Of a DNA stretch of 64,000 nucleotides, positions 1 to 64,000 are shown one piece after another; position 1 is the first letter of the stretch; each line of letters starts with the position of its first letter. Under the pieces are notes generated by a model. That model saw only the letters and a list, made by a program, of their open reading frames with translations. It was not told where the DNA came from and searched no databases. The translations under genes were made by a program, and so were the position numbers. Source of the DNA: Stentor roeselii (Eukaryota; Ciliophora; Heterotrichea; Heterotrichida; Stentoridae); NCBI GenBank assembly GCA_006503475.1, contig RSEH01000106.1, positions 1-64,000 on the forward strand. Reading direction: 5' to 3'.

Positions 1-1213
1 TGATACACAACTTTATATAAATTAGCTACTTTTCTTTTGCTGATAAAATCCAACATATTCCAAAAGATTATAATTAAGAAAGCTATTCAAATACAAAAAT
101 CGCTTAATACCGTTTCTGATTTACCATTCTACCTAGGACTACCCCATACACCTTTTCCTTCAATTGTTTGTTTAGGTTATCTATATTATTTTATATAATT
201 TGTACTTAGAAAATCAGAATTTTTGAATTTAATGATTGGCTTAACTAATTTTATCAACCCAACTTTTATATTCACTTTTGATACAGTCTACTTTCTCAAG
301 TAGCTTAGATCTAAGAGGCCTAACCAATTTCTTATTATATAACATATAATCATTTTAATTCGATTGGCCACTTATTGTTAAGTCAATACTTGCTAAACTA
401 AAATTTTCTCCAAACAACTTCAAACTGTGTAAATTTCATAGAGTGCAAGAACTAAAATGACAAAGAGTATCAGGAAAACTATTTAGTATCTTTACTTTGC
501 AACTCTAAACTTGGATTAAGAAGCTTATCTTATAATTAAGATTTATATATAAATCAACTTAGTTCTATTTCCTTATTGAATTTAGAGATTATTGAAAGAT
601 GATTAAATGTTCATGCCTTTTGATGTTTATTACAATGTATGATATAAAAAGATTGCATTTGGATCCAATGTTTGGCATTCGTATCCTTTTTAGAATTAGT
701 GTTTTTTTATTAATAATTCAAATTAGTGATTGAAATAAATTACTTTTAGGAAGAGGGTGATTTGATTATTGCTACAGTATTTTTAAGATTATTTAGCAGG
801 GAATTTCTTGATTGGGTTTATTATAATTCTGAAAAAAATGTATTGATTGGGATTAATTATAAGAACTTTATATTAAACTATCACTCGAAAAGATGCAGAG
901 CTCTGACGATTATATATCTAAAAATCTATCATAAACTCTTGAGTAAAAAATACATATCAAACATGATGATTACTATTAATAAAAATAACATAAATCACTA
1001 TAAAATTATTATAAACAACACCATATATATAACTAAAAAGTTTATCGCTTTAAGATTTTTAAATAATGAAATTTTTTATTGACACCAAAAAGTCTACCTT
1101 TGAGTTATCTGAACTAAAACTATTTAAGCAGATCCTTATAAACTTGACTTACAAATATTCTCTATCTATTATAAATCTCCATCAAGTTAAACTAAAAATC
1201 CTAAAAATTTTAT
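1..1213. other. AT-rich gene-poor stretch
   Basis: This stretch is very AT-rich with many stop codons in all frames. Two overlapping open frames between 762 and 1251 on the plus strand are dominated by Ile, Asn, Lys and Tyr, as expected of translated AT-rich noncoding DNA, and show no recognisable domain. I see no tRNA, snRNA, telomeric repeat or transposon feature. It is most simply intergenic DNA. Confidence 0.5.
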
Positions 1214-1348
1214 TTAAACCTCATCAAAACAAAGTGTCTCATCATTCGTGAAAGAACTCAAACCCATATTCCATAAATTTTCAACCATCCAGCTTTCTTC
1301 CCTTTCAGCAGACTTCGAAATAAACCCTTTATCACCAAGCCCTCTCAT
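1214..1348 (-). CDS. possible small ORF or 3' exon, 44 aa, unknown
   Basis: Reading the minus strand from an ATG at 1348 gives a 44-residue peptide ending in TAA at 1214. Its composition is protein-like (several Glu, Gly, Trp, Ser), unlike the AT-rich surroundings, and it contains the segment ESWMVENLWNMGLSSF. The same frame is open a little further upstream but then meets TAA and TGA codons, and I found no 15-16 nt GT-AG intron that would remove them. It lies just downstream of the PDSS2-like gene on the same strand. It may be a genuine small gene, a 3' exon with an intron I missed, or a decayed remnant. No function can be given. Confidence 0.25.
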   Translation of the reverse strand: MRGLGDKGFISKSAEREESWMVENLWNMGLSSFTNDETLCFDEV

Positions 1349-1438
1349 CAAATCAAAAATCCCATGGTAAATACCTCTTTAACCTTTTCAATTCATTCTA
1401 AAATCCAAGAAAATCCCTAAAATCTCCATTCAATACCC

Positions 1439-2407
1439 CTAATCATCTAATTTAGCTAAAAGACTCGAAGCCCAGAGTTCAAGATCCGAAGAGTTCTTAA
1501 ATTTCGAAGAAAGTTTCAAAGCAGCATCAATATGAGCCTTTGCCAAATCCACAGTTTTCGACAAGCTATTTTCAGGAAACTCATCTGAGAAGAAGCTAGG
1601 AAAAGACAAAGGACTTTGACAACATTTCGCCTTGCTTTCTTTAACATCCTTAACCAGCTTATGCGCCAGAGCCAAATGAGCTCCATAATCAAAAGCATCA
1701 TCTTCATTTGAATTCGAAATCAACGCGATTCCTTGACAGCCCATAGCAAGAGTAGAGACATCTCTAAGATAAGCCTTTCTCAAAAAAGTCGACTGCTGGC
1801 CGTTTTCTAAGATGTCGGAATAATGGCCACTGGAGAAGTTCAGAATTATTTGATTCAGAAGCTGAACCAGTCGAATGTTGTTCAATTCGCATAACATGAT
1901 CGAAGCGTTTAACATCATGAAGTTACCTCCTAAGAGTTTTCCTAAATCACAGAAAATCTTTCCTTCAGTCTTGTCTTGCTTTTGTCTCAGATTTGAATGC
2001 AAAACTGAACCAAAGTAAGTCATTTCTATCACTTTTGAAAAGATTTCATGATCTTTTAGAAGAGATCCATTGGCTTTTGCGAGAAGAAGCATTGTTTTCG
2101 CGTGGAAATGCTGCTCGTGGTTGTATTCGAAGTTCTTGTTTATTGTTTCTAGAGTCTTTGCATCGATTTTTAGCTAAATAGGGGTCACTGAATTGAAAAT
2201 CTCTTCTTCTATGTCGGAAACATAAGGCTGTAGGAAATTGTTTAGTTTTTCAAGGCCTTGATTTAAAGAATCTGATGAAACTTTTGGTGGATTCACAGAG
2301 CCCAGTTCTGTTAGCCTGAAAAACGGGTGGCTTGATAGGTCGACTTTACTGTTCAAAAGGCATTTTCGGGAGAACTCATTTGAAACACTAAATAACCTGT
2401 AAAGCAT
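1439..2407 (-). CDS. PDSS2: polyprenyl-diphosphate synthase subunit 2-like protein (2 exons)
   Basis: The spliced protein is 317 aa: exon 2407-2189, a 15-nt intron at 2188-2174, exon 2173-1439. It resembles the non-catalytic subunit of the mitochondrial trans-prenyl transferase that builds the ubiquinone side chain. Visible hallmarks are the KTMLLLAKA segment, the GKLLGGNFMMLNASIMLCEL helix (the family's 'GNKxAILxGDFLLAxA' region) and the FDYGAHLALAHKLVKDV helix. The two Asp-rich motifs of catalytic prenyltransferases are absent, with VLHSNL where the first would lie, as in PDSS2 proteins. A catalytic PDSS1 partner is expected elsewhere in the genome. The start follows an A-rich run after TATA. 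The match is to the family by motif reading only. Confidence 0.72.
2174..2188 (-). other. 15-nt intron in PDSS2-like gene
   Basis: On the minus strand this reads GTGACCCCTATTTAG. It contains an in-frame TAG; removing it joins the two open frames so that the protein continues F-N-S-L-K-I-D-A-K. It has GT and AG ends and an A at position 10, but G rather than A at position 3. Confidence 0.9.
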
Positions 2408-4171
2408 TTTTTATAGGTCATTATTTAATAATCTTAGATGGAATATATAGAAGACAAGGGAAAAAGGAATTCTGGAAGAAAGTGATTCTTATTAGAATCT
2501 TTACTTTTAAAAAATGATAGACTTGGATAAGTGTGACCTGATTTTTAAACTTTTTAGATTAAGATTCAGAGAAGTCAATTCAAGGTATCTTGTAAAAGGT
2601 TCAGTTATATCACTTAAGGAAAATGAACTGATCATAGTGGTCCGACCTGGTGAAGAGGTATTTTCATCGAGAAATCGCAGAAAATTGAGAAAATCAGAGG
2701 TTTGAAAAAATATTAAAGACCAGATTAATGAAATTTTTTCAATACTGATAGTCTTGCGACCAAAGAAACTTGATAAGTCAGTAATTGAAATACGATCAAG
2801 TTTTTAATCCTCATCTAAGCCCAGGAAACGAATACTCTTGACTTAATTGGCCTTATTAAATGAAGATATCTCTATCACCAAATACGAACTCGACCCACTG
2901 GAACGCTGAGGTAAGTGCTCATCAGTCCTTTGAAAAATATTGTTTCAAGTAATATTTGATCAGAACCTTTGGTTCAATTTTCATTTCACCTTGATTCAGG
3001 AATACAAGACCATCAAATCGCCGTGCTCAGCAACTTGCCTGCTAAAAACTTTGACATATTTTTTTACATGAACTAGATTTGTTTGCTCACGATGAGGATA
3101 GCAATTGATTTGAGGTTCTTTTTCTAGTTTTCATGATTTTGTTTTAGTGATTTTAATACTCAGGTGTTTTTATACAATTTTTCTGCAAAATTCATTCGAA
3201 AAATTGCAGATTTATTGATATTTAGTGTTTTTATAGAGAGTGAAAAGTTTTAGAAACTTTTTATGGATTTTTTTACTTATTTTCGTTTGGCCTGGATAAA
3301 AGGTGAGCGTAGGGATTATTTGGAATAAAAGAAATCGGTGGATTTATGAATTTTAAGTTTATATTGAAATATCCGAATTATCACAATTTTTTCTTTAGTT
3401 TAATGCAGAGTGTTTATTATAAAATATTTTAGTTTCTATTTATAATATACTTGATAAGAAGGTGTTAATCTGATTGTCTATACATGTCTATTTTGATTAG
3501 GTATATTTATAAAAATTTTAAAGATTTCTCAATTTAGACTATATAATTTTCCGAAAAATAGCTTATTACGTTTTTGCATCGTTTAGGTTAGCGAAATGAT
3601 CAGCTATTCCTTGTTTTCCATCTAATTATCAAGACTTTGACAATAAAATTAGTAAATGGGCAAAATTAGATGCTTTAAATTATTGAATTGAATGAAAACA
3701 TTAATAAAGTGTTCTAAACTTTCGACGTTTTGAAACAAGTCATCTTCCAGATTCAAGTAAGAGAAAATTTGGAAGTGATTTAATAAATTTTTGTATAAAT
3801 CATGTTAAAAGCTGTGCTTTAGATTGAAATCAAAGTATTAGTCCAAGTCACTCAAAACCTTTTCCTCAAATTTTAAAGAAAGTCCCTATATTCGAAGATT
3901 GAAACATGTTTGATCTCTAATAAATTTCCGCAACTATCTAGAAAATATCTAGAAGGGTATCCACTGCTTTACTTCATGTTCTTCGCGAAATTTTGCATTT
4001 ATGAACTAAAAATTTAGATTTTAATTAGTGAACAGTAGAAGATGATAGGAATTGCTATTAAAAGGGCATTATGACTATCTTTTAAATAATTGATCTTCCT
4101 GAGATCTAATCTTAAAATTTGTAAAATTATTTGTTGTTGAATTTGAGTTCATTTGGATAGATTGAATATAA
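2408..4171. other. AT-rich gene desert, about 1.8 kb
   Basis: Between the divergently transcribed PDSS2-like and Snf7-like genes there is no supported gene. An open frame at 2514-2705 on the plus strand looks partly protein-like but ends at TGA and does not splice convincingly onward. A relatively GC-rich island lies at about 2815-3055. No tRNA-like or snRNA-like sequence was recognised. Confidence 0.5.
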
Positions 4172-4714
4172 ATGGGTGTCTGCTCGATCAGTAAAACATA
4201 TAAAATAACCTCAATAACAGTAGCACCAGACCCTCTTCTAGCCTGCAGGTCAAACCTGATAAATCGTTTGATATTTATCAACAAGCTTAAAGTGAAATGC
4301 AATCAAGCAATAGAAACCTGTTTACTGGCAGAGGACGAAAAAAAAGCAATGCTTCTAAAAGCCAAGCATCTAGAATTAAAAAAGCTAGAGAAGCTAGTCC
4401 AGCAGCAGATCACGATATTAGACAATTCACAAGAAGAGCTAAGAAATCAAGAAAAAAGACAAAAATTAGCAGATCGAATTACTGAAGAGCTTGAAAATAT
4501 CTACCAAAGGTTCGACGTGGAGGACGACGTAAGTGAAATAATGGAAAAAATCTCTGAAGGTCTTTCAGCTTCAGTCCTGGAAAAGAAACTCGAAGGAAAT
4601 AATCAAGAAACCAGGGCCCTACTGCAACAAATGGTCCAGGACCAAGCAAAGAAAATAAAAAATTTGAATAAAGGAAGTAGCTCTTTGAGAAGACGTTATG
4701 TTAAAGCTAGTTAG
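4172..4714 (+). CDS. ESCRT-III Snf7-family protein, CHMP6/Vps20-like
   Basis: This 180-aa protein begins MGVCSISK, a possible N-myristoylation site (Gly2), as in CHMP6/Vps20. A long charged helical core follows, with KAMLLKAKHLELKKLEKLVQQQ and a helix ending ITEELENIYQRFDVEDDVSEIM, matching the alpha1-alpha4 layout of Snf7 proteins. ESCRT-III proteins polymerise on membranes for multivesicular body formation, abscission and repair. The basic segment expected before alpha1 is short and unusual (RSNLINRLIFINKLKVK). The start has the ATAAATG context frequent in this window. Its TAG stop directly abuts the stop of the next, convergent gene. A different CHMP subfamily is possible. Confidence 0.6.
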   Translation: MGVCSISKTYKITSITVAPDPLLACRSNLINRLIFINKLKVKCNQAIETCLLAEDEKKAMLLKAKHLELKKLEKLVQQQITILDNSQEELRNQEKRQKLADRITEELENIYQRFDVEDDVSEIMEKISEGLSASVLEKKLEGNNQETRALLQQMVQDQAKKIKNLNKGSSSLRRRYVKAS

Positions 4715-7700
4715 TTAATGTTCGATTAGCCTAAGACTGCATTTTAACCATGCGATGAATGAAATTGACTGGAGAATTAGAAGGTCTGTAAGAAAACCAG
4801 AGATTAGAGGGATGTGCCATTTTTCATTTGATATCGAGAAAAAAGTTAAGAGCAGCGATACGATTGTTATCAGGACAAGCAATGCAACCCCTGAGGCTCT
4901 AAGGTAGAAGGACGACCTACTAAGCAGAACCATTAGACAAAAGGTGCTAGGCCAGACCAAAACAGCTGAAATCAGTCCTTCAAGTATCAAATCATCTTCA
5001 GAAGCCATCTCTAAAACCGACTGCCATGCAACCATCTGCAAAACAGCAGAGAAGTAAATCGAAATACGTTGATATTTAGACCAAACAAGACTATTCGACA
5101 CAAACAATCCAAGCAGAAGATGATACTCGATTCTGGACAAACTTTCAGAATTTTCCAACTGGTCCAAAGTATCTTTTTCATCATAAGACTCCGACTTTCT
5201 CTCAGTTTTTCTTTCCTTGATCAAGTCAACTTCTTCTAGATTCTTCTGATTGAACACCCAGAAAAAAATACTTAACATGATCCAAAGTAATGAAACACTA
5301 CAAGAAAAATAAAAAGCTGCTCTTTGATGAAATCCTTCAAATTGATAAGTGAAATATTCACCAGTTTCTTGAAGCTGAAGACAAATTCTTTCACCTGAGC
5401 TGCAAGTTTTTGCAGTGCAAAAAATTTCGCTTTGATTTTGAGACTTTCCTTCACATTTCACTTTATGATTGTAATTGTTGGGGATCTTCAACACTGCTGA
5501 GTAGTTCATTATCAAATCAATCTTCTCCGTTTCAATCATTTCATAGTCCTCAAAGTACTTGTTACTGAAAATCTCGAATTGGAAGACTGGGAAGTCCAAC
5601 TTGATTAGAATTAATTTTATCTCAATTATCAGGCTTCGATTGAAGTTAAGTTCTGGGAATTTCAAGTTGATGTCACCGAAAAGAAGATTCCTTCTCGCGA
5701 AGAAACGCTCGAAGTTGATAGTTTTGTAGATAATCAGTCTTTTACTGTGCAATTCAATCACTTCACCGATGTTTTGGTAGATGTTTAGAAGAGTTTTCAG
5801 AAGGGTGAAAACTTTTGACTGGTGATCGTTGTCAGGGTAAAGTTTTATTACTTGGTCAGCGAATTCATTGATTTTTATGCTGATCTTGTCATTCACTTCA
5901 GGCAGGTCAGTCAATAAATAACTGAGCAGGTTGAAATACTTGGAAATGTATTCTTTACTTAATGACTCTTTTTGAATTTCATTCATGAATTCAGAAATCA
6001 CTGATAAAGCTAGTTCTAATAATTCCACACTTTTTTCTTCATTTCTACAAAATTCTTCGAAATCTTGAATCATTCTAGTTAAAAGTTGTTCTTTCACCTC
6101 TATTGACTTTAGATAAGCTAGTAAAGTATTGGTAAGGCCAAAGGAATTACAGTCTTTTTCATATTCTTCGAGGGTATCAACGGGTTTCAGTTGACGTCGA
6201 GTTGAACTCATTGTTAGTTGTGATGAACTTTTCAATGTGATGCAGTCGTTTAGGGAATCGCAAACTTTTACGAATGGAGTTAAAGACCCGGTTGGGAAAA
6301 TGCTTTTTATTGAGTTGGTTTTACTTGCAAGGCCTAAGTTTGTGTCTTTTCCGTTTTGACTGTATCCGAATGAGTAGGTCAAAGGAATGTCTGGACCGTC
6401 TAGGTCTCGGCATCCGATTATTGATAAGGATATTGATGTTTTTCTTGATGTTCCTGAAGATGGTGAAAATGTTAAGGATGATAAACAGGAAGGAGGAAGA
6501 TTTGTGGTTATACTTGCGTAGGACCTTAGATATTTTCCTGATGATTCGGTAACAGCTATCTGAAACGTATAGCTTGAGCCAGCATTCAAAGCACCAGCAG
6601 CAAAACTAATAAACGGAAAGTTACTAGGCACAATCGAAGCAGCAGGTCCCGTAAGCTGTGTCCACAAAATGCTACTTCCAGTAGTCGAACTAATAGAAGT
6701 TTGAATAGTAAACTGTTTACTAATAGTAACCCTCGTAAGCGGTACAATCATTTTGATAACAGTATTCAAATCATCGACAATATTATAAAAGCTGCTTCCA
6801 GTAGTACTTCTCCCCGAGTCACTAACAACGACCTTAATACTAAAATTTTTCAATCCCTGAAAATTTTCCCCAGGAATACTAATCGTGAACCCATCACTCG
6901 TAACTCCATTCAAAACACTTTCAGGTTCAGTCATCCAAGAGCAACTCAAGACAGTAGCTGAACTGTCAGGGTCATACGATTTGACAGCTTCAGCAGTGAA
7001 GCCCAAAGAACTCGACACGTCTCCAGTCGGTCGATTCCAAAGAAGGACCAGGTCTGAATTAATCACGTTGATTGTCACTGAAGTACTTCCTGTCACTCCT
7101 GAGATTGAAGCTGTGACTGAAAAGGAATAAGGACTTGATGTTGAGAGAAGAGTCTTTGAAGGAATTTGAAGACGACTTGGAGAGACTTGCTTGCAACTTG
7201 ATAGGATTGATGGAGATGATGACCAGGTGAATATTGATGAACCTTGCATTCCGCAGTAGTCTGTTATTGTTACTTGAAGGCTTATGGATGTGGATGGCTT
7301 TACTGTTAGTGAAGAGCCTGTGTCGAATGATATTGTTAGGATCTTGTTTGAGTAAATGGAGAGTGTTTTGTTGGAAGAGGCTGAATTGTTGAAAATGTCT
7401 GATACTGTTAGGTAGAGAGTTATTGATGAGGTACTTTCTGTTATTAGTGATGTACTTATTTGGAAGGTTGAACTCGTGGACCCTTCATGTCCTTCAATAT
7501 TCACCGACCATTGATAAGCAAATGTCTCAGAATTGATTCCAGTAGATCCATACCCATTAAACTCCACTAATTCATTCGAGCATCCCAAAGAAATCTTGCT
7601 AGTTCCAGAAATAACCGCATTAGGTGGGAAAGGACTAACCGAATACGCAGGATAAACTAAAACATCAGTAAAACTCAATAAAAAAACTCCAGATTTTCTA

Positions 7701-10700
7701 ATTAAATAATCAGCTTTCAATTCCAAAGCATCAACCGATGTGATTGTCCATGCAAGTCCTAAAGCAATTCTAATAGTAGTAGTATTAGTAAATGAACAAA
7801 CAGCACCAATTCCCAGTTTTGTTGTAATTTTTATGATATTTGAGCAGAGAGGAGATACTGAAGTATCAATTTCGCTATTCAGATAAATATGAATCTTCAT
7901 AAAATCTGAATCAAATTCAGTTTTATTAATGTTACTTGCTTGTAAATATCGTGTTGCTTTCTTGCAAAGGCTATTTTCAAGTAGATAACCTTCATCACAT
8001 AGACATTTTTTAGAATCACTGCTGAAAGTAGCGTGTTCGACACATTCACAAGGAAATACTCCACTTTTTGTGTTTTCTACACAAATTGTGCAGTTTGAAT
8101 AGTCGTTGGTGCAGGTTTTGCAAAGAGGATCTGAACAGGATTCACAGTTTTTTAAATTTATTCCATGGTAGTCGTTGCAGGTGCAAGATCCTTCGTTTAG
8201 AGATGCGTTTTCTTTACATTCTTCACAAATTGATTGGTCTCCTGAACAGTCTTTGCATATGGGACTCTTACAATCGTCACAGAGTCCTGATGTGTTCAGG
8301 CCGAACTCGTTGATACAAACACACATTGAGTTTATTAGAGAAGAATGGGAACTGCATTCTGTGCAATTTTCTATTGATGAGCATTTTTGGCAGACGTTTA
8401 AACATTCATGACATTCATGGTATTTTAGGTAAAAATTTCCGTCACAAGAGTTGCATTGACTTGAGTTCAAATTGCAGGATAAACAGTTTGAAGAACATGC
8501 TTCGCACTTTTTGCTTATGTGATTCAAACCTATCGACTGAATTTCCTTACATTTTGTGCATTCTAAGTAATTCAACGAGCATTCTTGGCAAGGCTCTTCA
8601 CAATAGTTACAAAACCCTGTAGATGGATTAGTGCCGAATCCAATATCACAAAGGCATAACTTAGATGTCAATGTTGCATTATTCCAACAACTAAGACATT
8701 CATTAATCCCTGAGCAAGTCTTGCATGTATTGTTGCAAGGCTGACATTCATCATTAATTAAAAAATACCCATCTTCACAATCGACACATTTCAAAGAATT
8801 TGCGGAGCAATTAACACAATGTTCAAGACAACCTTGACACAAAAGACTTTCAGGATGCAGCCCAAAAGGTTCCTTACAAGCCGAGCATTTCAAGTGATTA
8901 TCAAAGCACAAAGAGCAATTATCAGCACAATTTTCACAGAATCCAGTGTTCAAGTCAATCCCCAATCCCTGATCACATTTGCATTGAAATTCCTGATCCA
9001 AATTAGCATTATTCCAGCATGTTAAACAAGATTGTCCATCATTGCAAGTTTGACAATTAATCAAGCACTTTTCACAGCTACTTCCATTAAAATAAAACCC
9101 GTCTTCACATGTCTGACAGAGACTTGAGTTGATAGAGCAGTTCAAACAATGCATCATGCAAGACGAGCATTCAAAGGTTTCAGGATTTATTCCTAGGTTG
9201 TCTTCGCATTTTTTACAGATTTCTACGTTTTCTTCGCAATTTAAACAACTTTCAGAACAAGGCTGGCATTTGTTCGTAGAATGGTCTAGACCGAAGCCCG
9301 TATCGCAACGACAAGAGTGGTCGTCGAAGAGATAAGCGTGCTGCCAACATGATTGACATGTTGATTGATTGGTGCAGTTTTCACAGGTTCCTGAACATTC
9401 CTTGCATATGGACCCGTCGAGGTAGTAATGCCCTTCACACAGATCACATTGAGAAACATTCGAAAAGCAACTAACACAAAACTGCGAACACAATTCACAA
9501 AGACTTCCATTCAATCCATATCCATTCTCACAACTTTCACAAACAGAAAAATCTTTTTCACAAACATCACATTTCTCTTGACAACTCTGACAACTTCCAT
9601 TTTCCGCATTTTTTCCAAACCCATCATGACAAAAGCAAGACCCATTATTAAGAGTAGCATTAGGCCAACAGCTAAGACATTCTTGTTCAGCTTTACAAGT
9701 GATGCAAGTTTTATGACATTTAAAACAAGATCCATTATTCAAAAAGTACCCATCCTGACAATTTGTGCAGATTTTCTGGTCTTCTGCACAGTTCAAACAG
9801 TTTGAATCGCATGTTGAACATTCTTTGTTTTGGTCTCGTCCGTAGCCGCTTTGACATTTGCAGAAAGATTCAAATGGAAATGAATGGCTTTTGCAAGTTT
9901 CGCATGATGATGAGTTTGAACAGGTCTCGCAGGAGGACTCGCAAGACTTGCATTGACCTGAATCTTCGAAGTAATTGTCTTTGCATACCTGGCAGTAGGA
10001 AGAGTTGGAACCGCAGAGACTGCAGTTTTCGAAACATTCTGTGCAATCGTTTTCGGAATTGAAACCGTAGTGATTCAGGCAAATGCATTTTTTTGAATTG
10101 TCTGGACCCATTGCGTTTTGTTTGCAACTTGTGCAGTTTTCAAATGATTCGCAAGATTTGCACGATGAATGGCAGGGGAAACATTCACCTGAACTGGCGT
10201 AGTACCCTTCAATACAAACCTGACAATACGAAGAGTCATCCTCACAGACCTCACAATTAAAATCATCACAATCCGTGCAATCCCCAAGATGATTAAACCC
10301 AAGTCCATAATCACACTTACACATGCTATCCTCATCAAGACTAGCATAACTTTTACAAGAATCACAAGAGTAATCATCAGAGCAAGTTTGACACCTAACA
10401 TCACAATGTTGACAACTATGACTTAAATCCAAATAAAACCCATCATCACAAGTTTCACATTCCGAATGATTAAAAAAGCAAGTGTTGCAATTAAGATCAA
10501 AACATTCAACACAAACTGGCAAGGACCCGTTAAACCCGAATCCTTCTTGACACAAGCATCTTCCAGCGCCACTCAGACTTAAATAAGGCAGACAACTCTT
10601 ACAAGAACTTGAATTATCACAAGTTTTACATTCAGGAAGACAGGCCGAGCAAGAACCATTGAATTCAAAGAATCCATCAAAGCACTCATCACAAATTTTC

Positions 10701-12355
10701 AAATTTTCACTGCAGTTGAAACAAGAAGAAGACTGACAATCAGCACATTCAAAGTTCGCATCGAATCCGAATTGAGAGACACATTTACAGTCATTTGAAG
10801 AGTTAGGACCTTCCGCATGTTCTTTGCATGAAAGGCAATGATCGTAGTTTATGCAAGTTTTACAACTGGAATGACAGGTCAAGCAACTTTGGTTCATTAA
10901 ATAAAAGCTGTCAAGACAAGAGCTGCATAAAAACGGGTTATTTTTGCATAAATCACAGCCAGTCGCGCAGTTGCGTTTTAGACTTACCAGTTGAGCCAGG
11001 TCAACGAAAAGGTTGATAAATGTTGAACTTTCAAGAATTTTACATTCGAATTCTTCAGGAACACAAGAGTACCCGAAGTTCGACTCATTAGAATAAACTT
11101 GAAAATCTTTAGAGACGTTTAAACAGTTTACTTGCAATTCATTTTGAATCTCGTAGAAAGTGATGGAATAGTTACTTGCGTTGTAAACTCCTGCGTCAAG
11201 CAACCTCTGACTGAACCCGTCAGCGTCATTGAGGATTTTGGAGTAGTTTGTAGAAATCAGGGAAATTATCATTGGAGAGGAACATAAAGAACAGTAGCAG
11301 TTTGTCAAGTCAGATATCAAAGTCTTTTGATACTGCAAGTTTATTGAACCTGAAGCTGAGTAATGACTTGAACTTGCCTCAAATCCTTGATATAAAGTGT
11401 AAGTAGTTCCTTTTGTGATATTCGAGACAAAGGAGATCAAAGAGTCATCCACTGACTTGACTACTGAAAAATACTCCTGAGATGACGAGTCGATTATCAA
11501 GGAGTAAAAATTCAAGTAAAGCAGGTAAATATTCAGATATTTTTCATGAATTTCTAAAAAATCTGAGTAGTCTAGCAGTGGAGAGTAAAGATGAAGACTT
11601 AACACCCTGAGCAATTCCACTGATGAATTACTTTGAACTGATGAGAGTGACGGGTCCAGAAGGTTCTCAATTGCTGTTGCGTATAAAAAACACTCTTCTG
11701 TTGTTTCGAAGCTGTTTGAGTAATAACTTTGAAGTTTTACTAACATGTGAGCGAACAGGCTGGAATTCGCGGATTGGTAGTAAAGGTTTATCGCGTCTGG
11801 AATACTTGTCTCGTTCGCGTAGGAGTCAAACTCTTCTATTGAACCGCTTTGAAGTCTTCGCCTGGCTGATTCTTTAGGACTGTACCGGATGAATGAAAAT
11901 GTTGGGGTTTCTGATGTTTTCGACTTTTTGGAGTATTCGGATGATAAATAGCCTAAATCGCTTTCTGTTAACTTTAAAGATAACTCTGGAGTTATTTGGA
12001 TCACGATGAATGAATGGCTTTTTTTCAAGCACTGTGAAATTATCACGTCGTGTTCTGTTGTTTCTTCAACAGTTACAATTATCGCTGGTTGGCTTTTTCT
12101 TACTTTTTTTAGAGCTTCTTCACAAAGCTGAGGATTTCTTCGGCCTGTCCAGTCAATGTTCAATCTGGAAAAATCTATTGATTCATCAGAAACATTTGGA
12201 ATTTCATTTGGAATGAATATCAGAAGATTGGACTTTGGAAAATCCGGAATTTCTGTTGAGATGCTGGATTTTCTGACATCTCCTTCTTGAGATGCCTCAA
12301 CATTTAAATATCGATAGGCTTGACAGAAGCCTAAAACGATAATATTCAGCCACAT
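4715..12355 (-). CDS. giant cysteine-rich, REJ-type multipass membrane protein (2546 aa)
   Basis: The protein has a hydrophobic N-terminal signal peptide (MWLNIIVLGFCQAY), a leader region of about 450 aa with many potential N-glycosylation sites, then about 1000 aa of cysteine-rich furin/EGF-like repeats. I count eleven roughly 90-aa modules, each marked by a C-x-x-(F/Y/L/H)-G-(F/L/I/T)-(N/D)-type segment such as CDTGFGLD. Next comes a Ser/Thr-rich region of beta-sandwich type (about 1560-1980) resembling PKD/REJ domains of polycystin-1 and the sea-urchin sperm receptor. The last 200 aa hold about six hydrophobic segments. It is probably a cell-surface receptor or adhesion protein. I did not see PLAT or a clear GPS motif, so it is not a standard polycystin. 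No intron is needed. Confidence 0.7.
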   Translation of the reverse strand: MWLNIIVLGFCQAYRYLNVEASQEGDVRKSSISTEIPDFPKSNLLIFIPNEIPNVSDESIDFSRLNIDWTGRRNPQLCEEALKKVRKSQPAIIVTVEETTEHDVIISQCLKKSHSFIVIQITPELSLKLTESDLGYLSSEYSKKSKTSETPTFSFIRYSPKESARRRLQSGSIEEFDSYANETSIPDAINLYYQSANSSLFAHMLVKLQSYYSNSFETTEECFLYATAIENLLDPSLSSVQSNSSVELLRVLSLHLYSPLLDYSDFLEIHEKYLNIYLLYLNFYSLIIDSSSQEYFSVVKSVDDSLISFVSNITKGTTYTLYQGFEASSSHYSASGSINLQYQKTLISDLTNCYCSLCSSPMIISLISTNYSKILNDADGFSQRLLDAGVYNASNYSITFYEIQNELQVNCLNVSKDFQVYSNESNFGYSCVPEEFECKILESSTFINLFVDLAQLVSLKRNCATGCDLCKNNPFLCSSCLDSFYLMNQSCLTCHSSCKTCINYDHCLSCKEHAEGPNSSNDCKCVSQFGFDANFECADCQSSSCFNCSENLKICDECFDGFFEFNGSCSACLPECKTCDNSSSCKSCLPYLSLSGAGRCLCQEGFGFNGSLPVCVECFDLNCNTCFFNHSECETCDDGFYLDLSHSCQHCDVRCQTCSDDYSCDSCKSYASLDEDSMCKCDYGLGFNHLGDCTDCDDFNCEVCEDDSSYCQVCIEGYYASSGECFPCHSSCKSCESFENCTSCKQNAMGPDNSKKCICLNHYGFNSENDCTECFENCSLCGSNSSYCQVCKDNYFEDSGQCKSCESSCETCSNSSSCETCKSHSFPFESFCKCQSGYGRDQNKECSTCDSNCLNCAEDQKICTNCQDGYFLNNGSCFKCHKTCITCKAEQECLSCWPNATLNNGSCFCHDGFGKNAENGSCQSCQEKCDVCEKDFSVCESCENGYGLNGSLCELCSQFCVSCFSNVSQCDLCEGHYYLDGSICKECSGTCENCTNQSTCQSCWQHAYLFDDHSCRCDTGFGLDHSTNKCQPCSESCLNCEENVEICKKCEDNLGINPETFECSSCMMHCLNCSINSSLCQTCEDGFYFNGSSCEKCLINCQTCNDGQSCLTCWNNANLDQEFQCKCDQGLGIDLNTGFCENCADNCSLCFDNHLKCSACKEPFGLHPESLLCQGCLEHCVNCSANSLKCVDCEDGYFLINDECQPCNNTCKTCSGINECLSCWNNATLTSKLCLCDIGFGTNPSTGFCNYCEEPCQECSLNYLECTKCKEIQSIGLNHISKKCEACSSNCLSCNLNSSQCNSCDGNFYLKYHECHECLNVCQKCSSIENCTECSSHSSLINSMCVCINEFGLNTSGLCDDCKSPICKDCSGDQSICEECKENASLNEGSCTCNDYHGINLKNCESCSDPLCKTCTNDYSNCTICVENTKSGVFPCECVEHATFSSDSKKCLCDEGYLLENSLCKKATRYLQASNINKTEFDSDFMKIHIYLNSEIDTSVSPLCSNIIKITTKLGIGAVCSFTNTTTIRIALGLAWTITSVDALELKADYLIRKSGVFLLSFTDVLVYPAYSVSPFPPNAVISGTSKISLGCSNELVEFNGYGSTGINSETFAYQWSVNIEGHEGSTSSTFQISTSLITESTSSITLYLTVSDIFNNSASSNKTLSIYSNKILTISFDTGSSLTVKPSTSISLQVTITDYCGMQGSSIFTWSSSPSILSSCKQVSPSRLQIPSKTLLSTSSPYSFSVTASISGVTGSTSVTINVINSDLVLLWNRPTGDVSSSLGFTAEAVKSYDPDSSATVLSCSWMTEPESVLNGVTSDGFTISIPGENFQGLKNFSIKVVVSDSGRSTTGSSFYNIVDDLNTVIKMIVPLTRVTISKQFTIQTSISSTTGSSILWTQLTGPAASIVPSNFPFISFAAGALNAGSSYTFQIAVTESSGKYLRSYASITTNLPPSCLSSLTFSPSSGTSRKTSISLSIIGCRDLDGPDIPLTYSFGYSQNGKDTNLGLASKTNSIKSIFPTGSLTPFVKVCDSLNDCITLKSSSQLTMSSTRRQLKPVDTLEEYEKDCNSFGLTNTLLAYLKSIEVKEQLLTRMIQDFEEFCRNEEKSVELLELALSVISEFMNEIQKESLSKEYISKYFNLLSYLLTDLPEVNDKISIKINEFADQVIKLYPDNDHQSKVFTLLKTLLNIYQNIGEVIELHSKRLIIYKTINFERFFARRNLLFGDINLKFPELNFNRSLIIEIKLILIKLDFPVFQFEIFSNKYFEDYEMIETEKIDLIMNYSAVLKIPNNYNHKVKCEGKSQNQSEIFCTAKTCSSGERICLQLQETGEYFTYQFEGFHQRAAFYFSCSVSLLWIMLSIFFWVFNQKNLEEVDLIKERKTERKSESYDEKDTLDQLENSESLSRIEYHLLLGLFVSNSLVWSKYQRISIYFSAVLQMVAWQSVLEMASEDDLILEGLISAVLVWPSTFCLMVLLSRSSFYLRASGVALLVLITIVSLLLTFFSISNEKWHIPLISGFLTDLLILQSISFIAWLKCSLRLIEH

Positions 12356-12406
12356 AATATAAGAAAGTTTTTATTTTATTTATATCTTTATGCTAATAGA
12401 AAAAAA

Positions 12407-13693
12407 TTAGGGATTTTTGGGGTTTTCTTCGTCGTTTGTGTCTCTTTTTCGCTTTTTTGGTACCACTGTTGAGAGGTCAGTTAAAATTTCAGCAGCTTTT
12501 TTATCCTCCTCAAACCTTTGCCTAGCCATATGAATCGCTGAGAACTGTTTAGCCATATTAAGATACCATCCAATAGCAGCATATCCATTCATCACATTCT
12601 GCTGATAACTCAATCCAATCCCATTATTCTGCGGTTTAGGTTTCTCAATTTTTTCTTCCTTCACCTCCCTTCTCTTCAAAAACGGAATTTCCGAAACATC
12701 AAATTCAAAAAAAACCATTTCTTTAGTCCTTTCCTTCACGAAATCCTGATTTTTCGCCAATTGTTTCGCTTTATCAAAAGCGATTTTTGATTCATTATGT
12801 TGTCCAGAGATCCAATAAAGACTTCCAATATTATTCCAGATTTCCCAACTTTTCCCTGAAAGTTCAGAAGCTCTTGTAAAACATCGAAAAGCCTGAGCTG
12901 TTTGACCGATATCTGAACAAAGAATGCCGAAACTATTAAGTGCTTGGAAATCAGAAGAATTTTGATTCAGGACTTGAAGATAAAAATTTGATGCTTGTGG
13001 AAAGTCTTTGTTTAAATGATGAAGTCTTGCCAGGGCGTAGAGAAGGTCAAGTTCTTCAAGTGAGCCTTTTGTGCAAAGAGAAAGACCTTCGGTTAGATGT
13101 TGATGGGAGGACTTTTGGTCGGAGTCTTTTAAGAACCACCCAAGGCTTAGAGCTGAATAAGATGAGCTTTGTTCCTTGTGGCTTTTGGTGAAGATTGATA
13201 GAGCTTCGCAGGTTTGGTTTAGTTTGGAGTAGCAGTGGCCGAGTTGAAGATTGGATTCGTGTTTTAAGCTACTTTTTAAACACTTTTTAAAGTATAGGAT
13301 TGAATCTTGGTATAGGGAAAAACGCTTGAATATCAAACCTAGCTTGAAACTTATTGAATAACGATGGGGAAAGTCTGGGGATATTGATAGGACTTTTAAA
13401 AATGATGGCTCGGCGTAGTGTAGGTTATCACTGTTGAAGTACATCAAACCGATCCCGTACCAAAGTTCAGCATCTTCTACCTGCAGATGAATAGCCTTCT
13501 GATAAAACTCATGAGCCTTCGAGATATTAGACTGAATCTGATAACAATGCCCAAGATTTTTTACAACTTCAAAGTTTTTAGGTTCAGCAACAAAAACAGC
13601 TTCAAGTTTCGAAGTTTTTTTTCTGATTTTCGCTAAATCAGGTGACTTGCTTTCAAGTTCTTCAACAATAAAGTGACTAGAGATGAGTGACAT
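12407..13693 (-). CDS. TPR protein, Cyc8/Ssn6-like
   Basis: The 428-aa protein consists mainly of tetratricopeptide repeats from about residue 30 to 320. The segment LWYGIGLMYFNSDNLHYAEP followed by FKLGLIFKRFSLYQDSILYF closely resembles the TPR block of the transcriptional co-repressor Cyc8/Ssn6 and of UTX/KDM6A. The C-terminus carries a basic nuclear-localisation-like KKRKRD. I infer a nuclear co-regulator role, but TPR folds are easily confused and the region downstream of the repeats is short. The start has a TTATAAATG context. The gene lies head-to-tail with the giant surface protein gene, 51 bp upstream of its start. Confidence 0.62.
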   Translation of the reverse strand: MSLISSHFIVEELESKSPDLAKIRKKTSKLEAVFVAEPKNFEVVKNLGHCYQIQSNISKAHEFYQKAIHLQVEDAELWYGIGLMYFNSDNLHYAEPSFLKVLSISPDFPHRYSISFKLGLIFKRFSLYQDSILYFKKCLKSSLKHESNLQLGHCYSKLNQTCEALSIFTKSHKEQSSSYSALSLGWFLKDSDQKSSHQHLTEGLSLCTKGSLEELDLLYALARLHHLNKDFPQASNFYLQVLNQNSSDFQALNSFGILCSDIGQTAQAFRCFTRASELSGKSWEIWNNIGSLYWISGQHNESKIAFDKAKQLAKNQDFVKERTKEMVFFEFDVSEIPFLKRREVKEEKIEKPKPQNNGIGLSYQQNVMNGYAAIGWYLNMAKQFSAIHMARQRFEEDKKAAEILTDLSTVVPKKRKRDTNDEENPKNP

Positions 13694-13954
13694 TTATAAC
13701 TTGTGTCCATTTTAGATATGCACTGTAAGGTAGTGGATATTATTGATTAAAAAAATATGTTTCTCTGAGCCTTAAAAGTTTTAAATGATGAAAGAAAAAA
13801 TTTTTTCTAGAAGGAGTTGAAAGACCAGAGATATTGTAAAGCGAAGTTTGAAGATTTTTTTATTATTTTCTTTCATTTTTAAGAGAAATAAGGAATTGAA
13901 AATTTTACCTGCCTGAGTTTAAATGACTTAGATATTTGGAAGAATTACCAATAA

Positions 13955-14527
13955 ATGGAAAGTTGTTCTTATCCCTTACAGCGAAAATGGTCGATCTGGG
14001 AACAATGGAATCTGGGGCCTGATCAAACTTTCGCTACTCATAATCAAGGAAAGGTAGGAGAATTTGATAATTTGCATGAATTCTGGCAGCATTGGAACTA
14101 TTTGCCCCATGGAAGTCCTGTGATGTTATTTGAAAACCCAGAATCAAGAGTGAAAGTGATAATTGAGTCGATAAACCACTCAATAGAAGCAGTGTGTGTC
14201 TTTGATAGCACCTTCAACCTTAGCCCAAATTCAATCTCACATAAACCTGGGTCAATCTTCAACTTCGAAATCGACTCTTTTGAGTTTAACAAGACAAAAG
14301 AAATTTGGGACCGTCTCGTTTTCAGCGTGATCGGGGAAACTTTTCCTTGTAGTGAAGAAATGAACGGTTGTCGAATAGTGGACTTGAAAAAAAGCTGCAG
14401 ATTTGAAATCTGGGCGAAATTTGATGCGGAATCAGCGAGAAACACGAGTAAATCAGTGAGCGTTAAAGAGTCAATAAAAAAGTTAACAGGTGTGAGTGAA
14501 GTGAATGCTGAAAGTCAGGGTTATTAA
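13955..14527 (+). CDS. divergent eIF4E-family protein
   Basis: This 190-aa protein has the eIF4E layout: an N-terminal YPLQRKWSIWEQW strand (the family's H-P-L-x-x-x-W-x-x-W), FDNLHEFWQHWNYLP matching the V-E-x-F-W helix that contacts eIF4G, and WDRLVFSVIGETF followed by a C-terminal FEIWAKF strand. The two tryptophans that sandwich the cap in human eIF4E (W56, W102) are not apparent; Phe26 occupies the region of the first, and no Trp lies between residues 48 and 117. Cap binding may therefore be altered. It would act in translation initiation or repression. The start has the ATAAATG context. Confidence 0.75.
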   Translation: MESCSYPLQRKWSIWEQWNLGPDQTFATHNQGKVGEFDNLHEFWQHWNYLPHGSPVMLFENPESRVKVIIESINHSIEAVCVFDSTFNLSPNSISHKPGSIFNFEIDSFEFNKTKEIWDRLVFSVIGETFPCSEEMNGCRIVDLKKSCRFEIWAKFDAESARNTSKSVSVKESIKKLTGVSEVNAESQGY

Positions 14528-14546
14528 TTTAATTGGGATTAATGAA

Positions 14547-17108
14547 TTACAGGCTTATCTCTGAAGGAGTTGATTTTAAGTAGTCGGAAACCATGCAAAT
14601 CACTGAAAGTAACAAAATTAGTAGAGAAAGACATGTCAATAAGATTAATACTGAAGTCATTGAACGAGGGCTGATAGATGAGGAACCTTTTAGGCATTGA
14701 AATGACTTTAAAATGAAATCTGACTCGCATTTTAAACAGTGAACTGTTGAAAGACAGGTCGTGCAGTGACTGCTGCACAGAGAACATTCACCTGAACTGT
14801 TTAAAAATAAAGGAAAGTAACATTTTGAACATTTTTTAAGAGTTGAGTTAAAATGTTGACAACCTGCTGGATTTTGTAAACATTTACCTGAATCTAAGTA
14901 ACTCATTTCAAAGCATGATGTGCATGAATCTATGCTGAGACAACTGCTGCAGTTTGGGTGACATGCAAGACATTCAGAATCTGATAAATAAAAACCGTTC
15001 ATGCATTCTAAGCAAGTTTTATCTGATGAGCATTTAGAACAGGACTTTCCACAAAAAACAAATTCTTGGTCTTCGCTGTTGTTCCAATAAAACCTGTCAC
15101 ATTTTTTGTTACTTTCACATTCTTCACAAAAATCTGGACATTTTTCACAGTTTCCTGAAGAGTTTTTGAAGAATGAGGGAAGACATGAAAAGATTGAAGT
15201 TGAATTACAAGTTAAACCAAAATCAGAGCAGTCTTTCCAAGAGTTGGAAGAAAGATAAAACCCTGCAGGAGTTGATTCACATCTTTTGTTTACATCTTGG
15301 GATATGTCTTGACTACAGCTTAAAACTGAACCGTTTTGAGTTAAAAAAAAACCTAATGAGGGTGATGTGCATTTACCCTGAGTTGTAGATTTGTAGCAGT
15401 TTGGAGGGAGAGGCAAACATTCTCCGTTTGAATTTGGAAACATCCAATTTGGGCATAGTGAACACTTTCCTTCTAATCCGCATTCTAAACAGAGACTTTG
15501 ACAAGGACTGCAGATGCCTGAAGAATTTAATGAAAATCCGTGGATACAGTTTATGCAGTTTCTGTGTCTGTCACATTTTAAGCAGTTGGGGTCTTGACAA
15601 TAAGAGCAGTTTCCCAGAAGATCTACAGAATATCTTTCTTTACACTTTAAGCATTGACCCATTCGACATTCGATACAAAAGATAGGGCAAGGCTGGCATT
15701 CTCCTTGTGAATTCAATCCATAAGAATAAATACAATTAATACAAAGTCCTCCAATACAATTTTGACAGAATTTTGGGCAAATTTCGCATGTTTTATTAAT
15801 TGAAACTCCGAATCCTGGAACACACATCGAACAAGAATCTCTAGAGGAGCATTTCAAGCAATTTTCCTGACATTTGATGCAAATTCCTTTATTATCCGCT
15901 CCATATCCAGGCTCACAAGTAAGAGCCAAGTTTTTTTTAAAGCATATTGTGCTGTACTTGTCTTCACATGGCTCACAATTTCCTTCAGAATTAAGAGCGT
16001 AATATTCTTCACATCTGAAACACCTGCTTTTATAATCGCATTCAAGACAATTAATAGGGCAGGTAACCGAACACAGCCCATCCACATCAAGTCCAAACCC
16101 GTCAAAACATGAAATACAAGAATTGTGATCAGAGCACCAGAGGCAGTTTGTTTTACATGGCTGACATATAAAGTTTAGGTCAAGGTAGTAATTAGATTTG
16201 CATTCTTTGCATAAGATACTGTTTTGAAGTACTAGACAGTTTTTAAGATGAGATTTTATGCATTTTCCATCTGCTTTAAGTATATAATCAGGCTTGCAGA
16301 GAGAGCAATATCCTGCCAAGATACAATCTTGACAATTATCTTCACATTCTATGCATCCTTGTTCTTCTTGTGAAGATAAACCATAACTAAATTCACACAT
16401 AATGCATACAGAATGGTTCAAACATATTCGACAGTTCATTGAGCACCTTAAACACAAAAGTTGCTCCGAAAGATAAAATCCCTCTTGACAAACAATGCAG
16501 CTGTCCTGACTAGAGCATCTCAGACAAAACTCACCACACCTGTTACAAACTCCTCCAATCAAGAAAAATCCTTCGAAGCACAAAAAGCAAGAACTCTCAT
16601 TACAATTCAAACAATATTCCCCACATTCAAAACAATAATTCCTCTCTTCATCAAAACTGTAACCGAGCCTACATTTCAAGCATTTCTCATCAACACACTC
16701 CTCACATCCCAATTCACATAAAAATTCACACTTTCCTTCATTTTCAAAATAATTTCCTTCACATTCTTTACAAATTTCATTGGTTTCACAAATTTTGCAA
16801 TTCTCAATCAAACAATTTTCTTGAATTTTTCTATCAAAACTAAGACTTGATGTAGAAAAAGGTCTTTTTCTTATATTTGTTTCAAAATAAAGAAATTTTT
16901 CGTATTTAACTTTGAAAATTTCAGATTTTTCAATTTTCTTTGCAAAATCCTCTGATTTTTTTAAACATAAAGAAAAATCAACGAGGGTGAAACCTGGAAG
17001 ACAACTGAAACATGCTGAATTTTTACAGAGTTCGCAGAATTCAACTGTGCACTGTTGTGCGAATGCAAAGAAAAAAAAAAGAGAGAAATTCAAGAGATTT
17101 TTATTCAT
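14547..17108 (-). CDS. cysteine-rich single-pass surface protein (853 aa)
   Basis: The protein starts with a strong signal peptide (MNKNLLNFSLFFFFAFA) and is then filled with C-x-x-C-type furin/growth-factor-receptor-like repeats from about residue 20 to 800. One hydrophobic helix (about 822-842, LILLTCLSLLILLLSVICM) is followed by a very short tail. It is predicted to be a type I surface protein with an extracellular cysteine-rich rod. The repeats resemble those of the giant protein at 4715-12355, suggesting shared ancestry, but the REJ region and multipass tail are missing. Its start codon lies only 2 nt after the stop codon of the upstream kinase gene. The ligand and role are unknown. Confidence 0.72.
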   Translation of the reverse strand: MNKNLLNFSLFFFFAFAQQCTVEFCELCKNSACFSCLPGFTLVDFSLCLKKSEDFAKKIEKSEIFKVKYEKFLYFETNIRKRPFSTSSLSFDRKIQENCLIENCKICETNEICKECEGNYFENEGKCEFLCELGCEECVDEKCLKCRLGYSFDEERNYCFECGEYCLNCNESSCFLCFEGFFLIGGVCNRCGEFCLRCSSQDSCIVCQEGFYLSEQLLCLRCSMNCRICLNHSVCIMCEFSYGLSSQEEQGCIECEDNCQDCILAGYCSLCKPDYILKADGKCIKSHLKNCLVLQNSILCKECKSNYYLDLNFICQPCKTNCLWCSDHNSCISCFDGFGLDVDGLCSVTCPINCLECDYKSRCFRCEEYYALNSEGNCEPCEDKYSTICFKKNLALTCEPGYGADNKGICIKCQENCLKCSSRDSCSMCVPGFGVSINKTCEICPKFCQNCIGGLCINCIYSYGLNSQGECQPCPIFCIECRMGQCLKCKERYSVDLLGNCSYCQDPNCLKCDRHRNCINCIHGFSLNSSGICSPCQSLCLECGLEGKCSLCPNWMFPNSNGECLPLPPNCYKSTTQGKCTSPSLGFFLTQNGSVLSCSQDISQDVNKRCESTPAGFYLSSNSWKDCSDFGLTCNSTSIFSCLPSFFKNSSGNCEKCPDFCEECESNKKCDRFYWNNSEDQEFVFCGKSCSKCSSDKTCLECMNGFYLSDSECLACHPNCSSCLSIDSCTSCFEMSYLDSGKCLQNPAGCQHFNSTLKKCSKCYFPLFLNSSGECSLCSSHCTTCLSTVHCLKCESDFILKSFQCLKGSSSISPRSMTSVLILLTCLSLLILLLSVICMVSDYLKSTPSEISL

Positions 17109-17110
17109 AA

Positions 17111-18349
17111 TTATTGAATGAAGATGAAATTAATTCTAGGGTTTTGAGTGAGTTTGGTGCAAAGGTTATGGTTGAAGCCGAATCTTCTGCTGCAGACGAC
17201 ACAGATTGAACATCCCATATTAACTTGGCACTTTTTCCAGATTGAATTATGAATCACTTCCATGTTGCAGCATTTTATATTTTCCATTGATTTAAATGTG
17301 CAACTTTCTATTGTAGAATGTTTACTATCACATAAAATGCAAAACTCTATTCCAAACAAAAAATCTTTTAATGATGATTGTCTCATATTCATTTGATAAT
17401 AATCATTTTTTTGCAAAATCCATTCTTGAAAACTTCCAAAACATTTTCCACAAACTAAAAATTCATCTAGAATCATCGATATTTCAGCATTTTTCAAGCA
17501 ATTCGAGCAAGTTTTAATCTCCCCCAGCATAAGCTTTTTCTTCAAAGTGATGAAGTTCGGTCGAGCTTGTTCTGAATGATTTAACATTTGTATTAAAAAA
17601 GATGTTAACCTTGGGTAATATCTATAAAATTCATCAAGTTTCATTTGAATATTTTGGATTATAAGATCTGGATTCTGATCCTTAATTAATTCCTCACAAG
17701 ACTGCAAAGTCATCATATAAATGAAAGTCATTCCTAAAGAATAAACATCTGACTTGAAATAATCACAATTCAATTGAATATTTTCACCCTTCATTAAAGA
17801 AATATAAGCAACTCTGAGCTCTGGGCTCAAATAAAGAGGAGTCCCCGCAAGTGAGTCCGCATTTTTACTAGTGAACTCCAAGGCACAGCCTAAGTCTCCA
17901 ACAACCAACTGATAATCATCATCGACAAAGATGTTCTCAGGCTTGATATCTCGATGGGCGATTGACTTTTCCTCGAAGTAAGCAAAAATATTGACTAGTC
18001 GAGTAAGATGAGACATTAGTTCATTTTCTGAAAAATATACTCTTGCTGAGATTTTTGATTGGATTAATTGCTTCAGGTCACCATTTCTGTAGTATTTCAT
18101 GATGATTCTGATGAAATATCTTTCGTTTGCCTGACTGATCTGGCAATCGTAGACTGTTGCAACACCTTGAATGTCTTTAAATCGCATCATGCTGAAAACC
18201 TCTTTGTAAAAGTTGTTAGCTTCATTTAGAGTGTTGAAGTAAATAACTTTTATCACAGTTTCTCGACCTTCACTAGTTCCTTTCCACACTTGCAGGTCAT
18301 TTCCTCTAGAATAAATTAAACTCTCGTAAAACGTCTTGTCAGCTTCCAT
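17111..18349 (-). CDS. protein kinase with cysteine-rich C-terminus (family member 1)
   Basis: The 412-aa protein has a kinase domain (about 5-275) followed by a cysteine-rich region. Visible kinase features are the N-terminal LIYSRGNDLQVWKG, the beta-3 Lys (about K34), a helix-C-like YKEVFSMMRF, the catalytic HRDIKPEN (H132-R133-D134), GDLGCA in place of DFG (D152) and LSPELR in the APE position. The C-terminus has paired cysteines ending in a C-x2-C-x8-H-x2-C cluster, probably binding zinc. It is close kin to the genes at 18366-19586, 19636-20943 and 36004-37347. Substrates are unknown. It lies in tandem with its neighbour, 16 bp away. Confidence 0.75.
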   Translation of the reverse strand: MEADKTFYESLIYSRGNDLQVWKGTSEGRETVIKVIYFNTLNEANNFYKEVFSMMRFKDIQGVATVYDCQISQANERYFIRIIMKYYRNGDLKQLIQSKISARVYFSENELMSHLTRLVNIFAYFEEKSIAHRDIKPENIFVDDDYQLVVGDLGCALEFTSKNADSLAGTPLYLSPELRVAYISLMKGENIQLNCDYFKSDVYSLGMTFIYMMTLQSCEELIKDQNPDLIIQNIQMKLDEFYRYYPRLTSFLIQMLNHSEQARPNFITLKKKLMLGEIKTCSNCLKNAEISMILDEFLVCGKCFGSFQEWILQKNDYYQMNMRQSSLKDFLFGIEFCILCDSKHSTIESCTFKSMENIKCCNMEVIHNSIWKKCQVNMGCSICVVCSRRFGFNHNLCTKLTQNPRINFIFIQ

Positions 18350-18365
18350 TTTTTAATTATAAGAA

Positions 18366-19586
18366 TTATTTAATTCCCCAATTAGTCTTTAACTGAGCCC
18401 TGAGAACGATAACACAATCTTCATGACAGCCTAAACCAATTGTTTGTCTACAAAAAATGCAATAAGTAATATTACAAGTTGTGCAATTCAACCATAAACC
18501 TCTACATATTTGCTGTCCCTGGCAATTAATACAAAAATATTCAGTTTCATAATTTCTTGCATACTGAGAGAAACAAGGATAATTACCATGAATAAATCCA
18601 CATTTGAAGCAAGTTCCAGATGTTGTCATTAAATTATCTTTGAAGTTATAATTTGGGCTTTTTTGGCATAATGTATTGTAGCAGGGTATGCAAAGATATT
18701 TATTCCCATAGTCATAATAGGACCTTTGAGATTCATTCAAAAAAATTTTGCATTTAGAACATTTACTTCCAGTCTCAGGACAAGTAAGTTCCTGTGAAAG
18801 TTGAATGAAATCAGGTCGATATTCTTCTTCGAAAGCGAGCATTCTTCGAATGTAATAAGAAAAGTTTGGATATAATGCTAATCCGCTACTATTTAACCAA
18901 TCTAAAATTGGCATAGTTTGATTGAGGATTATTTCTTGCAAACGATCTTTAAAAACCAGATAAAGCATTGTTAATCCAAGTGAATAAACATCTGACTTAT
19001 ACAAGTTATGGTTTAATTGAATCCGGTTTCCTTGTAAAAAACTGATATAAGCTTCTTTTACTTTAGGACTGAGATAAAGAGGAGTCCCAGCAATAGAATT
19101 TTTTTCATCATCGAAATCATTAGTAGCACATCCAACGTCTCCGATAACAAGATTACATTCATTATCAACAAAGATATTTTCAGGTTTTATATCACGATGA
19201 GCGATTTCTTTTTCTTGCAATTCAGCAAGAGTATCGATGAGAGATTTCAAGTGATACATTAAAACATTTTCATCTATATCATTATTTCTCTGTGCCAGGG
19301 CTTTCATGTCACCATTTTTATAATAGTCCATGACAATAGAAATTGAGTATTTTCCTTCAATTGATGATAACTGACAATCATAGACCTTTACAACACTTTT
19401 CATATATTTTAGTTTCATCATGCTGAAAACTTCTTTATATATCGAGTTGGCTTCATTGATGTCATCAAAGCTGAGGATTTTTATAACTACTTCGAGTTTC
19501 TTCGCATGGTTAAACGCTCTCCAGACCTGGACTTTATTTTCTCTTGAATAGATGAGCTCTATGTACTGATAATTCTCAGTTTGCAT
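18366..19586 (-). CDS. protein kinase with cysteine-rich C-terminus (family member 2)
   Basis: The 406-aa protein shares the family signature: LIYSRENKVQVWRA at the N-terminus, VIKILSF with the beta-3 Lys, YKEVFSMMKLK, HRDIKPEN (catalytic D132) and GDVGCA as the metal-binding motif. The APE equivalent reads LSPKVKEAY, so the conserved Glu is replaced by Lys. The C-terminal 150 aa carry at least six C-x-x-C pairs and end with CIFCRQTIGLGCHEDC. It is probably a cytosolic regulatory kinase. It is divergent from member 3, with only 49 bp between the start codons. The start has a CTATAAATG context. Confidence 0.75.
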   Translation of the reverse strand: MQTENYQYIELIYSRENKVQVWRAFNHAKKLEVVIKILSFDDINEANSIYKEVFSMMKLKYMKSVVKVYDCQLSSIEGKYSISIVMDYYKNGDMKALAQRNNDIDENVLMYHLKSLIDTLAELQEKEIAHRDIKPENIFVDNECNLVIGDVGCATNDFDDEKNSIAGTPLYLSPKVKEAYISFLQGNRIQLNHNLYKSDVYSLGLTMLYLVFKDRLQEIILNQTMPILDWLNSSGLALYPNFSYYIRRMLAFEEEYRPDFIQLSQELTCPETGSKCSKCKIFLNESQRSYYDYGNKYLCIPCYNTLCQKSPNYNFKDNLMTTSGTCFKCGFIHGNYPCFSQYARNYETEYFCINCQGQQICRGLWLNCTTCNITYCIFCRQTIGLGCHEDCVIVLRAQLKTNWGIK

Positions 19587-19635
19587 TTATAGACATTATG
19601 AGATTCAATATGTATTTTAAGAGGAGATAAATACT

Positions 19636-20943
19636 ATGAACCAAGATAGGATAACTTATGGCGAACTCATTTATTCTAGAGCTGGTGAAGTTCAAGTTTA
19701 TAGAGGAACTTTCACCAACCCAGGCGAGAGACCAATCCAAGTCGCAATAAAAATTTTATACTTCACAAGTATCGAAAAGGCGAATTTCATCTACAAAGAA
19801 GTCTTCAGCATGATGAGATTCAAAGACACACCAAACGTCTCCAAAGTCTACCTATGCGAGATATCCCAAGACTCAAATTTAGGTTATTTCATCCGTATCG
19901 TAATGGAGTTCTACTCCAAAGGTGACTTAAAAAAGCTGATAACAAGTCGAAGTCTTTCAAGCACCCGTTTTTCAAACGAAGAGTTGATATTCCACTTCAG
20001 AACTCTAATAAAGGTTTTCGCTGAATTCCAGCTGAAAAGAGTGGCGCATCGCGACATAAAACCTGAAAATATTTTTATCGGAGACGACGGAGAACTAGTC
20101 GTTGGAGACCTGGGCTGTGCAGATGAAGTGAAAGCCAACTCTTCAACTATAGCAGGGACTCCTTTATACCTCAGTCCAGAAGTGAGAGAAGCTTATATTG
20201 AAAGAATGTCAGTCGGAAAGTCAACGAAAAGATATGATGTGTTCATTTCTGATGTTTATTCACTTGGACTTACCTTTATTTATATGGCAACTTTACAAGA
20301 GTTCACTAAAGTTGCAACTAGCCCGTTATCAGCGATAGACTCACTCGTTCAAGAGAAAATAGCGGAGGTAAGTCATTCCTACCCACAAATCGCAGAGCAA
20401 CTAAGAAAAATGCTGAAGTTTAAAGCAGAAGATCGAACTAGTTTCATTGAAATCGCTTTTCAAATCGGAATTCCTTTAAGCATTTCTGAAAATTTCTGTA
20501 AAATCTGCGAAAAGAAGTTTAAATGTAATTATTTCTCAATAGGTATGAAACTTGTCTGCAACACCTGCTACAACCAAGTCTTAAATCTTTTAGAATTTCA
20601 TGAAAATTCCCAGTAATTTCCATTCAGATTCCGTTTTCAACTAAACTCTTACTCTACAGACTTCTGCAAAATCTGCAAAAAATTTCACGAATATTTCATT
20701 TCATGCAGTTCCGCCCAAGCCTCAAGTCAATCCCTTCAAATATTCTGCAATTCCTGCAACTTTCAAATAATTCCACGTTTAAAGCTTCTCTTCTGCGAAA
20801 GCTGTAAAATTTACAGTTGTTTAATTTGCAACACAACAGACGAAGCACCTCATTATTTATGCACATTGCTTTGGAGTAACCCCAGGTCTTCAATGTTTCA
20901 AATTCCTTTCACTCCGGCGAGTAGGTCTTCAGTTCAAGTTTAA
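19636..20943 (+). CDS. protein kinase with cysteine-rich C-terminus (family member 3, 2 exons)
   Basis: The spliced protein is 430 aa: exon 19636-20612, a 15-nt intron at 20613-20627, exon 20628-20943. The kinase part has LIYSRAGEVQVYRG, the beta-3 Lys (K39), HRDIKPEN (D140), GDLGCADE (D158) and LSPEVREAY. The cysteine-rich tail begins in exon 1 (CKICEKKF, LVCNTC) and continues in exon 2 (FCKICKKF, FCNSCNF, FCESC, CLICNTTDEAPHYLC). Without splicing, the tail would be cut after 326 aa. The stop codon is only 10 nt before the WNK start on the same strand. Confidence 0.78.
20613..20627 (+). other. 15-nt intron in kinase member 3
   Basis: The sequence is GTAATTTCCATTCAG. It introduces an in-frame TAA; its removal joins N-S-Q to F-R-F-Q and restores the cysteine-rich tail shared with the paralogues. 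A lies at position 10. Confidence 0.9.
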
Positions 20944-20953
20944 ATAATTAATA

Positions 20954-22913
20954 ATGGCAGCTGAAGAAAGAGACGAGTTGCACACGACAAGAGAAGAGTC
21001 GACTGAGATCTTGAACTACGTCGAAGAGTCTCCTTCGAAGCGGTTTTCACGGGTAAGGCTAAAAATAGACCGACAAGGAACTCGGCCACGGCGCCTACAA
21101 AAGAGTCTTCTTGGCCTTCGACCATGACACTGGAAAAGAAGTCGCCTGGAACTCGGTGAAGACGGCAAGCATGTCGACTCGTGAAAAAGAAAGAATTTTA
21201 GAAGAGATTAAACTTTATCAACAGTTGGATCATCCTAATATCCTCAAGATGATTAAAGCTTGGAGAAATAAGGCGAAAGATGAAGTCGTCATGATCACGG
21301 AACTTATGTCAGGGTCGCTTAAAGAGTATATTCATCGGAATGCTGAAAGGCCGAGACTCAAAGTGATTAAACTATGGTGCAGGAGTATTTTGAAGGCTCT
21401 TGAGTATTTTCATTCACGGAATCCGCCGGTTATTCATAGGGATTTGAAATGTGATAATATTTTTATTTCTAGCTCGAATTCGGAAATAAGAATTGGGGAT
21501 CTTGGGTTTTCGACTACGCTTCGTGAATCACATTTGAAGTCACAGGTTGGAACTCCTTATTTCATGGCTCCTGAGATGTATGAAGAAAAATATGGAGCTG
21601 GAGTTGATATCTACAGTTTCGGTCTATGCGTGATCGAAATGTGCACTTTAAGCACTCCCTATTCCGAGTGCAAAAACCAAGCAGCCCTTCTCCAAAAGCA
21701 CAAAAACAAAGAAAAGCCTGAAAGTTTTCACCTAATCCAAGACGAGCTAGTAAAAGATTTCATAAACCTCTGCATCCTCCCAGCAGACCAGCGTCCATCA
21801 GCGAAAGACCTTTTAGACCATCCCCTTCTTGCCTCTCACGAAGAAGACGAGTCAAACGAGCCGGTATTTGTATCAGTTCAAGAGAAGCATCAAGAAGGCA
21901 AACGAGAAATTCTTGAAATAATAACAGAAGACCTTCAAGAAGACACGATAAACGTGGTCTTATTAGTCCAAAACCCTGACACTTCAAGATTTAACATCGA
22001 GTTCAAGTTTAACCTCAACCAAGACGTCCCTGAGCAGATTGTCGAAGACCTTATTCGAAAAATCGACCCAAGTGAAGAGACTCTTCCGATTTTATTAGAA
22101 GCTCTTGAAAGTAAAATTTTAAAGAAAGAAGAAAAAAGTCTTCCACAGATGGAAACTCCGAGATTTAGTTTGAAGAGAAATGAAAAAGTTTACAATTTAA
22201 GTATTCGACTTGGAATTCAAGATACGGGAAATTATCGTAATTTGAAAATTGATTTTTTGTATGACTCGGAAAAAGACTCGGCTGAAGGGATTACTGAAGA
22301 AATTATTCAGAAATTGGAACTTGACCCTGAAGACTTTCATAGGATTTTAAATGTGGTGAACAGCAAAATTAATGAAGTTGTTGCACCTCCTTTGATTTCT
22401 TATACGGATTTACTTGATATGAACTTGGAAATTCCTTGTGTTCCTATCAAACAGTTTGGAAGTACTACTGAGTCGGTTAATTCAGAAGTTAAGTCTTTGT
22501 CGTCTTCGAAAGGATCGGGAGTTGAAGTTTTTATCAAGGCTCATTATTTTCATAAGGATGACCCTTTTAGTGGAACTCTGTCTCCGATTAACTCGTTTAT
22601 GGATCATAAGTTCTCGCCTTGCAAATCTGATGATGAGGAAGCACCGAAATGTCATGAGTTTAGAATTTCGAGTAGCTTGGCTGGACCTGTGCAGGGCTTC
22701 AAAATCCGAAAAGCTAAAAAAGCTCTCAGCAAGTTACTCCTCCTCCAGTTAAAAATGAACGAGACTTACGACTCCGAGACCGAAAAAGCCGTAAAGATCT
22801 TCCAAAACGCAAGAGGCCTGACATCAGACGGTGTGCTGACCCATTTAGTCTTCGACTTAATCATGAGTAATTCCTATTCAGACGCCTACGAATGTATGAA
22901 AAAGCGTCCTTGA
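20954..22913 (+). CDS. WNK: WNK-type kinase with C-terminal peptidoglycan-binding-like domain (2 exons)
   Basis: The spliced protein is 647 aa: exon 20954-21052, a 16-nt intron at 21053-21068, exon 21069-22913. The intron lies just before the glycine loop, LGHGAYKRVFLAFD. The WNK hallmark is clear: the beta-3 Lys is replaced (VAWNSV) and a Lys sits in strand beta-2 (AYKRV). HRDLKCDN and GDLGFST follow. Two segments (about 320-378 and 395-455) resemble OSR1-C/WNK autoinhibitory modules. The last about 70 aa contain YDSETEKAVKIFQNARGL followed by TSDGVL, the pattern of a peptidoglycan-binding-1-like fold. WNKs sense chloride and osmotic state in other eukaryotes. The stop codon is TGA. Confidence 0.83.
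21053..21068 (+). other. 16-nt intron in WNK gene
   Basis: The sequence is GTAAGGCTAAAAATAG. Splicing joins K-R-F-S-R to T-D-K-E-L-G-H-G-A-Y and completes the kinase glycine loop. It is the only intron here that is not 15 nt; positions 10 and 11 are both A. Confidence 0.88.
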
Positions 22914-22928
22914 CATAATACGTTCTTA

Positions 22929-23828
22929 TTAGCTACTTAAAGCTTCACAAGCAAAAATACTATAAGCCTCAATTTCAAGTTGGTTCGAAATCTCTTTCGC
23001 AACAGCTAAAACAACGTCTTTCACCTGTTTTTCCTCAGAATCCTCTGAAATCATGAAAACCTGTTCATAAAGACAGACCTGGTCTATCGATTTTTCCACT
23101 TTTCCCTTGATAATACTTTCCAAAACCTTTTTTTCCTTATTCTTCAGAGACTCATCAAGTTTCTCCTCAACAGCCATTCTTTCTTTATTCCAGAATTCCT
23201 CAGGAACGTCTTTTTTTCTTAAAAACAAAGGTTTTCCTGCGATGATTTGCATGCTTATCTGCTGGGCAAGGTTCCTGACTTTTTCAATGTTTTGATGAAG
23301 AGGCTCTGCGGACCTTACCTTGACGATTGACCCGGAAAGGCCAAGCATTGGGTCGAGTTGGTTGTGAAGATAAAGGCCGACTACAGACGTTGGGGAGACC
23401 TCGTATTTGACTCCTCGTCGCACGTTCACGTTTTCTTGCGTCTTTGAAATTGTTTCTAGTTTCGCTGATTCTCCTGATTGGTTGTAGAGAGACAGGTGTA
23501 ATGATGGCCAGGAGGAAAAGTCTTCGCTTGATGAGGACCAACTTCGCATTACTTCTCGTGTAAATGTCTGGAATATGTCGGTTCGGGCTACGAAGTCGGT
23601 CTCGCATAATACTTCTAGCAAATAACCTGATTTTTCGGTTAGAAGACCTGATACTAACCCAGCGCCTGTTGAGTTGTTCATTTTCTTGTGGGCCTGGGAA
23701 ACACCCTTGATTCTGAGCCACTCTTGAGCTTTAGGAAAGTCACCTTGGCACTCTTCAAGTGCCTTTTTGCAGTAAATGATAGGCGATCCAGTCAAATCTC
23801 TAAGTTTTTTGACGAGTTGTGCCTGCAT
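22929..23828 (-). CDS. TSFM: translation elongation factor Ts, organellar type
   Basis: The 299-aa protein opens with the UBA-like domain of EF-Ts (LVKKLRDLTGSPIIYCKKAL, then GDFPKAQEWLR) and has the core motif LLEVLCETDFVARTDIF, the T-D-F-V-A-R signature that contacts EF-Tu. Two further dimerisation-type regions follow. EF-Ts recharges EF-Tu with GTP, so the protein should act in mitochondria. The reading frame starts directly at the UBA domain, so no obvious cleavable presequence is seen. The start has a CATATAAATG context. It is convergent with WNK, with 15 bp between stops. Confidence 0.9.
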   Translation of the reverse strand: MQAQLVKKLRDLTGSPIIYCKKALEECQGDFPKAQEWLRIKGVSQAHKKMNNSTGAGLVSGLLTEKSGYLLEVLCETDFVARTDIFQTFTREVMRSWSSSSEDFSSWPSLHLSLYNQSGESAKLETISKTQENVNVRRGVKYEVSPTSVVGLYLHNQLDPMLGLSGSIVKVRSAEPLHQNIEKVRNLAQQISMQIIAGKPLFLRKKDVPEEFWNKERMAVEEKLDESLKNKEKKVLESIIKGKVEKSIDQVCLYEQVFMISEDSEEKQVKDVVLAVAKEISNQLEIEAYSIFACEALSS

Positions 23829-23901
23829 TTATATGATCGAAGAATAACTCTAACTTAATAATTCAAAACCAATCTTTTCACTCTTCAATAAATAATTATT
23901 T

Positions 23902-24936
23902 ATGGGATCCTGTTGTGTAACAGTGAAGCCTACAGTAACACCTGCTCAATTCTCATCAATTCAACAAAAACTAGTGAGTCCAACTCGTTTGGAAGACTTA
24001 GAAACGCTTGGAAAATCATGGAAAGTTCTCCGTGGTCAAGAATCACTAGAAAAAGAAAGTTCAGGTCAGGAAAAGCTGTTATTTTCTTCTCATTCTTCAA
24101 CATCCGCTATTTTCAACACACTTGGAATCTCAGTTTCTTGTAAAAAAGGAATGAAACCAAGTCCTCATAATCAAGACGACTTTTCAATTATTTACTCAAA
24201 AGGTGTTCTTTTTGTTTCAGTCTTCGATGGACATGGAGTCTATGGAAATGAGATTTCGAACTACTTGCATATTGTTCTTCCTAATCTTATTATCACTCAT
24301 CCGTCGTTTCCTGCTGAAATTGAATCGATTTTAAGGGAAAGTTTCTTTAAATGCAATATTTATTTGCATCAATACTGTGAAACGGCTTCCAAGAGTGCTG
24401 AACTTTCTGGATCTACTTGCACTATTTTACTTTTACACAATAAAGATCTTTATGTTTGCAATATTGGGGATTCTAAAGCGATCTTCATTGATCATCTTAC
24501 AACTGTTCACAAGTTAACAATAGACCACAAGCCAGGAGATTCAAAAGAACTAGAACGAATCCTAAAAAGTGGTGGTGAGGTAAAAAGACTAGACAACGAG
24601 TCGACCTTCAGAATATTCGCAAAAGGTCAAAGACTTCCAGGAATATCCGTAAGCCGAGCATTCGGTGACTCAATAGCACAGACAATAGGAGTGACAGTAA
24701 GTCCAGACATATCAAAAAGAACTCTAGACCAAGAAGACCAGTTCCTGGTAGTCTGTTCCGACGGCGTATGGGAGTTTTTAACAGACTTAAACGTGATGGA
24801 CGTCGTGATCCGCGCAAGTAGTCCAGCTTCCGAACTGACTGAAACCGCATGGAAGAAGTGGCTTGAAATCGAAGGCGACTCTGCCGATGACATAACAGCT
24901 GTCGTCATCAACTTGAAAGAATTTTTTAAGGTTTAA
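23902..24936 (+). CDS. PP2C-family protein phosphatase
   Basis: The 344-aa protein starts MGSCC, a likely myristoylation/palmitoylation signal for membrane attachment. PPM motifs appear in order: NQDDFSIIY, VFDGHGVYG with the metal-binding Asp and Gly, GSTCTILLLHNKDLYVCNIG, VCSDGVWEFL and the final DDITAVVI. All core metal-binding aspartates appear present. It would dephosphorylate Ser/Thr residues and lies in a kinase-rich neighbourhood, though adjacency does not prove partnership. The start codon lies 73 bp from the divergent EF-Ts start. Confidence 0.9.
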   Translation: MGSCCVTVKPTVTPAQFSSIQQKLVSPTRLEDLETLGKSWKVLRGQESLEKESSGQEKLLFSSHSSTSAIFNTLGISVSCKKGMKPSPHNQDDFSIIYSKGVLFVSVFDGHGVYGNEISNYLHIVLPNLIITHPSFPAEIESILRESFFKCNIYLHQYCETASKSAELSGSTCTILLLHNKDLYVCNIGDSKAIFIDHLTTVHKLTIDHKPGDSKELERILKSGGEVKRLDNESTFRIFAKGQRLPGISVSRAFGDSIAQTIGVTVSPDISKRTLDQEDQFLVVCSDGVWEFLTDLNVMDVVIRASSPASELTETAWKKWLEIEGDSADDITAVVINLKEFFKV

Positions 24937-24958
24937 TGTTTTTGTAAAGATATATTTA

Positions 24959-25585
24959 CTAGAAGTCCTTATCACTTCTACTCGACACTCGCGTCACCAG
25001 CACAGGCCATTGATTGATGAAGTTTTTGGTAAACTCTACAAGTTTCGGGTTTCCTTCTGTGATCAGAGGACCCAGCGTCGCTTTTCGAGGACCTGATAAA
25101 AAAATGTCTTGCACGAATTCAGCGACTGCCAAATCTGCTAAGGTCAGAGAATTTCCAACGATGAAGCCAGGGTTTCCATTGGTTTCTATTCGCTTTTCAA
25201 TGAACCCTAGGTTTCTTTTGAGTTCTTCGTTGTAGTATTGAATGTAGCCTTCTAAGTTGTCGGTGTAGACTAGGAATTGAGCGAAGTGTCTGAAGTAGTC
25301 GTCGAAAGCGCCTAGTGTTGAGTCTACCAGGTACTCTTGGAAGGAATCTTGAGGGACAATGGCAAGTTTTCGAGCTATAAACCTTTCGATTGCAAGACTT
25401 TGAACCATTGAATGACCGTCTATTTCTAATAATGGAAGCTGACCGAGCTCTGTGGAGTCTCTTTGGGAAAGCCATTCTTCCCATTCGTAGGTCTTTTCGG
25501 TGAACTCTTGGTTGTGGATCCATAGAAGCCATCTGATTCTTTCAGCTCTGCCCCAGCCATCGAAGTAATGAAGAACTATAGACAT
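24959..25585 (-). CDS. glutathione S-transferase, sigma-like
   Basis: The 208-aa length and layout fit cytosolic GSTs. The N-terminal thioredoxin-like part reads LHYFDGWGRAERIRWLLW, with the catalytic-type Tyr and the G-R-A-E turn of sigma/alpha/mu classes, then LPLLEIDG and VQSLAIERFIARKL, the glutathione-binding Q-S and the conserved A-I-x-R-x-I-A helix. The all-helical C-terminal domain includes LTLADLAVAEFV with the N-capping Asp. It conjugates glutathione to electrophiles or acts as a prostaglandin-type isomerase. It is convergent with the PP2C gene, 22 bp between stops. Confidence 0.88.
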   Translation of the reverse strand: MSIVLHYFDGWGRAERIRWLLWIHNQEFTEKTYEWEEWLSQRDSTELGQLPLLEIDGHSMVQSLAIERFIARKLAIVPQDSFQEYLVDSTLGAFDDYFRHFAQFLVYTDNLEGYIQYYNEELKRNLGFIEKRIETNGNPGFIVGNSLTLADLAVAEFVQDIFLSGPRKATLGPLITEGNPKLVEFTKNFINQWPVLVTRVSSRSDKDF

Positions 25586-25802
25586 TATAAGGCTGAATCA
25601 AAACTGATAATTTATGTTAAATTTTGGTATCGAAATTTTAACGTTTTTGAAATTTTTGAGTTTTTAACTGTTTTCGACTTTGATAATAGATGGAAAAAAA
25701 TAATTTTGAATGATAAAGAGAGTATGTTTAGATATTCTTATAAAATATATACTAAATTATCTGTTTATTTTCTATCTTAATTATCAAACTCAGGAAAATA
25801 AT

Positions 25803-28361
25803 ATGCAGGTCTACCCAGTGAGTCCAGAAACGATGGAAGAAAACTCTTCCAGGCCAATAATACTTCCCACTATTCGATCTTCAGTGGAAGTAGCGACTAT
25901 CTCTAAAGCGGAAGAGTACCGAAACAAACAAGGAATTCGACTTTTCGATGAAAAAACAAAAAGTTATAAAAATTACCCGATTTGCTCGACTCCTGAGTCG
26001 AAATTCGGTTCATACGGGATCGGCCTAGAGCTGTACTTTTACTTTATCCGTCAAATGACATTCCTTTTTTTGCTAATTTCTCTTATTTCGATTTACCCAA
26101 TGCATTCAAACTACACAGGCCATGAATTTGGAAGTACAAACCAAAATGAAAGATACACTTATCTGACTTTAGCGAATCAAGCAGGTATCGATCAATATGA
26201 AACTGACTTAGGCGCGGCAAGGTCACAATTAAGCGACATAAAAAGCAACTTAAATAAACTTTGGGCGATTGACTTAATCTCAGTTCTGGTCTTTCTATTA
26301 TTTATTTGTTACTTCGTAGTGACTTCAAAGGCGAAAGTACAGAAGGCTCTTGGTGAGCATTACAGAATTTGTGACTTTGCTGTTCAAGTCGAAGGTTTTC
26401 CGCCTTTCATCACAAAAGAACTGGTGTTGGACCATTTCAGTGAATATGGAGAAATAGAAGAAGTTTACATGTCCAGGAATTATGAAGGAAAACTCCCAGC
26501 TTATAAGAAGATTTATGAACTTGCTTATGATATTGAATTTGACCAGGTTGTCAATCATCAGAGAAACGTGGGGAAATGCTCTACTTTAAATGAGGAAATC
26601 AAGGATAATAAAATCGGGATTAACAAGACTCATGATGAACTTATGGTTGATAAGGTTTTCGTTGTTTTTGATAACTTGAAAGCGAAAAAGGATTGCTTGA
26701 AAGACCATAAAAATACTTCTGTTAATTATAACTGTTGTTTTAGAAAGAGAAAAGGAACTCAAACCAGAAGATATGCAAGATTTCATTTAAATATACAGTC
26801 TGCTCCTAATCCAAGTGATATTTTATGGGAAAACATGGAATTTAGTTATTTTTATACGTTGAAACGGAAGGTAGCTGTGTTTTTTTGCACTCTTTTGATT
26901 AACTTAGTATCTTTTATTGTTATTTTTATGTTGAAAGGCTATTTCAAGAACTCGTTTACAGATACCGACTGTAAACTAAAAAAGATTTCAGGAAATATTT
27001 CTGTTGATCATGCGAAAGAACTTTATAAAAGACAATCAGAAGTTAATTGTTTTTGTAAACAACAATCAATCAATTCAATTGTTTTTGATTCAGACTACAG
27101 CTCTTTTTGTGCTGAATACATCAGTTCTATCACAAATGATTCGCTTTTGAGACTTGGAATCAGTCTTTTTATAGTTTTCATTAATTTTCTGTTGAAAATC
27201 ATGATTCAGTACTTGAGTAAGTTTGAAAGGTATAAAAGCAAGAGCATCAAAAGGAAAAATTTGCTTCAGAAGATGTTTATTTTGTCTTTTGTGAATACAG
27301 CACTTACGACTTTACTCAGCAATATGAAAATTTCCAGTGATGTGGAAGGACTTAACGGAAAATATGAGGATTTGAATAGAGAATGGTATGATGACGTTGG
27401 AAGCACAATCCAAGTCACAATGATAGTCAACATTTTTTCTCCTCATGCTTTCACCCTCTTATTTCTCTGGCCTTTTGATATCTTAAAGCGAAAGCTATGC
27501 CATAAAAGATATAAAAGTCAGCTGAAACTAAATAAATTATTCAAAGGTCCAAGTTTCGACATATCCGAAAGTTTAAGTCAGGTACTTGTCGTGATTTTTA
27601 CAAATTTTTTTTATTCTTCAGGTATTCCTTTCCTAAACCTGATATGTTTTGTAACACTCATCCTGACCTATTTTTGCAATAAAATTTTAATCCTTCGATA
27701 CTACCGAGCTCCTCCAGAATTCAACCACGAAATAAATGAGTCTTTATTTATTTATCTACCATTTGCAATTATCTTCCACTGCATCTTCAGTATTTATTCA
27801 TTTGGCGCTAGTGAAATTTTTCCATCATCTATTTCGAAACCTTCTGATTCTAAGTACATCATTTTCGAAACAGTCTCACTTTCAGAAAGAATCAAAAGAA
27901 ATGCTGGGATATCTTCAGTAGTCCTTATCTTTGTCAGTGCGCTGTTAATATTTTACATCCGGTTCAAACAAACAGAGTTCTTTGAAAGGTTCTGGAAGTT
28001 CAAAAGCTATTCCAAAAAAAACATCGATAAAATCTCATTAAAAGAACTGAAAGTTTCAAATAAACTTACAGGGCTTCAGTCTTACGACATCTACAAAAAT
28101 CCAAGTTACAAAAATTTAATTAAAGCTCTTGACTCGGTAGCGAAAAAGAGAAAAGAACTGGGGCTTGATGAGCAGGATGATTTAGAAAATAGGCAAGATT
28201 CAGACCCTGCAAGTAATTTGGTTTCATCTTACCTTAGATCTGACCTAGGCCTTCACCGTGACTCAATTAACAGTAACTCCGATTCCAGAAACCAAAGCCA
28301 AACAATAAACAACCACTCAATCAATTCTAATCCTCAGAAGTTAATAAGCTATACCATATAA
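25803..28361 (+). CDS. OSCA/TMEM63 (CSC1)-like multipass channel protein
   Basis: The 852-aa protein has about ten hydrophobic segments. Between TM2 and TM3 lies a cytosolic domain with an RRM-like element (FAVQVEGFPPFITKELVLDH) ending in APNPSDILWENMEFSYF, matching the A-P-x-P-x-D-x-x-W-x-N-L hallmark of CSC1/OSCA/TMEM63 mechanically gated cation channels. Downstream segments such as LQKMFILSFVNTALTTLL and VNIFSPHAFTLLFLWPFD belong to the pore region. I chose the ATG at 25803; the frame stays open to an AT-rich in-frame ATG at 25710, but that stretch looks noncoding. The C-terminus is polar and Ser/Asn-rich. Kinship with anoctamin-like ciliate proteins is possible. Confidence 0.65.
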   Translation: MQVYPVSPETMEENSSRPIILPTIRSSVEVATISKAEEYRNKQGIRLFDEKTKSYKNYPICSTPESKFGSYGIGLELYFYFIRQMTFLFLLISLISIYPMHSNYTGHEFGSTNQNERYTYLTLANQAGIDQYETDLGAARSQLSDIKSNLNKLWAIDLISVLVFLLFICYFVVTSKAKVQKALGEHYRICDFAVQVEGFPPFITKELVLDHFSEYGEIEEVYMSRNYEGKLPAYKKIYELAYDIEFDQVVNHQRNVGKCSTLNEEIKDNKIGINKTHDELMVDKVFVVFDNLKAKKDCLKDHKNTSVNYNCCFRKRKGTQTRRYARFHLNIQSAPNPSDILWENMEFSYFYTLKRKVAVFFCTLLINLVSFIVIFMLKGYFKNSFTDTDCKLKKISGNISVDHAKELYKRQSEVNCFCKQQSINSIVFDSDYSSFCAEYISSITNDSLLRLGISLFIVFINFLLKIMIQYLSKFERYKSKSIKRKNLLQKMFILSFVNTALTTLLSNMKISSDVEGLNGKYEDLNREWYDDVGSTIQVTMIVNIFSPHAFTLLFLWPFDILKRKLCHKRYKSQLKLNKLFKGPSFDISESLSQVLVVIFTNFFYSSGIPFLNLICFVTLILTYFCNKILILRYYRAPPEFNHEINESLFIYLPFAIIFHCIFSIYSFGASEIFPSSISKPSDSKYIIFETVSLSERIKRNAGISSVVLIFVSALLIFYIRFKQTEFFERFWKFKSYSKKNIDKISLKELKVSNKLTGLQSYDIYKNPSYKNLIKALDSVAKKRKELGLDEQDDLENRQDSDPASNLVSSYLRSDLGLHRDSINSNSDSRNQSQTINNHSINSNPQKLISYTI

Positions 28362-28388
28362 AATCATCCACATTTTATTCACTCATAA

Positions 28389-29264
28389 ATGAAAGTAGGC
28401 TGGATAGGCACCGGAGTAATGGGCAGGTGGATGGCAGAGCACGTATTAAAAGCAGGTCACACCCTATCAGTGAACAACATCCCTAAAGACCGAACAGACC
28501 CTCTAGTCCAACAAGGAGCCTCATTTCGTTCAGTACCCGACCTTGCCAAGTCAAGCGACGTGATTTTTACAATGGTCGGTTTTCCCCACGAGCTCGAATC
28601 TCTTTACTTCGGCAACGACGGGCTCTTCGCCCATGCCCGGCCAGGTACTTTGTTGGTGGACCACACGACTTCCAGTCCTTCGCTCTCCGTCAGAATCCAC
28701 GAAGAAGCATCTAAAAAAGGCTTGGGCGCCATCGACGCTCCAGTCTCAGGAGGTGACCAAGGAGCGCGTCTTGGAAAGCTGGCTATAATGGTCGGAGGAG
28801 ACCAGTCTTCATTCGAAAGGGCAAAACCAATCATGGAAAAATACGGAGCCGCTGTTAGACTTATGGGAGGACCTGGAGTTGGGCAACATACAAAATTGAC
28901 TAATCAAATTGTGTTAACTGGAAATTTGATTGGAATGGTTGAAGGGTTTTTATATGCCAGGAAAGCAGGACTTGACATTGAGCAGATGATTGAATTAATA
29001 GGAACTGGCGCTGCTGGGTCGAATTATTTTAAAGCTGTTGCTCCGAAAATTATGAATCGTGATCATTCACCTGGGTTTTATGTGCAACATCTGGTTAAGG
29101 ACTTGGGACTTGCTCTTGATGAATGTAAGAGAATGGGGATTATCTTGCCTGGGACTAGCATGGCTAACCAGTTTTACTTGTCGATGATGGCGCATGGCGA
29201 GGAGAAGCTCGGAGTGCATGCATTGATTAAGGTGTTAGAACGATTAAATAACACGACTTTTTAG
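28389..29264 (+). CDS. 3-hydroxyisobutyrate dehydrogenase family oxidoreductase
   Basis: The 291-aa protein begins with the NAD(P)-binding Rossmann motif GWIGTGVMGRWMAEH. DAPVSGGDQGA (substrate-binding loop) and HTKLTNQ (catalytic Lys) follow, then GFYVQHLVKDLGLALDE near the end. These mark the beta-hydroxyacid dehydrogenase family, which includes HIBADH, tartronate semialdehyde reductase and glyoxylate/succinic semialdehyde reductases. The substrate cannot be fixed from sequence. No mitochondrial presequence is visible. The first half uses C-rich codons and the second half G/T-rich ones, an example of the block composition seen across the window. Confidence 0.85.
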   Translation: MKVGWIGTGVMGRWMAEHVLKAGHTLSVNNIPKDRTDPLVQQGASFRSVPDLAKSSDVIFTMVGFPHELESLYFGNDGLFAHARPGTLLVDHTTSSPSLSVRIHEEASKKGLGAIDAPVSGGDQGARLGKLAIMVGGDQSSFERAKPIMEKYGAAVRLMGGPGVGQHTKLTNQIVLTGNLIGMVEGFLYARKAGLDIEQMIELIGTGAAGSNYFKAVAPKIMNRDHSPGFYVQHLVKDLGLALDECKRMGIILPGTSMANQFYLSMMAHGEEKLGVHALIKVLERLNNTTF

Positions 29265-29285
29265 AATTAACTTTTTCAGTAAAAC

Positions 29286-30203
29286 ATGGAAACTCCTAAA
29301 AAATTCAAGTACTTGTTTTTTGTTTTTTTAGCTCTTCATGGCGCTCTTGCTGCTTTGATGGTTGGTTCTTTATCAACTGATGGATGGGTCTACTCTCAGA
29401 ATCATTTAATTCTTTTTGACTCTGGAGAAAGTGACAAAAATGAATACTTTAAAGGGTCTGAGTTTCAAGGAAGTCTTTCTTTTTGCCATGAAGGGTGCTA
29501 TGGAAGTTATGCGGGACTTGAGACTCGCTGGTGTGATAAATATAAAGAAGCAAAAACAATGAATGATGATCAGGAGTATGAAAGTGTCTGTTCTATGTTC
29601 AAACATCTTAATTTTGCTATGTTGGCTTATGCCTTACTTGATGTTCTTGCTTTAATTGTACTTTTGGTTTGGTTTGTAGGAATTGCTTGTTGTCTTGGAC
29701 ATAGTTGCTACTTTAAAATGAACTTTTTGTCAGCTGCTTGTACTGCTTTTATTCATGTTGTGGCACTTGTTGCTTATGTTGGGTTGAGTAACTTGAGCTT
29801 TGAAGGAGGGTGTGATGAAAATCCGAAAAATGGAGACTTGCCTGTACTTTGTGCGAATCATGGACCCAGGATTGCCTTGGTCGTCGCTATTATTCTACCT
29901 TTTATCTCAGTTGCTTATTGTATTGTCTCTTGTAAGTATCAGAAAGTTATGTTAGAACTGAAATTAAATGAAAATAGGATGAGACAACCAATTCAATTAG
30001 TTGAAAATGTGCCGGCTGTATTAATTTTACCTCAAAACTTGCAAAGCGTTCCTACTTATTTTCCTGAACCAAAACCTGATGATGGACAAGATGAACGTTC
30101 AATTATTTACCCGCCTGCTATCAGGAATCGGACAGAAGACAATGAAAAAAGCGTATCAGATAACTTTAAAGAGATCAATCAAGTTTCTAATCATGATGAG
30201 TAG
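29286..30203 (+). CDS. tetraspan membrane protein, claudin/PMP22-like topology
   Basis: The 305-aa protein has four hydrophobic segments (about 9-27, 108-132, 143-167 and 194-216). A long first extracellular loop contains cysteines and a W (GSLSTDGWVYSQ), and the second loop is short with two cysteines. This is the topology of claudin/PMP22-type proteins, but no diagnostic motif confirms the family. The C-terminal 90 aa are cytosolic and polar. It follows the dehydrogenase on the same strand at 21 bp. Confidence 0.5.
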   Translation: METPKKFKYLFFVFLALHGALAALMVGSLSTDGWVYSQNHLILFDSGESDKNEYFKGSEFQGSLSFCHEGCYGSYAGLETRWCDKYKEAKTMNDDQEYESVCSMFKHLNFAMLAYALLDVLALIVLLVWFVGIACCLGHSCYFKMNFLSAACTAFIHVVALVAYVGLSNLSFEGGCDENPKNGDLPVLCANHGPRIALVVAIILPFISVAYCIVSCKYQKVMLELKLNENRMRQPIQLVENVPAVLILPQNLQSVPTYFPEPKPDDGQDERSIIYPPAIRNRTEDNEKSVSDNFKEINQVSNHDE

Positions 30204-30425
30204 TGAAATATAATATTTGATTGCTTTAATATAATGAAACAAGTTCTTAAGTTAAGTCAGATGTTTTCAGAAGTAGATACTATGAAAATTAATTGAATAA
30301 AAATAATAATGACAAAATTAGGAAATGGTTCAGGATTAGAAGTTAGAATTTATTGTTCTTACTTAAACTTAATTAATAGTTTGTTAATCAATTAATTAGC
30401 CTCAAATCATTTATTATAATTTCAA

Positions 30426-31910
30426 ATGGGTTGTGCAGTTTCAAGTTCTCGTAAGAAAACCATTCCAAAAGAGCAGCCACTTATTATCTCAGATATTGAT
30501 AACTTGAAGTTCTCTTCAGGTAACTTTGTAACAAAGCGTGCAGGAGCTCTTCGCCAAAACTACAACATCAGTGCAAAGATCGGCTCAGGTGCATTTGGTT
30601 ATGTCAGACTCGCAGTCCACAAGGACTCAAACCAGAAGCGAGCAATAAAGACAATAGACAAAGAGACGATTACAAAAGACATGAAAGAACGCAGCAAGTT
30701 CTTCAACGAAGTCGACATTCTAAGACGTGCGGACCATCCAAACATAATCCGCCTTTACGAGTTCTACGAAGATGACCGTCACTACCACCTAGTGACTGAG
30801 TACGTCGCAGGTGGAGAGCTATTCGACTTCATCATTAAGAGCAAGATGCTGTCAGAAGCCATCGCAGCTAACTTCATGAGGCAAATTTTAAGCGCAGTCG
30901 CTTATTGTCACGAGCAAAACATTGTACATCGTGACTTGAAACCTGAAAATCTCCTGCTTGATAAGGAAAGTGCTGATGCGACTGTCAAAGTCATTGATTT
31001 CGGAACTAGCGCTATATATGACCAGAATAAGCAGCTTACGCAAAAATATGGAACGGCTTATTACATTGCTCCTGAAGTTCTTAGGAAAGAGTATAATGAA
31101 AAGTGCGATATTTGGAGCTGTGGAGTTATTTTGTATATCTTTCTTAGTGGTAGACCACCTTTTGGAGGGAAAAATGATAGGGATATACTTACCAAAGTTC
31201 AGCAGGGTACTGTGCCTTGGGGACCAGAATGGAACAAAATCTCAGAAGAAGCTAAAAGATTGATAAAAAAAATGCTAGAATACGATCCAAAGCATCGATA
31301 CTCAGCAGCTCAAGCCTTACAAGACCCATGGATAATCTCCAATACCTCCGTCGGCCATTCCGAAAACCTAATCGACACAACCTCTCTCGACTCATTAAAA
31401 GGTTTCCGAGTGGAGCAAAAGCTTCAACACGCAGTTCTGACTTTTATCGCCTCTCAACTAATCAACAAAGAAGAAAGTAAAAAACTATCAGAGACCTTCC
31501 GAAACATCGACAAGAACGGCGACGGAAAACTGAGCAGAGAAGAACTTCTTGAAGCTTATAAATCGACCATGGGAAAAGAAGCTGCTTTAGAAGAAGTCGA
31601 GAATATCATGAAAGCTGTTGATGTAAACGGGTCAGGATTCATTGATTATACTGAATTCGTCACTGCCTGTGCAAAGAAGGATGCAATGCTTTCTGTTGAG
31701 AACTTGGAATCGGCTTTTAAAGCATTTGATTCAGATAATAGTGGAAAAATCACTGCTGGAGAACTTAGGGAAATGCTTGGTGGAGAGGCAAGTGCTCAGA
31801 ATGATGTTTGGGTTAAGTTGATTGCTGAAGTTGATCAGGATAAAGATGGGGAAATCGATATCAGGGAATTCAAGGATATGATGGTTCGATATTTGAATAT
31901 TGTTACTTAG
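30426..31910 (+). CDS. calcium-dependent protein kinase (CDPK)
   Basis: The 494-aa protein starts MGCAVSSSRKK, a myristoylation/palmitoylation signal. The kinase domain (about 45-305) has IGSGAFGYVRLAV, the AIKTIDK lysine, HRDLKPEN, DFGTSA and APEVLRKEY. After the junction helix come four canonical EF-hands: DKNGDGKLSREE, DVNGSGFIDYTE, DSDNSGKITAGE and DQDKDGEIDIRE. It should be a membrane-attached, calcium-activated Ser/Thr kinase, the standard protist/plant class. The 222 bp upstream are AT-rich and noncoding. The stop codon is TAG, and the next gene is convergent at 22 bp. Confidence 0.95.
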   Translation: MGCAVSSSRKKTIPKEQPLIISDIDNLKFSSGNFVTKRAGALRQNYNISAKIGSGAFGYVRLAVHKDSNQKRAIKTIDKETITKDMKERSKFFNEVDILRRADHPNIIRLYEFYEDDRHYHLVTEYVAGGELFDFIIKSKMLSEAIAANFMRQILSAVAYCHEQNIVHRDLKPENLLLDKESADATVKVIDFGTSAIYDQNKQLTQKYGTAYYIAPEVLRKEYNEKCDIWSCGVILYIFLSGRPPFGGKNDRDILTKVQQGTVPWGPEWNKISEEAKRLIKKMLEYDPKHRYSAAQALQDPWIISNTSVGHSENLIDTTSLDSLKGFRVEQKLQHAVLTFIASQLINKEESKKLSETFRNIDKNGDGKLSREELLEAYKSTMGKEAALEEVENIMKAVDVNGSGFIDYTEFVTACAKKDAMLSVENLESAFKAFDSDNSGKITAGELREMLGGEASAQNDVWVKLIAEVDQDKDGEIDIREFKDMMVRYLNIVT

Positions 31911-31932
31911 AGTTCTGATAAAATAGTTATTA

Positions 31933-32430
31933 TTAGTGGTCGAGACGCTGGTAGTTCATTTCTGAGTTTTGAGGAGAGGTGATTTCGAGTTTTTTCTTTT
32001 TCTTTAACACGATGATGATTATTACCACGAAAAGAAAGAACATCACTGCTATTAGAATGAGGAAAGCTATTATCAGTTGGTGATTTGATGAACTGCCTTT
32101 GTTTTCGGTATTTTCGGATGATGGGTCTGTAGAGTTATTTTGATTGTTTGTGTCTTTTGAGTCCTGGTCATTATCATTAGTTTTATCATCCTCATTATTT
32201 TTATCATCATCCGATTTGTCCTCCTTACTATCCTCATCCTGTCCCTCATTCCTCTCACTTCCGTCACTACTATCCCGATCCTCAACAACACCCGAAACAT
32301 CATCAACTCGAATGACTCTCTCAACAAGCGTCTCTATTTTTCTATTTTCCCAAGTCCTTACCTCAATCCCAAGCCGATCATCTTCCAAAGCAAGAGCCAA
32401 GTAAGCAAAACCCAAAACTCCAAATATCAT
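31933..32430 (-). CDS. small acidic single-pass membrane protein, unknown
   Basis: The 165-aa product has an N-terminal signal peptide (MIFGVLGFAYLALA), a short folded-looking segment, then about 60 residues composed almost only of Asp, Glu, Asn, Ser, Lys and Thr. A strong transmembrane helix (about 119-142) follows, then KKKKK as stop-transfer and a short tail ending NYQRLDH. I infer a type I topology with a disordered acidic stalk outside or in a lumen. An acidic stalk could bind calcium, but that is speculative. No family was recognised. Confidence 0.6.
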   Translation of the reverse strand: MIFGVLGFAYLALALEDDRLGIEVRTWENRKIETLVERVIRVDDVSGVVEDRDSSDGSERNEGQDEDSKEDKSDDDKNNEDDKTNDNDQDSKDTNNQNNSTDPSSENTENKGSSSNHQLIIAFLILIAVMFFLFVVIIIIVLKKKKKLEITSPQNSEMNYQRLDH

Positions 32431-32500
32431 TTATGAGTCCATGATTAAAACATGCAAGATCTAGTATTCCATATCCCACCTAACTAATTTGCACTGATAA

Positions 32501-32863
32501 ATGGAAGTAGTCGGCACCACTCAAATGGCATTACCTTATGAACCATTCAGCCAAGTCGAAATCATTGAAAAAATCAACTTCAAGACTGAGATTTGCAAGA
32601 ACTGGACGATTGGGACATGCCATTGGGGCGACAAGTGTATTTTCGCTCACGGTTATTCAGAGCTGAGAGATAAAAAGGTGGTGAAAGCGAACTACAAGAC
32701 GAAAAGGTGCAAACAGTTCCATGAAACAGGTTATTGCGTATACGGAAACCGATGCCAGTTCAAACATAAAGAACTAGCTGAAAGTCCAGACCTTTCATTC
32801 CGGAAAAGACTACCTGTTTTTATCAAGATAGAGAAGAAAGGAAGTAATTTAATTAATAAGTAA
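32501..32863 (+). CDS. tandem CCCH zinc-finger protein, TIS11/TTP-like
   Basis: The 120-aa protein holds two CCCH fingers: C-x7-C-x5-C-x3-H (CKNWTIGTCHWGDKCIFAH) and C-x8-C-x5-C-x3-H. Each has a (Y/F)-K-T-x-x-C leader, as in tristetraprolin-type proteins that bind AU-rich mRNA elements. The first finger is one residue shorter than the classic spacing. There is no other domain. It probably regulates mRNA stability or translation. The start has the ATAAATG context. Confidence 0.88.
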   Translation: MEVVGTTQMALPYEPFSQVEIIEKINFKTEICKNWTIGTCHWGDKCIFAHGYSELRDKKVVKANYKTKRCKQFHETGYCVYGNRCQFKHKELAESPDLSFRKRLPVFIKIEKKGSNLINK

Positions 32864-32908
32864 ACTAGAGACCCTAGTCAGTTCTTTTTGCATTATAAGA
32901 ATTATAAG

Positions 32909-34345
32909 ATGGAAAACTCTGAACTCTCTTCAAGACTTTCGAATTCTTCTTCGTATCGACGTGAAAAGTCCTTTCGATACCCGATATCACGGGAAAAATT
33001 GACGGTCATGAACCTTTGCAGAGCTTCGATCCGTGAAGAGTCGACGAATCCGACTCCAATGAACTTGAAAAGCCGACCAGCTTACAGGCCTTGCCCGACA
33101 GACCCGACCATCACAATGATTCCTCTGCCTTTGTCATCTTCTCCGTCAATTCAAAGCATCCAACCGTCGAATACAAGAAAAAACTCATCTCAATTAGACT
33201 TGAGTCCTTGTAAAACTGAAATTTGTTCAAGGATTTATATGCCAGGACTTACTACTAGTAACTTAAGTTTGAACTCACCTCTTTCTATCAACGCATCACC
33301 TCCGAAATATGGGTCTTTTTCGAAAATCTCTGAACGATTTGAAGCTGATCATCTACAAAGTGATGGACAGATCTTGTCTGCACGGTCAGGAATTCATGGA
33401 AAAGAAAATTCATGTGAAATTTCTGCTATTGTTGAAGAAAATTCTGGATCTGAACATCATCAAGGAACGAATCCTTCGATTATTTATAATGTTGATAAAG
33501 TATCGAATCTTGATTCGGATTCTTCTGAGATTTCTTTGTCTATTGAAAAGACACCGTCGATGTCGCTTCCGGTGCATAATGGGATCATGCCTGATGAAGA
33601 TTTTGAAATTGACAAGCAGCCCCGGTCAAGTCTTTCCATGCGGTTCAAGTCGAGTCAACAGAACCTCCTGGCCCTAAGTTTTGAAGAGGCCTACTCTTTA
33701 TTCAAAAGCTTGAGTCTCGAGTTTTTTCCTCAAAACTTATGGATAAGGAGCCTAGGTGACTTTTTCTGCTGTAAGCAGCCAAAAATCCTAGAAAACGAAG
33801 ACCTAGAAATCTGTGAAAAACTCATAGTTTTTACATATCTCGGCTTCAATCAACGAGATTTTTTTCATTCAAGACTCTTGGCCAGTGTTTTCGAGCGATT
33901 TTCCTTGTTAGGAAAGCTGAAAGAAACATGGATAGACATCGGTTTTTCCAGTAACAATCCCCATCACGATGACCTAAAACATGACGTTGCACCTTTAGGG
34001 TTATTCCAATTGTTATTCATTGAAAAGTTCATGCCAGAGTTCGTAGAAGAGTTTTTAAATTACTGTCTTGAGCAGAACATGGCTTTTATCATGATCGCTT
34101 TTGACATGAGCGAGATCTCTGTAGTTGTCCTTCGCAAAAAACTCCTAAATTCGATTATTAATCAGAGTTCCAAGTCAGTCGAAACCATCTTCTTCTTGTA
34201 TGCTGGGTGTCTTTTTTACTGGTTTTCTCTGCATAAAAAACATGGCGCTTTGCCTGGGGAAATCAATTATTTGGTCGAAAAACTTGCTTTGAAGAACCCG
34301 GTTGTTTTGATCAATTTGGCTAAGGAAAAGTGGGAGGCTGAATAG
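32909..34345 (+). CDS. ELMO-domain protein with disordered Ser-rich N-terminus
   Basis: The 478-aa protein has about 250 aa of Ser/Pro-rich low-complexity sequence, then a helical domain. The stretch LKETWIDIGFSSNNPHHDD followed by APLGLFQLLFIEKF matches the ELMO/CED-12 signature (W-x-x-I-G-F-Q-x-x-D-P-x-x-D-x-R-x-x-G-x-L). ELMOD proteins act as GAPs for Arl2/Arf-type GTPases. The ELMOD catalytic Arg is not obvious here, as the D-x-R position reads DLKHDVA, so GAP activity is uncertain. I started at the ATG at 32909; the frame upstream opens only with a TTG. Confidence 0.62.
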   Translation: MENSELSSRLSNSSSYRREKSFRYPISREKLTVMNLCRASIREESTNPTPMNLKSRPAYRPCPTDPTITMIPLPLSSSPSIQSIQPSNTRKNSSQLDLSPCKTEICSRIYMPGLTTSNLSLNSPLSINASPPKYGSFSKISERFEADHLQSDGQILSARSGIHGKENSCEISAIVEENSGSEHHQGTNPSIIYNVDKVSNLDSDSSEISLSIEKTPSMSLPVHNGIMPDEDFEIDKQPRSSLSMRFKSSQQNLLALSFEEAYSLFKSLSLEFFPQNLWIRSLGDFFCCKQPKILENEDLEICEKLIVFTYLGFNQRDFFHSRLLASVFERFSLLGKLKETWIDIGFSSNNPHHDDLKHDVAPLGLFQLLFIEKFMPEFVEEFLNYCLEQNMAFIMIAFDMSEISVVVLRKKLLNSIINQSSKSVETIFFLYAGCLFYWFSLHKKHGALPGEINYLVEKLALKNPVVLINLAKEKWEAE

Positions 34346-34358
34346 TGTAAAGTAATAA

Positions 34359-35336
34359 ATGGCGAATAGCAACTGCCCGCGCATTGATGATATTTTTTTA
34401 AAGAAACTTCTGAGAAGTGATATAAGAATGTACTACTCTACGAGGTATCTTAATGATAGACTTTATCTACATTATAAGGGGTTTAGGAAAATTGAGAACC
34501 TTGAAGAGTTTACTGGACTGAAGGTCTTGTATATTGAGGGAAATGCTTTTGAAAAAATTGAAGGACTTGATTGTTGCACTGAACTTAGATGCTTGTATCT
34601 TCAAGAGAATTGTATTAAAGAAATTTCAGGACTTGAGAAACTGGTAAATCTTCACGCTCTCAACCTAAGCGACAACCTAATCGAAACAATATCCGGTCTT
34701 TCCACTCTTTCATCTCTAGAAACCCTTCAACTCCAAAGAAACAACATCGGCCGTAACGGTATAACCGACTTGACAGGTCTTTTAGAAGCCCAGGCAGTAT
34801 CAGTTCTCGACATCAGCAACAACCGAATCGACTGTTTAGAGGTCTTAGAAGACGTTTTATACAAGCTTCCAAATCTGGCAGTGCTTTACCTTCAAGGCAA
34901 CCCAGTGTGTAAAAAGATTCAAAACTACCGAAAAGAGTTAATCGTTCATCTGCCCAACTTGAAGTTCCTTGATGATCGGCCAGTCTTCCCTGAGGACAGA
35001 AGATTCGCTCAAGCCTTTTCAAGGGGAGGCCTTCAAGAAGAAAGAGAGGAAAGGAAAAAATGGGACCGCGAAAAAGAAGAAGAAAGAGTCAGAAATCATA
35101 CGGCTTTCAGGGAAATGATTGATAAGGCTAGGGCCGAAAGGGAGGAAAGGAAAGTCGAGGCGAATAGTGTTCATAGTACTGATGAAAGTAACCCTGAAGT
35201 ATCTGCTGGGTCACAGGTTTGGAGCTCTTCTACTGATGGAGAAGGGGAAACTCCTGAATGTTCTACACCGAATAGTATGGAAATTTTACTTGGGGATGAA
35301 GAGATTAGGAAAATTAATTATGATGATGTTGAATAA
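34359..35336 (+). CDS. DNAAF1: dynein axonemal assembly factor 1 (LRRC50/ODA7)
   Basis: The 325-aa protein matches DNAAF1 along its length: the [20 protein letters not shown] opening, then SDS22-type leucine-rich repeats (about 45-190). The LRR cap ends in [20 protein letters not shown], followed by [12 protein letters not shown] charged coiled coil (about 220-265) and an acidic tail complete it. DNAAF1 helps preassemble axonemal dynein arms in the cytoplasm, fitting a heavily ciliated cell. The tail is much shorter than in vertebrates. The start has an AATAAATG context, 13 bp after the ELMO gene. Confidence 0.92.
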
Positions 35337-35367
35337 TTGTTGATCTTTACTATTGTGGGGTGAATAA

Positions 35368-35937
35368 ATGGATTTTTGCATAGCTGCTGTTGGAATAGCT
35401 TCTTCAGGCCTATCTTTAGTCACTATATTAAATGCAATAGGCCTTCAATCATTTATTTATTTGACTATCTGGACTTTGATAATCCATCTGTCACTCTTTA
35501 TGAGTTTATTAGGTGGATTCATGAAAAGTCACCTGTTTAAAGTTTTAATTATAATCAGTTGGACTCTAGGCTGGCAAGTGACAATTGTATACTGGGTGTA
35601 CGTTTTTCCTTTATTGACTGAAAAAAATCGTCTTCCTCTGCCGCCGTGGTTCGACTTTCTGGCTCATGGTGGAGTCCATTTCCTGGTAGTGTTAATTTTT
35701 TTGAGGTTCAAAGGAAGTTTCACTACCCAAGACTTTGTTTATCCTCTCAGCGTTGCCCTTGGGTACTTGTTTTTAGTCGTTACTCCTCTCAGGTTTTTAG
35801 GTGTGATTGTTTATCCGAAGTTCTTCGAAGAAGTAATTCCAACAATTTCTGTTATTATCGGATCTATTGTTGTTAGTCTTTTCTGCTTTTATGCAGGAAA
35901 AGTCGTAAAAGATAGAAAAATGGTGAAAGTTGAGTGA
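35368..35937 (+). CDS. AIG1/ADTRP (FAR-17a) family membrane protein
   Basis: The 189-aa protein has six hydrophobic segments. FIYLTIWTL contains the Thr, and WFDFLAHGGVHFLVV contains the His, that form the catalytic pair of AIG1/ADTRP lipid (FAHFA) hydrolases; VTIVYWVYVFPLL matches the conserved V-T-x-x-F-W stretch between them. It would be an ER or plasma-membrane lipid hydrolase. The family assignment rests on short motifs and topology. The stop codon is TGA. Confidence 0.55.
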   Translation: MDFCIAAVGIASSGLSLVTILNAIGLQSFIYLTIWTLIIHLSLFMSLLGGFMKSHLFKVLIIISWTLGWQVTIVYWVYVFPLLTEKNRLPLPPWFDFLAHGGVHFLVVLIFLRFKGSFTTQDFVYPLSVALGYLFLVVTPLRFLGVIVYPKFFEEVIPTISVIIGSIVVSLFCFYAGKVVKDRKMVKVE

Positions 35938-36003
35938 ATTAGAGTAGTTAATAGTTTGGAAGGTTGAAGGATGATTTAAGAAAAGAGTATTTAGAGAATA
36001 TTA

Positions 36004-37347
36004 TTAATGAATATTGATTGTCATGCAAGATCGTTTCATCATAATCTCTTGGACTACTGAAATGTTATTCATAATATCGATGCACCGTGAATGGTCCTTA
36101 CCTTGTTTATAAGTACACACGATGCAATAATAATGACTAGGATTATTTTCTTGTTGTCCAGTAGTTTGATTTATTACCCTACATTTACACCAATTTCCAG
36201 ATAAATAAGCTGGATTATTGCAAGATGTGCACTTCAGCTCTCTTAGATTATTTGTACAAAGATTTCTAAAATTACAATCCATGCAATTTATTTTATCATC
36301 ATGGTCGTGTAAACAAATTTCACATTCACCTTCCTTTCTTTCATACGGTTGTTCTTTCATTATAATTTCATTTCTAACTAACTAATACTTGTCTCTTTTA
36401 TTCATAATCAAATGCTCCAAATCATTAGCACAAGAATTGCAAACTAATTTTCCACCTAATTTATTCAGATCACTTTTAGGCTGTTGTTTCTGCACAATTG
36501 AAGTTTTTCGGCCTTTACAGAAATCGCAAGAAATTAAAGAATCTTTAAGCTGAATGAAATCACATCTTTTTTCTTCATCTTCTTGCAGCATCCACTTAAG
36601 ACTCACTTTGAAATCATTGTTATATTGAATATTATTTATAATTGTCTCAATTTCATTCCACCTTCTCTCTCTTGGGTAGTTGACTATCGATGAAAGATCT
36701 CGAAGAGTTGCCATGAATAAAAAAGTGAGTCCAAGTGAATAAACATCAGATTTGAATGAATCATGTTCTAAAGTCGTTCTTTTATTTGAAATGTAACATA
36801 TATAAGCCTCTCTTAACTTAGGACTCAGGTAAAGAGGAGTTCCAGCAAGTGTCATGTTTTGATGCTTTTTTTCAGTTGCACATCCCAAGTCTCCGATGAC
36901 TAAATTCCAGTTATCATCAATAAAAATATTTTCAGGTTTAATATCCCGATGCGCTATATTTCTCTTTTGAAGTTCTGCGAAAAGTTTAGCAGCTTGTTTA
37001 AGATACTCCATCAAAGTATACTCATTAAAATAATCTCTCAAAGCTATTTGTCTATCAATCATTTTTTTTAGATCCCCATTCTTGTAATAATCCATGATAA
37101 TCCTCAAAAAGTACCTATTGCCACTTTGAGAAATATTACAATCATAAACATTCGAAATTCCTAGAGTTCCTTTAAACTGATAAAGTGCGAAGACTTCCTT
37201 GTACTTTTCATTCGCCTCTTCAATATTATGAAAATAAAGAATTTTAATAGCAACAATTTTATTCTCATCAGTTTTCAATCCTTGATAAACTTCAACCTCC
37301 TCTCCCCTTCGATAGATGACAGTTCCATACTGATAAGGATCCACCAT
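36004..37347 (-). CDS. protein kinase with cysteine-rich C-terminus (family member 4, 2 exons)
   Basis: The spliced protein is 442 aa: exon 37347-36389, a 15-nt intron at 36388-36374, exon 36373-36004. It shares the family signature: VIYRRGEEVEVYQG, AIKILYF, YKEVFALYQFK, HRDIKPEN, GDLGCATE and LSPKLREAY, again with Lys in place of the APE Glu. The cysteine-rich tail starts with CDFCKG and LVCNSC in exon 1 and runs on in exon 2 with CEICLHD, CMDC, CTSC, CKC and YCIVCTYKQGKDHSRC. It lies 15 kb from the three-gene cluster. It is divergent from the PUB gene with only 19 bp between start codons. Confidence 0.8.
36374..36388 (-). other. 15-nt intron in kinase member 4
   Basis: On the minus strand this reads GTATTAGTTAGTTAG. 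It introduces an in-frame TAG; its removal joins K-R-D-K to N-E-I-I-M-K-E and reconnects the kinase with its cysteine-rich tail. A lies at position 10. Confidence 0.92.
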
Positions 37348-37366
37348 AATTATATCTGATCTATAA
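37348..37366. promoter_or_regulatory. 19-bp spacer between divergent start codons
   Basis: The whole interval between the ATG of the minus-strand kinase and the ATG of the plus-strand PUB gene is AATTATATCTGATCTATAA. Promoter elements and 5' UTRs of both genes must either fit here or extend into the opposite coding sequence. Confidence 0.5.
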
Positions 37367-37933
37367 ATGGAAGTCGAAGACCTCGACTGTCAGATATACT
37401 CTCACCTCCAATCTTCCCAAAAGGCTTCAGACCCAAGCCACCTGAAAGTTTCGATTTCGACTCTTCTCCGCCTTCTTCAAAACATTTCCGACCACCCGTC
37501 AGAGGCGAAGTTCCGTTCAATAAAACGTTCAAACAAGGCGATCCAGTCAAAACTCCTCTCAGTTCAAGGCATCAGCGAAATTCTTACTCTCGTCGGTTTC
37601 ACAGCGCAAGACTCTGACACCCTGACTTTGTCCTCGACTCAAAACATTGAAACCGCGATGGTCATTCTTCAGGCCTTCGAATGTGAACTCGCTGAAAGTC
37701 TTAAGACCGAAGAAGAAAAAGAACATGAAAGACGTCAACAAGAAATAAGGAAAAAAGCTCAGGAAAAAGAAGAACATAAGAAAAGACTGCTGGAAGGAGC
37801 GAGACTTGACAGACAAGAGACCAACACGAAGTTGATGCCCACGCAGGACTCAGTCGCGATTAATAGAGGACCGGGAACTGCAAAGACCTTTAAAGATATC
37901 GGGGTTGATTTGAATGTGCAGAAAAAAGGATGA
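37367..37933 (+). CDS. PUB-domain protein
   Basis: The 188-aa protein has a PUB/PUG domain (about 25-105): STLLRLLQNISDHPSEAKFR, then SIKRSNKAIQSKLL and GISEILTLVGF, the conserved L-x-x-I-x-x-N-I...K-x-R-x-I-x-x-x-N motif that binds the C-terminus of p97/CDC48. A charged helix (about 115-145) and a short tail follow. It is likely a p97 adaptor in protein quality control. No UBX or PNGase domain is present in this short form. The start has a CTATAAATG context and the stop codon is TGA. Confidence 0.72.
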   Translation: MEVEDLDCQIYSHLQSSQKASDPSHLKVSISTLLRLLQNISDHPSEAKFRSIKRSNKAIQSKLLSVQGISEILTLVGFTAQDSDTLTLSSTQNIETAMVILQAFECELAESLKTEEEKEHERRQQEIRKKAQEKEEHKKRLLEGARLDRQETNTKLMPTQDSVAINRGPGTAKTFKDIGVDLNVQKKG

Positions 37934-38030
37934 CGATAAGGAAAGTCAAGTTTCCACGACTTCAAGTGAAACTTCAGGGAAAAGTCTTCCTGTTGTGGAG
38001 AGGTCGGTAATAATGAATAGATGTCTATAA

Positions 38031-39332
38031 ATGGGATCTAATCGATGTGGGGATTGTCGAAAGTTCGCTATTGTTTATTGTGAATGCTCTAAACAAAAGT
38101 ACTGTGATTTTCACTTTTACAAGCATATTGATCAGGGCGATGGTCATGAGGTTAAGTATTTAATTGAAAACAATGCTGATGGACTTACTGATATTGAAAG
38201 TGATGAACGGGACTTGCAAAAAAGTGGCTTCGCTGTTAGTGGTGTCAAGTTCCCGGTTTGTGACTTGGCTGTTGGAAGCACTCAAATTTTCACAGCGGAA
38301 AAAGACGGGGTTTACATGCGTCCCAAAGAAGGCTTCGCTGTCGGGAAACAGTTTTTGACTTATTTTTCTGTCTGGTCACTTGACTTGAATGATGATCACA
38401 ACATCGTCGTGGCTGGTCTAGACACAAATGAAATTTGTGTCTTTAACTATTTACTATCCACTGAACCTATTTCAATATTCACTAAAAGTGGCCCTATTTC
38501 AAGTGTCAAGCTTTTTCACAAGACTAAATCCGACAACTCAAGTTTCTCCCAAATCAAAACAAATGACCTGCTTGTAGCTTCAGGTTCTAATTCCGGTGAC
38601 ATAGAGATCTACTTACTTTCAACCACAGGAATTACTCAAGTTTTCAGTGAAAAATCTCATGAAAAACCTGTAGTTTCAATAGCGGTTAGTTCATCTTCCA
38701 GGTATTTAATTACAGGCTGCACTTTTGGACTTATAAACATTTTCGATCAAAACAACGGATTTCAACTTACCTCGAAGTTATCTCCTTTAAAATCATCAAT
38801 TGTTTCAATCAGAATTTCAGAATCTTCTGAAATCTTCACCGCGACCTTAAACGGCGAGGTCTCTGTGGGAAACATCGAAGAGAACCAGTTGAATCTTATC
38901 TACTCCCACAATGATCAGATCTTCAACATGCAGATCGATTCCCCAGGGTGTTATTTTTACATATCCGACGCAAATTACAGCATTTTCAAAGTAACCCGAG
39001 GCAACATCGACGAAAAACTAATGATTTTCACTTACTGTTCTTTCGTCAGGTCCTTCGTTCTCGATTGTTCATCACCTTCAGAAACTTTATACCTTGTGGT
39101 AGGCGAGAGCGAGTTAACCAAAACCGACATCATCAGCCGAGAAAACAAAAAAATAAGTCCTTCCCGTTTGATTCTTACAAAATTCTTCGGAAAGGCAAGT
39201 CAATACCTGCTATGCGGTTACGAAGATGAAGAAACATTGATTTTCGACGTTTCAACAAGTAAGATAATGTACAACTACAGTTCTGTGAAAGAAGTAGAAG
39301 AAGGTTTAAACAATACTTTTAAGAATAAATAA
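38031..39332 (+). CDS. WD40-like beta-propeller protein with N-terminal zinc motif
   Basis: The 433-aa protein starts with a B-box-like cluster (CGDCRKFAIVYCECSKQKYC followed by H-F-Y-K-H and D-G-H, about 5-45). The rest is beta-rich with WD40-like blades, for example HEKPVVSIAVSSSSRYLITG then CTFGLINIFD, and SSIVSIRISESSEIFTATL. Blades are degenerate, with few W-D pairs. The combination suggests a scaffold. A ubiquitin-system role is possible but not shown. The start has a CTATAAATG context. Confidence 0.65.
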   Translation: MGSNRCGDCRKFAIVYCECSKQKYCDFHFYKHIDQGDGHEVKYLIENNADGLTDIESDERDLQKSGFAVSGVKFPVCDLAVGSTQIFTAEKDGVYMRPKEGFAVGKQFLTYFSVWSLDLNDDHNIVVAGLDTNEICVFNYLLSTEPISIFTKSGPISSVKLFHKTKSDNSSFSQIKTNDLLVASGSNSGDIEIYLLSTTGITQVFSEKSHEKPVVSIAVSSSSRYLITGCTFGLINIFDQNNGFQLTSKLSPLKSSIVSIRISESSEIFTATLNGEVSVGNIEENQLNLIYSHNDQIFNMQIDSPGCYFYISDANYSIFKVTRGNIDEKLMIFTYCSFVRSFVLDCSSPSETLYLVVGESELTKTDIISRENKKISPSRLILTKFFGKASQYLLCGYEDEETLIFDVSTSKIMYNYSSVKEVEEGLNNTFKNK

Positions 39333-39347
39333 TTTCTAACTATTGAG

Positions 39348-40763
39348 TTAAACCAAGTCCCTTCGTTTCGCCTTCTTAGGACTCACTGCGTCGAGGAAAA
39401 AGTCAGTCTTGGTCCTCTGGGCTTCTGGGACGTAATCACGTCTGGGGTGTCCCACGTAGTACTGTCTTGGTCTCACGATTTTATTCTCAGGGTCTGAGTG
39501 GAACTCTTTCCAATGCGCGAGCCACCCGACGATTCTTGGAATCGTGAAGAGAACGGGGAACATGTCTGTTGGGAAACCCATTGCTCGGTATATCACTCCT
39601 GTGTAGAAGTCAACGTTAGGGTAAAGCTTTCGGTCGATGAAGTACTTGTCGGTTAAAGCGATTTTTTCAAGTTCCATTGCGATGTCGATTAGAGGCTCTC
39701 TTCCACAGACGGAAAACACGTCTTCTGCGATGGTTCTGACGATTTTTGCCCTTGGGTCGTAGTTTTTGTAAACACGGTGACCGAAACCCATCAGTCGGCC
39801 GTTTCCTCGCTTTACGCCTTCGAGGAACTTTGGAATGTTTTCGATTGAACCGATTTCTTCTAACATTCTTAGAACTGCTTCGTTTGCACCTCCGTGTCTT
39901 CTGCCGTATAGAGCCGCTGCGGCTCCTGCGATGCAGCTGTACACGTCGACTTCACTGGAAGCCAGGTGCCTCATAGCAGCAGTCGAGCAATTAAGTTCAT
40001 GTTCAGCATGTAAGATAAACAAAACATCCAAAGCCTTGACCAATTTCGGATGAGGTTTAAACGAGCTTTCATTGAGTCTATCCATCATATACAAAAAGTT
40101 CTCAATATAGCTCAAACCCTGTGCTGGGTCATTAAAAGGCCTTCCGATCCTATTCCGATAAGCAAAAGCCGCAACAGTCGTGATACGACCAATGATCCTA
40201 TAGATCTGCTTGTTAACCTGCAGAGTATCTTTATAAGGGTCAAGTCCGGGTAGCAAGGCAGGGTTTTGTTCAGGCTGAAAGGTACTCATGGCTGCCATGG
40301 TACTGACCAGCACGCCCATAGGATGAGCATCATAATGAAAGCTCTGCATCATTCTTGAGATATCAGTATGAATATAAGTATGATGCATAATTTTATGTTC
40401 CCACTGCGAAAACTGCGTTTTCGTCGGCAATTCGCCAAAAATCAGCAAAAATGCAACTTCAAGAAAAGTTGACTTCTCAGCCAGTTCCTCAATAGGGTAC
40501 CCTCGATACTCAAGAATCCCTTTATCGCCATCAATAAAACTTATCTTCGAAGTACAGCAAACAGTCTGCATGTACCCCGGGTCGTACAACATCAAGTTCT
40601 CTCCTTCCTTCGACTTGAACTTTCCCAGGTCTTTCGCTTCAATAAAGTTATTTTTTATCTCAAGTTCCGCTGACTTGCCACTGCGACTGTCAGTGACAGT
40701 CAAGGAAGACTTCGCCAGAAGATGTGACTCGACAAGTGCGAGTCGTTGAAGAGCTCTGTCCAT
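39348..40763 (-). CDS. CS: citrate synthase, probably peroxisomal (PTS2-like signal)
   Basis: The 471-aa enzyme condenses acetyl-CoA and oxaloacetate. Catalytic residues lie in HAEHELNCS (His), MGFGHRVYKNYDPRA (His) and PNVDFYTG (Asp). It is of the bacterial/plant-peroxisomal type rather than the animal mitochondrial type, with a beta-rich N-terminal extension (FIDGDKGILEYRGYPIEEL). Residues 7-15 read RLALVESHL, fitting the PTS2 consensus R-L-x5-H-L, as in plant glyoxysomal citrate synthase. This suggests import into peroxisomes and a role in the glyoxylate cycle. The gene is convergent with the WD40 gene at 15 bp. Confidence 0.93.
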   Translation of the reverse strand: MDRALQRLALVESHLLAKSSLTVTDSRSGKSAELEIKNNFIEAKDLGKFKSKEGENLMLYDPGYMQTVCCTSKISFIDGDKGILEYRGYPIEELAEKSTFLEVAFLLIFGELPTKTQFSQWEHKIMHHTYIHTDISRMMQSFHYDAHPMGVLVSTMAAMSTFQPEQNPALLPGLDPYKDTLQVNKQIYRIIGRITTVAAFAYRNRIGRPFNDPAQGLSYIENFLYMMDRLNESSFKPHPKLVKALDVLFILHAEHELNCSTAAMRHLASSEVDVYSCIAGAAAALYGRRHGGANEAVLRMLEEIGSIENIPKFLEGVKRGNGRLMGFGHRVYKNYDPRAKIVRTIAEDVFSVCGREPLIDIAMELEKIALTDKYFIDRKLYPNVDFYTGVIYRAMGFPTDMFPVLFTIPRIVGWLAHWKEFHSDPENKIVRPRQYYVGHPRRDYVPEAQRTKTDFFLDAVSPKKAKRRDLV

Positions 40764-40817
40764 ATTTATGACGTAATAAGTCTTGTGAATGAATTTTCTG
40801 ATGTGGTTAGATTATTA

Positions 40818-41912
40818 TTACTGGGAAAGTTTTAATATTGTGAAGGTTTCGTATTCCTGAGAAGATTTCGGGTAGTCTTTGTTTTGTTCTAATCGTCTGT
40901 GCAAGTCAGTCACAGGTTTAAAGTAACTGTGAGACATGGCTTCTCTAGGAGTGATCCTTTCAGCCTGAGTAGGAATTACATGGTCGTAAACGAGGCACTT
41001 GTCGAGGAAGTCCAGGACTTCTTCAGTGACCAGATGACGGTTCTGACTATTGACGAATTGAGTCCACTTTTTCCTCGGGTACTGTCTCAAAATATCATCA
41101 AATTCGTCGTCAAGGTCAATGTTATACTTGTTGATGTACTCATAAAGGTCATCAGTTCCCATCACTTTCGCAACTTTAATCAACTGGTCATAATTATCAT
41201 CTCCATGAAAAAAAGGTTCTTTTTTGAAGATCTAACTGAAAATTACCATCGCTGCCAACATGGCTCCAAGACTCCAGATGTCGAGAGAATAGTTGTAAAG
41301 CTGGTCGTTTACTAACAGCTCTGGACCTTTATAGTACCTGGAAGCTACCCGCACGTTGTACTCTCTTCCTGGAAAGTAAAACTCGGCAAGGCCCCAGTCG
41401 ATTACTCGCACTTTACGACGACTATGGTCGATCATTATGTTGTGAGGCTTGATGTCACGGTGCATGATTCCCTGTGAGTGGCAGTAGTCAAGAGCTTTTA
41501 AAATCTCATAAATATAAAATCTTATCTCGAAGTCGTTTAAAGTCGGAAATAAAGTCTTGTAGTCAGTGTTGTTCACGTGTTCGAAGACAAGAGCTGGAGT
41601 TCTTGATGATGGGTCTCTGACAATATCGAGTAATTTTATAATGTTTGGACCGTTTTGAAGGTTTTGAAGGATTTTTACCTCTCTGAAGATCTTTTTCTTC
41701 TTCACTGGCTTTAGAAGTTTGATTACTACTTTCGTGTTGGTTGATTTTTTGGTGCCGAGAAAAACTTCAGAGTATTTTCCACGGCCTATCTTTTGGTGGA
41801 CTTGATAATCATCTGGAGTATTCCACTGGATTTGTAAAAAATCGAAAGTGCTGTACTCTGGAGGACGTTCCCGGTTTACGTTTGAGTAAAACTTGGGTAC
41901 TGGGTAGTCCAT
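40818..41912 (-). CDS. CSNK2A: casein kinase 2 alpha subunit (2 exons)
   Basis: The spliced protein is 359 aa: exon 41912-41247, a 15-nt intron at 41246-41232, exon 41231-40818. Hallmarks of CK2 alpha are [15 protein letters not shown], the basic KPVKKKKI stretch, [17 protein letters not shown] (DWG in place of DFG) and [14 protein letters not shown]. After the intron come [20 protein letters not shown] and a [17 protein letters not shown] segment. CK2 is a constitutively active acidophilic kinase. The gene is divergent from the CDPK-like kinase gene with a 16-bp spacer. Confidence 0.95.
41232..41246 (-). other. 15-nt intron in CK2 alpha gene
   Basis: On the minus strand this reads GTAATTTTCAGTTAG. 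Splicing joins L-A-A-M to [10 protein letters not shown], exactly the conserved CK2 sequence. It contains an in-frame TAG, and A lies at position 10. Confidence 0.95.
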
Positions 41913-41928
41913 TTATATACAGATTTTC
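41913..41928. promoter_or_regulatory. 16-bp spacer between divergent start codons
   Basis: The interval between the CK2 alpha ATG and the CDPK-like ATG is TTATATACAGATTTTC. It is the shortest divergent spacer in the window and includes a TATATA-type run next to the CK2 start. Confidence 0.5.
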
Positions 41929-43347
41929 ATGGGCTGTCTTTGTCCACCCAGCCAATCTCCAACCCCAAATATGAACCTATTAAAAGTAATTGAAAAGCCA
42001 AACAAGCCAACAAAGCGAAGTTCCTCATTAAACAGCATCAATTTAGAAGATCTCTATCAAGTAAATCTCGAGTCTCACTCAAATTTCTTCGCCGATTTCC
42101 GATTATCATCTCAAAAAATCGGTTCAGGTCGCCACGGAGTAATAAAACTATGCTACAAAAAAACAAACAACAAGAAATTCGCAGTAAAACTCTTAAAAAA
42201 AGACCCAACCTCTGAAACATTCAAATTAAATCTCTCAATCCTTCGTCAAGTGCAATATTTATCAGTACTAAACCACCCATCACTGTTAAAAATCCATTCA
42301 TTTTACGAAGACCACATAAATTTTTACATTGTTATGGACCACTTTAAACAGGGCGACCTTTATGAAAGGCTAATAAAAAATCATAAGTTTTGTGAAACTT
42401 GCACTTCTCGAATAATGCGGCAGATCTTCTCAGCACTCGCTTTTTTGCACAGCAAAGGATTGGCTCATCGCGACATTAAGCTCGAAAATATGCTGTTGGA
42501 AGAAAATGATTCAGAAATTTTAGTGAAAATCACTGATTTCGATACTTTTGGTGTTTTAGATGGAAAGTTTTTTCATCAGTTTCAAGGAAGTCTTCCTTAT
42601 ATGGCTCCTGAAGTGTTGAAAAGATGGTATAATGAAAAGTGTGATGTTTGGAGCGCTGGAGTCGCCATGTTCGCCATGCTCACTGGAAGGTACCCGTTTG
42701 TTGGAGAGACTTCTGAAGAGATTTGTGGAAGGATTTTGAATCAGGAACTTGATGGAAGTGATTTTATAGGAATTTCGAATGATGCTGTTGGACTAATTAA
42801 GAAGGTTTTAGAGAAGGATCCTGAAAAACGATTTTCAGCTGCTGAGGCTTATCGACATGGCTGGATCTTGAAGAACAGCTATCGTTCTATTCAAAAGCCG
42901 GTGAAAATACCAGGATACGATGCTTTATCACATGGTCTCAAGTTATGGGCTCTGCAATACGTGATCGACGATTACGACCTGGTTCATTTTGAACTAGCTT
43001 TTTTACAGTCCGATAGCAACTTAGACGGTTTCCTAGATACCTCAGAACTAAGCGACTACTTAAAACTAGTCAGTCATCATGAGTCAACCCTAATCATTTC
43101 TCATGGTTTTTGGACAACTCCTAATCATCTAAACTTTTACGAGTTTATATCAGTGATGGCTCCAAGTTCATTCTGGGAAGATCATTATTCTCAAATACTA
43201 AGTGAATTTCCCTTAACATTCCCAACAACTGAGTCAAAAATAGTCTTTTTTTTGAAGTCGAAGCTTAAAGGTCCCGGGCGATTTTCAGGAATCTCTTCTG
43301 ACGAAGAACTGACTGAAAGAGACCTTTGGTCATTAGTGACAAAATAA
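41929..43347 (+). CDS. CDPK-like kinase with altered DFG motif
   Basis: The 472-aa protein starts MGCLCPP, a likely myristoylation/palmitoylation site. The kinase domain (about 60-330) has IGSGRHGVIKL, FAVKLLKK, HRDIKLEN, ITDFDTFG (DFD instead of DFG) and APEVLKRWY. In the C-terminal region one EF-hand looks canonical (DSNLDGFLDTSE); the other expected hands are degenerate or missing. It is probably a divergent paralogue of the CDPK at 30426-31910. The DFG change may lower or alter activity. It is followed after 14 bp by the CAMTA-like gene. Confidence 0.82.
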   Translation: MGCLCPPSQSPTPNMNLLKVIEKPNKPTKRSSSLNSINLEDLYQVNLESHSNFFADFRLSSQKIGSGRHGVIKLCYKKTNNKKFAVKLLKKDPTSETFKLNLSILRQVQYLSVLNHPSLLKIHSFYEDHINFYIVMDHFKQGDLYERLIKNHKFCETCTSRIMRQIFSALAFLHSKGLAHRDIKLENMLLEENDSEILVKITDFDTFGVLDGKFFHQFQGSLPYMAPEVLKRWYNEKCDVWSAGVAMFAMLTGRYPFVGETSEEICGRILNQELDGSDFIGISNDAVGLIKKVLEKDPEKRFSAAEAYRHGWILKNSYRSIQKPVKIPGYDALSHGLKLWALQYVIDDYDLVHFELAFLQSDSNLDGFLDTSELSDYLKLVSHHESTLIISHGFWTTPNHLNFYEFISVMAPSSFWEDHYSQILSEFPLTFPTTESKIVFFLKSKLKGPGRFSGISSDEELTERDLWSLVTK

Positions 43348-43361
43348 TGTAAATATGTATA

Positions 43362-44759
43362 ATGGAAATCCCTCAGCAGTGGTCATGGCTCAAGCCAAGC
43401 GATGTCTTCATCTTACTAAAAAGCTCTGAAAGTAGTGCTTACCCTTTCATCACCTCTTACTCAACCGTTCCGAAGGCAGGGAATATCTTTTTCATTAGGA
43501 AGTCCCAGTTTAAAAGATGGAAACAAGACGGCCATAATTATATCAGCAGAAAAAACGGCGTCGGCATCAGAGAAGACAGAGAAAAGTACACATTTGGAAG
43601 TGAAACTGTCACTTGCACATATGTCCATGGCTCTGGGGCTTGTCCAAGCTGTAAAAATTCTTATCTTGTCACTTGTTCTAACTGCGGGTTAAATATCACT
43701 TCTGTGCTTTTTCATCGAAGAGCTTATTGGCTTGTTTCTAACCCTGAAATCATACTCGTTCATTATTTGGATGACTCGATGGAAAAAATCACTGATAATA
43801 ACTTTCAAAGCTCGGGAGAACAGATTAAAAAAATTGCGGAATTGTTGAGACAAATTGATTTTGAGTCTTTTTCCGGAATGAAGATTATTGAGTTCTGTCC
43901 TGAGTGGAGTGATGTTCATGGAGGTACGAAAGTTGTGATTTGTACTGACCCGCCTTTGCTGGTTCCTAATCCTCAAAATCTTTTTTGTGCTTTTGGAGAT
44001 ATGTTGGTGCAGGTGGAGTCGGTTATGTTAGGAGTTTTTAAATGTTTTACACCTCCTCATTCCCCAGGCTATGTCGATTTTTACCTAGTCTACGAGTCAA
44101 GAGACATAACCCAAACCAGAAAAATTTTCGAATTCAAAGACCTAGGCCAAGAAAATTTCATATCAAAAAGCTTAGAATGGTGGGAATCGGACCGAAAAAC
44201 AATAGAAAAAGACCTCATTGAAAACATGCAAATAGACCTTCAAGAAGAGTTCGACGAGAACCAATTCGACGAATGTTTTTTCCTAACCCAATTCTCAAAA
44301 ATCACTGAAAAACCTGACTGGGACGATTTACTCGAATGTGGCCGAAGCTACCTTCACTTCTTCTGCGCCTTGGGTTTTTCTTCATTAATCCGAAATTTCT
44401 CAGACTGGATAAGAAAGCCAACAATAAAAGACCAAAACGATAAAAGTCCAATCGACATCGCACTGATCAAGCACAACTACGACTGTGCTTACGAGTTGAT
44501 TAGAATCAGCTGTGAAGACTCAGCAGGACTGAAATTCTGGAAAAAAGACCTGCTAAACGACCGAGTTCAAAAAATTCAAAGTCACGTCCGAGCCTGGATC
44601 CAACAACGACAGTTCAAAAACTTAAAAAGCGCTGCAAAGGTCTTGCAGAAGACTTTTCGAGGAATGATTGCTAGAAGGAACTTCAAGTATCAGAAACAAG
44701 CTGCGATTTTAATTCAAAAGTCAGTAAGAAGGTGGCTTATTTCTTTAGACCATCATTAG
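43362..44759 (+). CDS. CAMTA: CAMTA-like transcription factor (CG-1, TIG, IQ)
   Basis: The 465-aa protein has a CG-1 DNA-binding domain (about 5-126): WSWLKPSDVFILL, FKRWKQDGHNYISRKNG, RRAYWLVSNPEIILVHYLDD. Inside it, residues 94-108 carry C-P-S-C...C-S-N-C, a zinc-ribbon-like insert. A TIG/IPT domain follows (about 160-236), then a short ankyrin-like region (about 322-372) and about three IQ motifs (401-460, e.g. IQSHVRAWIQQRQF). This is the plant/animal CAMTA order, linking calmodulin to transcription, but in a much shorter protein. The stop codon is TAG, 5 bp from the convergent neighbour's stop. Confidence 0.85.
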   Translation: MEIPQQWSWLKPSDVFILLKSSESSAYPFITSYSTVPKAGNIFFIRKSQFKRWKQDGHNYISRKNGVGIREDREKYTFGSETVTCTYVHGSGACPSCKNSYLVTCSNCGLNITSVLFHRRAYWLVSNPEIILVHYLDDSMEKITDNNFQSSGEQIKKIAELLRQIDFESFSGMKIIEFCPEWSDVHGGTKVVICTDPPLLVPNPQNLFCAFGDMLVQVESVMLGVFKCFTPPHSPGYVDFYLVYESRDITQTRKIFEFKDLGQENFISKSLEWWESDRKTIEKDLIENMQIDLQEEFDENQFDECFFLTQFSKITEKPDWDDLLECGRSYLHFFCALGFSSLIRNFSDWIRKPTIKDQNDKSPIDIALIKHNYDCAYELIRISCEDSAGLKFWKKDLLNDRVQKIQSHVRAWIQQRQFKNLKSAAKVLQKTFRGMIARRNFKYQKQAAILIQKSVRRWLISLDHH

Positions 44760-44764
44760 ATTAG

Positions 44765-45880
44765 CTAACCTGCTGAATAGTCTATTGTCAGTTCGTTGAA
44801 TTCATTACTTTTCAGGAAATCTTGGAAGAAATCGTTGTCGAACTCGGAGTAAATCTCTGAAAAAATCAATTCGAAGTCAGAATCGGAACTTAAGTTGAGA
44901 CTTGGAGGGAATTTCATCTGGGATTTTAAGTCTTTTAGAAGATTGAGGATTTTTTCTTTTTCTTGATGTGATTTCGTCTTTTCGTATACGCAGATGTTGA
45001 AAAGGACTTCGAATTGGAGTCGGAACTTTGGGCTAGGATTTTTTTTTAGTTGGTCTTTGATTTTTTCAACGAAAAATTTACTTTTTAAGGCGAAGTCTAA
45101 GTCGAATATATCGGGTAAGGGGATTATGAAGTGCTTGTCGTGCTCGTAGATGGAAACGGTGTTGATGGTTAAGATGATTGTGTTTCGGATAGGCAGTACT
45201 AGTAAAAATACAAGATTGGATTCAATGAAGATAATGATGTAACAACCGATCCACCCTATTACATAGAGAGTGTATTCGATTTTTAAAGATATATCACAGT
45301 TTTTTCGATTTATGTAGATGTTTAGCATGATCATTGTTAGGCATTCGAGAAATAGTTGAACTATTGCATGTGTATATAAAATTGAATCGAACTGAGACTC
45401 ATCAAGTTGAATTGATATGCTCGTAATAATAATACAGAGAACGGGCAGAATTAAGGCGGATGCTGTAATTATCAACACTTTGATATTCCAAGATAGTTTC
45501 AACCTACTTTTCAAAGAGTGTGCATTTTTTGAGGCAAAGTAACCTGAACTGAGTTTGATTAAATTGAAGATACGGTAGATTTTTAATAAGAGAGTTAAAA
45601 AAAACAATTCATTTAAAGTCACTAACATAAAATAAATGATCTGCATCAATAGGTTAAAATGTTCTATGCCTTTTATAGCAAAGTACCCATATATTATAGA
45701 GAGTAGAACTTCAAGATACCCAAAAACTGCTGAAAATATTATTAAGAAGTAAGATCTGGCATAAACTGCCTGAGAATCTCTGAATGATGAGATGTAAATA
45801 CAGAGCCCAATGAAGTAAAGAGTGATCACGGTAAATAATATAATCATGCTAATTTTCATGTTTTCTGGTTCAAATGCCAT
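44765..45880 (-). CDS. 7TM protein with C-terminal RGS-like domain
   Basis: The 371-aa protein has seven hydrophobic segments in about residues 10-245. A cytosolic domain follows (about 255-365); its LIFSEIYSEFDNDFFQDFLK then SNEFNELT matches the end of RGS domains (I-Y-x-x-M-x-x-D-x-F-x-x-F-L-x-S-x-x-Y-x-x-L). The same 7TM-RGS fusion is known from plant RGS1 and from other protists, where it speeds GTP hydrolysis on G-alpha. The early RGS helices are weak, so the call is moderate. I cannot assign a ligand. Confidence 0.58.
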   Translation of the reverse strand: MAFEPENMKISMIILFTVITLYFIGLCIYISSFRDSQAVYARSYFLIIFSAVFGYLEVLLSIIYGYFAIKGIEHFNLLMQIIYFMLVTLNELFFLTLLLKIYRIFNLIKLSSGYFASKNAHSLKSRLKLSWNIKVLIITASALILPVLCIIITSISIQLDESQFDSILYTHAIVQLFLECLTMIMLNIYINRKNCDISLKIEYTLYVIGWIGCYIIIFIESNLVFLLVLPIRNTIILTINTVSIYEHDKHFIIPLPDIFDLDFALKSKFFVEKIKDQLKKNPSPKFRLQFEVLFNICVYEKTKSHQEKEKILNLLKDLKSQMKFPPSLNLSSDSDFELIFSEIYSEFDNDFFQDFLKSNEFNELTIDYSAG

Positions 45881-46313
45881 TATTATAAAATACTAAAAGT
45901 ACTGCTATCGATAAAAAGATTGTTTATCAAATTTCAAGAATTGTGATTATCCAGAATCATGTCCTTTGAAAAATTTTTAATTAAGCCATTCAAATTCAGT
46001 CTCAGTCAATTTCTATATCTAAATAAATTCCAGAAAAATACAGGTAAGTAAAAAAATTAAAACAAGGTCAAAACTTGAAAATTCAAATGAAATTGATAAT
46101 CTTTTCATATTCCTTATAATCAGAGTTCATAATAAAAGTTCTCTAAATCCCAATACTAAGATTTAATTAATTTACCCAAAAATTTCCAAAATTTTATTTA
46201 AAACCTCAAAGCGATAATATTTTCCATTCATGAATTTCTAGTCTTAACCTTTACCCACAAACCTGATCAATCAAAACCTCCAATCCAAATTTTATTATTC
46301 CCATAATATCTTA
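45881..46313. other. AT-rich spacer, no gene seen
   Basis: This 433-bp interval lies between the divergent 7TM-RGS and coiled-coil genes. It is AT-rich with frequent stops, and I see no RNA gene or conserved element apart from the immediate start-codon contexts. Confidence 0.5.
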
Positions 46314-47741
46314 ATGTATGCACAAAAAAAAGCACCAACATTACAACTCCCAGAGCGACCAATGGACCGATTTCTATTCTCTTACATAAAAAAAAACCTA
46401 GATCAGTCTATATTCAAAGTAAGCTAAACCTAGGACATCCGAAGTAAATTAATCGTAACAACAAGACGGTTCAAAACAAAGATAAAAAACTTAAAATTCG
46501 GCCGAAAAAGTTACTTTAAAACTCTCTGCAAAAACTACTACTTCTTCGAAACCCTCATCAAACGTGAAATCGCTTTAAGCCTAAAAGAAAGACAAGAAGA
46601 GTCAATAAATCGAAGCAGCTACGAAGAAGTAATGAAAAAAGACAAGAAATTCAAAGCTTTTCGAAAAAAAATCTCAGTTCTTGAAGCAGAACTTTTAGAA
46701 ACCAGGAAAAAAAAAGACCAGCTGATAGAAAAACTCCATAAAGAACAAGACGAGGTCGAAAATAAACAGAGAAAAAAAGAGTATCTTGAAAAACTCATGA
46801 AAAAAGCAGCGACTAGAAGAGAAGAACTCATGAATCTTAAAAGAAACTGGTCTCAAAGTCCAGCAAAGTCCCAGCCTAAGTATTTAAAAATTGAAGAAGA
46901 ATATCTATCGCGAGCTACTCTTGAAAAATCTCAGAGGATCTTTGAAGCTCTTGAACAGAAATCACTTAATATGAAATCTATATCTAAAGAAGAGATCGAA
47001 AATCATTCGAAATTTTATGATGATATCATTTCTGAGGCTAAACGAAAAAGAAAAGCAAAATTGAAAGAGTATTTTGTAGATTGCTTAAATAGTCCCTCGA
47101 ATATTTTTAAAAAAGCGATACAGGATGAAAGAGAGTCGTTGAAAAACTCTAAAAAGTCGATGCTCGCCAAAAGAACAAACTACAGCCACCTGATAAAAGA
47201 GCTCTACCCTCCAACAATCCCAAAGATAACCCTAAGCGAGCCCAACAGAACTCCAAAAAACATCAGCCCAAAATCCCCAAAAAAACGATCAAGTTTAGCC
47301 TTAGTGAGATTTTCACGTCCAATTCTAAAGCGAAACGCGACTCCTGAGACATTAACCCCTGCCTCTCTAAACACTCCAAGCATCATGTCAAAAATCAACT
47401 CAGGTTTTTTCACTCCCAAGTCACATTCAACCATCGACAAGAAGAACTATCTAAACGATTTAAGATTAAAAAGAAACAACAGCGACAAGTTCATAAGCGC
47501 TTTTGAAACATTAAGTTTATGTGAAGGAGACCGTAACAAATTTCGAGCATTGGAAAAAATCCAAAAGATTGAAAAAATTGCTTTGGTTGAAAGTGAAAAA
47601 GCAAGGTTTAAAGACAACAGAAGTACCGAAGGCGCTTTTCAAGAGGCTAAAGCGAATGAACTGCTTTTGGAGTCTTTGAAGGCGAAGATGAAACTGCTTC
47701 CGACGAATAAGATGTCGTCGTTTTCTTTATATCTTAACTAG
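46314..47741 (+). CDS. basic coiled-coil protein, unknown (2 exons)
   Basis: The spliced protein is 470 aa: exon 46314-46418, a 15-nt intron at 46419-46433, exon 46434-47741. I chose the ATG at 46314 because the frame is open to the in-frame ATG at 46362 and beyond. The first exon encodes PERPMDRFLFSYIKKNLDQ; the second continues with a basic helical region, long coiled coils (about 100-200), and a Ser/Pro/Lys-rich middle with TPKNISPKSPKKR. It is very basic overall. A cytoskeletal or basal-body role is possible but not supported by a domain. The last 8 bp overlap the convergent TMEM8-like gene. Confidence 0.68.
46419..46433 (+). other. 15-nt intron in coiled-coil gene
   Basis: The sequence is GTAAGCTAAACCTAG. 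It brings in-frame stop codons; removal joins Q-S-I-F-K to D-I-R-S-K and extends the protein N-terminus by more than 100 residues relative to the first ATG of the downstream frame. A lies at position 10. Confidence 0.88.
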
Positions 47742-49743
47742 AGTTAATTGACTTGCTTTCACGCCCTCCCATGATGGACAAAGGCACTTCGATGTCGACC
47801 GTGTTGCTTTTAAACTTGAAGTCGTTGTCGTCGTAGTAAACCCCGCGCAAGAGGCTAAAAGCTGTAAGCATGATAAAAACATGCCACAAAGAATGAGTCT
47901 GTTTAGATTTTACAATGTAATAATTATAATTTCCTTGAAATCCCCTTGAAACTAAAGCGGAAATCAGGAAAATCAAAGCAAAACCCAGCCACTTGATTCT
48001 AAAGTTTTTTGATTTAAACAAAAAAATACCCAGGGTTTTAAAAAAAGACTTGTTGAACTCTCTGTGATTTTTATTGTAAATAAAAAGAAAGAATCTGGTG
48101 AATGGCACAAGTGAAACGATGATCAAAGGCTGAATAAAAATTACTAGAATCGAGGATTCAAACATGCTGAAACCAGTGCCTAGTCCCAGGTAAAGTAAAA
48201 TGATGAGAACTGATAGAAGTAATGAGAACTTTAACTTAAGTTGTGTCAGCTTCGCAAGGTAAATAATGCTGACGCAAACACTGTAAAAGCTGAGTATAAA
48301 GTCAATCACTCTCAGTGAGTATGAAGAAAACCCGAAGCAATAGTACTGCTCATCACACCAGTGATAGATGTAACTTGCTATCATGTTCGCTGCATATGCT
48401 GTTATTTCCACATAAGCCTTTATTCTGAACCCATAGACGACTGCCAAGCACATCGTCAGGTTGGAGAGTGTTAAAAACATGATGGCCACCCAGTACCTCG
48501 TGTCACTTATCGCATCTTTTTCACAGTAAAAACCTCCAGTGTTTTGAAGACAGTAACAGAAATACACGATATCGTCGTAGTCCTCGTCGGGCTGCGAGTT
48601 GCACATGTTATCTCCAATTTTACTTCGGAAGACTCGAAAAAAATAACTATCATTTGAATGCATCTCGATGTTTATGTAGAGATCTCCGAGTTTAGCGTAT
48701 TCAATCTCTGCTATTATTTCATCTGAGTGCTTTTTGCAGTAGTTTTTTGAATCTGACTCGCAAAGTGGCATCGGGTTTTGAAGTCCTTGAAGACTGTATG
48801 AAAGACTTTTTAATTTGTTATTTCGAGATTTTAGACTCACAGCGTAACGGTATTTTATATCATCTTCAGCGATTGGAAGAAGGACGTGAAGAATAGTTTC
48901 ATTTACTTCATCGGTGTACCCGGGATTCTCAGGGATTTTATTAAAAGTGCTAGCATGGTTTTTATAATAAATAGTCTCATTCAGACATTTCGTAGTAATA
49001 TTAACAAAACAATCTTCAGTCTTTATATTAACAAAAGTCGTGTTTGTGAAGTTTCCAATAAAATACCACCAACCTGTCTTGGGGAACTTGAAATTTTTTT
49101 CGCCACTTTCGAGACTTTTCTGGAAATTGGTAGAACTTATTGAAAAGTTTGAGTTACTTTCAACTGTTAGAGTAGCTGTGGACTCACTTACGTATATCAA
49201 AGATCCTGCGATTCCTTCGATATCAGAAAAAGTGTCGACTATAGGAATATCGCAGTATTTACTTTGAGTTTTAGTGAAGTTCCAAGGAGCGATTGTAAAT
49301 TTTCCTGAGGGACAATAATAAGCACTGATGAAAATTGTGTACTCCCAACCTCTCACTGTGTAAGCGTTAAACATGTGAAACTCATCTAACAGTCCTCCGT
49401 CAATTCTCACGATAATAAAACTACCTGATCGAGGAAAAATTGATGAGACTAGTTTTCCGTGTTTTCTTTCAAGGTTTAAGTAAAAGTCGTGATGTTTTTC
49501 GTTTGGAACTCCGTCCAGGCTACCGTAAGCTTTTGGTTTTGGGTCTGGGTATTCGCTTAGTTCACCGTCTTTGTTTCGGAGCTGGATACCGATGTCTAAA
49601 GAGAGAAGAGGTCCTTTTGGTAGATAGATTTTTTCGAAAATACTCTTCATTTTACTCAAGTGTCCATCGTAAGTCTCGAAGTATTTGGAAATTTGTTCAT
49701 ATCCTGAAGAGATTTTTAAAATAGCTAAAATCCAAATCATCAT
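47734..49743 (-). CDS. TMEM8/PGAP6-like CREST-family membrane protein
   Basis: The 669-aa protein has a signal peptide, a large glycosylatable ectodomain (about 20-395) and a cysteine cluster (CYCLQNTGGFYCEKD, about 398-412) like the EGF-like motif of TMEM8. About seven transmembrane helices follow. SYIYHWCDEQ and HSLWHVF carry the His/Asp and H-x-x-x-H residues of the CREST hydrolase superfamily, which includes PGAP6, alkaline ceramidase and Per1. It may act as a phospholipase on GPI-anchored proteins. The stop codon lies inside the last codons of the convergent coiled-coil gene. Confidence 0.72.
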   Translation of the reverse strand: MMIWILAILKISSGYEQISKYFETYDGHLSKMKSIFEKIYLPKGPLLSLDIGIQLRNKDGELSEYPDPKPKAYGSLDGVPNEKHHDFYLNLERKHGKLVSSIFPRSGSFIIVRIDGGLLDEFHMFNAYTVRGWEYTIFISAYYCPSGKFTIAPWNFTKTQSKYCDIPIVDTFSDIEGIAGSLIYVSESTATLTVESNSNFSISSTNFQKSLESGEKNFKFPKTGWWYFIGNFTNTTFVNIKTEDCFVNITTKCLNETIYYKNHASTFNKIPENPGYTDEVNETILHVLLPIAEDDIKYRYAVSLKSRNNKLKSLSYSLQGLQNPMPLCESDSKNYCKKHSDEIIAEIEYAKLGDLYINIEMHSNDSYFFRVFRSKIGDNMCNSQPDEDYDDIVYFCYCLQNTGGFYCEKDAISDTRYWVAIMFLTLSNLTMCLAVVYGFRIKAYVEITAYAANMIASYIYHWCDEQYYCFGFSSYSLRVIDFILSFYSVCVSIIYLAKLTQLKLKFSLLLSVLIILLYLGLGTGFSMFESSILVIFIQPLIIVSLVPFTRFFLFIYNKNHREFNKSFFKTLGIFLFKSKNFRIKWLGFALIFLISALVSRGFQGNYNYYIVKSKQTHSLWHVFIMLTAFSLLRGVYYDDNDFKFKSNTVDIEVPLSIMGGRESKSINSS

Positions 49744-51654
49744 TTTTAGACTTGATAAATGAGAAATTTATGTTTAGTTGAAATTATAATATTTCTTAAA
49801 TTTTGAAATCATACAAAAGTATTTAGCAGTGAGTATAATATAGGATATTTCATTGATAGATATTATTGAAATGATGTCAATATGAACAAATTTTTTATTT
49901 ATTAATCATTCAGAGTCACAAAAGATTCAATTTATTATAAGGTAAAGCTTGAAAAAATGATACAAAACTTTAATCTATATTGTTTTTTATCTCTCATGTT
50001 TCGTTCAAATGATTTTTACATTATTAATGTTTTTTATATGAAGATTGTTGTAGTTCATGTTAAAGTTTACTTTCTTTGATTATAATATTAGCATAAATCA
50101 CTGGGCTTGAGAAACCAAATCTTATTCTTAAAATTTAAATTTCCTATATTTAACCTCATGATTGAATCAAATTTCATAATAATTCTATATTATTCAATTA
50201 ATTATGCTTAATTCTCGCTTAACTATCTAAAGACAATTTCTTTAAAATTTTTAGTCATTTATTCAAGACTTAATGCGCTTGAAACAAATTTACTAGATAA
50301 GACTTATTCATAGAATTCATTTGTTGATCTGCATTCGGGTCTTATATAAGGAATCCTGCACTTTGGGCATTGAATTAATCCATCTAAGTTATCAATCATA
50401 ATTTCTATAATTTTTGTTGATGATAAACCTACGTATTCAACCTATTTGTGATGCGCTTTCAATAGGAAAACATAAAGCAGTATGCTTCAAACAAACTACT
50501 TTTCTCTATTTAGTTATCGAAATTGGACTGAAAAATTGAACACTAGACGATTGTAAAACGTCTAATATATTAAAATATCTCCATCTGTAGCATTTCTGAA
50601 CTGAAAATGATGCGAACTGGCCGCTTAATACTTTATTGGTATCTAGAATCGGGAATATCCGATCGAAGACCAAATACTTATTAGATTAATTAGGCATGCG
50701 ATCTAATAATTGATTCATGTTTTCAGATTTAATGATTTTGGAATTCAAAGAAATAAATAGCTAAGTTTTAATTAAACTTCTCAAACTAGAACCTTACTTA
50801 TATAAAATAACAGATTTTAAATAATGTTTCAGAATCAGTTAAATTTTCATAGGTATTTCTATATTTTCTTTCCATAAATATTTAAGGAATCAAGTAGCAA
50901 CTAATTTAAAATAGGTTTAGCAACTGATGCACTCTAAAATGGTTTCTTGGTAAAATTTTTTATCTAATAATCATAAAGAATATGGCATTCACAGGTTTTA
51001 TTAAAAAAAAATGATAATTTCAGAATTGACTTCCAGATTATATATTTAAAACTTTGATTTTCATTTGTCTAGTTTAATCAGTTTAAACTGAATTCAATTT
51101 TTTATCAATATGGATAAACTGAAAAATTGATAATTTTCTGAGATGAAAATACCTTAGGGTCGTTCAGAGTTTATTTCACACAGTAAATTTCAGCTCATAG
51201 CCTTAATTAAGATTTCATCAACCTTTAATTGCAATAAATTCATCTCTAAAGTTATGTTTGTCAGGGCAAATACATTTTTATCTAAATAAAGTTATGTTTG
51301 TCAGGGCAAATCCATTTTTATATAAAAAAAATTGCACAGAAAATTCAGTAGTCTTTTACAGCAAATCAAGATTCAACGCTCTTTTTTTTCGCTTCTAAAT
51401 TAAAGCGCTTGTTATTGATATAGGGCGATCCGTCGTACCTGATGCCCTTAATTGTCACTTAAAACACCTTCTAGTACATTAAAAAAAAACTCTAAAAAAT
51501 CTTCAACTAATCTAAAATATTTCCCAAAATGTGAATAAAAATTCCATCCTCTACTCTAAAATTCTAAAAAATCCTTTAATCACAGCGATAATTTACTCTA
51601 ATAAAACAAATATATAAAGCCTTCCAATAAAACTCGTTTGATTATCCAATATAT
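49744..51654. other. AT-rich gene desert, about 1.9 kb
   Basis: No supported gene was found. The sequence is AT-rich with stops in all frames. It holds a 40-bp tandem duplication (51247-51326), a short inverted repeat ATCGG/CCGAT at 50648-50663, and a slightly GC-richer patch at about 51400-51470. No tRNA, snRNA or transposon feature was recognised. Confidence 0.5.
51247..51326. repeat. tandem duplication, two 40-bp units
   Basis: Two adjacent copies (51247-51286 and 51287-51326) share TAAAGTTATGTTTGTCAGGG and the bases after it, with two mismatches in 40. It looks like a recent local duplication in noncoding DNA. Confidence 0.92.
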
Positions 51655-52011
51655 ATGGACATCATCAAGACCTTTTTCGATAGATCATGTAAATGCTGCA
51701 TGTGCTTTCGACTTTTTGAGCTGATCCAAAAGCGACGAAAATGCAAAGTATGCAGTAATCCCTATTCAGGAAAAATCTTCTGCAAGCATTGCAGTACCAA
51801 GATAAACAAAGGCTTTCTCAGTGATCGATACTGCAACAACTGCTACTACAAAACTATCCTATCGAAAGACGTAAAATTTGAGTCCATCAGAAGCCAAAGT
51901 CTTAAAAAAATGAATCTTGCTCCTCATTTCGAAAAAGTTCCTAGACATCGAAGTGACTCCCGATGTAATAAAAGGATTGGGTTTCCTGTTGAAAATACGA
52001 ATAATAATTAA
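51655..52011 (+). CDS. small FYVE-like zinc-finger protein
   Basis: The 118-aa protein has four C-x-x-C pairs (C14/C17, C30/C33, C43/C46, C60/C63), with KRRKCKVC at the second pair and FCKHCSTK at the third. This is the spacing and basic R-(R/K)-x-C-x-x-C patch of FYVE and FYVE-related fingers that bind PI3P on endosomes. The classic W-x-x-D motif before the first pair is missing, so it may be a FYVE-related or ribbon-type finger. The remaining 50 aa are basic and probably disordered. Convergent with the Mei2-like gene, 20 bp between stops. Confidence 0.6.
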   Translation: MDIIKTFFDRSCKCCMCFRLFELIQKRRKCKVCSNPYSGKIFCKHCSTKINKGFLSDRYCNNCYYKTILSKDVKFESIRSQSLKKMNLAPHFEKVPRHRSDSRCNKRIGFPVENTNNN

Positions 52012-52031
52012 AATTTAACTATATTGAAACA

Positions 52032-52994
52032 TTATAAGAAAAACACTGGTTTGAATAACTCACCATGCGTCATTATTGCTGAGGTTTGTATATGGCTGAT
52101 CAACTCATGCTTTCCTTGAATTCTGGCATAATTAAGAGCACATATTTTTTCACTATTGAATTTTTCCCACTTTTTCCCATTGAATTCTTTAAAAAACCTA
52201 ACAACAGTAAGATAATCTTTAAAGTTGATAAAAGCATATCCAACATTGCACTGATTCTAAATAATTTCTACCCTGAAGTCAATAGGAAGATAAAAAAAGT
52301 CATAATCCAGTTCAAACTTTTTATTAATCAGTTGCAGAAGCATGACTTGCGTATATTTATTAGGAATATTCCTGATCATCAAGCTAGTTCTCTGGTCTTG
52401 TCCACTGCAAACCCTTTCCAAGTAAATCTTGAAAAAATTTGTATTTTTTTGAAATCTTCCCTCATCAAAGCTATTCTCAGTTGAGGTGCTAGGACTGATC
52501 GTTAACAAATAAGGAGACGAGTCCGACAAAAAGCTAAGTTCAAGTGAATCAGAACTAATCTCATCTTCTTTATTAACAACAAAAAAAGCAGCCCGAGCAG
52601 CTCTCACATCAAAAAAATAAACACAAAAACTCTCATCAACCCTTTTAACATCCATGATTTCCCCACAAGTGCTCAACAAAGGAAGAACCTCGAAATAATC
52701 TTCATTTAAAACCCAAACAAAATCCTTCTCCACACATTTTTCAAACTGTACTAAAACTTTCCCATCAAAACTCTCAAAAAACCTTTTGGCAGGCCTAATA
52801 TCAAAAAACCCAACAATCAATTCATTTTCAAACAAATCAACACTCTGCACATCTCCAAAAGAATAAGCCATTTGAACAATCTTCGAAAATTTCCAATTTT
52901 CAACTTTTTCAACTATTCTAACCTTTCGCGAAGGTGAGTCACATTCAGTCCCTGTGATTTTTTCGAAGACTTTCAATCTTTTCCTGTTTTCCAT
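52032..52994 (-). CDS. Mei2-like RNA-binding protein (2 exons)
   Basis: The spliced protein is 315 aa: exon 52994-52272, a 15-nt intron at 52271-52257, exon 52256-52032. The C-terminal RRM has the Mei2 signature: TSLMIRNIPNKYTQVMLLQL, then DYDFFYLPIDF joined by splicing to RNQCNVGYAFINF. Two weaker RRM-like units precede it (VDLFENELIVGFFDIRPAKR and DESFCVYFFDVRAARAAFF). Mei2 proteins bind RNA and control meiosis in fission yeast and development in plants. A role in conjugation is attractive but unproven. The start lies 8 bp after the TRAPPC8 stop. Confidence 0.85.
52257..52271 (-). other. 15-nt intron in Mei2-like gene
   Basis: On the minus strand this reads GTAGAAATTATTTAG. Splicing joins P-I-D-F-R to N-Q-C-N-V-G-Y-A-F, exactly reconstituting the conserved Mei2 RRM. 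A lies at position 10. Confidence 0.95.
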
Positions 52995-53002
52995 AAGGAT
53001 TA

Positions 53003-56000
53003 TTAGCTGATTAAAATTTGTTGCAAAGGTCTTGGAATGTCAGTGATTGAGTCGTTGATCCTCACTACGAACCTGTTCAAATCGTAACACCCTGGCCGGC
53101 TGAAGCTCGCCAACAGATGCAAGGTCACCGTTTGGCCTGTTGAGACCATTGACGACTTTTCACTCGTGCTTCCCACCCAGGTGAAGTCTTTGAAGTCCTC
53201 GTCTTGAACAGCGGTGAGGGAAAGAGAGTCGAATGAGTTGCCGGAAACGTTTTTTACGCAGAAGGTCACTGGCACTTGGCATAAAGTTGATTTGTTGAAA
53301 TCGTGCCGGATGTCACTTGCTGATTTAAGAGTCACTCGTATTGGGTAGGCTAGTTCACGTGTTGTTAGGTCTAGCAAAAAGTGGTAACCGGATACTAAAC
53401 GGTCTGTCTCAAGCTCCCAGTGAATTAGAAGGTCTAAACCGATTGAGGTATCACTTCGAAGAACTGATTTTACTTCGTTTATGAATGTTCTGTCCTCGTC
53501 TAAATTGCTGGAGGAAAAGTTCACTGGATGACCATCACCAGGACAGACTCCAAAATAATAAACTTCATTAGCAATATCTTTAATCAATCTTAAAGAATGT
53601 CCAGTAAGAGGAGTGACTTGTTTAAGTTCAAGTCTCGATTCAATAGCAGGTCTGACAACCAGATGCAAAATCGACTCATGAATATCTTTCACACTATAAT
53701 CAAGTCGCGTCGTGACCCTCAGCGAAGGCCTGACCTCCAAAGAATGTTGAAACCTCGCAAATCGTTTCTGATCCAAAGAAGAATAAGTAGCCAAAAATCG
53801 CAGTAAGTGAAAACCGATTTTTTCTCCACGAATGCGAAGTTTCACTTCTTTTTCTTCACTTTCTGATAAAGAACCAACTGAAATCGTACTTCGACCAAAG
53901 AGATAAGGATGACTAAAGGACAGGCTCAGGTCTTCAATTGCATTTAAACTTTCATTTTTGAATTTAAACTTCAACTCTTGAACTTCACCTTCTAGTAAAA
54001 AATCTGGGCAATGCAGAAATTCGATTTGAACTCCTGAAACTGCTGGAGATACTTGAAAACTCTCGGGTTTAAAACGGAAGTTTCCGTAAAATACTTTGCC
54101 GAAACTCCAACGTAGTGATTGGATTTGGATTTTTCCTGGCTTTAGATGTTTATAGCTGAAGAGTAAACGTTTTTCTTCGTTTGGACCTAGTTCTAGGGTT
54201 TCTAAGGATTCTGTTTGAGTTGTTTCTCCATCCTCATGTTCCACAAAAACACAAAGATTTTCACAAACAGTCGTAAAATTCATAACATTCAAACAACTAA
54301 CAGAAATCTCAACAGTTTCTCCACAATAAAGTCCTTTATGCAAGTTAGAAGTATTTTCCCCATCAAACTTTTTAAAACCTTCTAAAAACCCCTGAAATTC
54401 CTTCCCCAGTAAAGTTTTCCACAATACAAAATCTCCAAGATCTCTATGATTCTTATTAAAAACACGATCCTGAGGCAAGTTTATCTGATAAGCTACAATT
54501 CTCGGCAAAGAAAACTCTAAAATCGGTTTTCCATCCAAGTGAAACTTAACAGTTTCCTTTGTAATCGGGTTAAACTCAGGAGGAATAGGCATCGCAGACC
54601 ACTGAGCGACAGTAGCAATCATTTCATTAACAATCTTCTTCTGATGCTGGTCACGATGCTGCAAAAGTTTCGGCGAAGCGACAAGTTTCAAGTAAAAATG
54701 GACAGATTCAATTTGCATGTTAAGAAAATAACAGAACCTTCCAAGCATATGTTGAATGTGCATTTCAATATGTTCCCATCTTTTCCCAGAATAAGTATGA
54801 GAAGCTAAATAATAACAATTCAGCGCGAAATGAACAAGCTCTAATTTTCGATACTCGTCCCCCGCGATTACTAAGAAAAAAGCGCATTTACGAGAATAAC
54901 TCGGATTAAAGACCAAGTAACAAAGAGCTGCTTGTTCTGTCATCAACGGTGTGAAAAATTTGATGTCCTTCACGTCTGTTACCCCCGCGAGCAGCTTTGC
55001 TGCGAGCTTCTTGCCAAATTCAGGTTTAAAGAAAAGTTGTCGGTGGAATAAAAGACATCGAGCCATCAAGCTCTGGTCTCCTGACTTCTGGTAAAAACCA
55101 TAAGCTTGATCTAAAAGATTTTCAGCGTCTTTTAAATCGTTACTTGTCATGACACTGCAAAGTGCCATCATTTCAAACACGGAGCCTGCATGAGCCCAAG
55201 CTTTTAAGTTCTTCAAGTCATTGCTAACACTTTTATAATGACTCATAGCTTCTTCATAATCCCCAACAAGAAAAGCCAAATCGGCTAAAAGTCGACAGAC
55301 ATGTTCAATGCTATCAACTTGAAAAGAAAAAGCATCAGTTCTTTCCTTTTTCGTGAAAAATTTAGAAAGCGAATTTTTAAGTCCTCTTTTTTTTTGCTCT
55401 AAAATCAAATCAAGTGACTTCAAAGCTCCTTCAACATACGGAACAATAGCTCGAATGACGACTTCATTCATCATCACCTGAAGTTTCAAGCTTTCTTCTT
55501 GAGTGAAAGTCGCTCGATGGTCCCACAAAAGCGAATTTGCTGAATTATTCGTGTTAATTGTTTGAAGGTAAAACAAATTAGGATTCAAGGCCTTTTGAAG
55601 TTTTTCTTTCGTCAAGTTAAGCTGGGACTCAGAAAGTGAGGACTTTGACGGATCATGAAGCAACAAAAAGATCTTCGGCACTTTCGGGTCAAAGGTTTTC
55701 GACTGGTACAAAGGAGGCAGCCCCTGAGGACGCGCCAAGGTCTGAAAGGTCTGCAGCGGGTCAGCGTCTGTTGTCGAGGCCAGGTAAACAATGCACAGGG
55801 GCATGTCGATCAACTCATGATGCGAAAAAAGTAAAGACTTGAAATAGTCTTCTTTCCAGCTGTGGAACCAAGGAGTTGAATCATGAAGCTTTGAAAGACT
55901 TTCTTCTAGTTCTGCTTGGTCCTGCCAGGACACCCTTGGACCACTTGTGTTTAATATTTGGTCGTTTTTTTTTAACTCGGTCTTTTCGAAGACTCTTGCT

Positions 56001-56191
56001 TTGAAGTTACTCACGTTCAGGGTCTTTGATAGAGATTTGACTGAAAATGTATGAGAAATTTCACTGAATGGGTTTAAAAGGTCTTCTGGTGTCAGGCCGT
56101 AGTTGGTCAGGACCATGCTTGACTCGTAGGAGCTCATTGCGAGGATTTTTACGTGGTACTTGTCTTTCACCCATTTTCTTAAGTCGTCCAT
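53003..56191 (-). CDS. TRAPPC8: TRAPP complex subunit 8 (Trs85-like)
   Basis: The 1062-aa protein follows the TRAPPC8 plan. It has an N-terminal longin-like region (ILAMSSYESSMVLTNYGLTPEDLL), then MPLCIVYLASTTDADPLQTF and KVPKIFLLLHD. A TPR/helical solenoid (about 290-520) and C-terminal immunoglobulin-like beta domains follow. Trs85/TRAPPC8 is the TRAPPIII subunit that directs Rab1 activation in autophagy and ER-Golgi traffic. The assignment rests on motif order and length. It is an uninterrupted reading frame with its start in an ATATTATAAT-like context. Confidence 0.75.
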   Translation of the reverse strand: MDDLRKWVKDKYHVKILAMSSYESSMVLTNYGLTPEDLLNPFSEISHTFSVKSLSKTLNVSNFKARVFEKTELKKNDQILNTSGPRVSWQDQAELEESLSKLHDSTPWFHSWKEDYFKSLLFSHHELIDMPLCIVYLASTTDADPLQTFQTLARPQGLPPLYQSKTFDPKVPKIFLLLHDPSKSSLSESQLNLTKEKLQKALNPNLFYLQTINTNNSANSLLWDHRATFTQEESLKLQVMMNEVVIRAIVPYVEGALKSLDLILEQKKRGLKNSLSKFFTKKERTDAFSFQVDSIEHVCRLLADLAFLVGDYEEAMSHYKSVSNDLKNLKAWAHAGSVFEMMALCSVMTSNDLKDAENLLDQAYGFYQKSGDQSLMARCLLFHRQLFFKPEFGKKLAAKLLAGVTDVKDIKFFTPLMTEQAALCYLVFNPSYSRKCAFFLVIAGDEYRKLELVHFALNCYYLASHTYSGKRWEHIEMHIQHMLGRFCYFLNMQIESVHFYLKLVASPKLLQHRDQHQKKIVNEMIATVAQWSAMPIPPEFNPITKETVKFHLDGKPILEFSLPRIVAYQINLPQDRVFNKNHRDLGDFVLWKTLLGKEFQGFLEGFKKFDGENTSNLHKGLYCGETVEISVSCLNVMNFTTVCENLCVFVEHEDGETTQTESLETLELGPNEEKRLLFSYKHLKPGKIQIQSLRWSFGKVFYGNFRFKPESFQVSPAVSGVQIEFLHCPDFLLEGEVQELKFKFKNESLNAIEDLSLSFSHPYLFGRSTISVGSLSESEEKEVKLRIRGEKIGFHLLRFLATYSSLDQKRFARFQHSLEVRPSLRVTTRLDYSVKDIHESILHLVVRPAIESRLELKQVTPLTGHSLRLIKDIANEVYYFGVCPGDGHPVNFSSSNLDEDRTFINEVKSVLRSDTSIGLDLLIHWELETDRLVSGYHFLLDLTTRELAYPIRVTLKSASDIRHDFNKSTLCQVPVTFCVKNVSGNSFDSLSLTAVQDEDFKDFTWVGSTSEKSSMVSTGQTVTLHLLASFSRPGCYDLNRFVVRINDSITDIPRPLQQILIS

Positions 56192-56291
56192 ATTATAAGT
56201 ATTGGAAATAGAAGAAATTATAAAGGATTTTTATTTGGGTTAATTTGGAGAGAATGGTTATCTTTGTTTATTAATTCAGGTGGTTTTTGGA

Positions 56292-57242
56292 TTAGATTTT
56301 TCGGAACCTTGATAGAAGCATCTCGCACTTCCAGGACTGAAAAATTAACTTTAGTAAGAAGTGGTGAGAAAATGAGTTTTGCATCTTTTTTTGAAGAAAA
56401 ATTTGGCAATTTTTTAGCTTTTTTTTGTTTTTTTCGTCTCTTTTGTCTTCTGGACGAACTTGGCCTGTTTTGGATGATCTTATTTCTTTTCCTTTCATTG
56501 GTGAGAACTGGCTTTGAACTAGTTTTTCAGTTTCTAAGAACTCGTCTAGTTCTGCTGGGTTTTTCTTGTCTTTAAGACGAGCTGTGACCTTCCCTGCCAA
56601 GTTCTGAGCAACTTTCGGCCTAGCATCTTGATATCTTCTCAGACTTCGAGACCTGGGAGTTCCAGCTCCAGATCCAAGTCCAACACTAGAGCCTCTTCCA
56701 CTACTCTGAGGAGAAAGATTCAATTTCAACTGAGAACTTGACTTCCTAGAGTGACTTCTCAAAGTATTCAAAGCTTCTTTAATACTAAGATCAAGACTGC
56801 TGTTGCTTTCATTCAAGTCCTGAGAAGACTTAAGCGAATACGAAGAGTTCGACCTGTTTATCGTCGCTTTGACAAGAGTAGTGCTTAAAATGAAGTTGAC
56901 CTTCAAAGTCGTGGACAAGAAAGTAAAGAAACTCTTGACTTTCTCGGACTTTGAAGAATTTGAGGCTTTTTGGATTGAAATCAACTTGAGAAGGTGCTCA
57001 AAGTGCTCGAATGGAAGAAGAAGTTTAGAAAGAGAAGCTTGACTTGATGACCGGGTGATCAAAGTTTTCAACTGGGATTGTGAGACGTATGACTAAATAG
57101 AAAATACTGGAATCAGCTTCGAATTCGTGCAAAACTTCTGAAAATCATTTACAGTTATTTTTTTCTCTGACTTGGAGAAGGAGAAAAAGAGTTTTCTCAG
57201 GATTTCTCTGTTAAAGTCAAACAAAAACCAGTCCTTATCCAT
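56292..57242 (-). CDS. EF-hand-like helical protein with disordered tail (2 exons)
   Basis: The spliced protein is 311 aa: exon 57242-57108, a 15-nt intron at 57107-57093, exon 57092-56292. Exon 1 supplies MDKDWFLFDFNREILRKLFF and continues to DFQKFCTNSKLIP; across the junction it reads SYVSQSQLKTLI, then FEHFEHLLKLISI. This F-x-x-F-C...L-I-P...F-x-x-F-x-x-x-L spacing recalls calcium-independent EF-hand-like proteins common in ciliates. The rest is Ser/Arg-rich and basic with a final helical segment. A cytoskeletal role is a guess. The start has a TTAATAAATG context. Confidence 0.65.
57093..57107 (-). other. 15-nt intron in EF-hand-like gene
   Basis: On the minus strand this reads GTATTTTCTATTTAG. 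Splicing joins N-S-K-L-I-P to S-Y-V-S-Q-S and supplies an ATG-initiated first exon, where the downstream frame alone opens only with TTG. A lies at position 10. Confidence 0.9.
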
Positions 57243-57371
57243 TTATTAACTTTAATTGAAGGTGTTTATTTAACTGATTCAAAATTTCTCTTTTAAAGTA
57301 ATCTTTATGAATCATTAAGAAGTCCTCAAATCCTTAAAACTGACCCTTTTCTCTTCCAGTCCTTAATAAAA

Positions 57372-57926
57372 ATGAACAACTCTGAAGATTTCGAAGAAAT
57401 CGACATGGACGAGCCGAATAAAGAGCCGACAGTCTCTCTCTACCAAAAATCAAAGCACATCAAGTATTTTTCTGAAACCTTCTCCACTAATTCCTGTACA
57501 ATCGACCTTAATAAAACTAAACTTCAAACAATCTCCAAGTTTTTTTCAGAAGAAATGCCAAAATCATCGAAAGGTTGCAAAAATTTTTCATTAGACTTCC
57601 CAGAAAGACTTATGAGTTTCAAGCAAATGCTTGAAAATAAGAAAAAATTTTTAAAGCTTGAAAAAGATCTGAAGGATCTTCAAGAATGTACTTTTAAACC
57701 TAAGACCAACCTGCCCACTGGCAAGACTTCTTTGACTTTGATTTGCAAAAAACAGATGGACTATGTCAAGTTGAGGAATATGGCGAAAATTAGGACTAAA
57801 GTCGCCAAGACACCCATCACTATGAATCGACCTGCTGCGAAAGTGAAGGACCCAGCAGTTCATGATAGGTTATATCAAGACTCGAAAATTTTCCTAAGAG
57901 GAAAACTGCAAAGAACTTTTAATTAA
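57372..57926 (+). CDS. small basic protein with ECTFKP motif, possibly ciliary
   Basis: The 184-aa protein is acidic at its N-terminus and basic afterwards. It contains LQECTFKPKTN, a motif (E-C-T-F-x-P) that recurs in ciliary and flagellar proteins of protists, and a later VHDRLYQDSKI segment with the same flavour. No folded domain is evident. I infer a cytoskeleton- or cilium-associated protein with low certainty. Its TAA stop overlaps the stop codon of the convergent SSRP1 gene in a shared TTAA. Confidence 0.55.
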   Translation: MNNSEDFEEIDMDEPNKEPTVSLYQKSKHIKYFSETFSTNSCTIDLNKTKLQTISKFFSEEMPKSSKGCKNFSLDFPERLMSFKQMLENKKKFLKLEKDLKDLQECTFKPKTNLPTGKTSLTLICKKQMDYVKLRNMAKIRTKVAKTPITMNRPAAKVKDPAVHDRLYQDSKIFLRGKLQRTFN

Positions 57927-59002
57927 TTATCTAAGTCTGAAGCATTAAAGCTGTCATCATCTTCATCATCATCAAGTTCCATATGTTCATCAGATTCCTT
58001 ATCCTTTGCCTCTTCTTCATTATTCCTCACAGGAATCTTCTTCTTATTCAAGAACTCAACCAAAAAGCCGTATTCTTCTCTGTCAATTCCAGTGAACTGA
58101 AAGTTTCCATTTTTGCTTGCAATACTAATGTCAAAAGACCGATTAGTAGTGATAGAGTCCTCTGTGATCCTGGCAAACTCAACAAACCTGATCTCCTCGA
58201 ATTTCAAATAAATAACCGGCTTGGGTATGAAGATGAAGGACTTCTGCAGAGGATACAAAAACCCTTCACTCGCCCTGACTGAGCATTTAACAGCACTGGA
58301 GTCGTGTTTGCTTTTAAAGTTTCCTGGAATTATCACAGGCGTTTTAGTGAAAGCTTTTAGAAGTTTCGACATCACATCGAAAGTTTTACCTTCAATTGTT
58401 TTGCTTAATTCACCCTCGAAGAGCTTTGGAATTTCTTCGTCCGGCAGGTTGACAAGAATGCTTTCTTCTGAGTCTTTTGTGAATTGCATCACGACGAATG
58501 GGTATAAAGTGTTGCCTTGCTTTATTGCGACTTCTAAACCTATCACTAGGTTGATGTGGATACCGTCTGGCTTGGGAAGGAGGAAAAGTTTTGTTATGTG
58601 CTTGTAGAGGATCTTGTAATTGTGGGTCTTTCCGTGCATTCTCATGAAGGAATTGAACATGTCGATTGAGTACTTACCACGAGGCACAATCATAGGCAAG
58701 TCATACAAACTAACAATAGACTCTTGTCCGGCATATTCAGTTTTTTCAGATATTTCTTTCGAAAGAGATTCACAAGCATCAATATCAGGTATATGAACAC
58801 GTATTTCACTTAAAACATCATCATCAGCCGTTTCAGGTTGAATAAGTTCAAAAGCCAACTCATTTTTTCCAGGAACAGAGCAATTAGCAATTTCTTTCAA
58901 ATTAATAGAAAAGCTTAACTTTTTATCAACCAAGAACGAAATACAAGAGTTGTTCAATTCAAGTTCTCCCCAATGCCACCCTTTTGAACTAAGATTCGAC
59001 AT
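57923..59002 (-). CDS. SSRP1: FACT complex subunit SSRP1/Pob3, short form
   Basis: The 359-aa protein matches the middle of SSRP1: SSKGWHWGELELNN (human VKGWNWGTVKF), then LPMIVPRGKYSIDMFNSF, MRMHGKTHNYKILYKHI, TKLFLLPKPDGIHINLVI and REEYGFLVEFLNKKKI. The N-terminal PH-like domain of about 100 aa, which pairs with Spt16 in other eukaryotes, is not encoded before the start, and there is no HMG box after the acidic tail (DDDEDDD). FACT moves histones during transcription and replication. The start codon has a GATAAATG context. A split or separate N-terminal gene is possible. Confidence 0.88.
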   Translation of the reverse strand: MSNLSSKGWHWGELELNNSCISFLVDKKLSFSINLKEIANCSVPGKNELAFELIQPETADDDVLSEIRVHIPDIDACESLSKEISEKTEYAGQESIVSLYDLPMIVPRGKYSIDMFNSFMRMHGKTHNYKILYKHITKLFLLPKPDGIHINLVIGLEVAIKQGNTLYPFVVMQFTKDSEESILVNLPDEEIPKLFEGELSKTIEGKTFDVMSKLLKAFTKTPVIIPGNFKSKHDSSAVKCSVRASEGFLYPLQKSFIFIPKPVIYLKFEEIRFVEFARITEDSITTNRSFDISIASKNGNFQFTGIDREEYGFLVEFLNKKKIPVRNNEEEAKDKESDEHMELDDDEDDDSFNASDLDN

Positions 59003-59200
59003 TTATCTTCGCCCCTAAAAGGAGGGCTAAATAAAAATAACAATAATTCTAAAGTCCAAAAAAAAATAATACTTTAGGCTAATACCTAGTTCCAAACATC
59101 ATAAATCATCAAAATTTTCATAAACTTCATAAATACCAAAAAATTTCCCTTCATATTCGCAAAGATCAGCCTTTCCAACATTCAAAACTTTATAATTTAA

Positions 59201-60526
59201 ATGGACAAGTACAAAAAAGTGAGGGTCGTCGGTAAAGGAAGTTTCGGCCATGCAGTCCTCGTCCAAAGCGTCGTCGACAGAAAGCCTTACATTATGAAAA
59301 TTATTGATGTTTCCCGAATGGAGAGAAAACAAAAAGAAGAAGCATTGAATGAGGTGCATGTTTTAAAAGCCATGAGACATCCTTATATTGTCACTTATCG
59401 CGAATCTTTCATGGAAAAACGATGTCTCTGCATTGTTATGGACTACGCTGATGGAGGAGATATGTACGGAAAAATCGCGAATCAGAAAAAGACCGGAAAA
59501 GGATTCCCTGAAAATATGATTTTGGATTGGTTTGTTCAAATTTGTCTTGCTATTAAACACATGCATGATAGAAAAATACTGCATCGGGATTTGAAAACTC
59601 AGAATGTGTTTTTGACTTCGAAGGGAGAAGTTAAAATTGGAGACTTTGGTATTTCGAGAGTACTTCAGCATACTTATGACTGTGCACAAACTGCCATCGG
59701 AACTCCATACTACCTAAGTCCTGAGATCTGCCAAGAAAAGCCGTACAACCAAAAATCCGACATCTGGAGTCTAGGTTGCATTCTCTACGAAATGGTGACT
59801 CTTCGTCACGCATTCGACGCGAGTTCCATGAAAGGTCTCGTTGTAAAAATTCTCCGAGGGACCTACCCCAGCATTCCATCCTGTTACTCTCAAAACCTTC
59901 GAGACCTAATCGACGAGATGTTAGAAAAAGACCCAAAAAAGCGTCCATCAGTAAAAAAAATCCTAGAAAAAGAGTTCTTATCATCAAGGATTTCCCAGTT
60001 ATTATCCCAAACAGTCGCCAAGCACGAATTCGGAAAAGTATTCGCAAGTCGCCAACTCGAAGAAATAAAAGAAGACCGAGAAGACCGTCGACAGACTCCT
60101 GACAGTTCATCAGCAAAGCGAAAAAAAAACAGTGAAGAAGACTCGAAAGATGAAAAACTCGGATATGAAGAAGTCGTTAAAAGTCTTCGTCAATGTCTGG
60201 AAGATAAGAACCCTGACGACTCAGAAGACTTTGAAGAAGAGGCGAATCAAAGGGTCAAGGCTAATTTTTTAACGCCTGAAGGCGGACAACTGCCTGGCGT
60301 TTGTGATAGTGACTCGGCATTTGGACGCATTGAAGCTTTGAGGTGCTATTTGGAAGGACAACTTGGAATGGACAGGTTTATGCAGGCTTATAATTATTTG
60401 TTGGAACCTCCTAGTGATGATGAGGATAATCAACAACTACATGAAATACTTGGGCCTAGGCAAAGCAAGTATATCGCTTTGATACATCAGATGATTGTTT
60501 GTGAGGATGCGTATTACAGGGCTTAA
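59201..60526 (+). CDS. NEK-family (NIMA-related) kinase
   Basis: The 441-aa protein has an N-terminal kinase domain (about 4-256) with VVGKGSFGHAVLVQ, YIMKIIDVSRM, HRDLKTQN, GDFGISRVL and GTPYYLSPEICQEKPYN, the NEK1/3/5-type activation loop. The C-terminal 180 aa are charged, followed by a compact helical end (about 360-440) with RIEALRCYLEGQLGMDRF. NEKs control cilia length, basal bodies and cell-cycle events and are greatly expanded in ciliates. The gene starts 198 bp from the divergent SSRP1 start. Confidence 0.93.
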   Translation: MDKYKKVRVVGKGSFGHAVLVQSVVDRKPYIMKIIDVSRMERKQKEEALNEVHVLKAMRHPYIVTYRESFMEKRCLCIVMDYADGGDMYGKIANQKKTGKGFPENMILDWFVQICLAIKHMHDRKILHRDLKTQNVFLTSKGEVKIGDFGISRVLQHTYDCAQTAIGTPYYLSPEICQEKPYNQKSDIWSLGCILYEMVTLRHAFDASSMKGLVVKILRGTYPSIPSCYSQNLRDLIDEMLEKDPKKRPSVKKILEKEFLSSRISQLLSQTVAKHEFGKVFASRQLEEIKEDREDRRQTPDSSSAKRKKNSEEDSKDEKLGYEEVVKSLRQCLEDKNPDDSEDFEEEANQRVKANFLTPEGGQLPGVCDSDSAFGRIEALRCYLEGQLGMDRFMQAYNYLLEPPSDDEDNQQLHEILGPRQSKYIALIHQMIVCEDAYYRA

Positions 60527-60552
60527 TTTAGTATAATAACTTAGATATTATG

Positions 60553-62961
60553 TCAATTCAACTTACGGATGTCTCGAGTACTGCTGAATGGTGTTTCATT
60601 TTCAGAAAACAATTTGCTTGCATTTAAACTAGGCAATTCAATAAACTGACTGCGATTATTAATCCTCCTAGCAGGAACAGCAGGTTCTTCAGCAAGGCTA
60701 GGAATAGACTGATAACTTCCCATTTCCGAAGCATACCTTGCAGGTCTAGGAGGATTAAAAGAGTTATTAACAAGTGATCCAAGGACAGTGATAAGTTGTT
60801 TCCTCGAGTAAGTCCGATGTTTATACTTAATTCCACTTGGCGCGTAGTTCAAACAAGCCATTTTAAAAGCCGTTAAAATCGTCGGGTTTTGCCCTGAGCA
60901 AGACATGCAATCCGACTTCAAAGAAATATAAGGTTTCTGTGATTTCGACTCAGAGTACCCCAACAACTGCAGCGATTGACGGTCTTCTTCTTCTTGACTA
61001 GTTAAAAGATGCACGATTTTCAAGACTTCCGCAAATGAAACAACAGTTTCATTTAAACCATTCACAAGACTTTCTAACCGCTCGAAACAAGAGGAAGACG
61101 ATTTGAACTCTGAGTGATATAAAGCGATTTGACGTGTCAAGTCAACTTTTTCTTGCTTGTTTCTCATGATTATCTGCTTTATCTCTTCTTGCATCAGGTC
61201 TAAGTTCGTGTGAAGACCTGCCTCGAAGTTCGACTGTTGACTGGAGACTTGACTGATAAAATTTTCAAGTCTTGAATAAGTCGAGTCGATTTTTGACTTA
61301 GACTCTTCAAATGACGAGCTAAAATCATCGAGTCTTTGTTGGAAGTCGTCTTGTTGAGTCTTCAACAGCTGGATGTCAGCCTCGATCCCTGAAAGGTCAA
61401 CTTTCGGGTACTCATGGAAAAAACCAGCACTTCCTAAAGGCAACTCGCGGCTTTCATCAGACTCACTGCGAGGATTGTACTTAAAAAAAGAATTTCCTTC
61501 AAACCGGTTAACTTCTAAGTTTTCTATAAACTCCACATTCGGGCGAAAGGCAGAGTCCAGGTCTTGACTGAGCCGATCAAGAGAATTTTTTTTATTTGAA
61601 TCTGAAAGTTTTAGTTCTTTTTCTTGAAGATCTTCAACTACTTCATCATCGAAATTTTCGATTTTTTCAGGAATTTCTTGAGTTTCTTCTGGTTTTACCT
61701 CGTTTTTTACATCGAGGTTTTCTTCTACTTTTGTAATATCGCCGCTTTTTTCTTCTACTTCTCGGATCAGGTCGCTTGGGTCGACTTCAGGCTTTTCGGA
61801 TAAAGTTGGACTGCTTGGGGCTTTGGGAAAGACTTCTGAGACTTGAACTTCGTGGGGATGTGCCCGGTGGCCTCTTCTTTTGTGGTGTCTTCTTAGTTCT
61901 GAGGAGGAGTCGTATGTGATTTTTCGGTTTGAGGAACCGTTTCGAGCACGGTTTAAAGAAGAGAGTTTTTCTAGTTCTGCCTTTTCGATCTCGATTTTCA
62001 TTATTTCTCGTCGTGAGATGTGCTGGTTGTAAGACTCTTTTGCTTGGTTTGTTAAAGTTTCGATGTTTCCGTAGGGGGTTTGGGAATTTGATATTAGTTC
62101 TTCCATTTTTAACTCGTCGTGCTCGATGAAGGCTTTTAGGTGCTTTGGGCTTAATTTGCAGATTGCCTCGCTTATTGCGTTCCACCTTTCAATAGGTAAA
62201 AAAGTTTGAATATACTCTTCGATACTTCTCCTCTTCTCATCTAACTCTTTAATAGTATCCTTTAATTTATCCACATCTCCCTGCGAAGTTTTCTTAAGTT
62301 TTGCAAATTCGACCAAATCAACTTTTTTCTCAGTATTTTCCTTAAATTCTTTCCTGATTTCTCTGATCATTCTGAAATTCTTTTCAACATCCGCAAGCAT
62401 TTTAGGCAGAGCTTTATCAGTAAAAGCAAGGACAGCATGTTCAGCTTTATCAAGTCGATCACTGGTAATCATCCAGTTCTTCTTCATTTCAGCGACTTGT
62501 CTTTCGACCATTCTGGCCAAGTTGTTTTGTTCTTCAATAATAGCCGATTTGGTATAATTGACAGTATTCGCATATTCCGAAATCTCAGTCCTAGCAGTCC
62601 TAAAGTTTTCATCCATGTTAATAATTTTCAAGTTCATATCATCCACCTTATGAATAGCTTTCTGCACATTTCCAGAGATGCCTTGAATCTTTTGATTGAC
62701 TTCAGACTCAAAAATCTGATTATTCGATTTAAGATCTTGAGAAACTTTAAATACTTCATCAATAAGAGTGATTTTAGACTGGAACGTAGACCAATTGAAC
62801 TCCATAGCATCAAGTCTTTTCTGATGAATAGTATCATGTCTAAATACTTCTTCCATGCTTTCTTGCAATTCCGCCATTCTCCTAACAGTGGGGTTAACAA
62901 GTTCAATGATCATGACCCTGACCTTGTTTTCGAAGGAGTACGGGTCGAAGTCAACTGACAT
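60553..62961 (-). CDS. long coiled-coil protein, unknown (802 aa)
   Basis: The protein starts MSVDFDPYSFENKVRVMIIE and is a nearly continuous coiled coil over about 20-330, with a basic, disordered middle (KITYDSSSELRRHHKRRGHR), an acidic stretch (about 385-470) and a second coiled coil (about 530-650). The C-terminus holds a short helical region with cysteines (SDCMSCSGQNPTILTAF). No catalytic domain is present. Such proteins are common in the ciliate cortex and basal bodies, but the location here is unknown. Start context is TTCATAAATG. Confidence 0.75.
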   Translation of the reverse strand: MSVDFDPYSFENKVRVMIIELVNPTVRRMAELQESMEEVFRHDTIHQKRLDAMEFNWSTFQSKITLIDEVFKVSQDLKSNNQIFESEVNQKIQGISGNVQKAIHKVDDMNLKIINMDENFRTARTEISEYANTVNYTKSAIIEEQNNLARMVERQVAEMKKNWMITSDRLDKAEHAVLAFTDKALPKMLADVEKNFRMIREIRKEFKENTEKKVDLVEFAKLKKTSQGDVDKLKDTIKELDEKRRSIEEYIQTFLPIERWNAISEAICKLSPKHLKAFIEHDELKMEELISNSQTPYGNIETLTNQAKESYNQHISRREIMKIEIEKAELEKLSSLNRARNGSSNRKITYDSSSELRRHHKRRGHRAHPHEVQVSEVFPKAPSSPTLSEKPEVDPSDLIREVEEKSGDITKVEENLDVKNEVKPEETQEIPEKIENFDDEVVEDLQEKELKLSDSNKKNSLDRLSQDLDSAFRPNVEFIENLEVNRFEGNSFFKYNPRSESDESRELPLGSAGFFHEYPKVDLSGIEADIQLLKTQQDDFQQRLDDFSSSFEESKSKIDSTYSRLENFISQVSSQQSNFEAGLHTNLDLMQEEIKQIIMRNKQEKVDLTRQIALYHSEFKSSSSCFERLESLVNGLNETVVSFAEVLKIVHLLTSQEEEDRQSLQLLGYSESKSQKPYISLKSDCMSCSGQNPTILTAFKMACLNYAPSGIKYKHRTYSRKQLITVLGSLVNNSFNPPRPARYASEMGSYQSIPSLAEEPAVPARRINNRSQFIELPSLNASKLFSENETPFSSTRDIRKLN

Positions 62962-63001
62962 TTATGAAGGTTCTGAGCCGAATTATTAACTACCAATTCA
63001 T

Positions 63002-64000
63002 CTACTTCAAAAAAGAAAACCTGCGATGATACTCTTCCTCGTTGATAGCAAGAGTTTCATTCACAAACTCATGATCAAACCAACTGCCCGAGCTTTTATT
63101 ATCTTCACAGTCAGCGTCCAATGACAGTTCTTGAGGCACTTCAGGACTCGACATGTATCCTTCGTCCTGATACGAATCCGCAGTTCTTTCTTTACTCATT
63201 TCATGCTGGTTGATGTAGTTCTGGTACTCTTCATCATTCATCTTAAACTCCGAGTTGCAAGCATCAAGCCAAGGATGTCTAAGTGACTCTTCAGCAGTGA
63301 TTCTTTTTTCAGGTCTAAATTCAAGCATAGGAAGTAAAAAACTTGTCAAACTTTCAGCTTCCGTCATTTTAAACTTGTACTTTTCAATCAAAACATCTTT
63401 CAACAGCCAGATCTTCAATTGTTTTATATTTTTCAAGTCACCATTTGAATTCAGCAGTTTTTTCGAGTAGTTCCCTGATAATCCCCACCCTGGGTTAAAC
63501 AAGCCAAGAGTTTCAATCATCTGCGCCAGGTGGTCCTCGTCTTTGTTGATGTCGTCGTTCGAGCGAGGGTCGAATAGGAAGTCGCCTGTGAGGAGTTCGA
63601 AGAGCATGCAGGCGAAGCTCCAGATGTCCGCTGTGTGATTGTAACCGATGCCCAGAATCACCTCTGGAGAACGGTACTGACGGGTTTGAATCTCTGTTGA
63701 AAAGTGATGGTCCACCCAGCAGGCATTGCCCAGGTCAGCGATTGTTATCTTTAGACCTGGGTCGATTTCTACGTTGTTTATCGAGTCGTCGGTTATTAGC
63801 GGCGACAGGGGCTCTGGAATTATTGGATCTGCTGGTTTTTTTTTCTTGTTTTTACGGGATTTTTTCTTTTTTGAAGGAAGTGAGTCAGTTGTTACTGATG
63901 GAGGCTCTGGAAGGGTTAAAAGGGATTTTTTTTGTTCTTGCTTTTTTTTTCTTTGCCTTTTCTTCTTGTTCATTTTGGATGAGTCTTCTGGAAGTCGTGG
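63002..64000 (-). CDS. SRPK-like protein kinase, C-terminal part (cut by window edge)
   Basis: The frame is open from the right edge (64000) to a stop at 63002, giving at least 332 residues. The visible part starts in the very basic spacer insert (KKKRQRKKKQEQKK and KKKKSRKNKKKK) that splits the catalytic domain in SR-protein kinases. Then comes the C-lobe: ITIADLGNACWVDHHFSTEI, TRQYRSPEVILGIGYNHTAD and IWSFACMLFELLTGDFLFDP, all SRPK-typical. SRPKs phosphorylate splicing SR proteins. The N-lobe and the HRD loop must lie beyond this window, so the internal ATG at 63973 is not the true start. Confidence 0.9.
   Translation of the reverse strand, partial: PRLPEDSSKMNKKKRQRKKKQEQKKSLLTLPEPPSVTTDSLPSKKKKSRKNKKKKPADPIIPEPLSPLITDDSINNVEIDPGLKITIADLGNACWVDHHFSTEIQTRQYRSPEVILGIGYNHTADIWSFACMLFELLTGDFLFDPRSNDDINKDEDHLAQMIETLGLFNPGWGLSGNYSKKLLNSNGDLKNIKQLKIWLLKDVLIEKYKFKMTEAESLTSFLLPMLEFRPEKRITAEESLRHPWLDACNSEFKMNDEEYQNYINQHEMSKERTADSYQDEGYMSSPEVPQELSLDADCEDNKSSGSWFDHEFVNETLAINEEEYHRRFSFLK

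Follow-up and report, generated by a model that had tools for sequence, protein, structure and literature searches.

The window analysed, 64,000 nucleotides of Stentor roeselii DNA, carries a very long ORF, two kinase ORFs and a citrate synthase ORF (Table 1), all of which are crossed by a sawtooth of keto (G+T) versus amino (A+C) composition that continues along the contig (C11, 149,779 bp). Between positions 4172 and 49743, 24 steep keto-to-amino drops had S>40, of which 19 exceeded 47 and are listed in Table 1; those left out (4881, 19716, 27386, 42855, and 49608) had S values of 40.8–44.5. For the single tooth included in the table, the LLR per 100 bp from 6583 was -35, -43, -33, -24, -4, +19, +40, +42, and +31.

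Table 1. Sawtooth, ORFs and steep keto-to-amino drops in positions 4172–49743 of the window
Feature	Positions	Strand	Remarks
Sawtooth	4172–49743		fills the range and continues along the contig
2546-aa ORF	4715–12355	-	Pfam VSP match; several teeth across it
Steep drop	6538–6558		centre 6548; S 73.9; 14-bp indel versus C179 copy at 6554
One tooth	6559–7468		amino left end to keto right end; LLR profile
Steep drop	7460–7490		centre 7469; S 74.0; flip between 7201–7380 and 7501–7620 in the sequence-only reading
Steep drop	9415–9437		S 57.9
Steep drop	10192–10214		S 61.8
Steep drop	12466–12500		S 60.4
Steep drop	13430–13470		S 66.4
WNK-like kinase ORF	21111–22913	+	Pkinase and OSR1_C domains; two drops
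Steep drop	21600–21620		S 61.6; adjoins left side of amino stretch 21661–21780
Steep drop	22688–22706		S 65.6; between keto 22441–22560 and amino 22741–22800
Steep drop	23680–23700		S 52.1
Steep drop	24496–24514		S 62.9
Kinase with EF hands	30426–31910	+	83%-identical paralogue drops elsewhere
Steep drop	31216–31275		S 57.4; 20-codon means; no counterpart at the same place in C273 paralogue
Steep drop	32155–32172		S 77.7
Steep drop	33590–33612		S 50.5
Steep drop	34634–34650		S 75.4
Citrate synthase ORF	39348–40763	-	Pfam Citrate_synt, E 1.4e-133
Steep drop	39948–39980		S 71.4; citrate synthase flip of the sequence-only reading
Steep drop	41938–41958		S 52.1
Steep drop	44046–44066		S 58.4
Steep drop	47150–47166		S 67.4
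Steep drop	48904–48924		S 47.6

That A/C-rich and G/T-rich stretches alternate on the plus strand had been proposed in the sequence-only reading from hand counts of G+T per 60-base line, and all 15 counts were reproduced exactly on recounting. The alternation proved to be real. Compared with 200 shuffles of synonymous codons within each gene, which keep the protein and the codon usage (38 ORFs, 17,089 codons), the third-position keto/amino variance was 2.9–3.5 times the expectation (z 43–48, 40–100-codon blocks). The corresponding strong/weak variance was ~1.7 times (z 12–14, 40–100-codon blocks), and the purine/pyrimidine variance was 1.02–1.28 times (z 0.5–4.1 over block sizes of 10–150 codons, highest at 100 codons). 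Because the keto/amino excess survives shuffles that preserve the protein, amino-acid composition is not its cause; the refutation that the reading itself had suggested, by amino-acid composition or by lack of excess over shuffled codons, was thus run and failed. Pure GC (strong/weak) variation was also rejected as the cause, given its smaller excess and the flat GC across the drops. The autocorrelation reached zero near 315 bp, a minimum of -0.21 near 510 bp and zero again near 930 bp, in agreement with the block scale described before, and a repeat length of ~0.9 kb was obtained both from the autocorrelation and from the HMM cycle, for which the three state dwell times were added. When other parts of the 44.4-Mb genome were sampled, a check that had also been advised, the pattern was present in 20 of 20 stretches, with keto/amino variances of 1.33–4.63 times versus 0.74–1.46 times on the purine axis, and a purine/pyrimidine bias of the hypotrich type was not observed in these 20 stretches. 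The pattern was absent from E. coli and T4 controls of 50 kb each. One tubulin, used as the query against viral and prokaryote sequence collections, retrieved no other ciliate sequence.

The profile is a sawtooth, in which G+T on the plus strand climbs slowly over roughly 1 kb and then falls abruptly. The flips noticed previously therefore exist but are of two kinds, abrupt from keto to amino and gradual from amino to keto, and all three keto-to-amino flips described at that time coincide with steep drops (window positions 7469, 22,700, and 39,955). Above S=50, 54 drops versus 4 rises were found, five shuffles giving 0–1 drops and 0–1 rises, and at the lower threshold of S>35 there were 113 drops versus 81 rises. 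The rarity of rises, the switches of opposite order, at S>50 is as expected of a break-resection footprint, and so is the fading with distance, the skew beside 70 drops being ~+0.44 and -0.45 and reaching ~0 by 500 bp. At S>40, 87 drops were callable in 295 kb, which is fewer than one per kilobase; 63 drops exceeded S=45. The best-fitting width was 0.5–6 bp in 59 of the strongest drops, for which 30 bp fitted worse by 42 nats, and ~30–60 bp among the strongest rises; a looser cut-off gave a best drop width of 15 bp, not 0–6 bp. When 60% of sites were used to locate drops and rises and the remaining sites to measure the crossover, the crossover took ~30 bp or less at drops and 100–150 bp at rises. 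GC was 0.34–0.41 throughout, without change at drops or rises, and the drops were barely closer to ORF edges than random positions (15% vs 12% within 50 bp). As an indirect test of whether the drops are germline segment junctions, TA was counted there and was not enriched (0.56 of 79 intervals vs 0.61 ± 0.05 of shifted ones; 0.86 is expected if 75% of drops lay at TA), and no dinucleotide was outstanding there. Some k-mers exceeded their flank counts at the 79 drops (GTAC 11 vs 3.3, AGAATC 9 vs 1.5, and AGATAG 5 vs 0.2); these being the uncorrected best of hundreds to thousands tested, and GT/AC arising from any keto-to-amino switch itself, no motif is claimed.

Flips occur in the middle of genes and in both coding orientations, as the sequence-only reading had stated, and they belong to the DNA level. 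The drop direction was the same in plus-strand genes (skew -0.68) and minus-strand genes (-0.51), and in 60 noncoding stretches (47 kb) the variance was 2.94 times on the K axis (1.68 times on R and 1.53 times on S). Among the 16 trinucleotide contexts, reverse complements responded alike (r=0.96, or 0.91 in an HMM version; 0.38 for unmatched contexts), and this match held in plus-strand genes, minus-strand genes, C11 and other contigs. The polarity of the drops and the reverse-complement symmetry fit a change of C (and A) on the 3′-ended strand that switches strand at the site, as read from composition and not from observed mutations. Some contexts ran contrary to a pure keto axis, with values of -0.34 for G[C>T]T and -1.11 for the mirror context. 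Noncoding DNA next to a gene tracked the plus-strand state of that gene (r=0.53, n=93; r=0.51, n=69). Divergent gene pairs (r=-0.52, n=33) behaved as DNA continuity would have it, and no simple fit to it was seen when pairs were convergent (r=+0.41, n=36) or in tandem (r=0.08, n=77). A sign that follows the transcribed gene, as in transcription strand asymmetry, was not observed, the flips lying inside single genes on both strands. The proposed independence from the coding strand held for the flips, but not for the average trend along genes, since ORFs of at least 600 bp are on average amino-rich at the 5′-end and keto-rich at the 3′-end; the T fraction at NNY was ~0.50 in the first 360 bp and 0.65–0.68 in the last 240 bp. 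In the coding orientation the C/T choice was dominant, with a lag-1 autocorrelation of 0.20 for NNY versus 0.04 for NNR. This gap can be explained by the reverse-complement symmetry, because the NNR codons of K, Q and E mirror the weak contexts with a 3′ T, and a codon-level cause, considered for the strong C/T versus weak A/G response, was rejected since the trinucleotide context test accounts for that response.

Comparison of gene copies indicated that the cause sits at the DNA site and not in the protein, because the profiles correlated poorly in the three paralogue pairs closest to synonymous saturation (r 0.05, 0.08, and 0.29); in four less saturated pairs r was 0.42, 0.43, 0.48, and 0.77. 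Drop positions differed in some paralogues near saturation, and in two paralogues the profiles were unrelated at protein identities of 83% and 87%. The tubulins were mixed, one trio agreeing (r 0.44–0.69) and two other pairs disagreeing (r -0.20 and 0.19), and among tandem kinases r ranged from -0.63 to 0.59. When one gene of the window was compared with a broken copy of 90% identity, the substitutions numbered 15 vs 12 in keto blocks and 9 vs 12 in amino blocks at codon positions 1 and 2 (odds ratio 1.67, p=0.56), and 24/23 and 22/20 at all positions, so that this single recent copy pair displays no clear ongoing asymmetry. Three of the three indels of at least 7 bp between the same gene and this C179 copy lay within ~50 bp of steps, one of them beside a weak step, and this association was not repeated in a noncoding pair.

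We tentatively interpret the sawtooth, with somewhat less than even confidence, as an evolutionary mutation footprint in the DNA around stable germline sites, at which exposed 3′-ended strands would lose A and C and the drop would be sharpened by removed germline DNA. The germline would contain many stable, nearly base-precise sites, perhaps one per kilobase, and at each of them the 3′-ended strand on both sides would repeatedly become single-stranded, as after 5′-to-3′ resection of a break. We infer that the exposed strand gathers C-to-T and A-to-G changes through deamination or error-prone repair, by which the plus strand would become G/T-rich on the left of the site and the minus strand G/T-rich, and so the plus strand A/C-rich, on the right, the effect fading over ~500 bp. 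Because purifying selection keeps the proteins intact, the bias would be written mainly at synonymous and noncoding positions; one-shot hypermutation was rejected by argument, since it would have wrecked the proteins. The sharpness of the drops would most probably come from germline-limited micronuclear DNA at the site, excised from the macronuclear sequence. We regard as doubtful the further proposition that every steep keto-to-amino drop is a place of removed germline-limited DNA, such that the macronuclear sequence alone would map the inserts near base resolution, via the strand-asymmetric germline mutation spreading from them; if all drops were inserts, these would be the main source of germline point mutation. 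Break sites as dense as ~1 per kb would, to our knowledge, be unprecedented.

Repair or replication asymmetry, also put forward in the sequence-only reading, is the surviving class of ideas. The other idea raised there, that the blocks are a record of macronuclear development fusing segments in opposite orientations, agrees with flips inside genes and on both strands; however, it predicts equal sharpness both ways, against the observed excess and far greater sharpness of the drops, and orientation is unrecordable because a tooth, amino at 5′ and keto at 3′ on each strand, is unchanged by inversion, which makes this idea hardly credible. Selection on synonymous codons, through translation speed, co-translational protein folding or mRNA structure, would suit the dominance of the C/T choice and the average trends at gene ends, yet the pattern also occupies noncoding DNA, the context symmetry can explain the NNY/NNR difference, and two paralogues with closely similar proteins have unrelated profiles; we consider it very improbable.

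Replication would give drops the polarity of a terminus and rises that of an origin if germline forks started mid-tooth (~1 kb) and met at the drop, with a G/T-rich leading strand. In classic replication skew, such as that of Borrelia, the leading strand is likewise G+T-rich with a matching codon preference, and broad rises would suit diffuse origins. This scheme nevertheless requires origins, and termini precise almost to the base, at intervals of about one kilobase, a spacing far denser than in any chromosome known to us, and it is set against steady base composition at drops and rises and drop positions that differ in some paralogues, so that it appears decidedly unlikely. Germline noncoding transcription, with opposed units meeting or starting at the drops and transcription-linked damage or repair making one strand G/T-rich, is quite unlikely, although mammalian transcribed genes reportedly have a G+T excess on the coding strand and ciliate micronuclei are transcribed around meiosis: the gradient would have to peak at precise transcript ends on both sides, or have a sign opposite to that mammalian asymmetry, and the drops, with their flat GC, lack an AT-rich, promoter-like composition. 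Recurrent germline breaks at fixed sites without inserted DNA, for example meiotic hotspots, would share their polarity and chemistry with human hotspots and resected yeast breaks and would agree with the unenriched TA; but drop widths of 30–40 bp or more are rejected, versus human breaks located within ~100 bp of the motif according to the available part of PMC7615360, and the drops are neither in AT-rich places nor appreciably closer to ORF edges than random positions. We judge such insert-free breaks unlikely.

Strand skews are a standard sequence readout of replication and repair, and the sawtooth skew profiles known to us extend over tens of kilobases to megabases. If the footprint reading is correct, a ~1-kb sawtooth in every sampled nuclear stretch, overriding codon choice, would record recurrent exposure of germline DNA at fixed points. 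Germline inserts or break sites could then be located in ciliates from sequence only, micronuclear DNA being hard to obtain, and mutation at such sites could dominate synonymous evolution; therefore, studies of codon usage and dN/dS in these organisms would call for correction. The effect of germline inserts or breaks on adjacent DNA becomes directly testable.

The replichores of bacteria and the replication skew domains of human DNA resemble the present pattern in their sawtooth or step strand skew, with a G+T-rich leading strand, but their scale is 100 kb to Mb and the human jumps are abrupt upward, whereas here the scale is ~1 kb and the abrupt change is downward. Hypotrich nanochromosomes have a subtelomeric bias (credited to Prescott and Dizick by PMC3558436 and PMC1805493) that is also a ciliate base bias tied to DNA ends; as summarized in the accessible sections of these sources, it is a purine bias of ~50 bp at chromosome ends, in contrast to a keto/amino bias of ~500 bp in the chromosome interior, and a common origin was rejected on this account. 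In the flanks of human meiotic hotspots, the available text of PMC7615360 describes a strand asymmetry over ~2 kb, in which one strand shows C>N and A>N and the other G>N and T>N; changes of C and A around a break are separated by strand from those of G and T, as proposed here. There, however, it is an excess of new mutations and the central 100 bp are without asymmetry, whereas here it is the dominant composition pattern in every sampled stretch and the asymmetry reaches up to drops as narrow as a few bases. At resected yeast breaks, the excerpted account in PMC6786661 places mutated C to the left and mutated G to the right of the switch, an order bias it does not find in cancers, and this C-left/G-right polarity of single-switch clusters equals that of the drops. 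The yeast clusters are isolated bursts, each in a single cell, with C and G as the scored bases; here, in contrast, the changes would be a long-term accumulation at many sites, with A and C affected and proteins intact. In Blepharisma stoltei, the consulted portion of PMC9942856 gives 39,799 IESs on 41 Mbp, about three quarters of them TA-bounded, unlike the drops, which have no TA excess, and its account of the IESs does not mention strand skew around the inserts. This ciliate is likewise a heterotrich, and its IESs, at ~1 site per kb compared with the ~0.9-kb cycle here, lie mostly inside genes (~70%), and their excision is by implication exact.

The sequence-only reading had described keto (G+T) and amino (A+C) blocks of a few hundred bases that flip inside genes on both coding strands. 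All 15 of its quoted G+T counts per 60-base line were exact on recount, and the variation proved well above that of synonymous codon shuffles. In 38 ORFs divided into blocks of 40-100 codons, the within-gene third-position keto/amino variance was 2.9-3.5 times that of the shuffles (z 43-48); the ratio was 1.02-1.28 for purine/pyrimidine (blocks of 10-150 codons) and ~1.7 for strong/weak. The same shuffle test on 20 sequences, comprising the window and 19 other stretches (a short locus that overlaps the window and a short paralogous locus were excluded), gave keto/amino ratios of 1.33-4.63 in all 20 (z 3.6 to 41.9) and purine/pyrimidine ratios of 0.74-1.46. The keto/amino excess was absent from the two controls used, 50 kb each of E. 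coli (1.04) and T4 (0.91). For the later analyses, 15 pieces were pooled (295,210 bp).

Synonymous codon choice was modelled with an HMM trained on the window's contig C11; on about 37,000 held-out codons of the other pieces, two states gained 1,916 nats and four states 2,287 nats. When all pieces were used for the fit, a four-state model cycled mostly one way along genes, from A/C-rich through intermediate to T/G-rich and directly back to A/C-rich (forward transitions 0.0109, 0.0088 and 0.0035; reverse 0.0011, 0.0029 and 0), and its fourth state, with 15% of codons, was not part of the cycle. On the plus strand this cycle is a gradual G+T climb followed by an abrupt drop, a sawtooth shape that is invariant under reverse complement. 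Step counts made independently of the HMM agreed with it: the step statistic was skewed negative in both plus-strand and minus-strand genes. Drops outnumbered the converse steps, rises: there were 113 drops and 81 rises above a step-strength score S of 35, 54 drops and 4 rises above S=50, and 34 drops and no rises above S=60. Each of five synonymous shuffles yielded at most one drop and at most one rise above S=50. Likelihood fits indicated widths of 0.5-6 bp for 59 drops and about 30-40 bp for 19 rises at S>45, and best widths of 15 bp for 92 drops and 60 bp for 55 rises at S>38; picking strong steps biases toward sharp ones, and identical selection left the rises less sharp than the drops. 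The same contrast was obtained when steps were located on 60% of sites and measured on the remainder. Around 63 drops, the keto share of two-fold pyrimidine sites fell from 77% on the left side to 19% on the right side, a contrast that selection inflates. At S>40, 87 drops were called in 295 kb; the density of ~1 site per kilobase derives from the cycle length and is not a count.

The strongest evidence for a DNA-level rather than a codon-level cause came from a context test, in which replacement of C by T and, separately, of A by G was compared between keto and amino surroundings in 16 neighbour contexts each. The two lists agreed when paired by reverse complement (r=0.96; plus-strand genes 0.95, minus-strand genes 0.94, C11 0.95, other contigs 0.90), and showed no clear agreement when paired by identical context (r=0.38, p=0.15); with HMM states the test gave r=0.91. 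Responses were highest in A[C>T]G, C[C>T]G and A[C>T]A and lowest in G[C>T]T. Reverse-complement agreement of this kind is what a strand-symmetric process on DNA yields, and we see no route to it through codon selection. Keto/amino was also the strongest axis in ORF-free DNA (60 stretches, 47 kb; 2.94 times the shuffled variance), gene-adjacent noncoding DNA tracked the state of its gene (r 0.53 and 0.51), and the noncoding step skew was about zero at 60 bp, -0.21 at 90 bp and -0.39 at 120 bp. Gene-boundary tests gave this picture less cleanly than the context test: divergent neighbours were consistent with plus-strand continuity, and convergent and tandem neighbours did not fit it simply. On the coding strand, average composition was A/C-rich at gene 5′ ends and G/T-rich at gene 3′ ends (15 pieces, 295 kb), so the sawtooth is partly aligned with gene positions.

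C11, of which the window is bases 1-64,000, measures 149,779 bp in an assembly of 44,391,514 bp and 522 contigs, which we interpret as a heterotrich ciliate's macronuclear genome that uses the standard code. The terminal repeat of C11 is (TGTTAGGG)n, the heterotrich telomere repeat. All three standard stops terminate ORFs, and readthrough of the 21 TGA stops opened a median of 7 additional codons, so that TGA is a stop here, in contrast to Blepharisma stoltei, in which TGA is a tryptophan codon according to an excerpt of PMC9942806. Among the tabulated features, the domain pairing of the WNK-like kinase is odd, and the C350 end copies are either a genuine inverted repeat or an artefact of assembly.

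Coordinates of genes and copies
Feature	Location	Strand	Observation
2546-aa ORF	window 4715-12355	-	sole Pfam match Giardia variant-specific surface proteins, E 5.5e-12
Four diverged kinase-like paralogues, three consecutive	window 17111-20616 and 36382-37347		38-39% identical to query copy; at least 102 matches genome-wide
WNK-like kinase ORF	window 21111-22913	+	additional C-terminal PG_binding_1 match, E 2.3e-7
Partial copy of 2546-aa gene, near one end of contig C179	copy of window 6483-8737		broken, 90% identical
Adjoining DNA copy on C179	copy of window 274-1474, near C11 start		82% identical
Sampled stretch L034	G000:C179:1501-5500		composite duplicate of two separate C11 pieces
Two ends of contig C350 (G000:C350, 24.6 kb)	L032 1-803 and L035 463-1263		97%-identical inverted copies; include partial tubulin gene, stops in one copy

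The partial copy of the 2546-aa gene on C179 had nearly the same profile as its counterpart in the window. Three indels of this pair, a small number, were found close to steps, and this proximity was not repeated in one noncoding pair. In paralogue pairs with proteins 83% (contig C273) and 87% (contig C155) identical, the profiles were uncorrelated (r 0.05 and 0.08) and synonymous codon mismatch was 0.55-0.56 versus 0.58-0.59 at random; the drop at ~31,268 in the window kinase is missing from the C273 paralogue, which drops elsewhere (20-codon means). A third near-saturated pair gave r 0.29, and less saturated pairs 0.42-0.77. From these correlations, sites seem to last about as long as synonymous saturation takes and then to turn over, independently of the protein, which suits an insertion-like cause.

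Our best explanation so far, held with moderate confidence, is that the sawtooth may record mutation of exposed strands at germline breaks together with later removal of germline DNA. The plus strand would lose A and C left of a site and the minus strand right of it, a polarity expected if 3′-ended single strands were exposed on each side of a break. The sharpness of the strongest drops speaks against scattered break positions, unless the scatter lay within since-removed DNA; a sharp drop would then reflect germline DNA at the site that was later removed, which would be the simplest source of the sharpness. A density of about one insert per kilobase is possible in a heterotrich, since Blepharisma, as an excerpt of PMC9942856 describes it, has about that many, mostly in genes. 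Rival causes of the sawtooth would be breaks at fixed sites that involve no inserts, transcription in the germline, or micro-replication.

Confidence in break exposure with DNA removal is kept moderate by the lack of a TA excess at the drops (TA in 0.56 of 79 intervals versus 0.61 ± 0.05 of shifted intervals). In 390 simulated cases of sharp junctions on the same sites, the median placement error was 3 bp and coverage was 86%, so that 0.86 TA would be expected if three quarters of junctions sat at TA; the drops therefore give no support to a TA boundary of the Blepharisma type. GC was flat across the drops, and those with S>38 lay hardly closer to ORF edges than random positions did (15% versus 12% within 50 bp).

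The loss polarity at the drops matches that described in excerpts on resected yeast breaks (PMC6786661) and on the flanks of human meiotic hotspots (PMC7615360). A limited search of titles and abstract openings in the open-access literature found no report of a strand sawtooth on the kilobase scale in any nuclear genome, nor of strand skew around ciliate germline inserts. Strand-skew sawtooths as such are of a known kind, and it is the scale, sharpness, polarity and dominance of the present one that are new to what the search could find.
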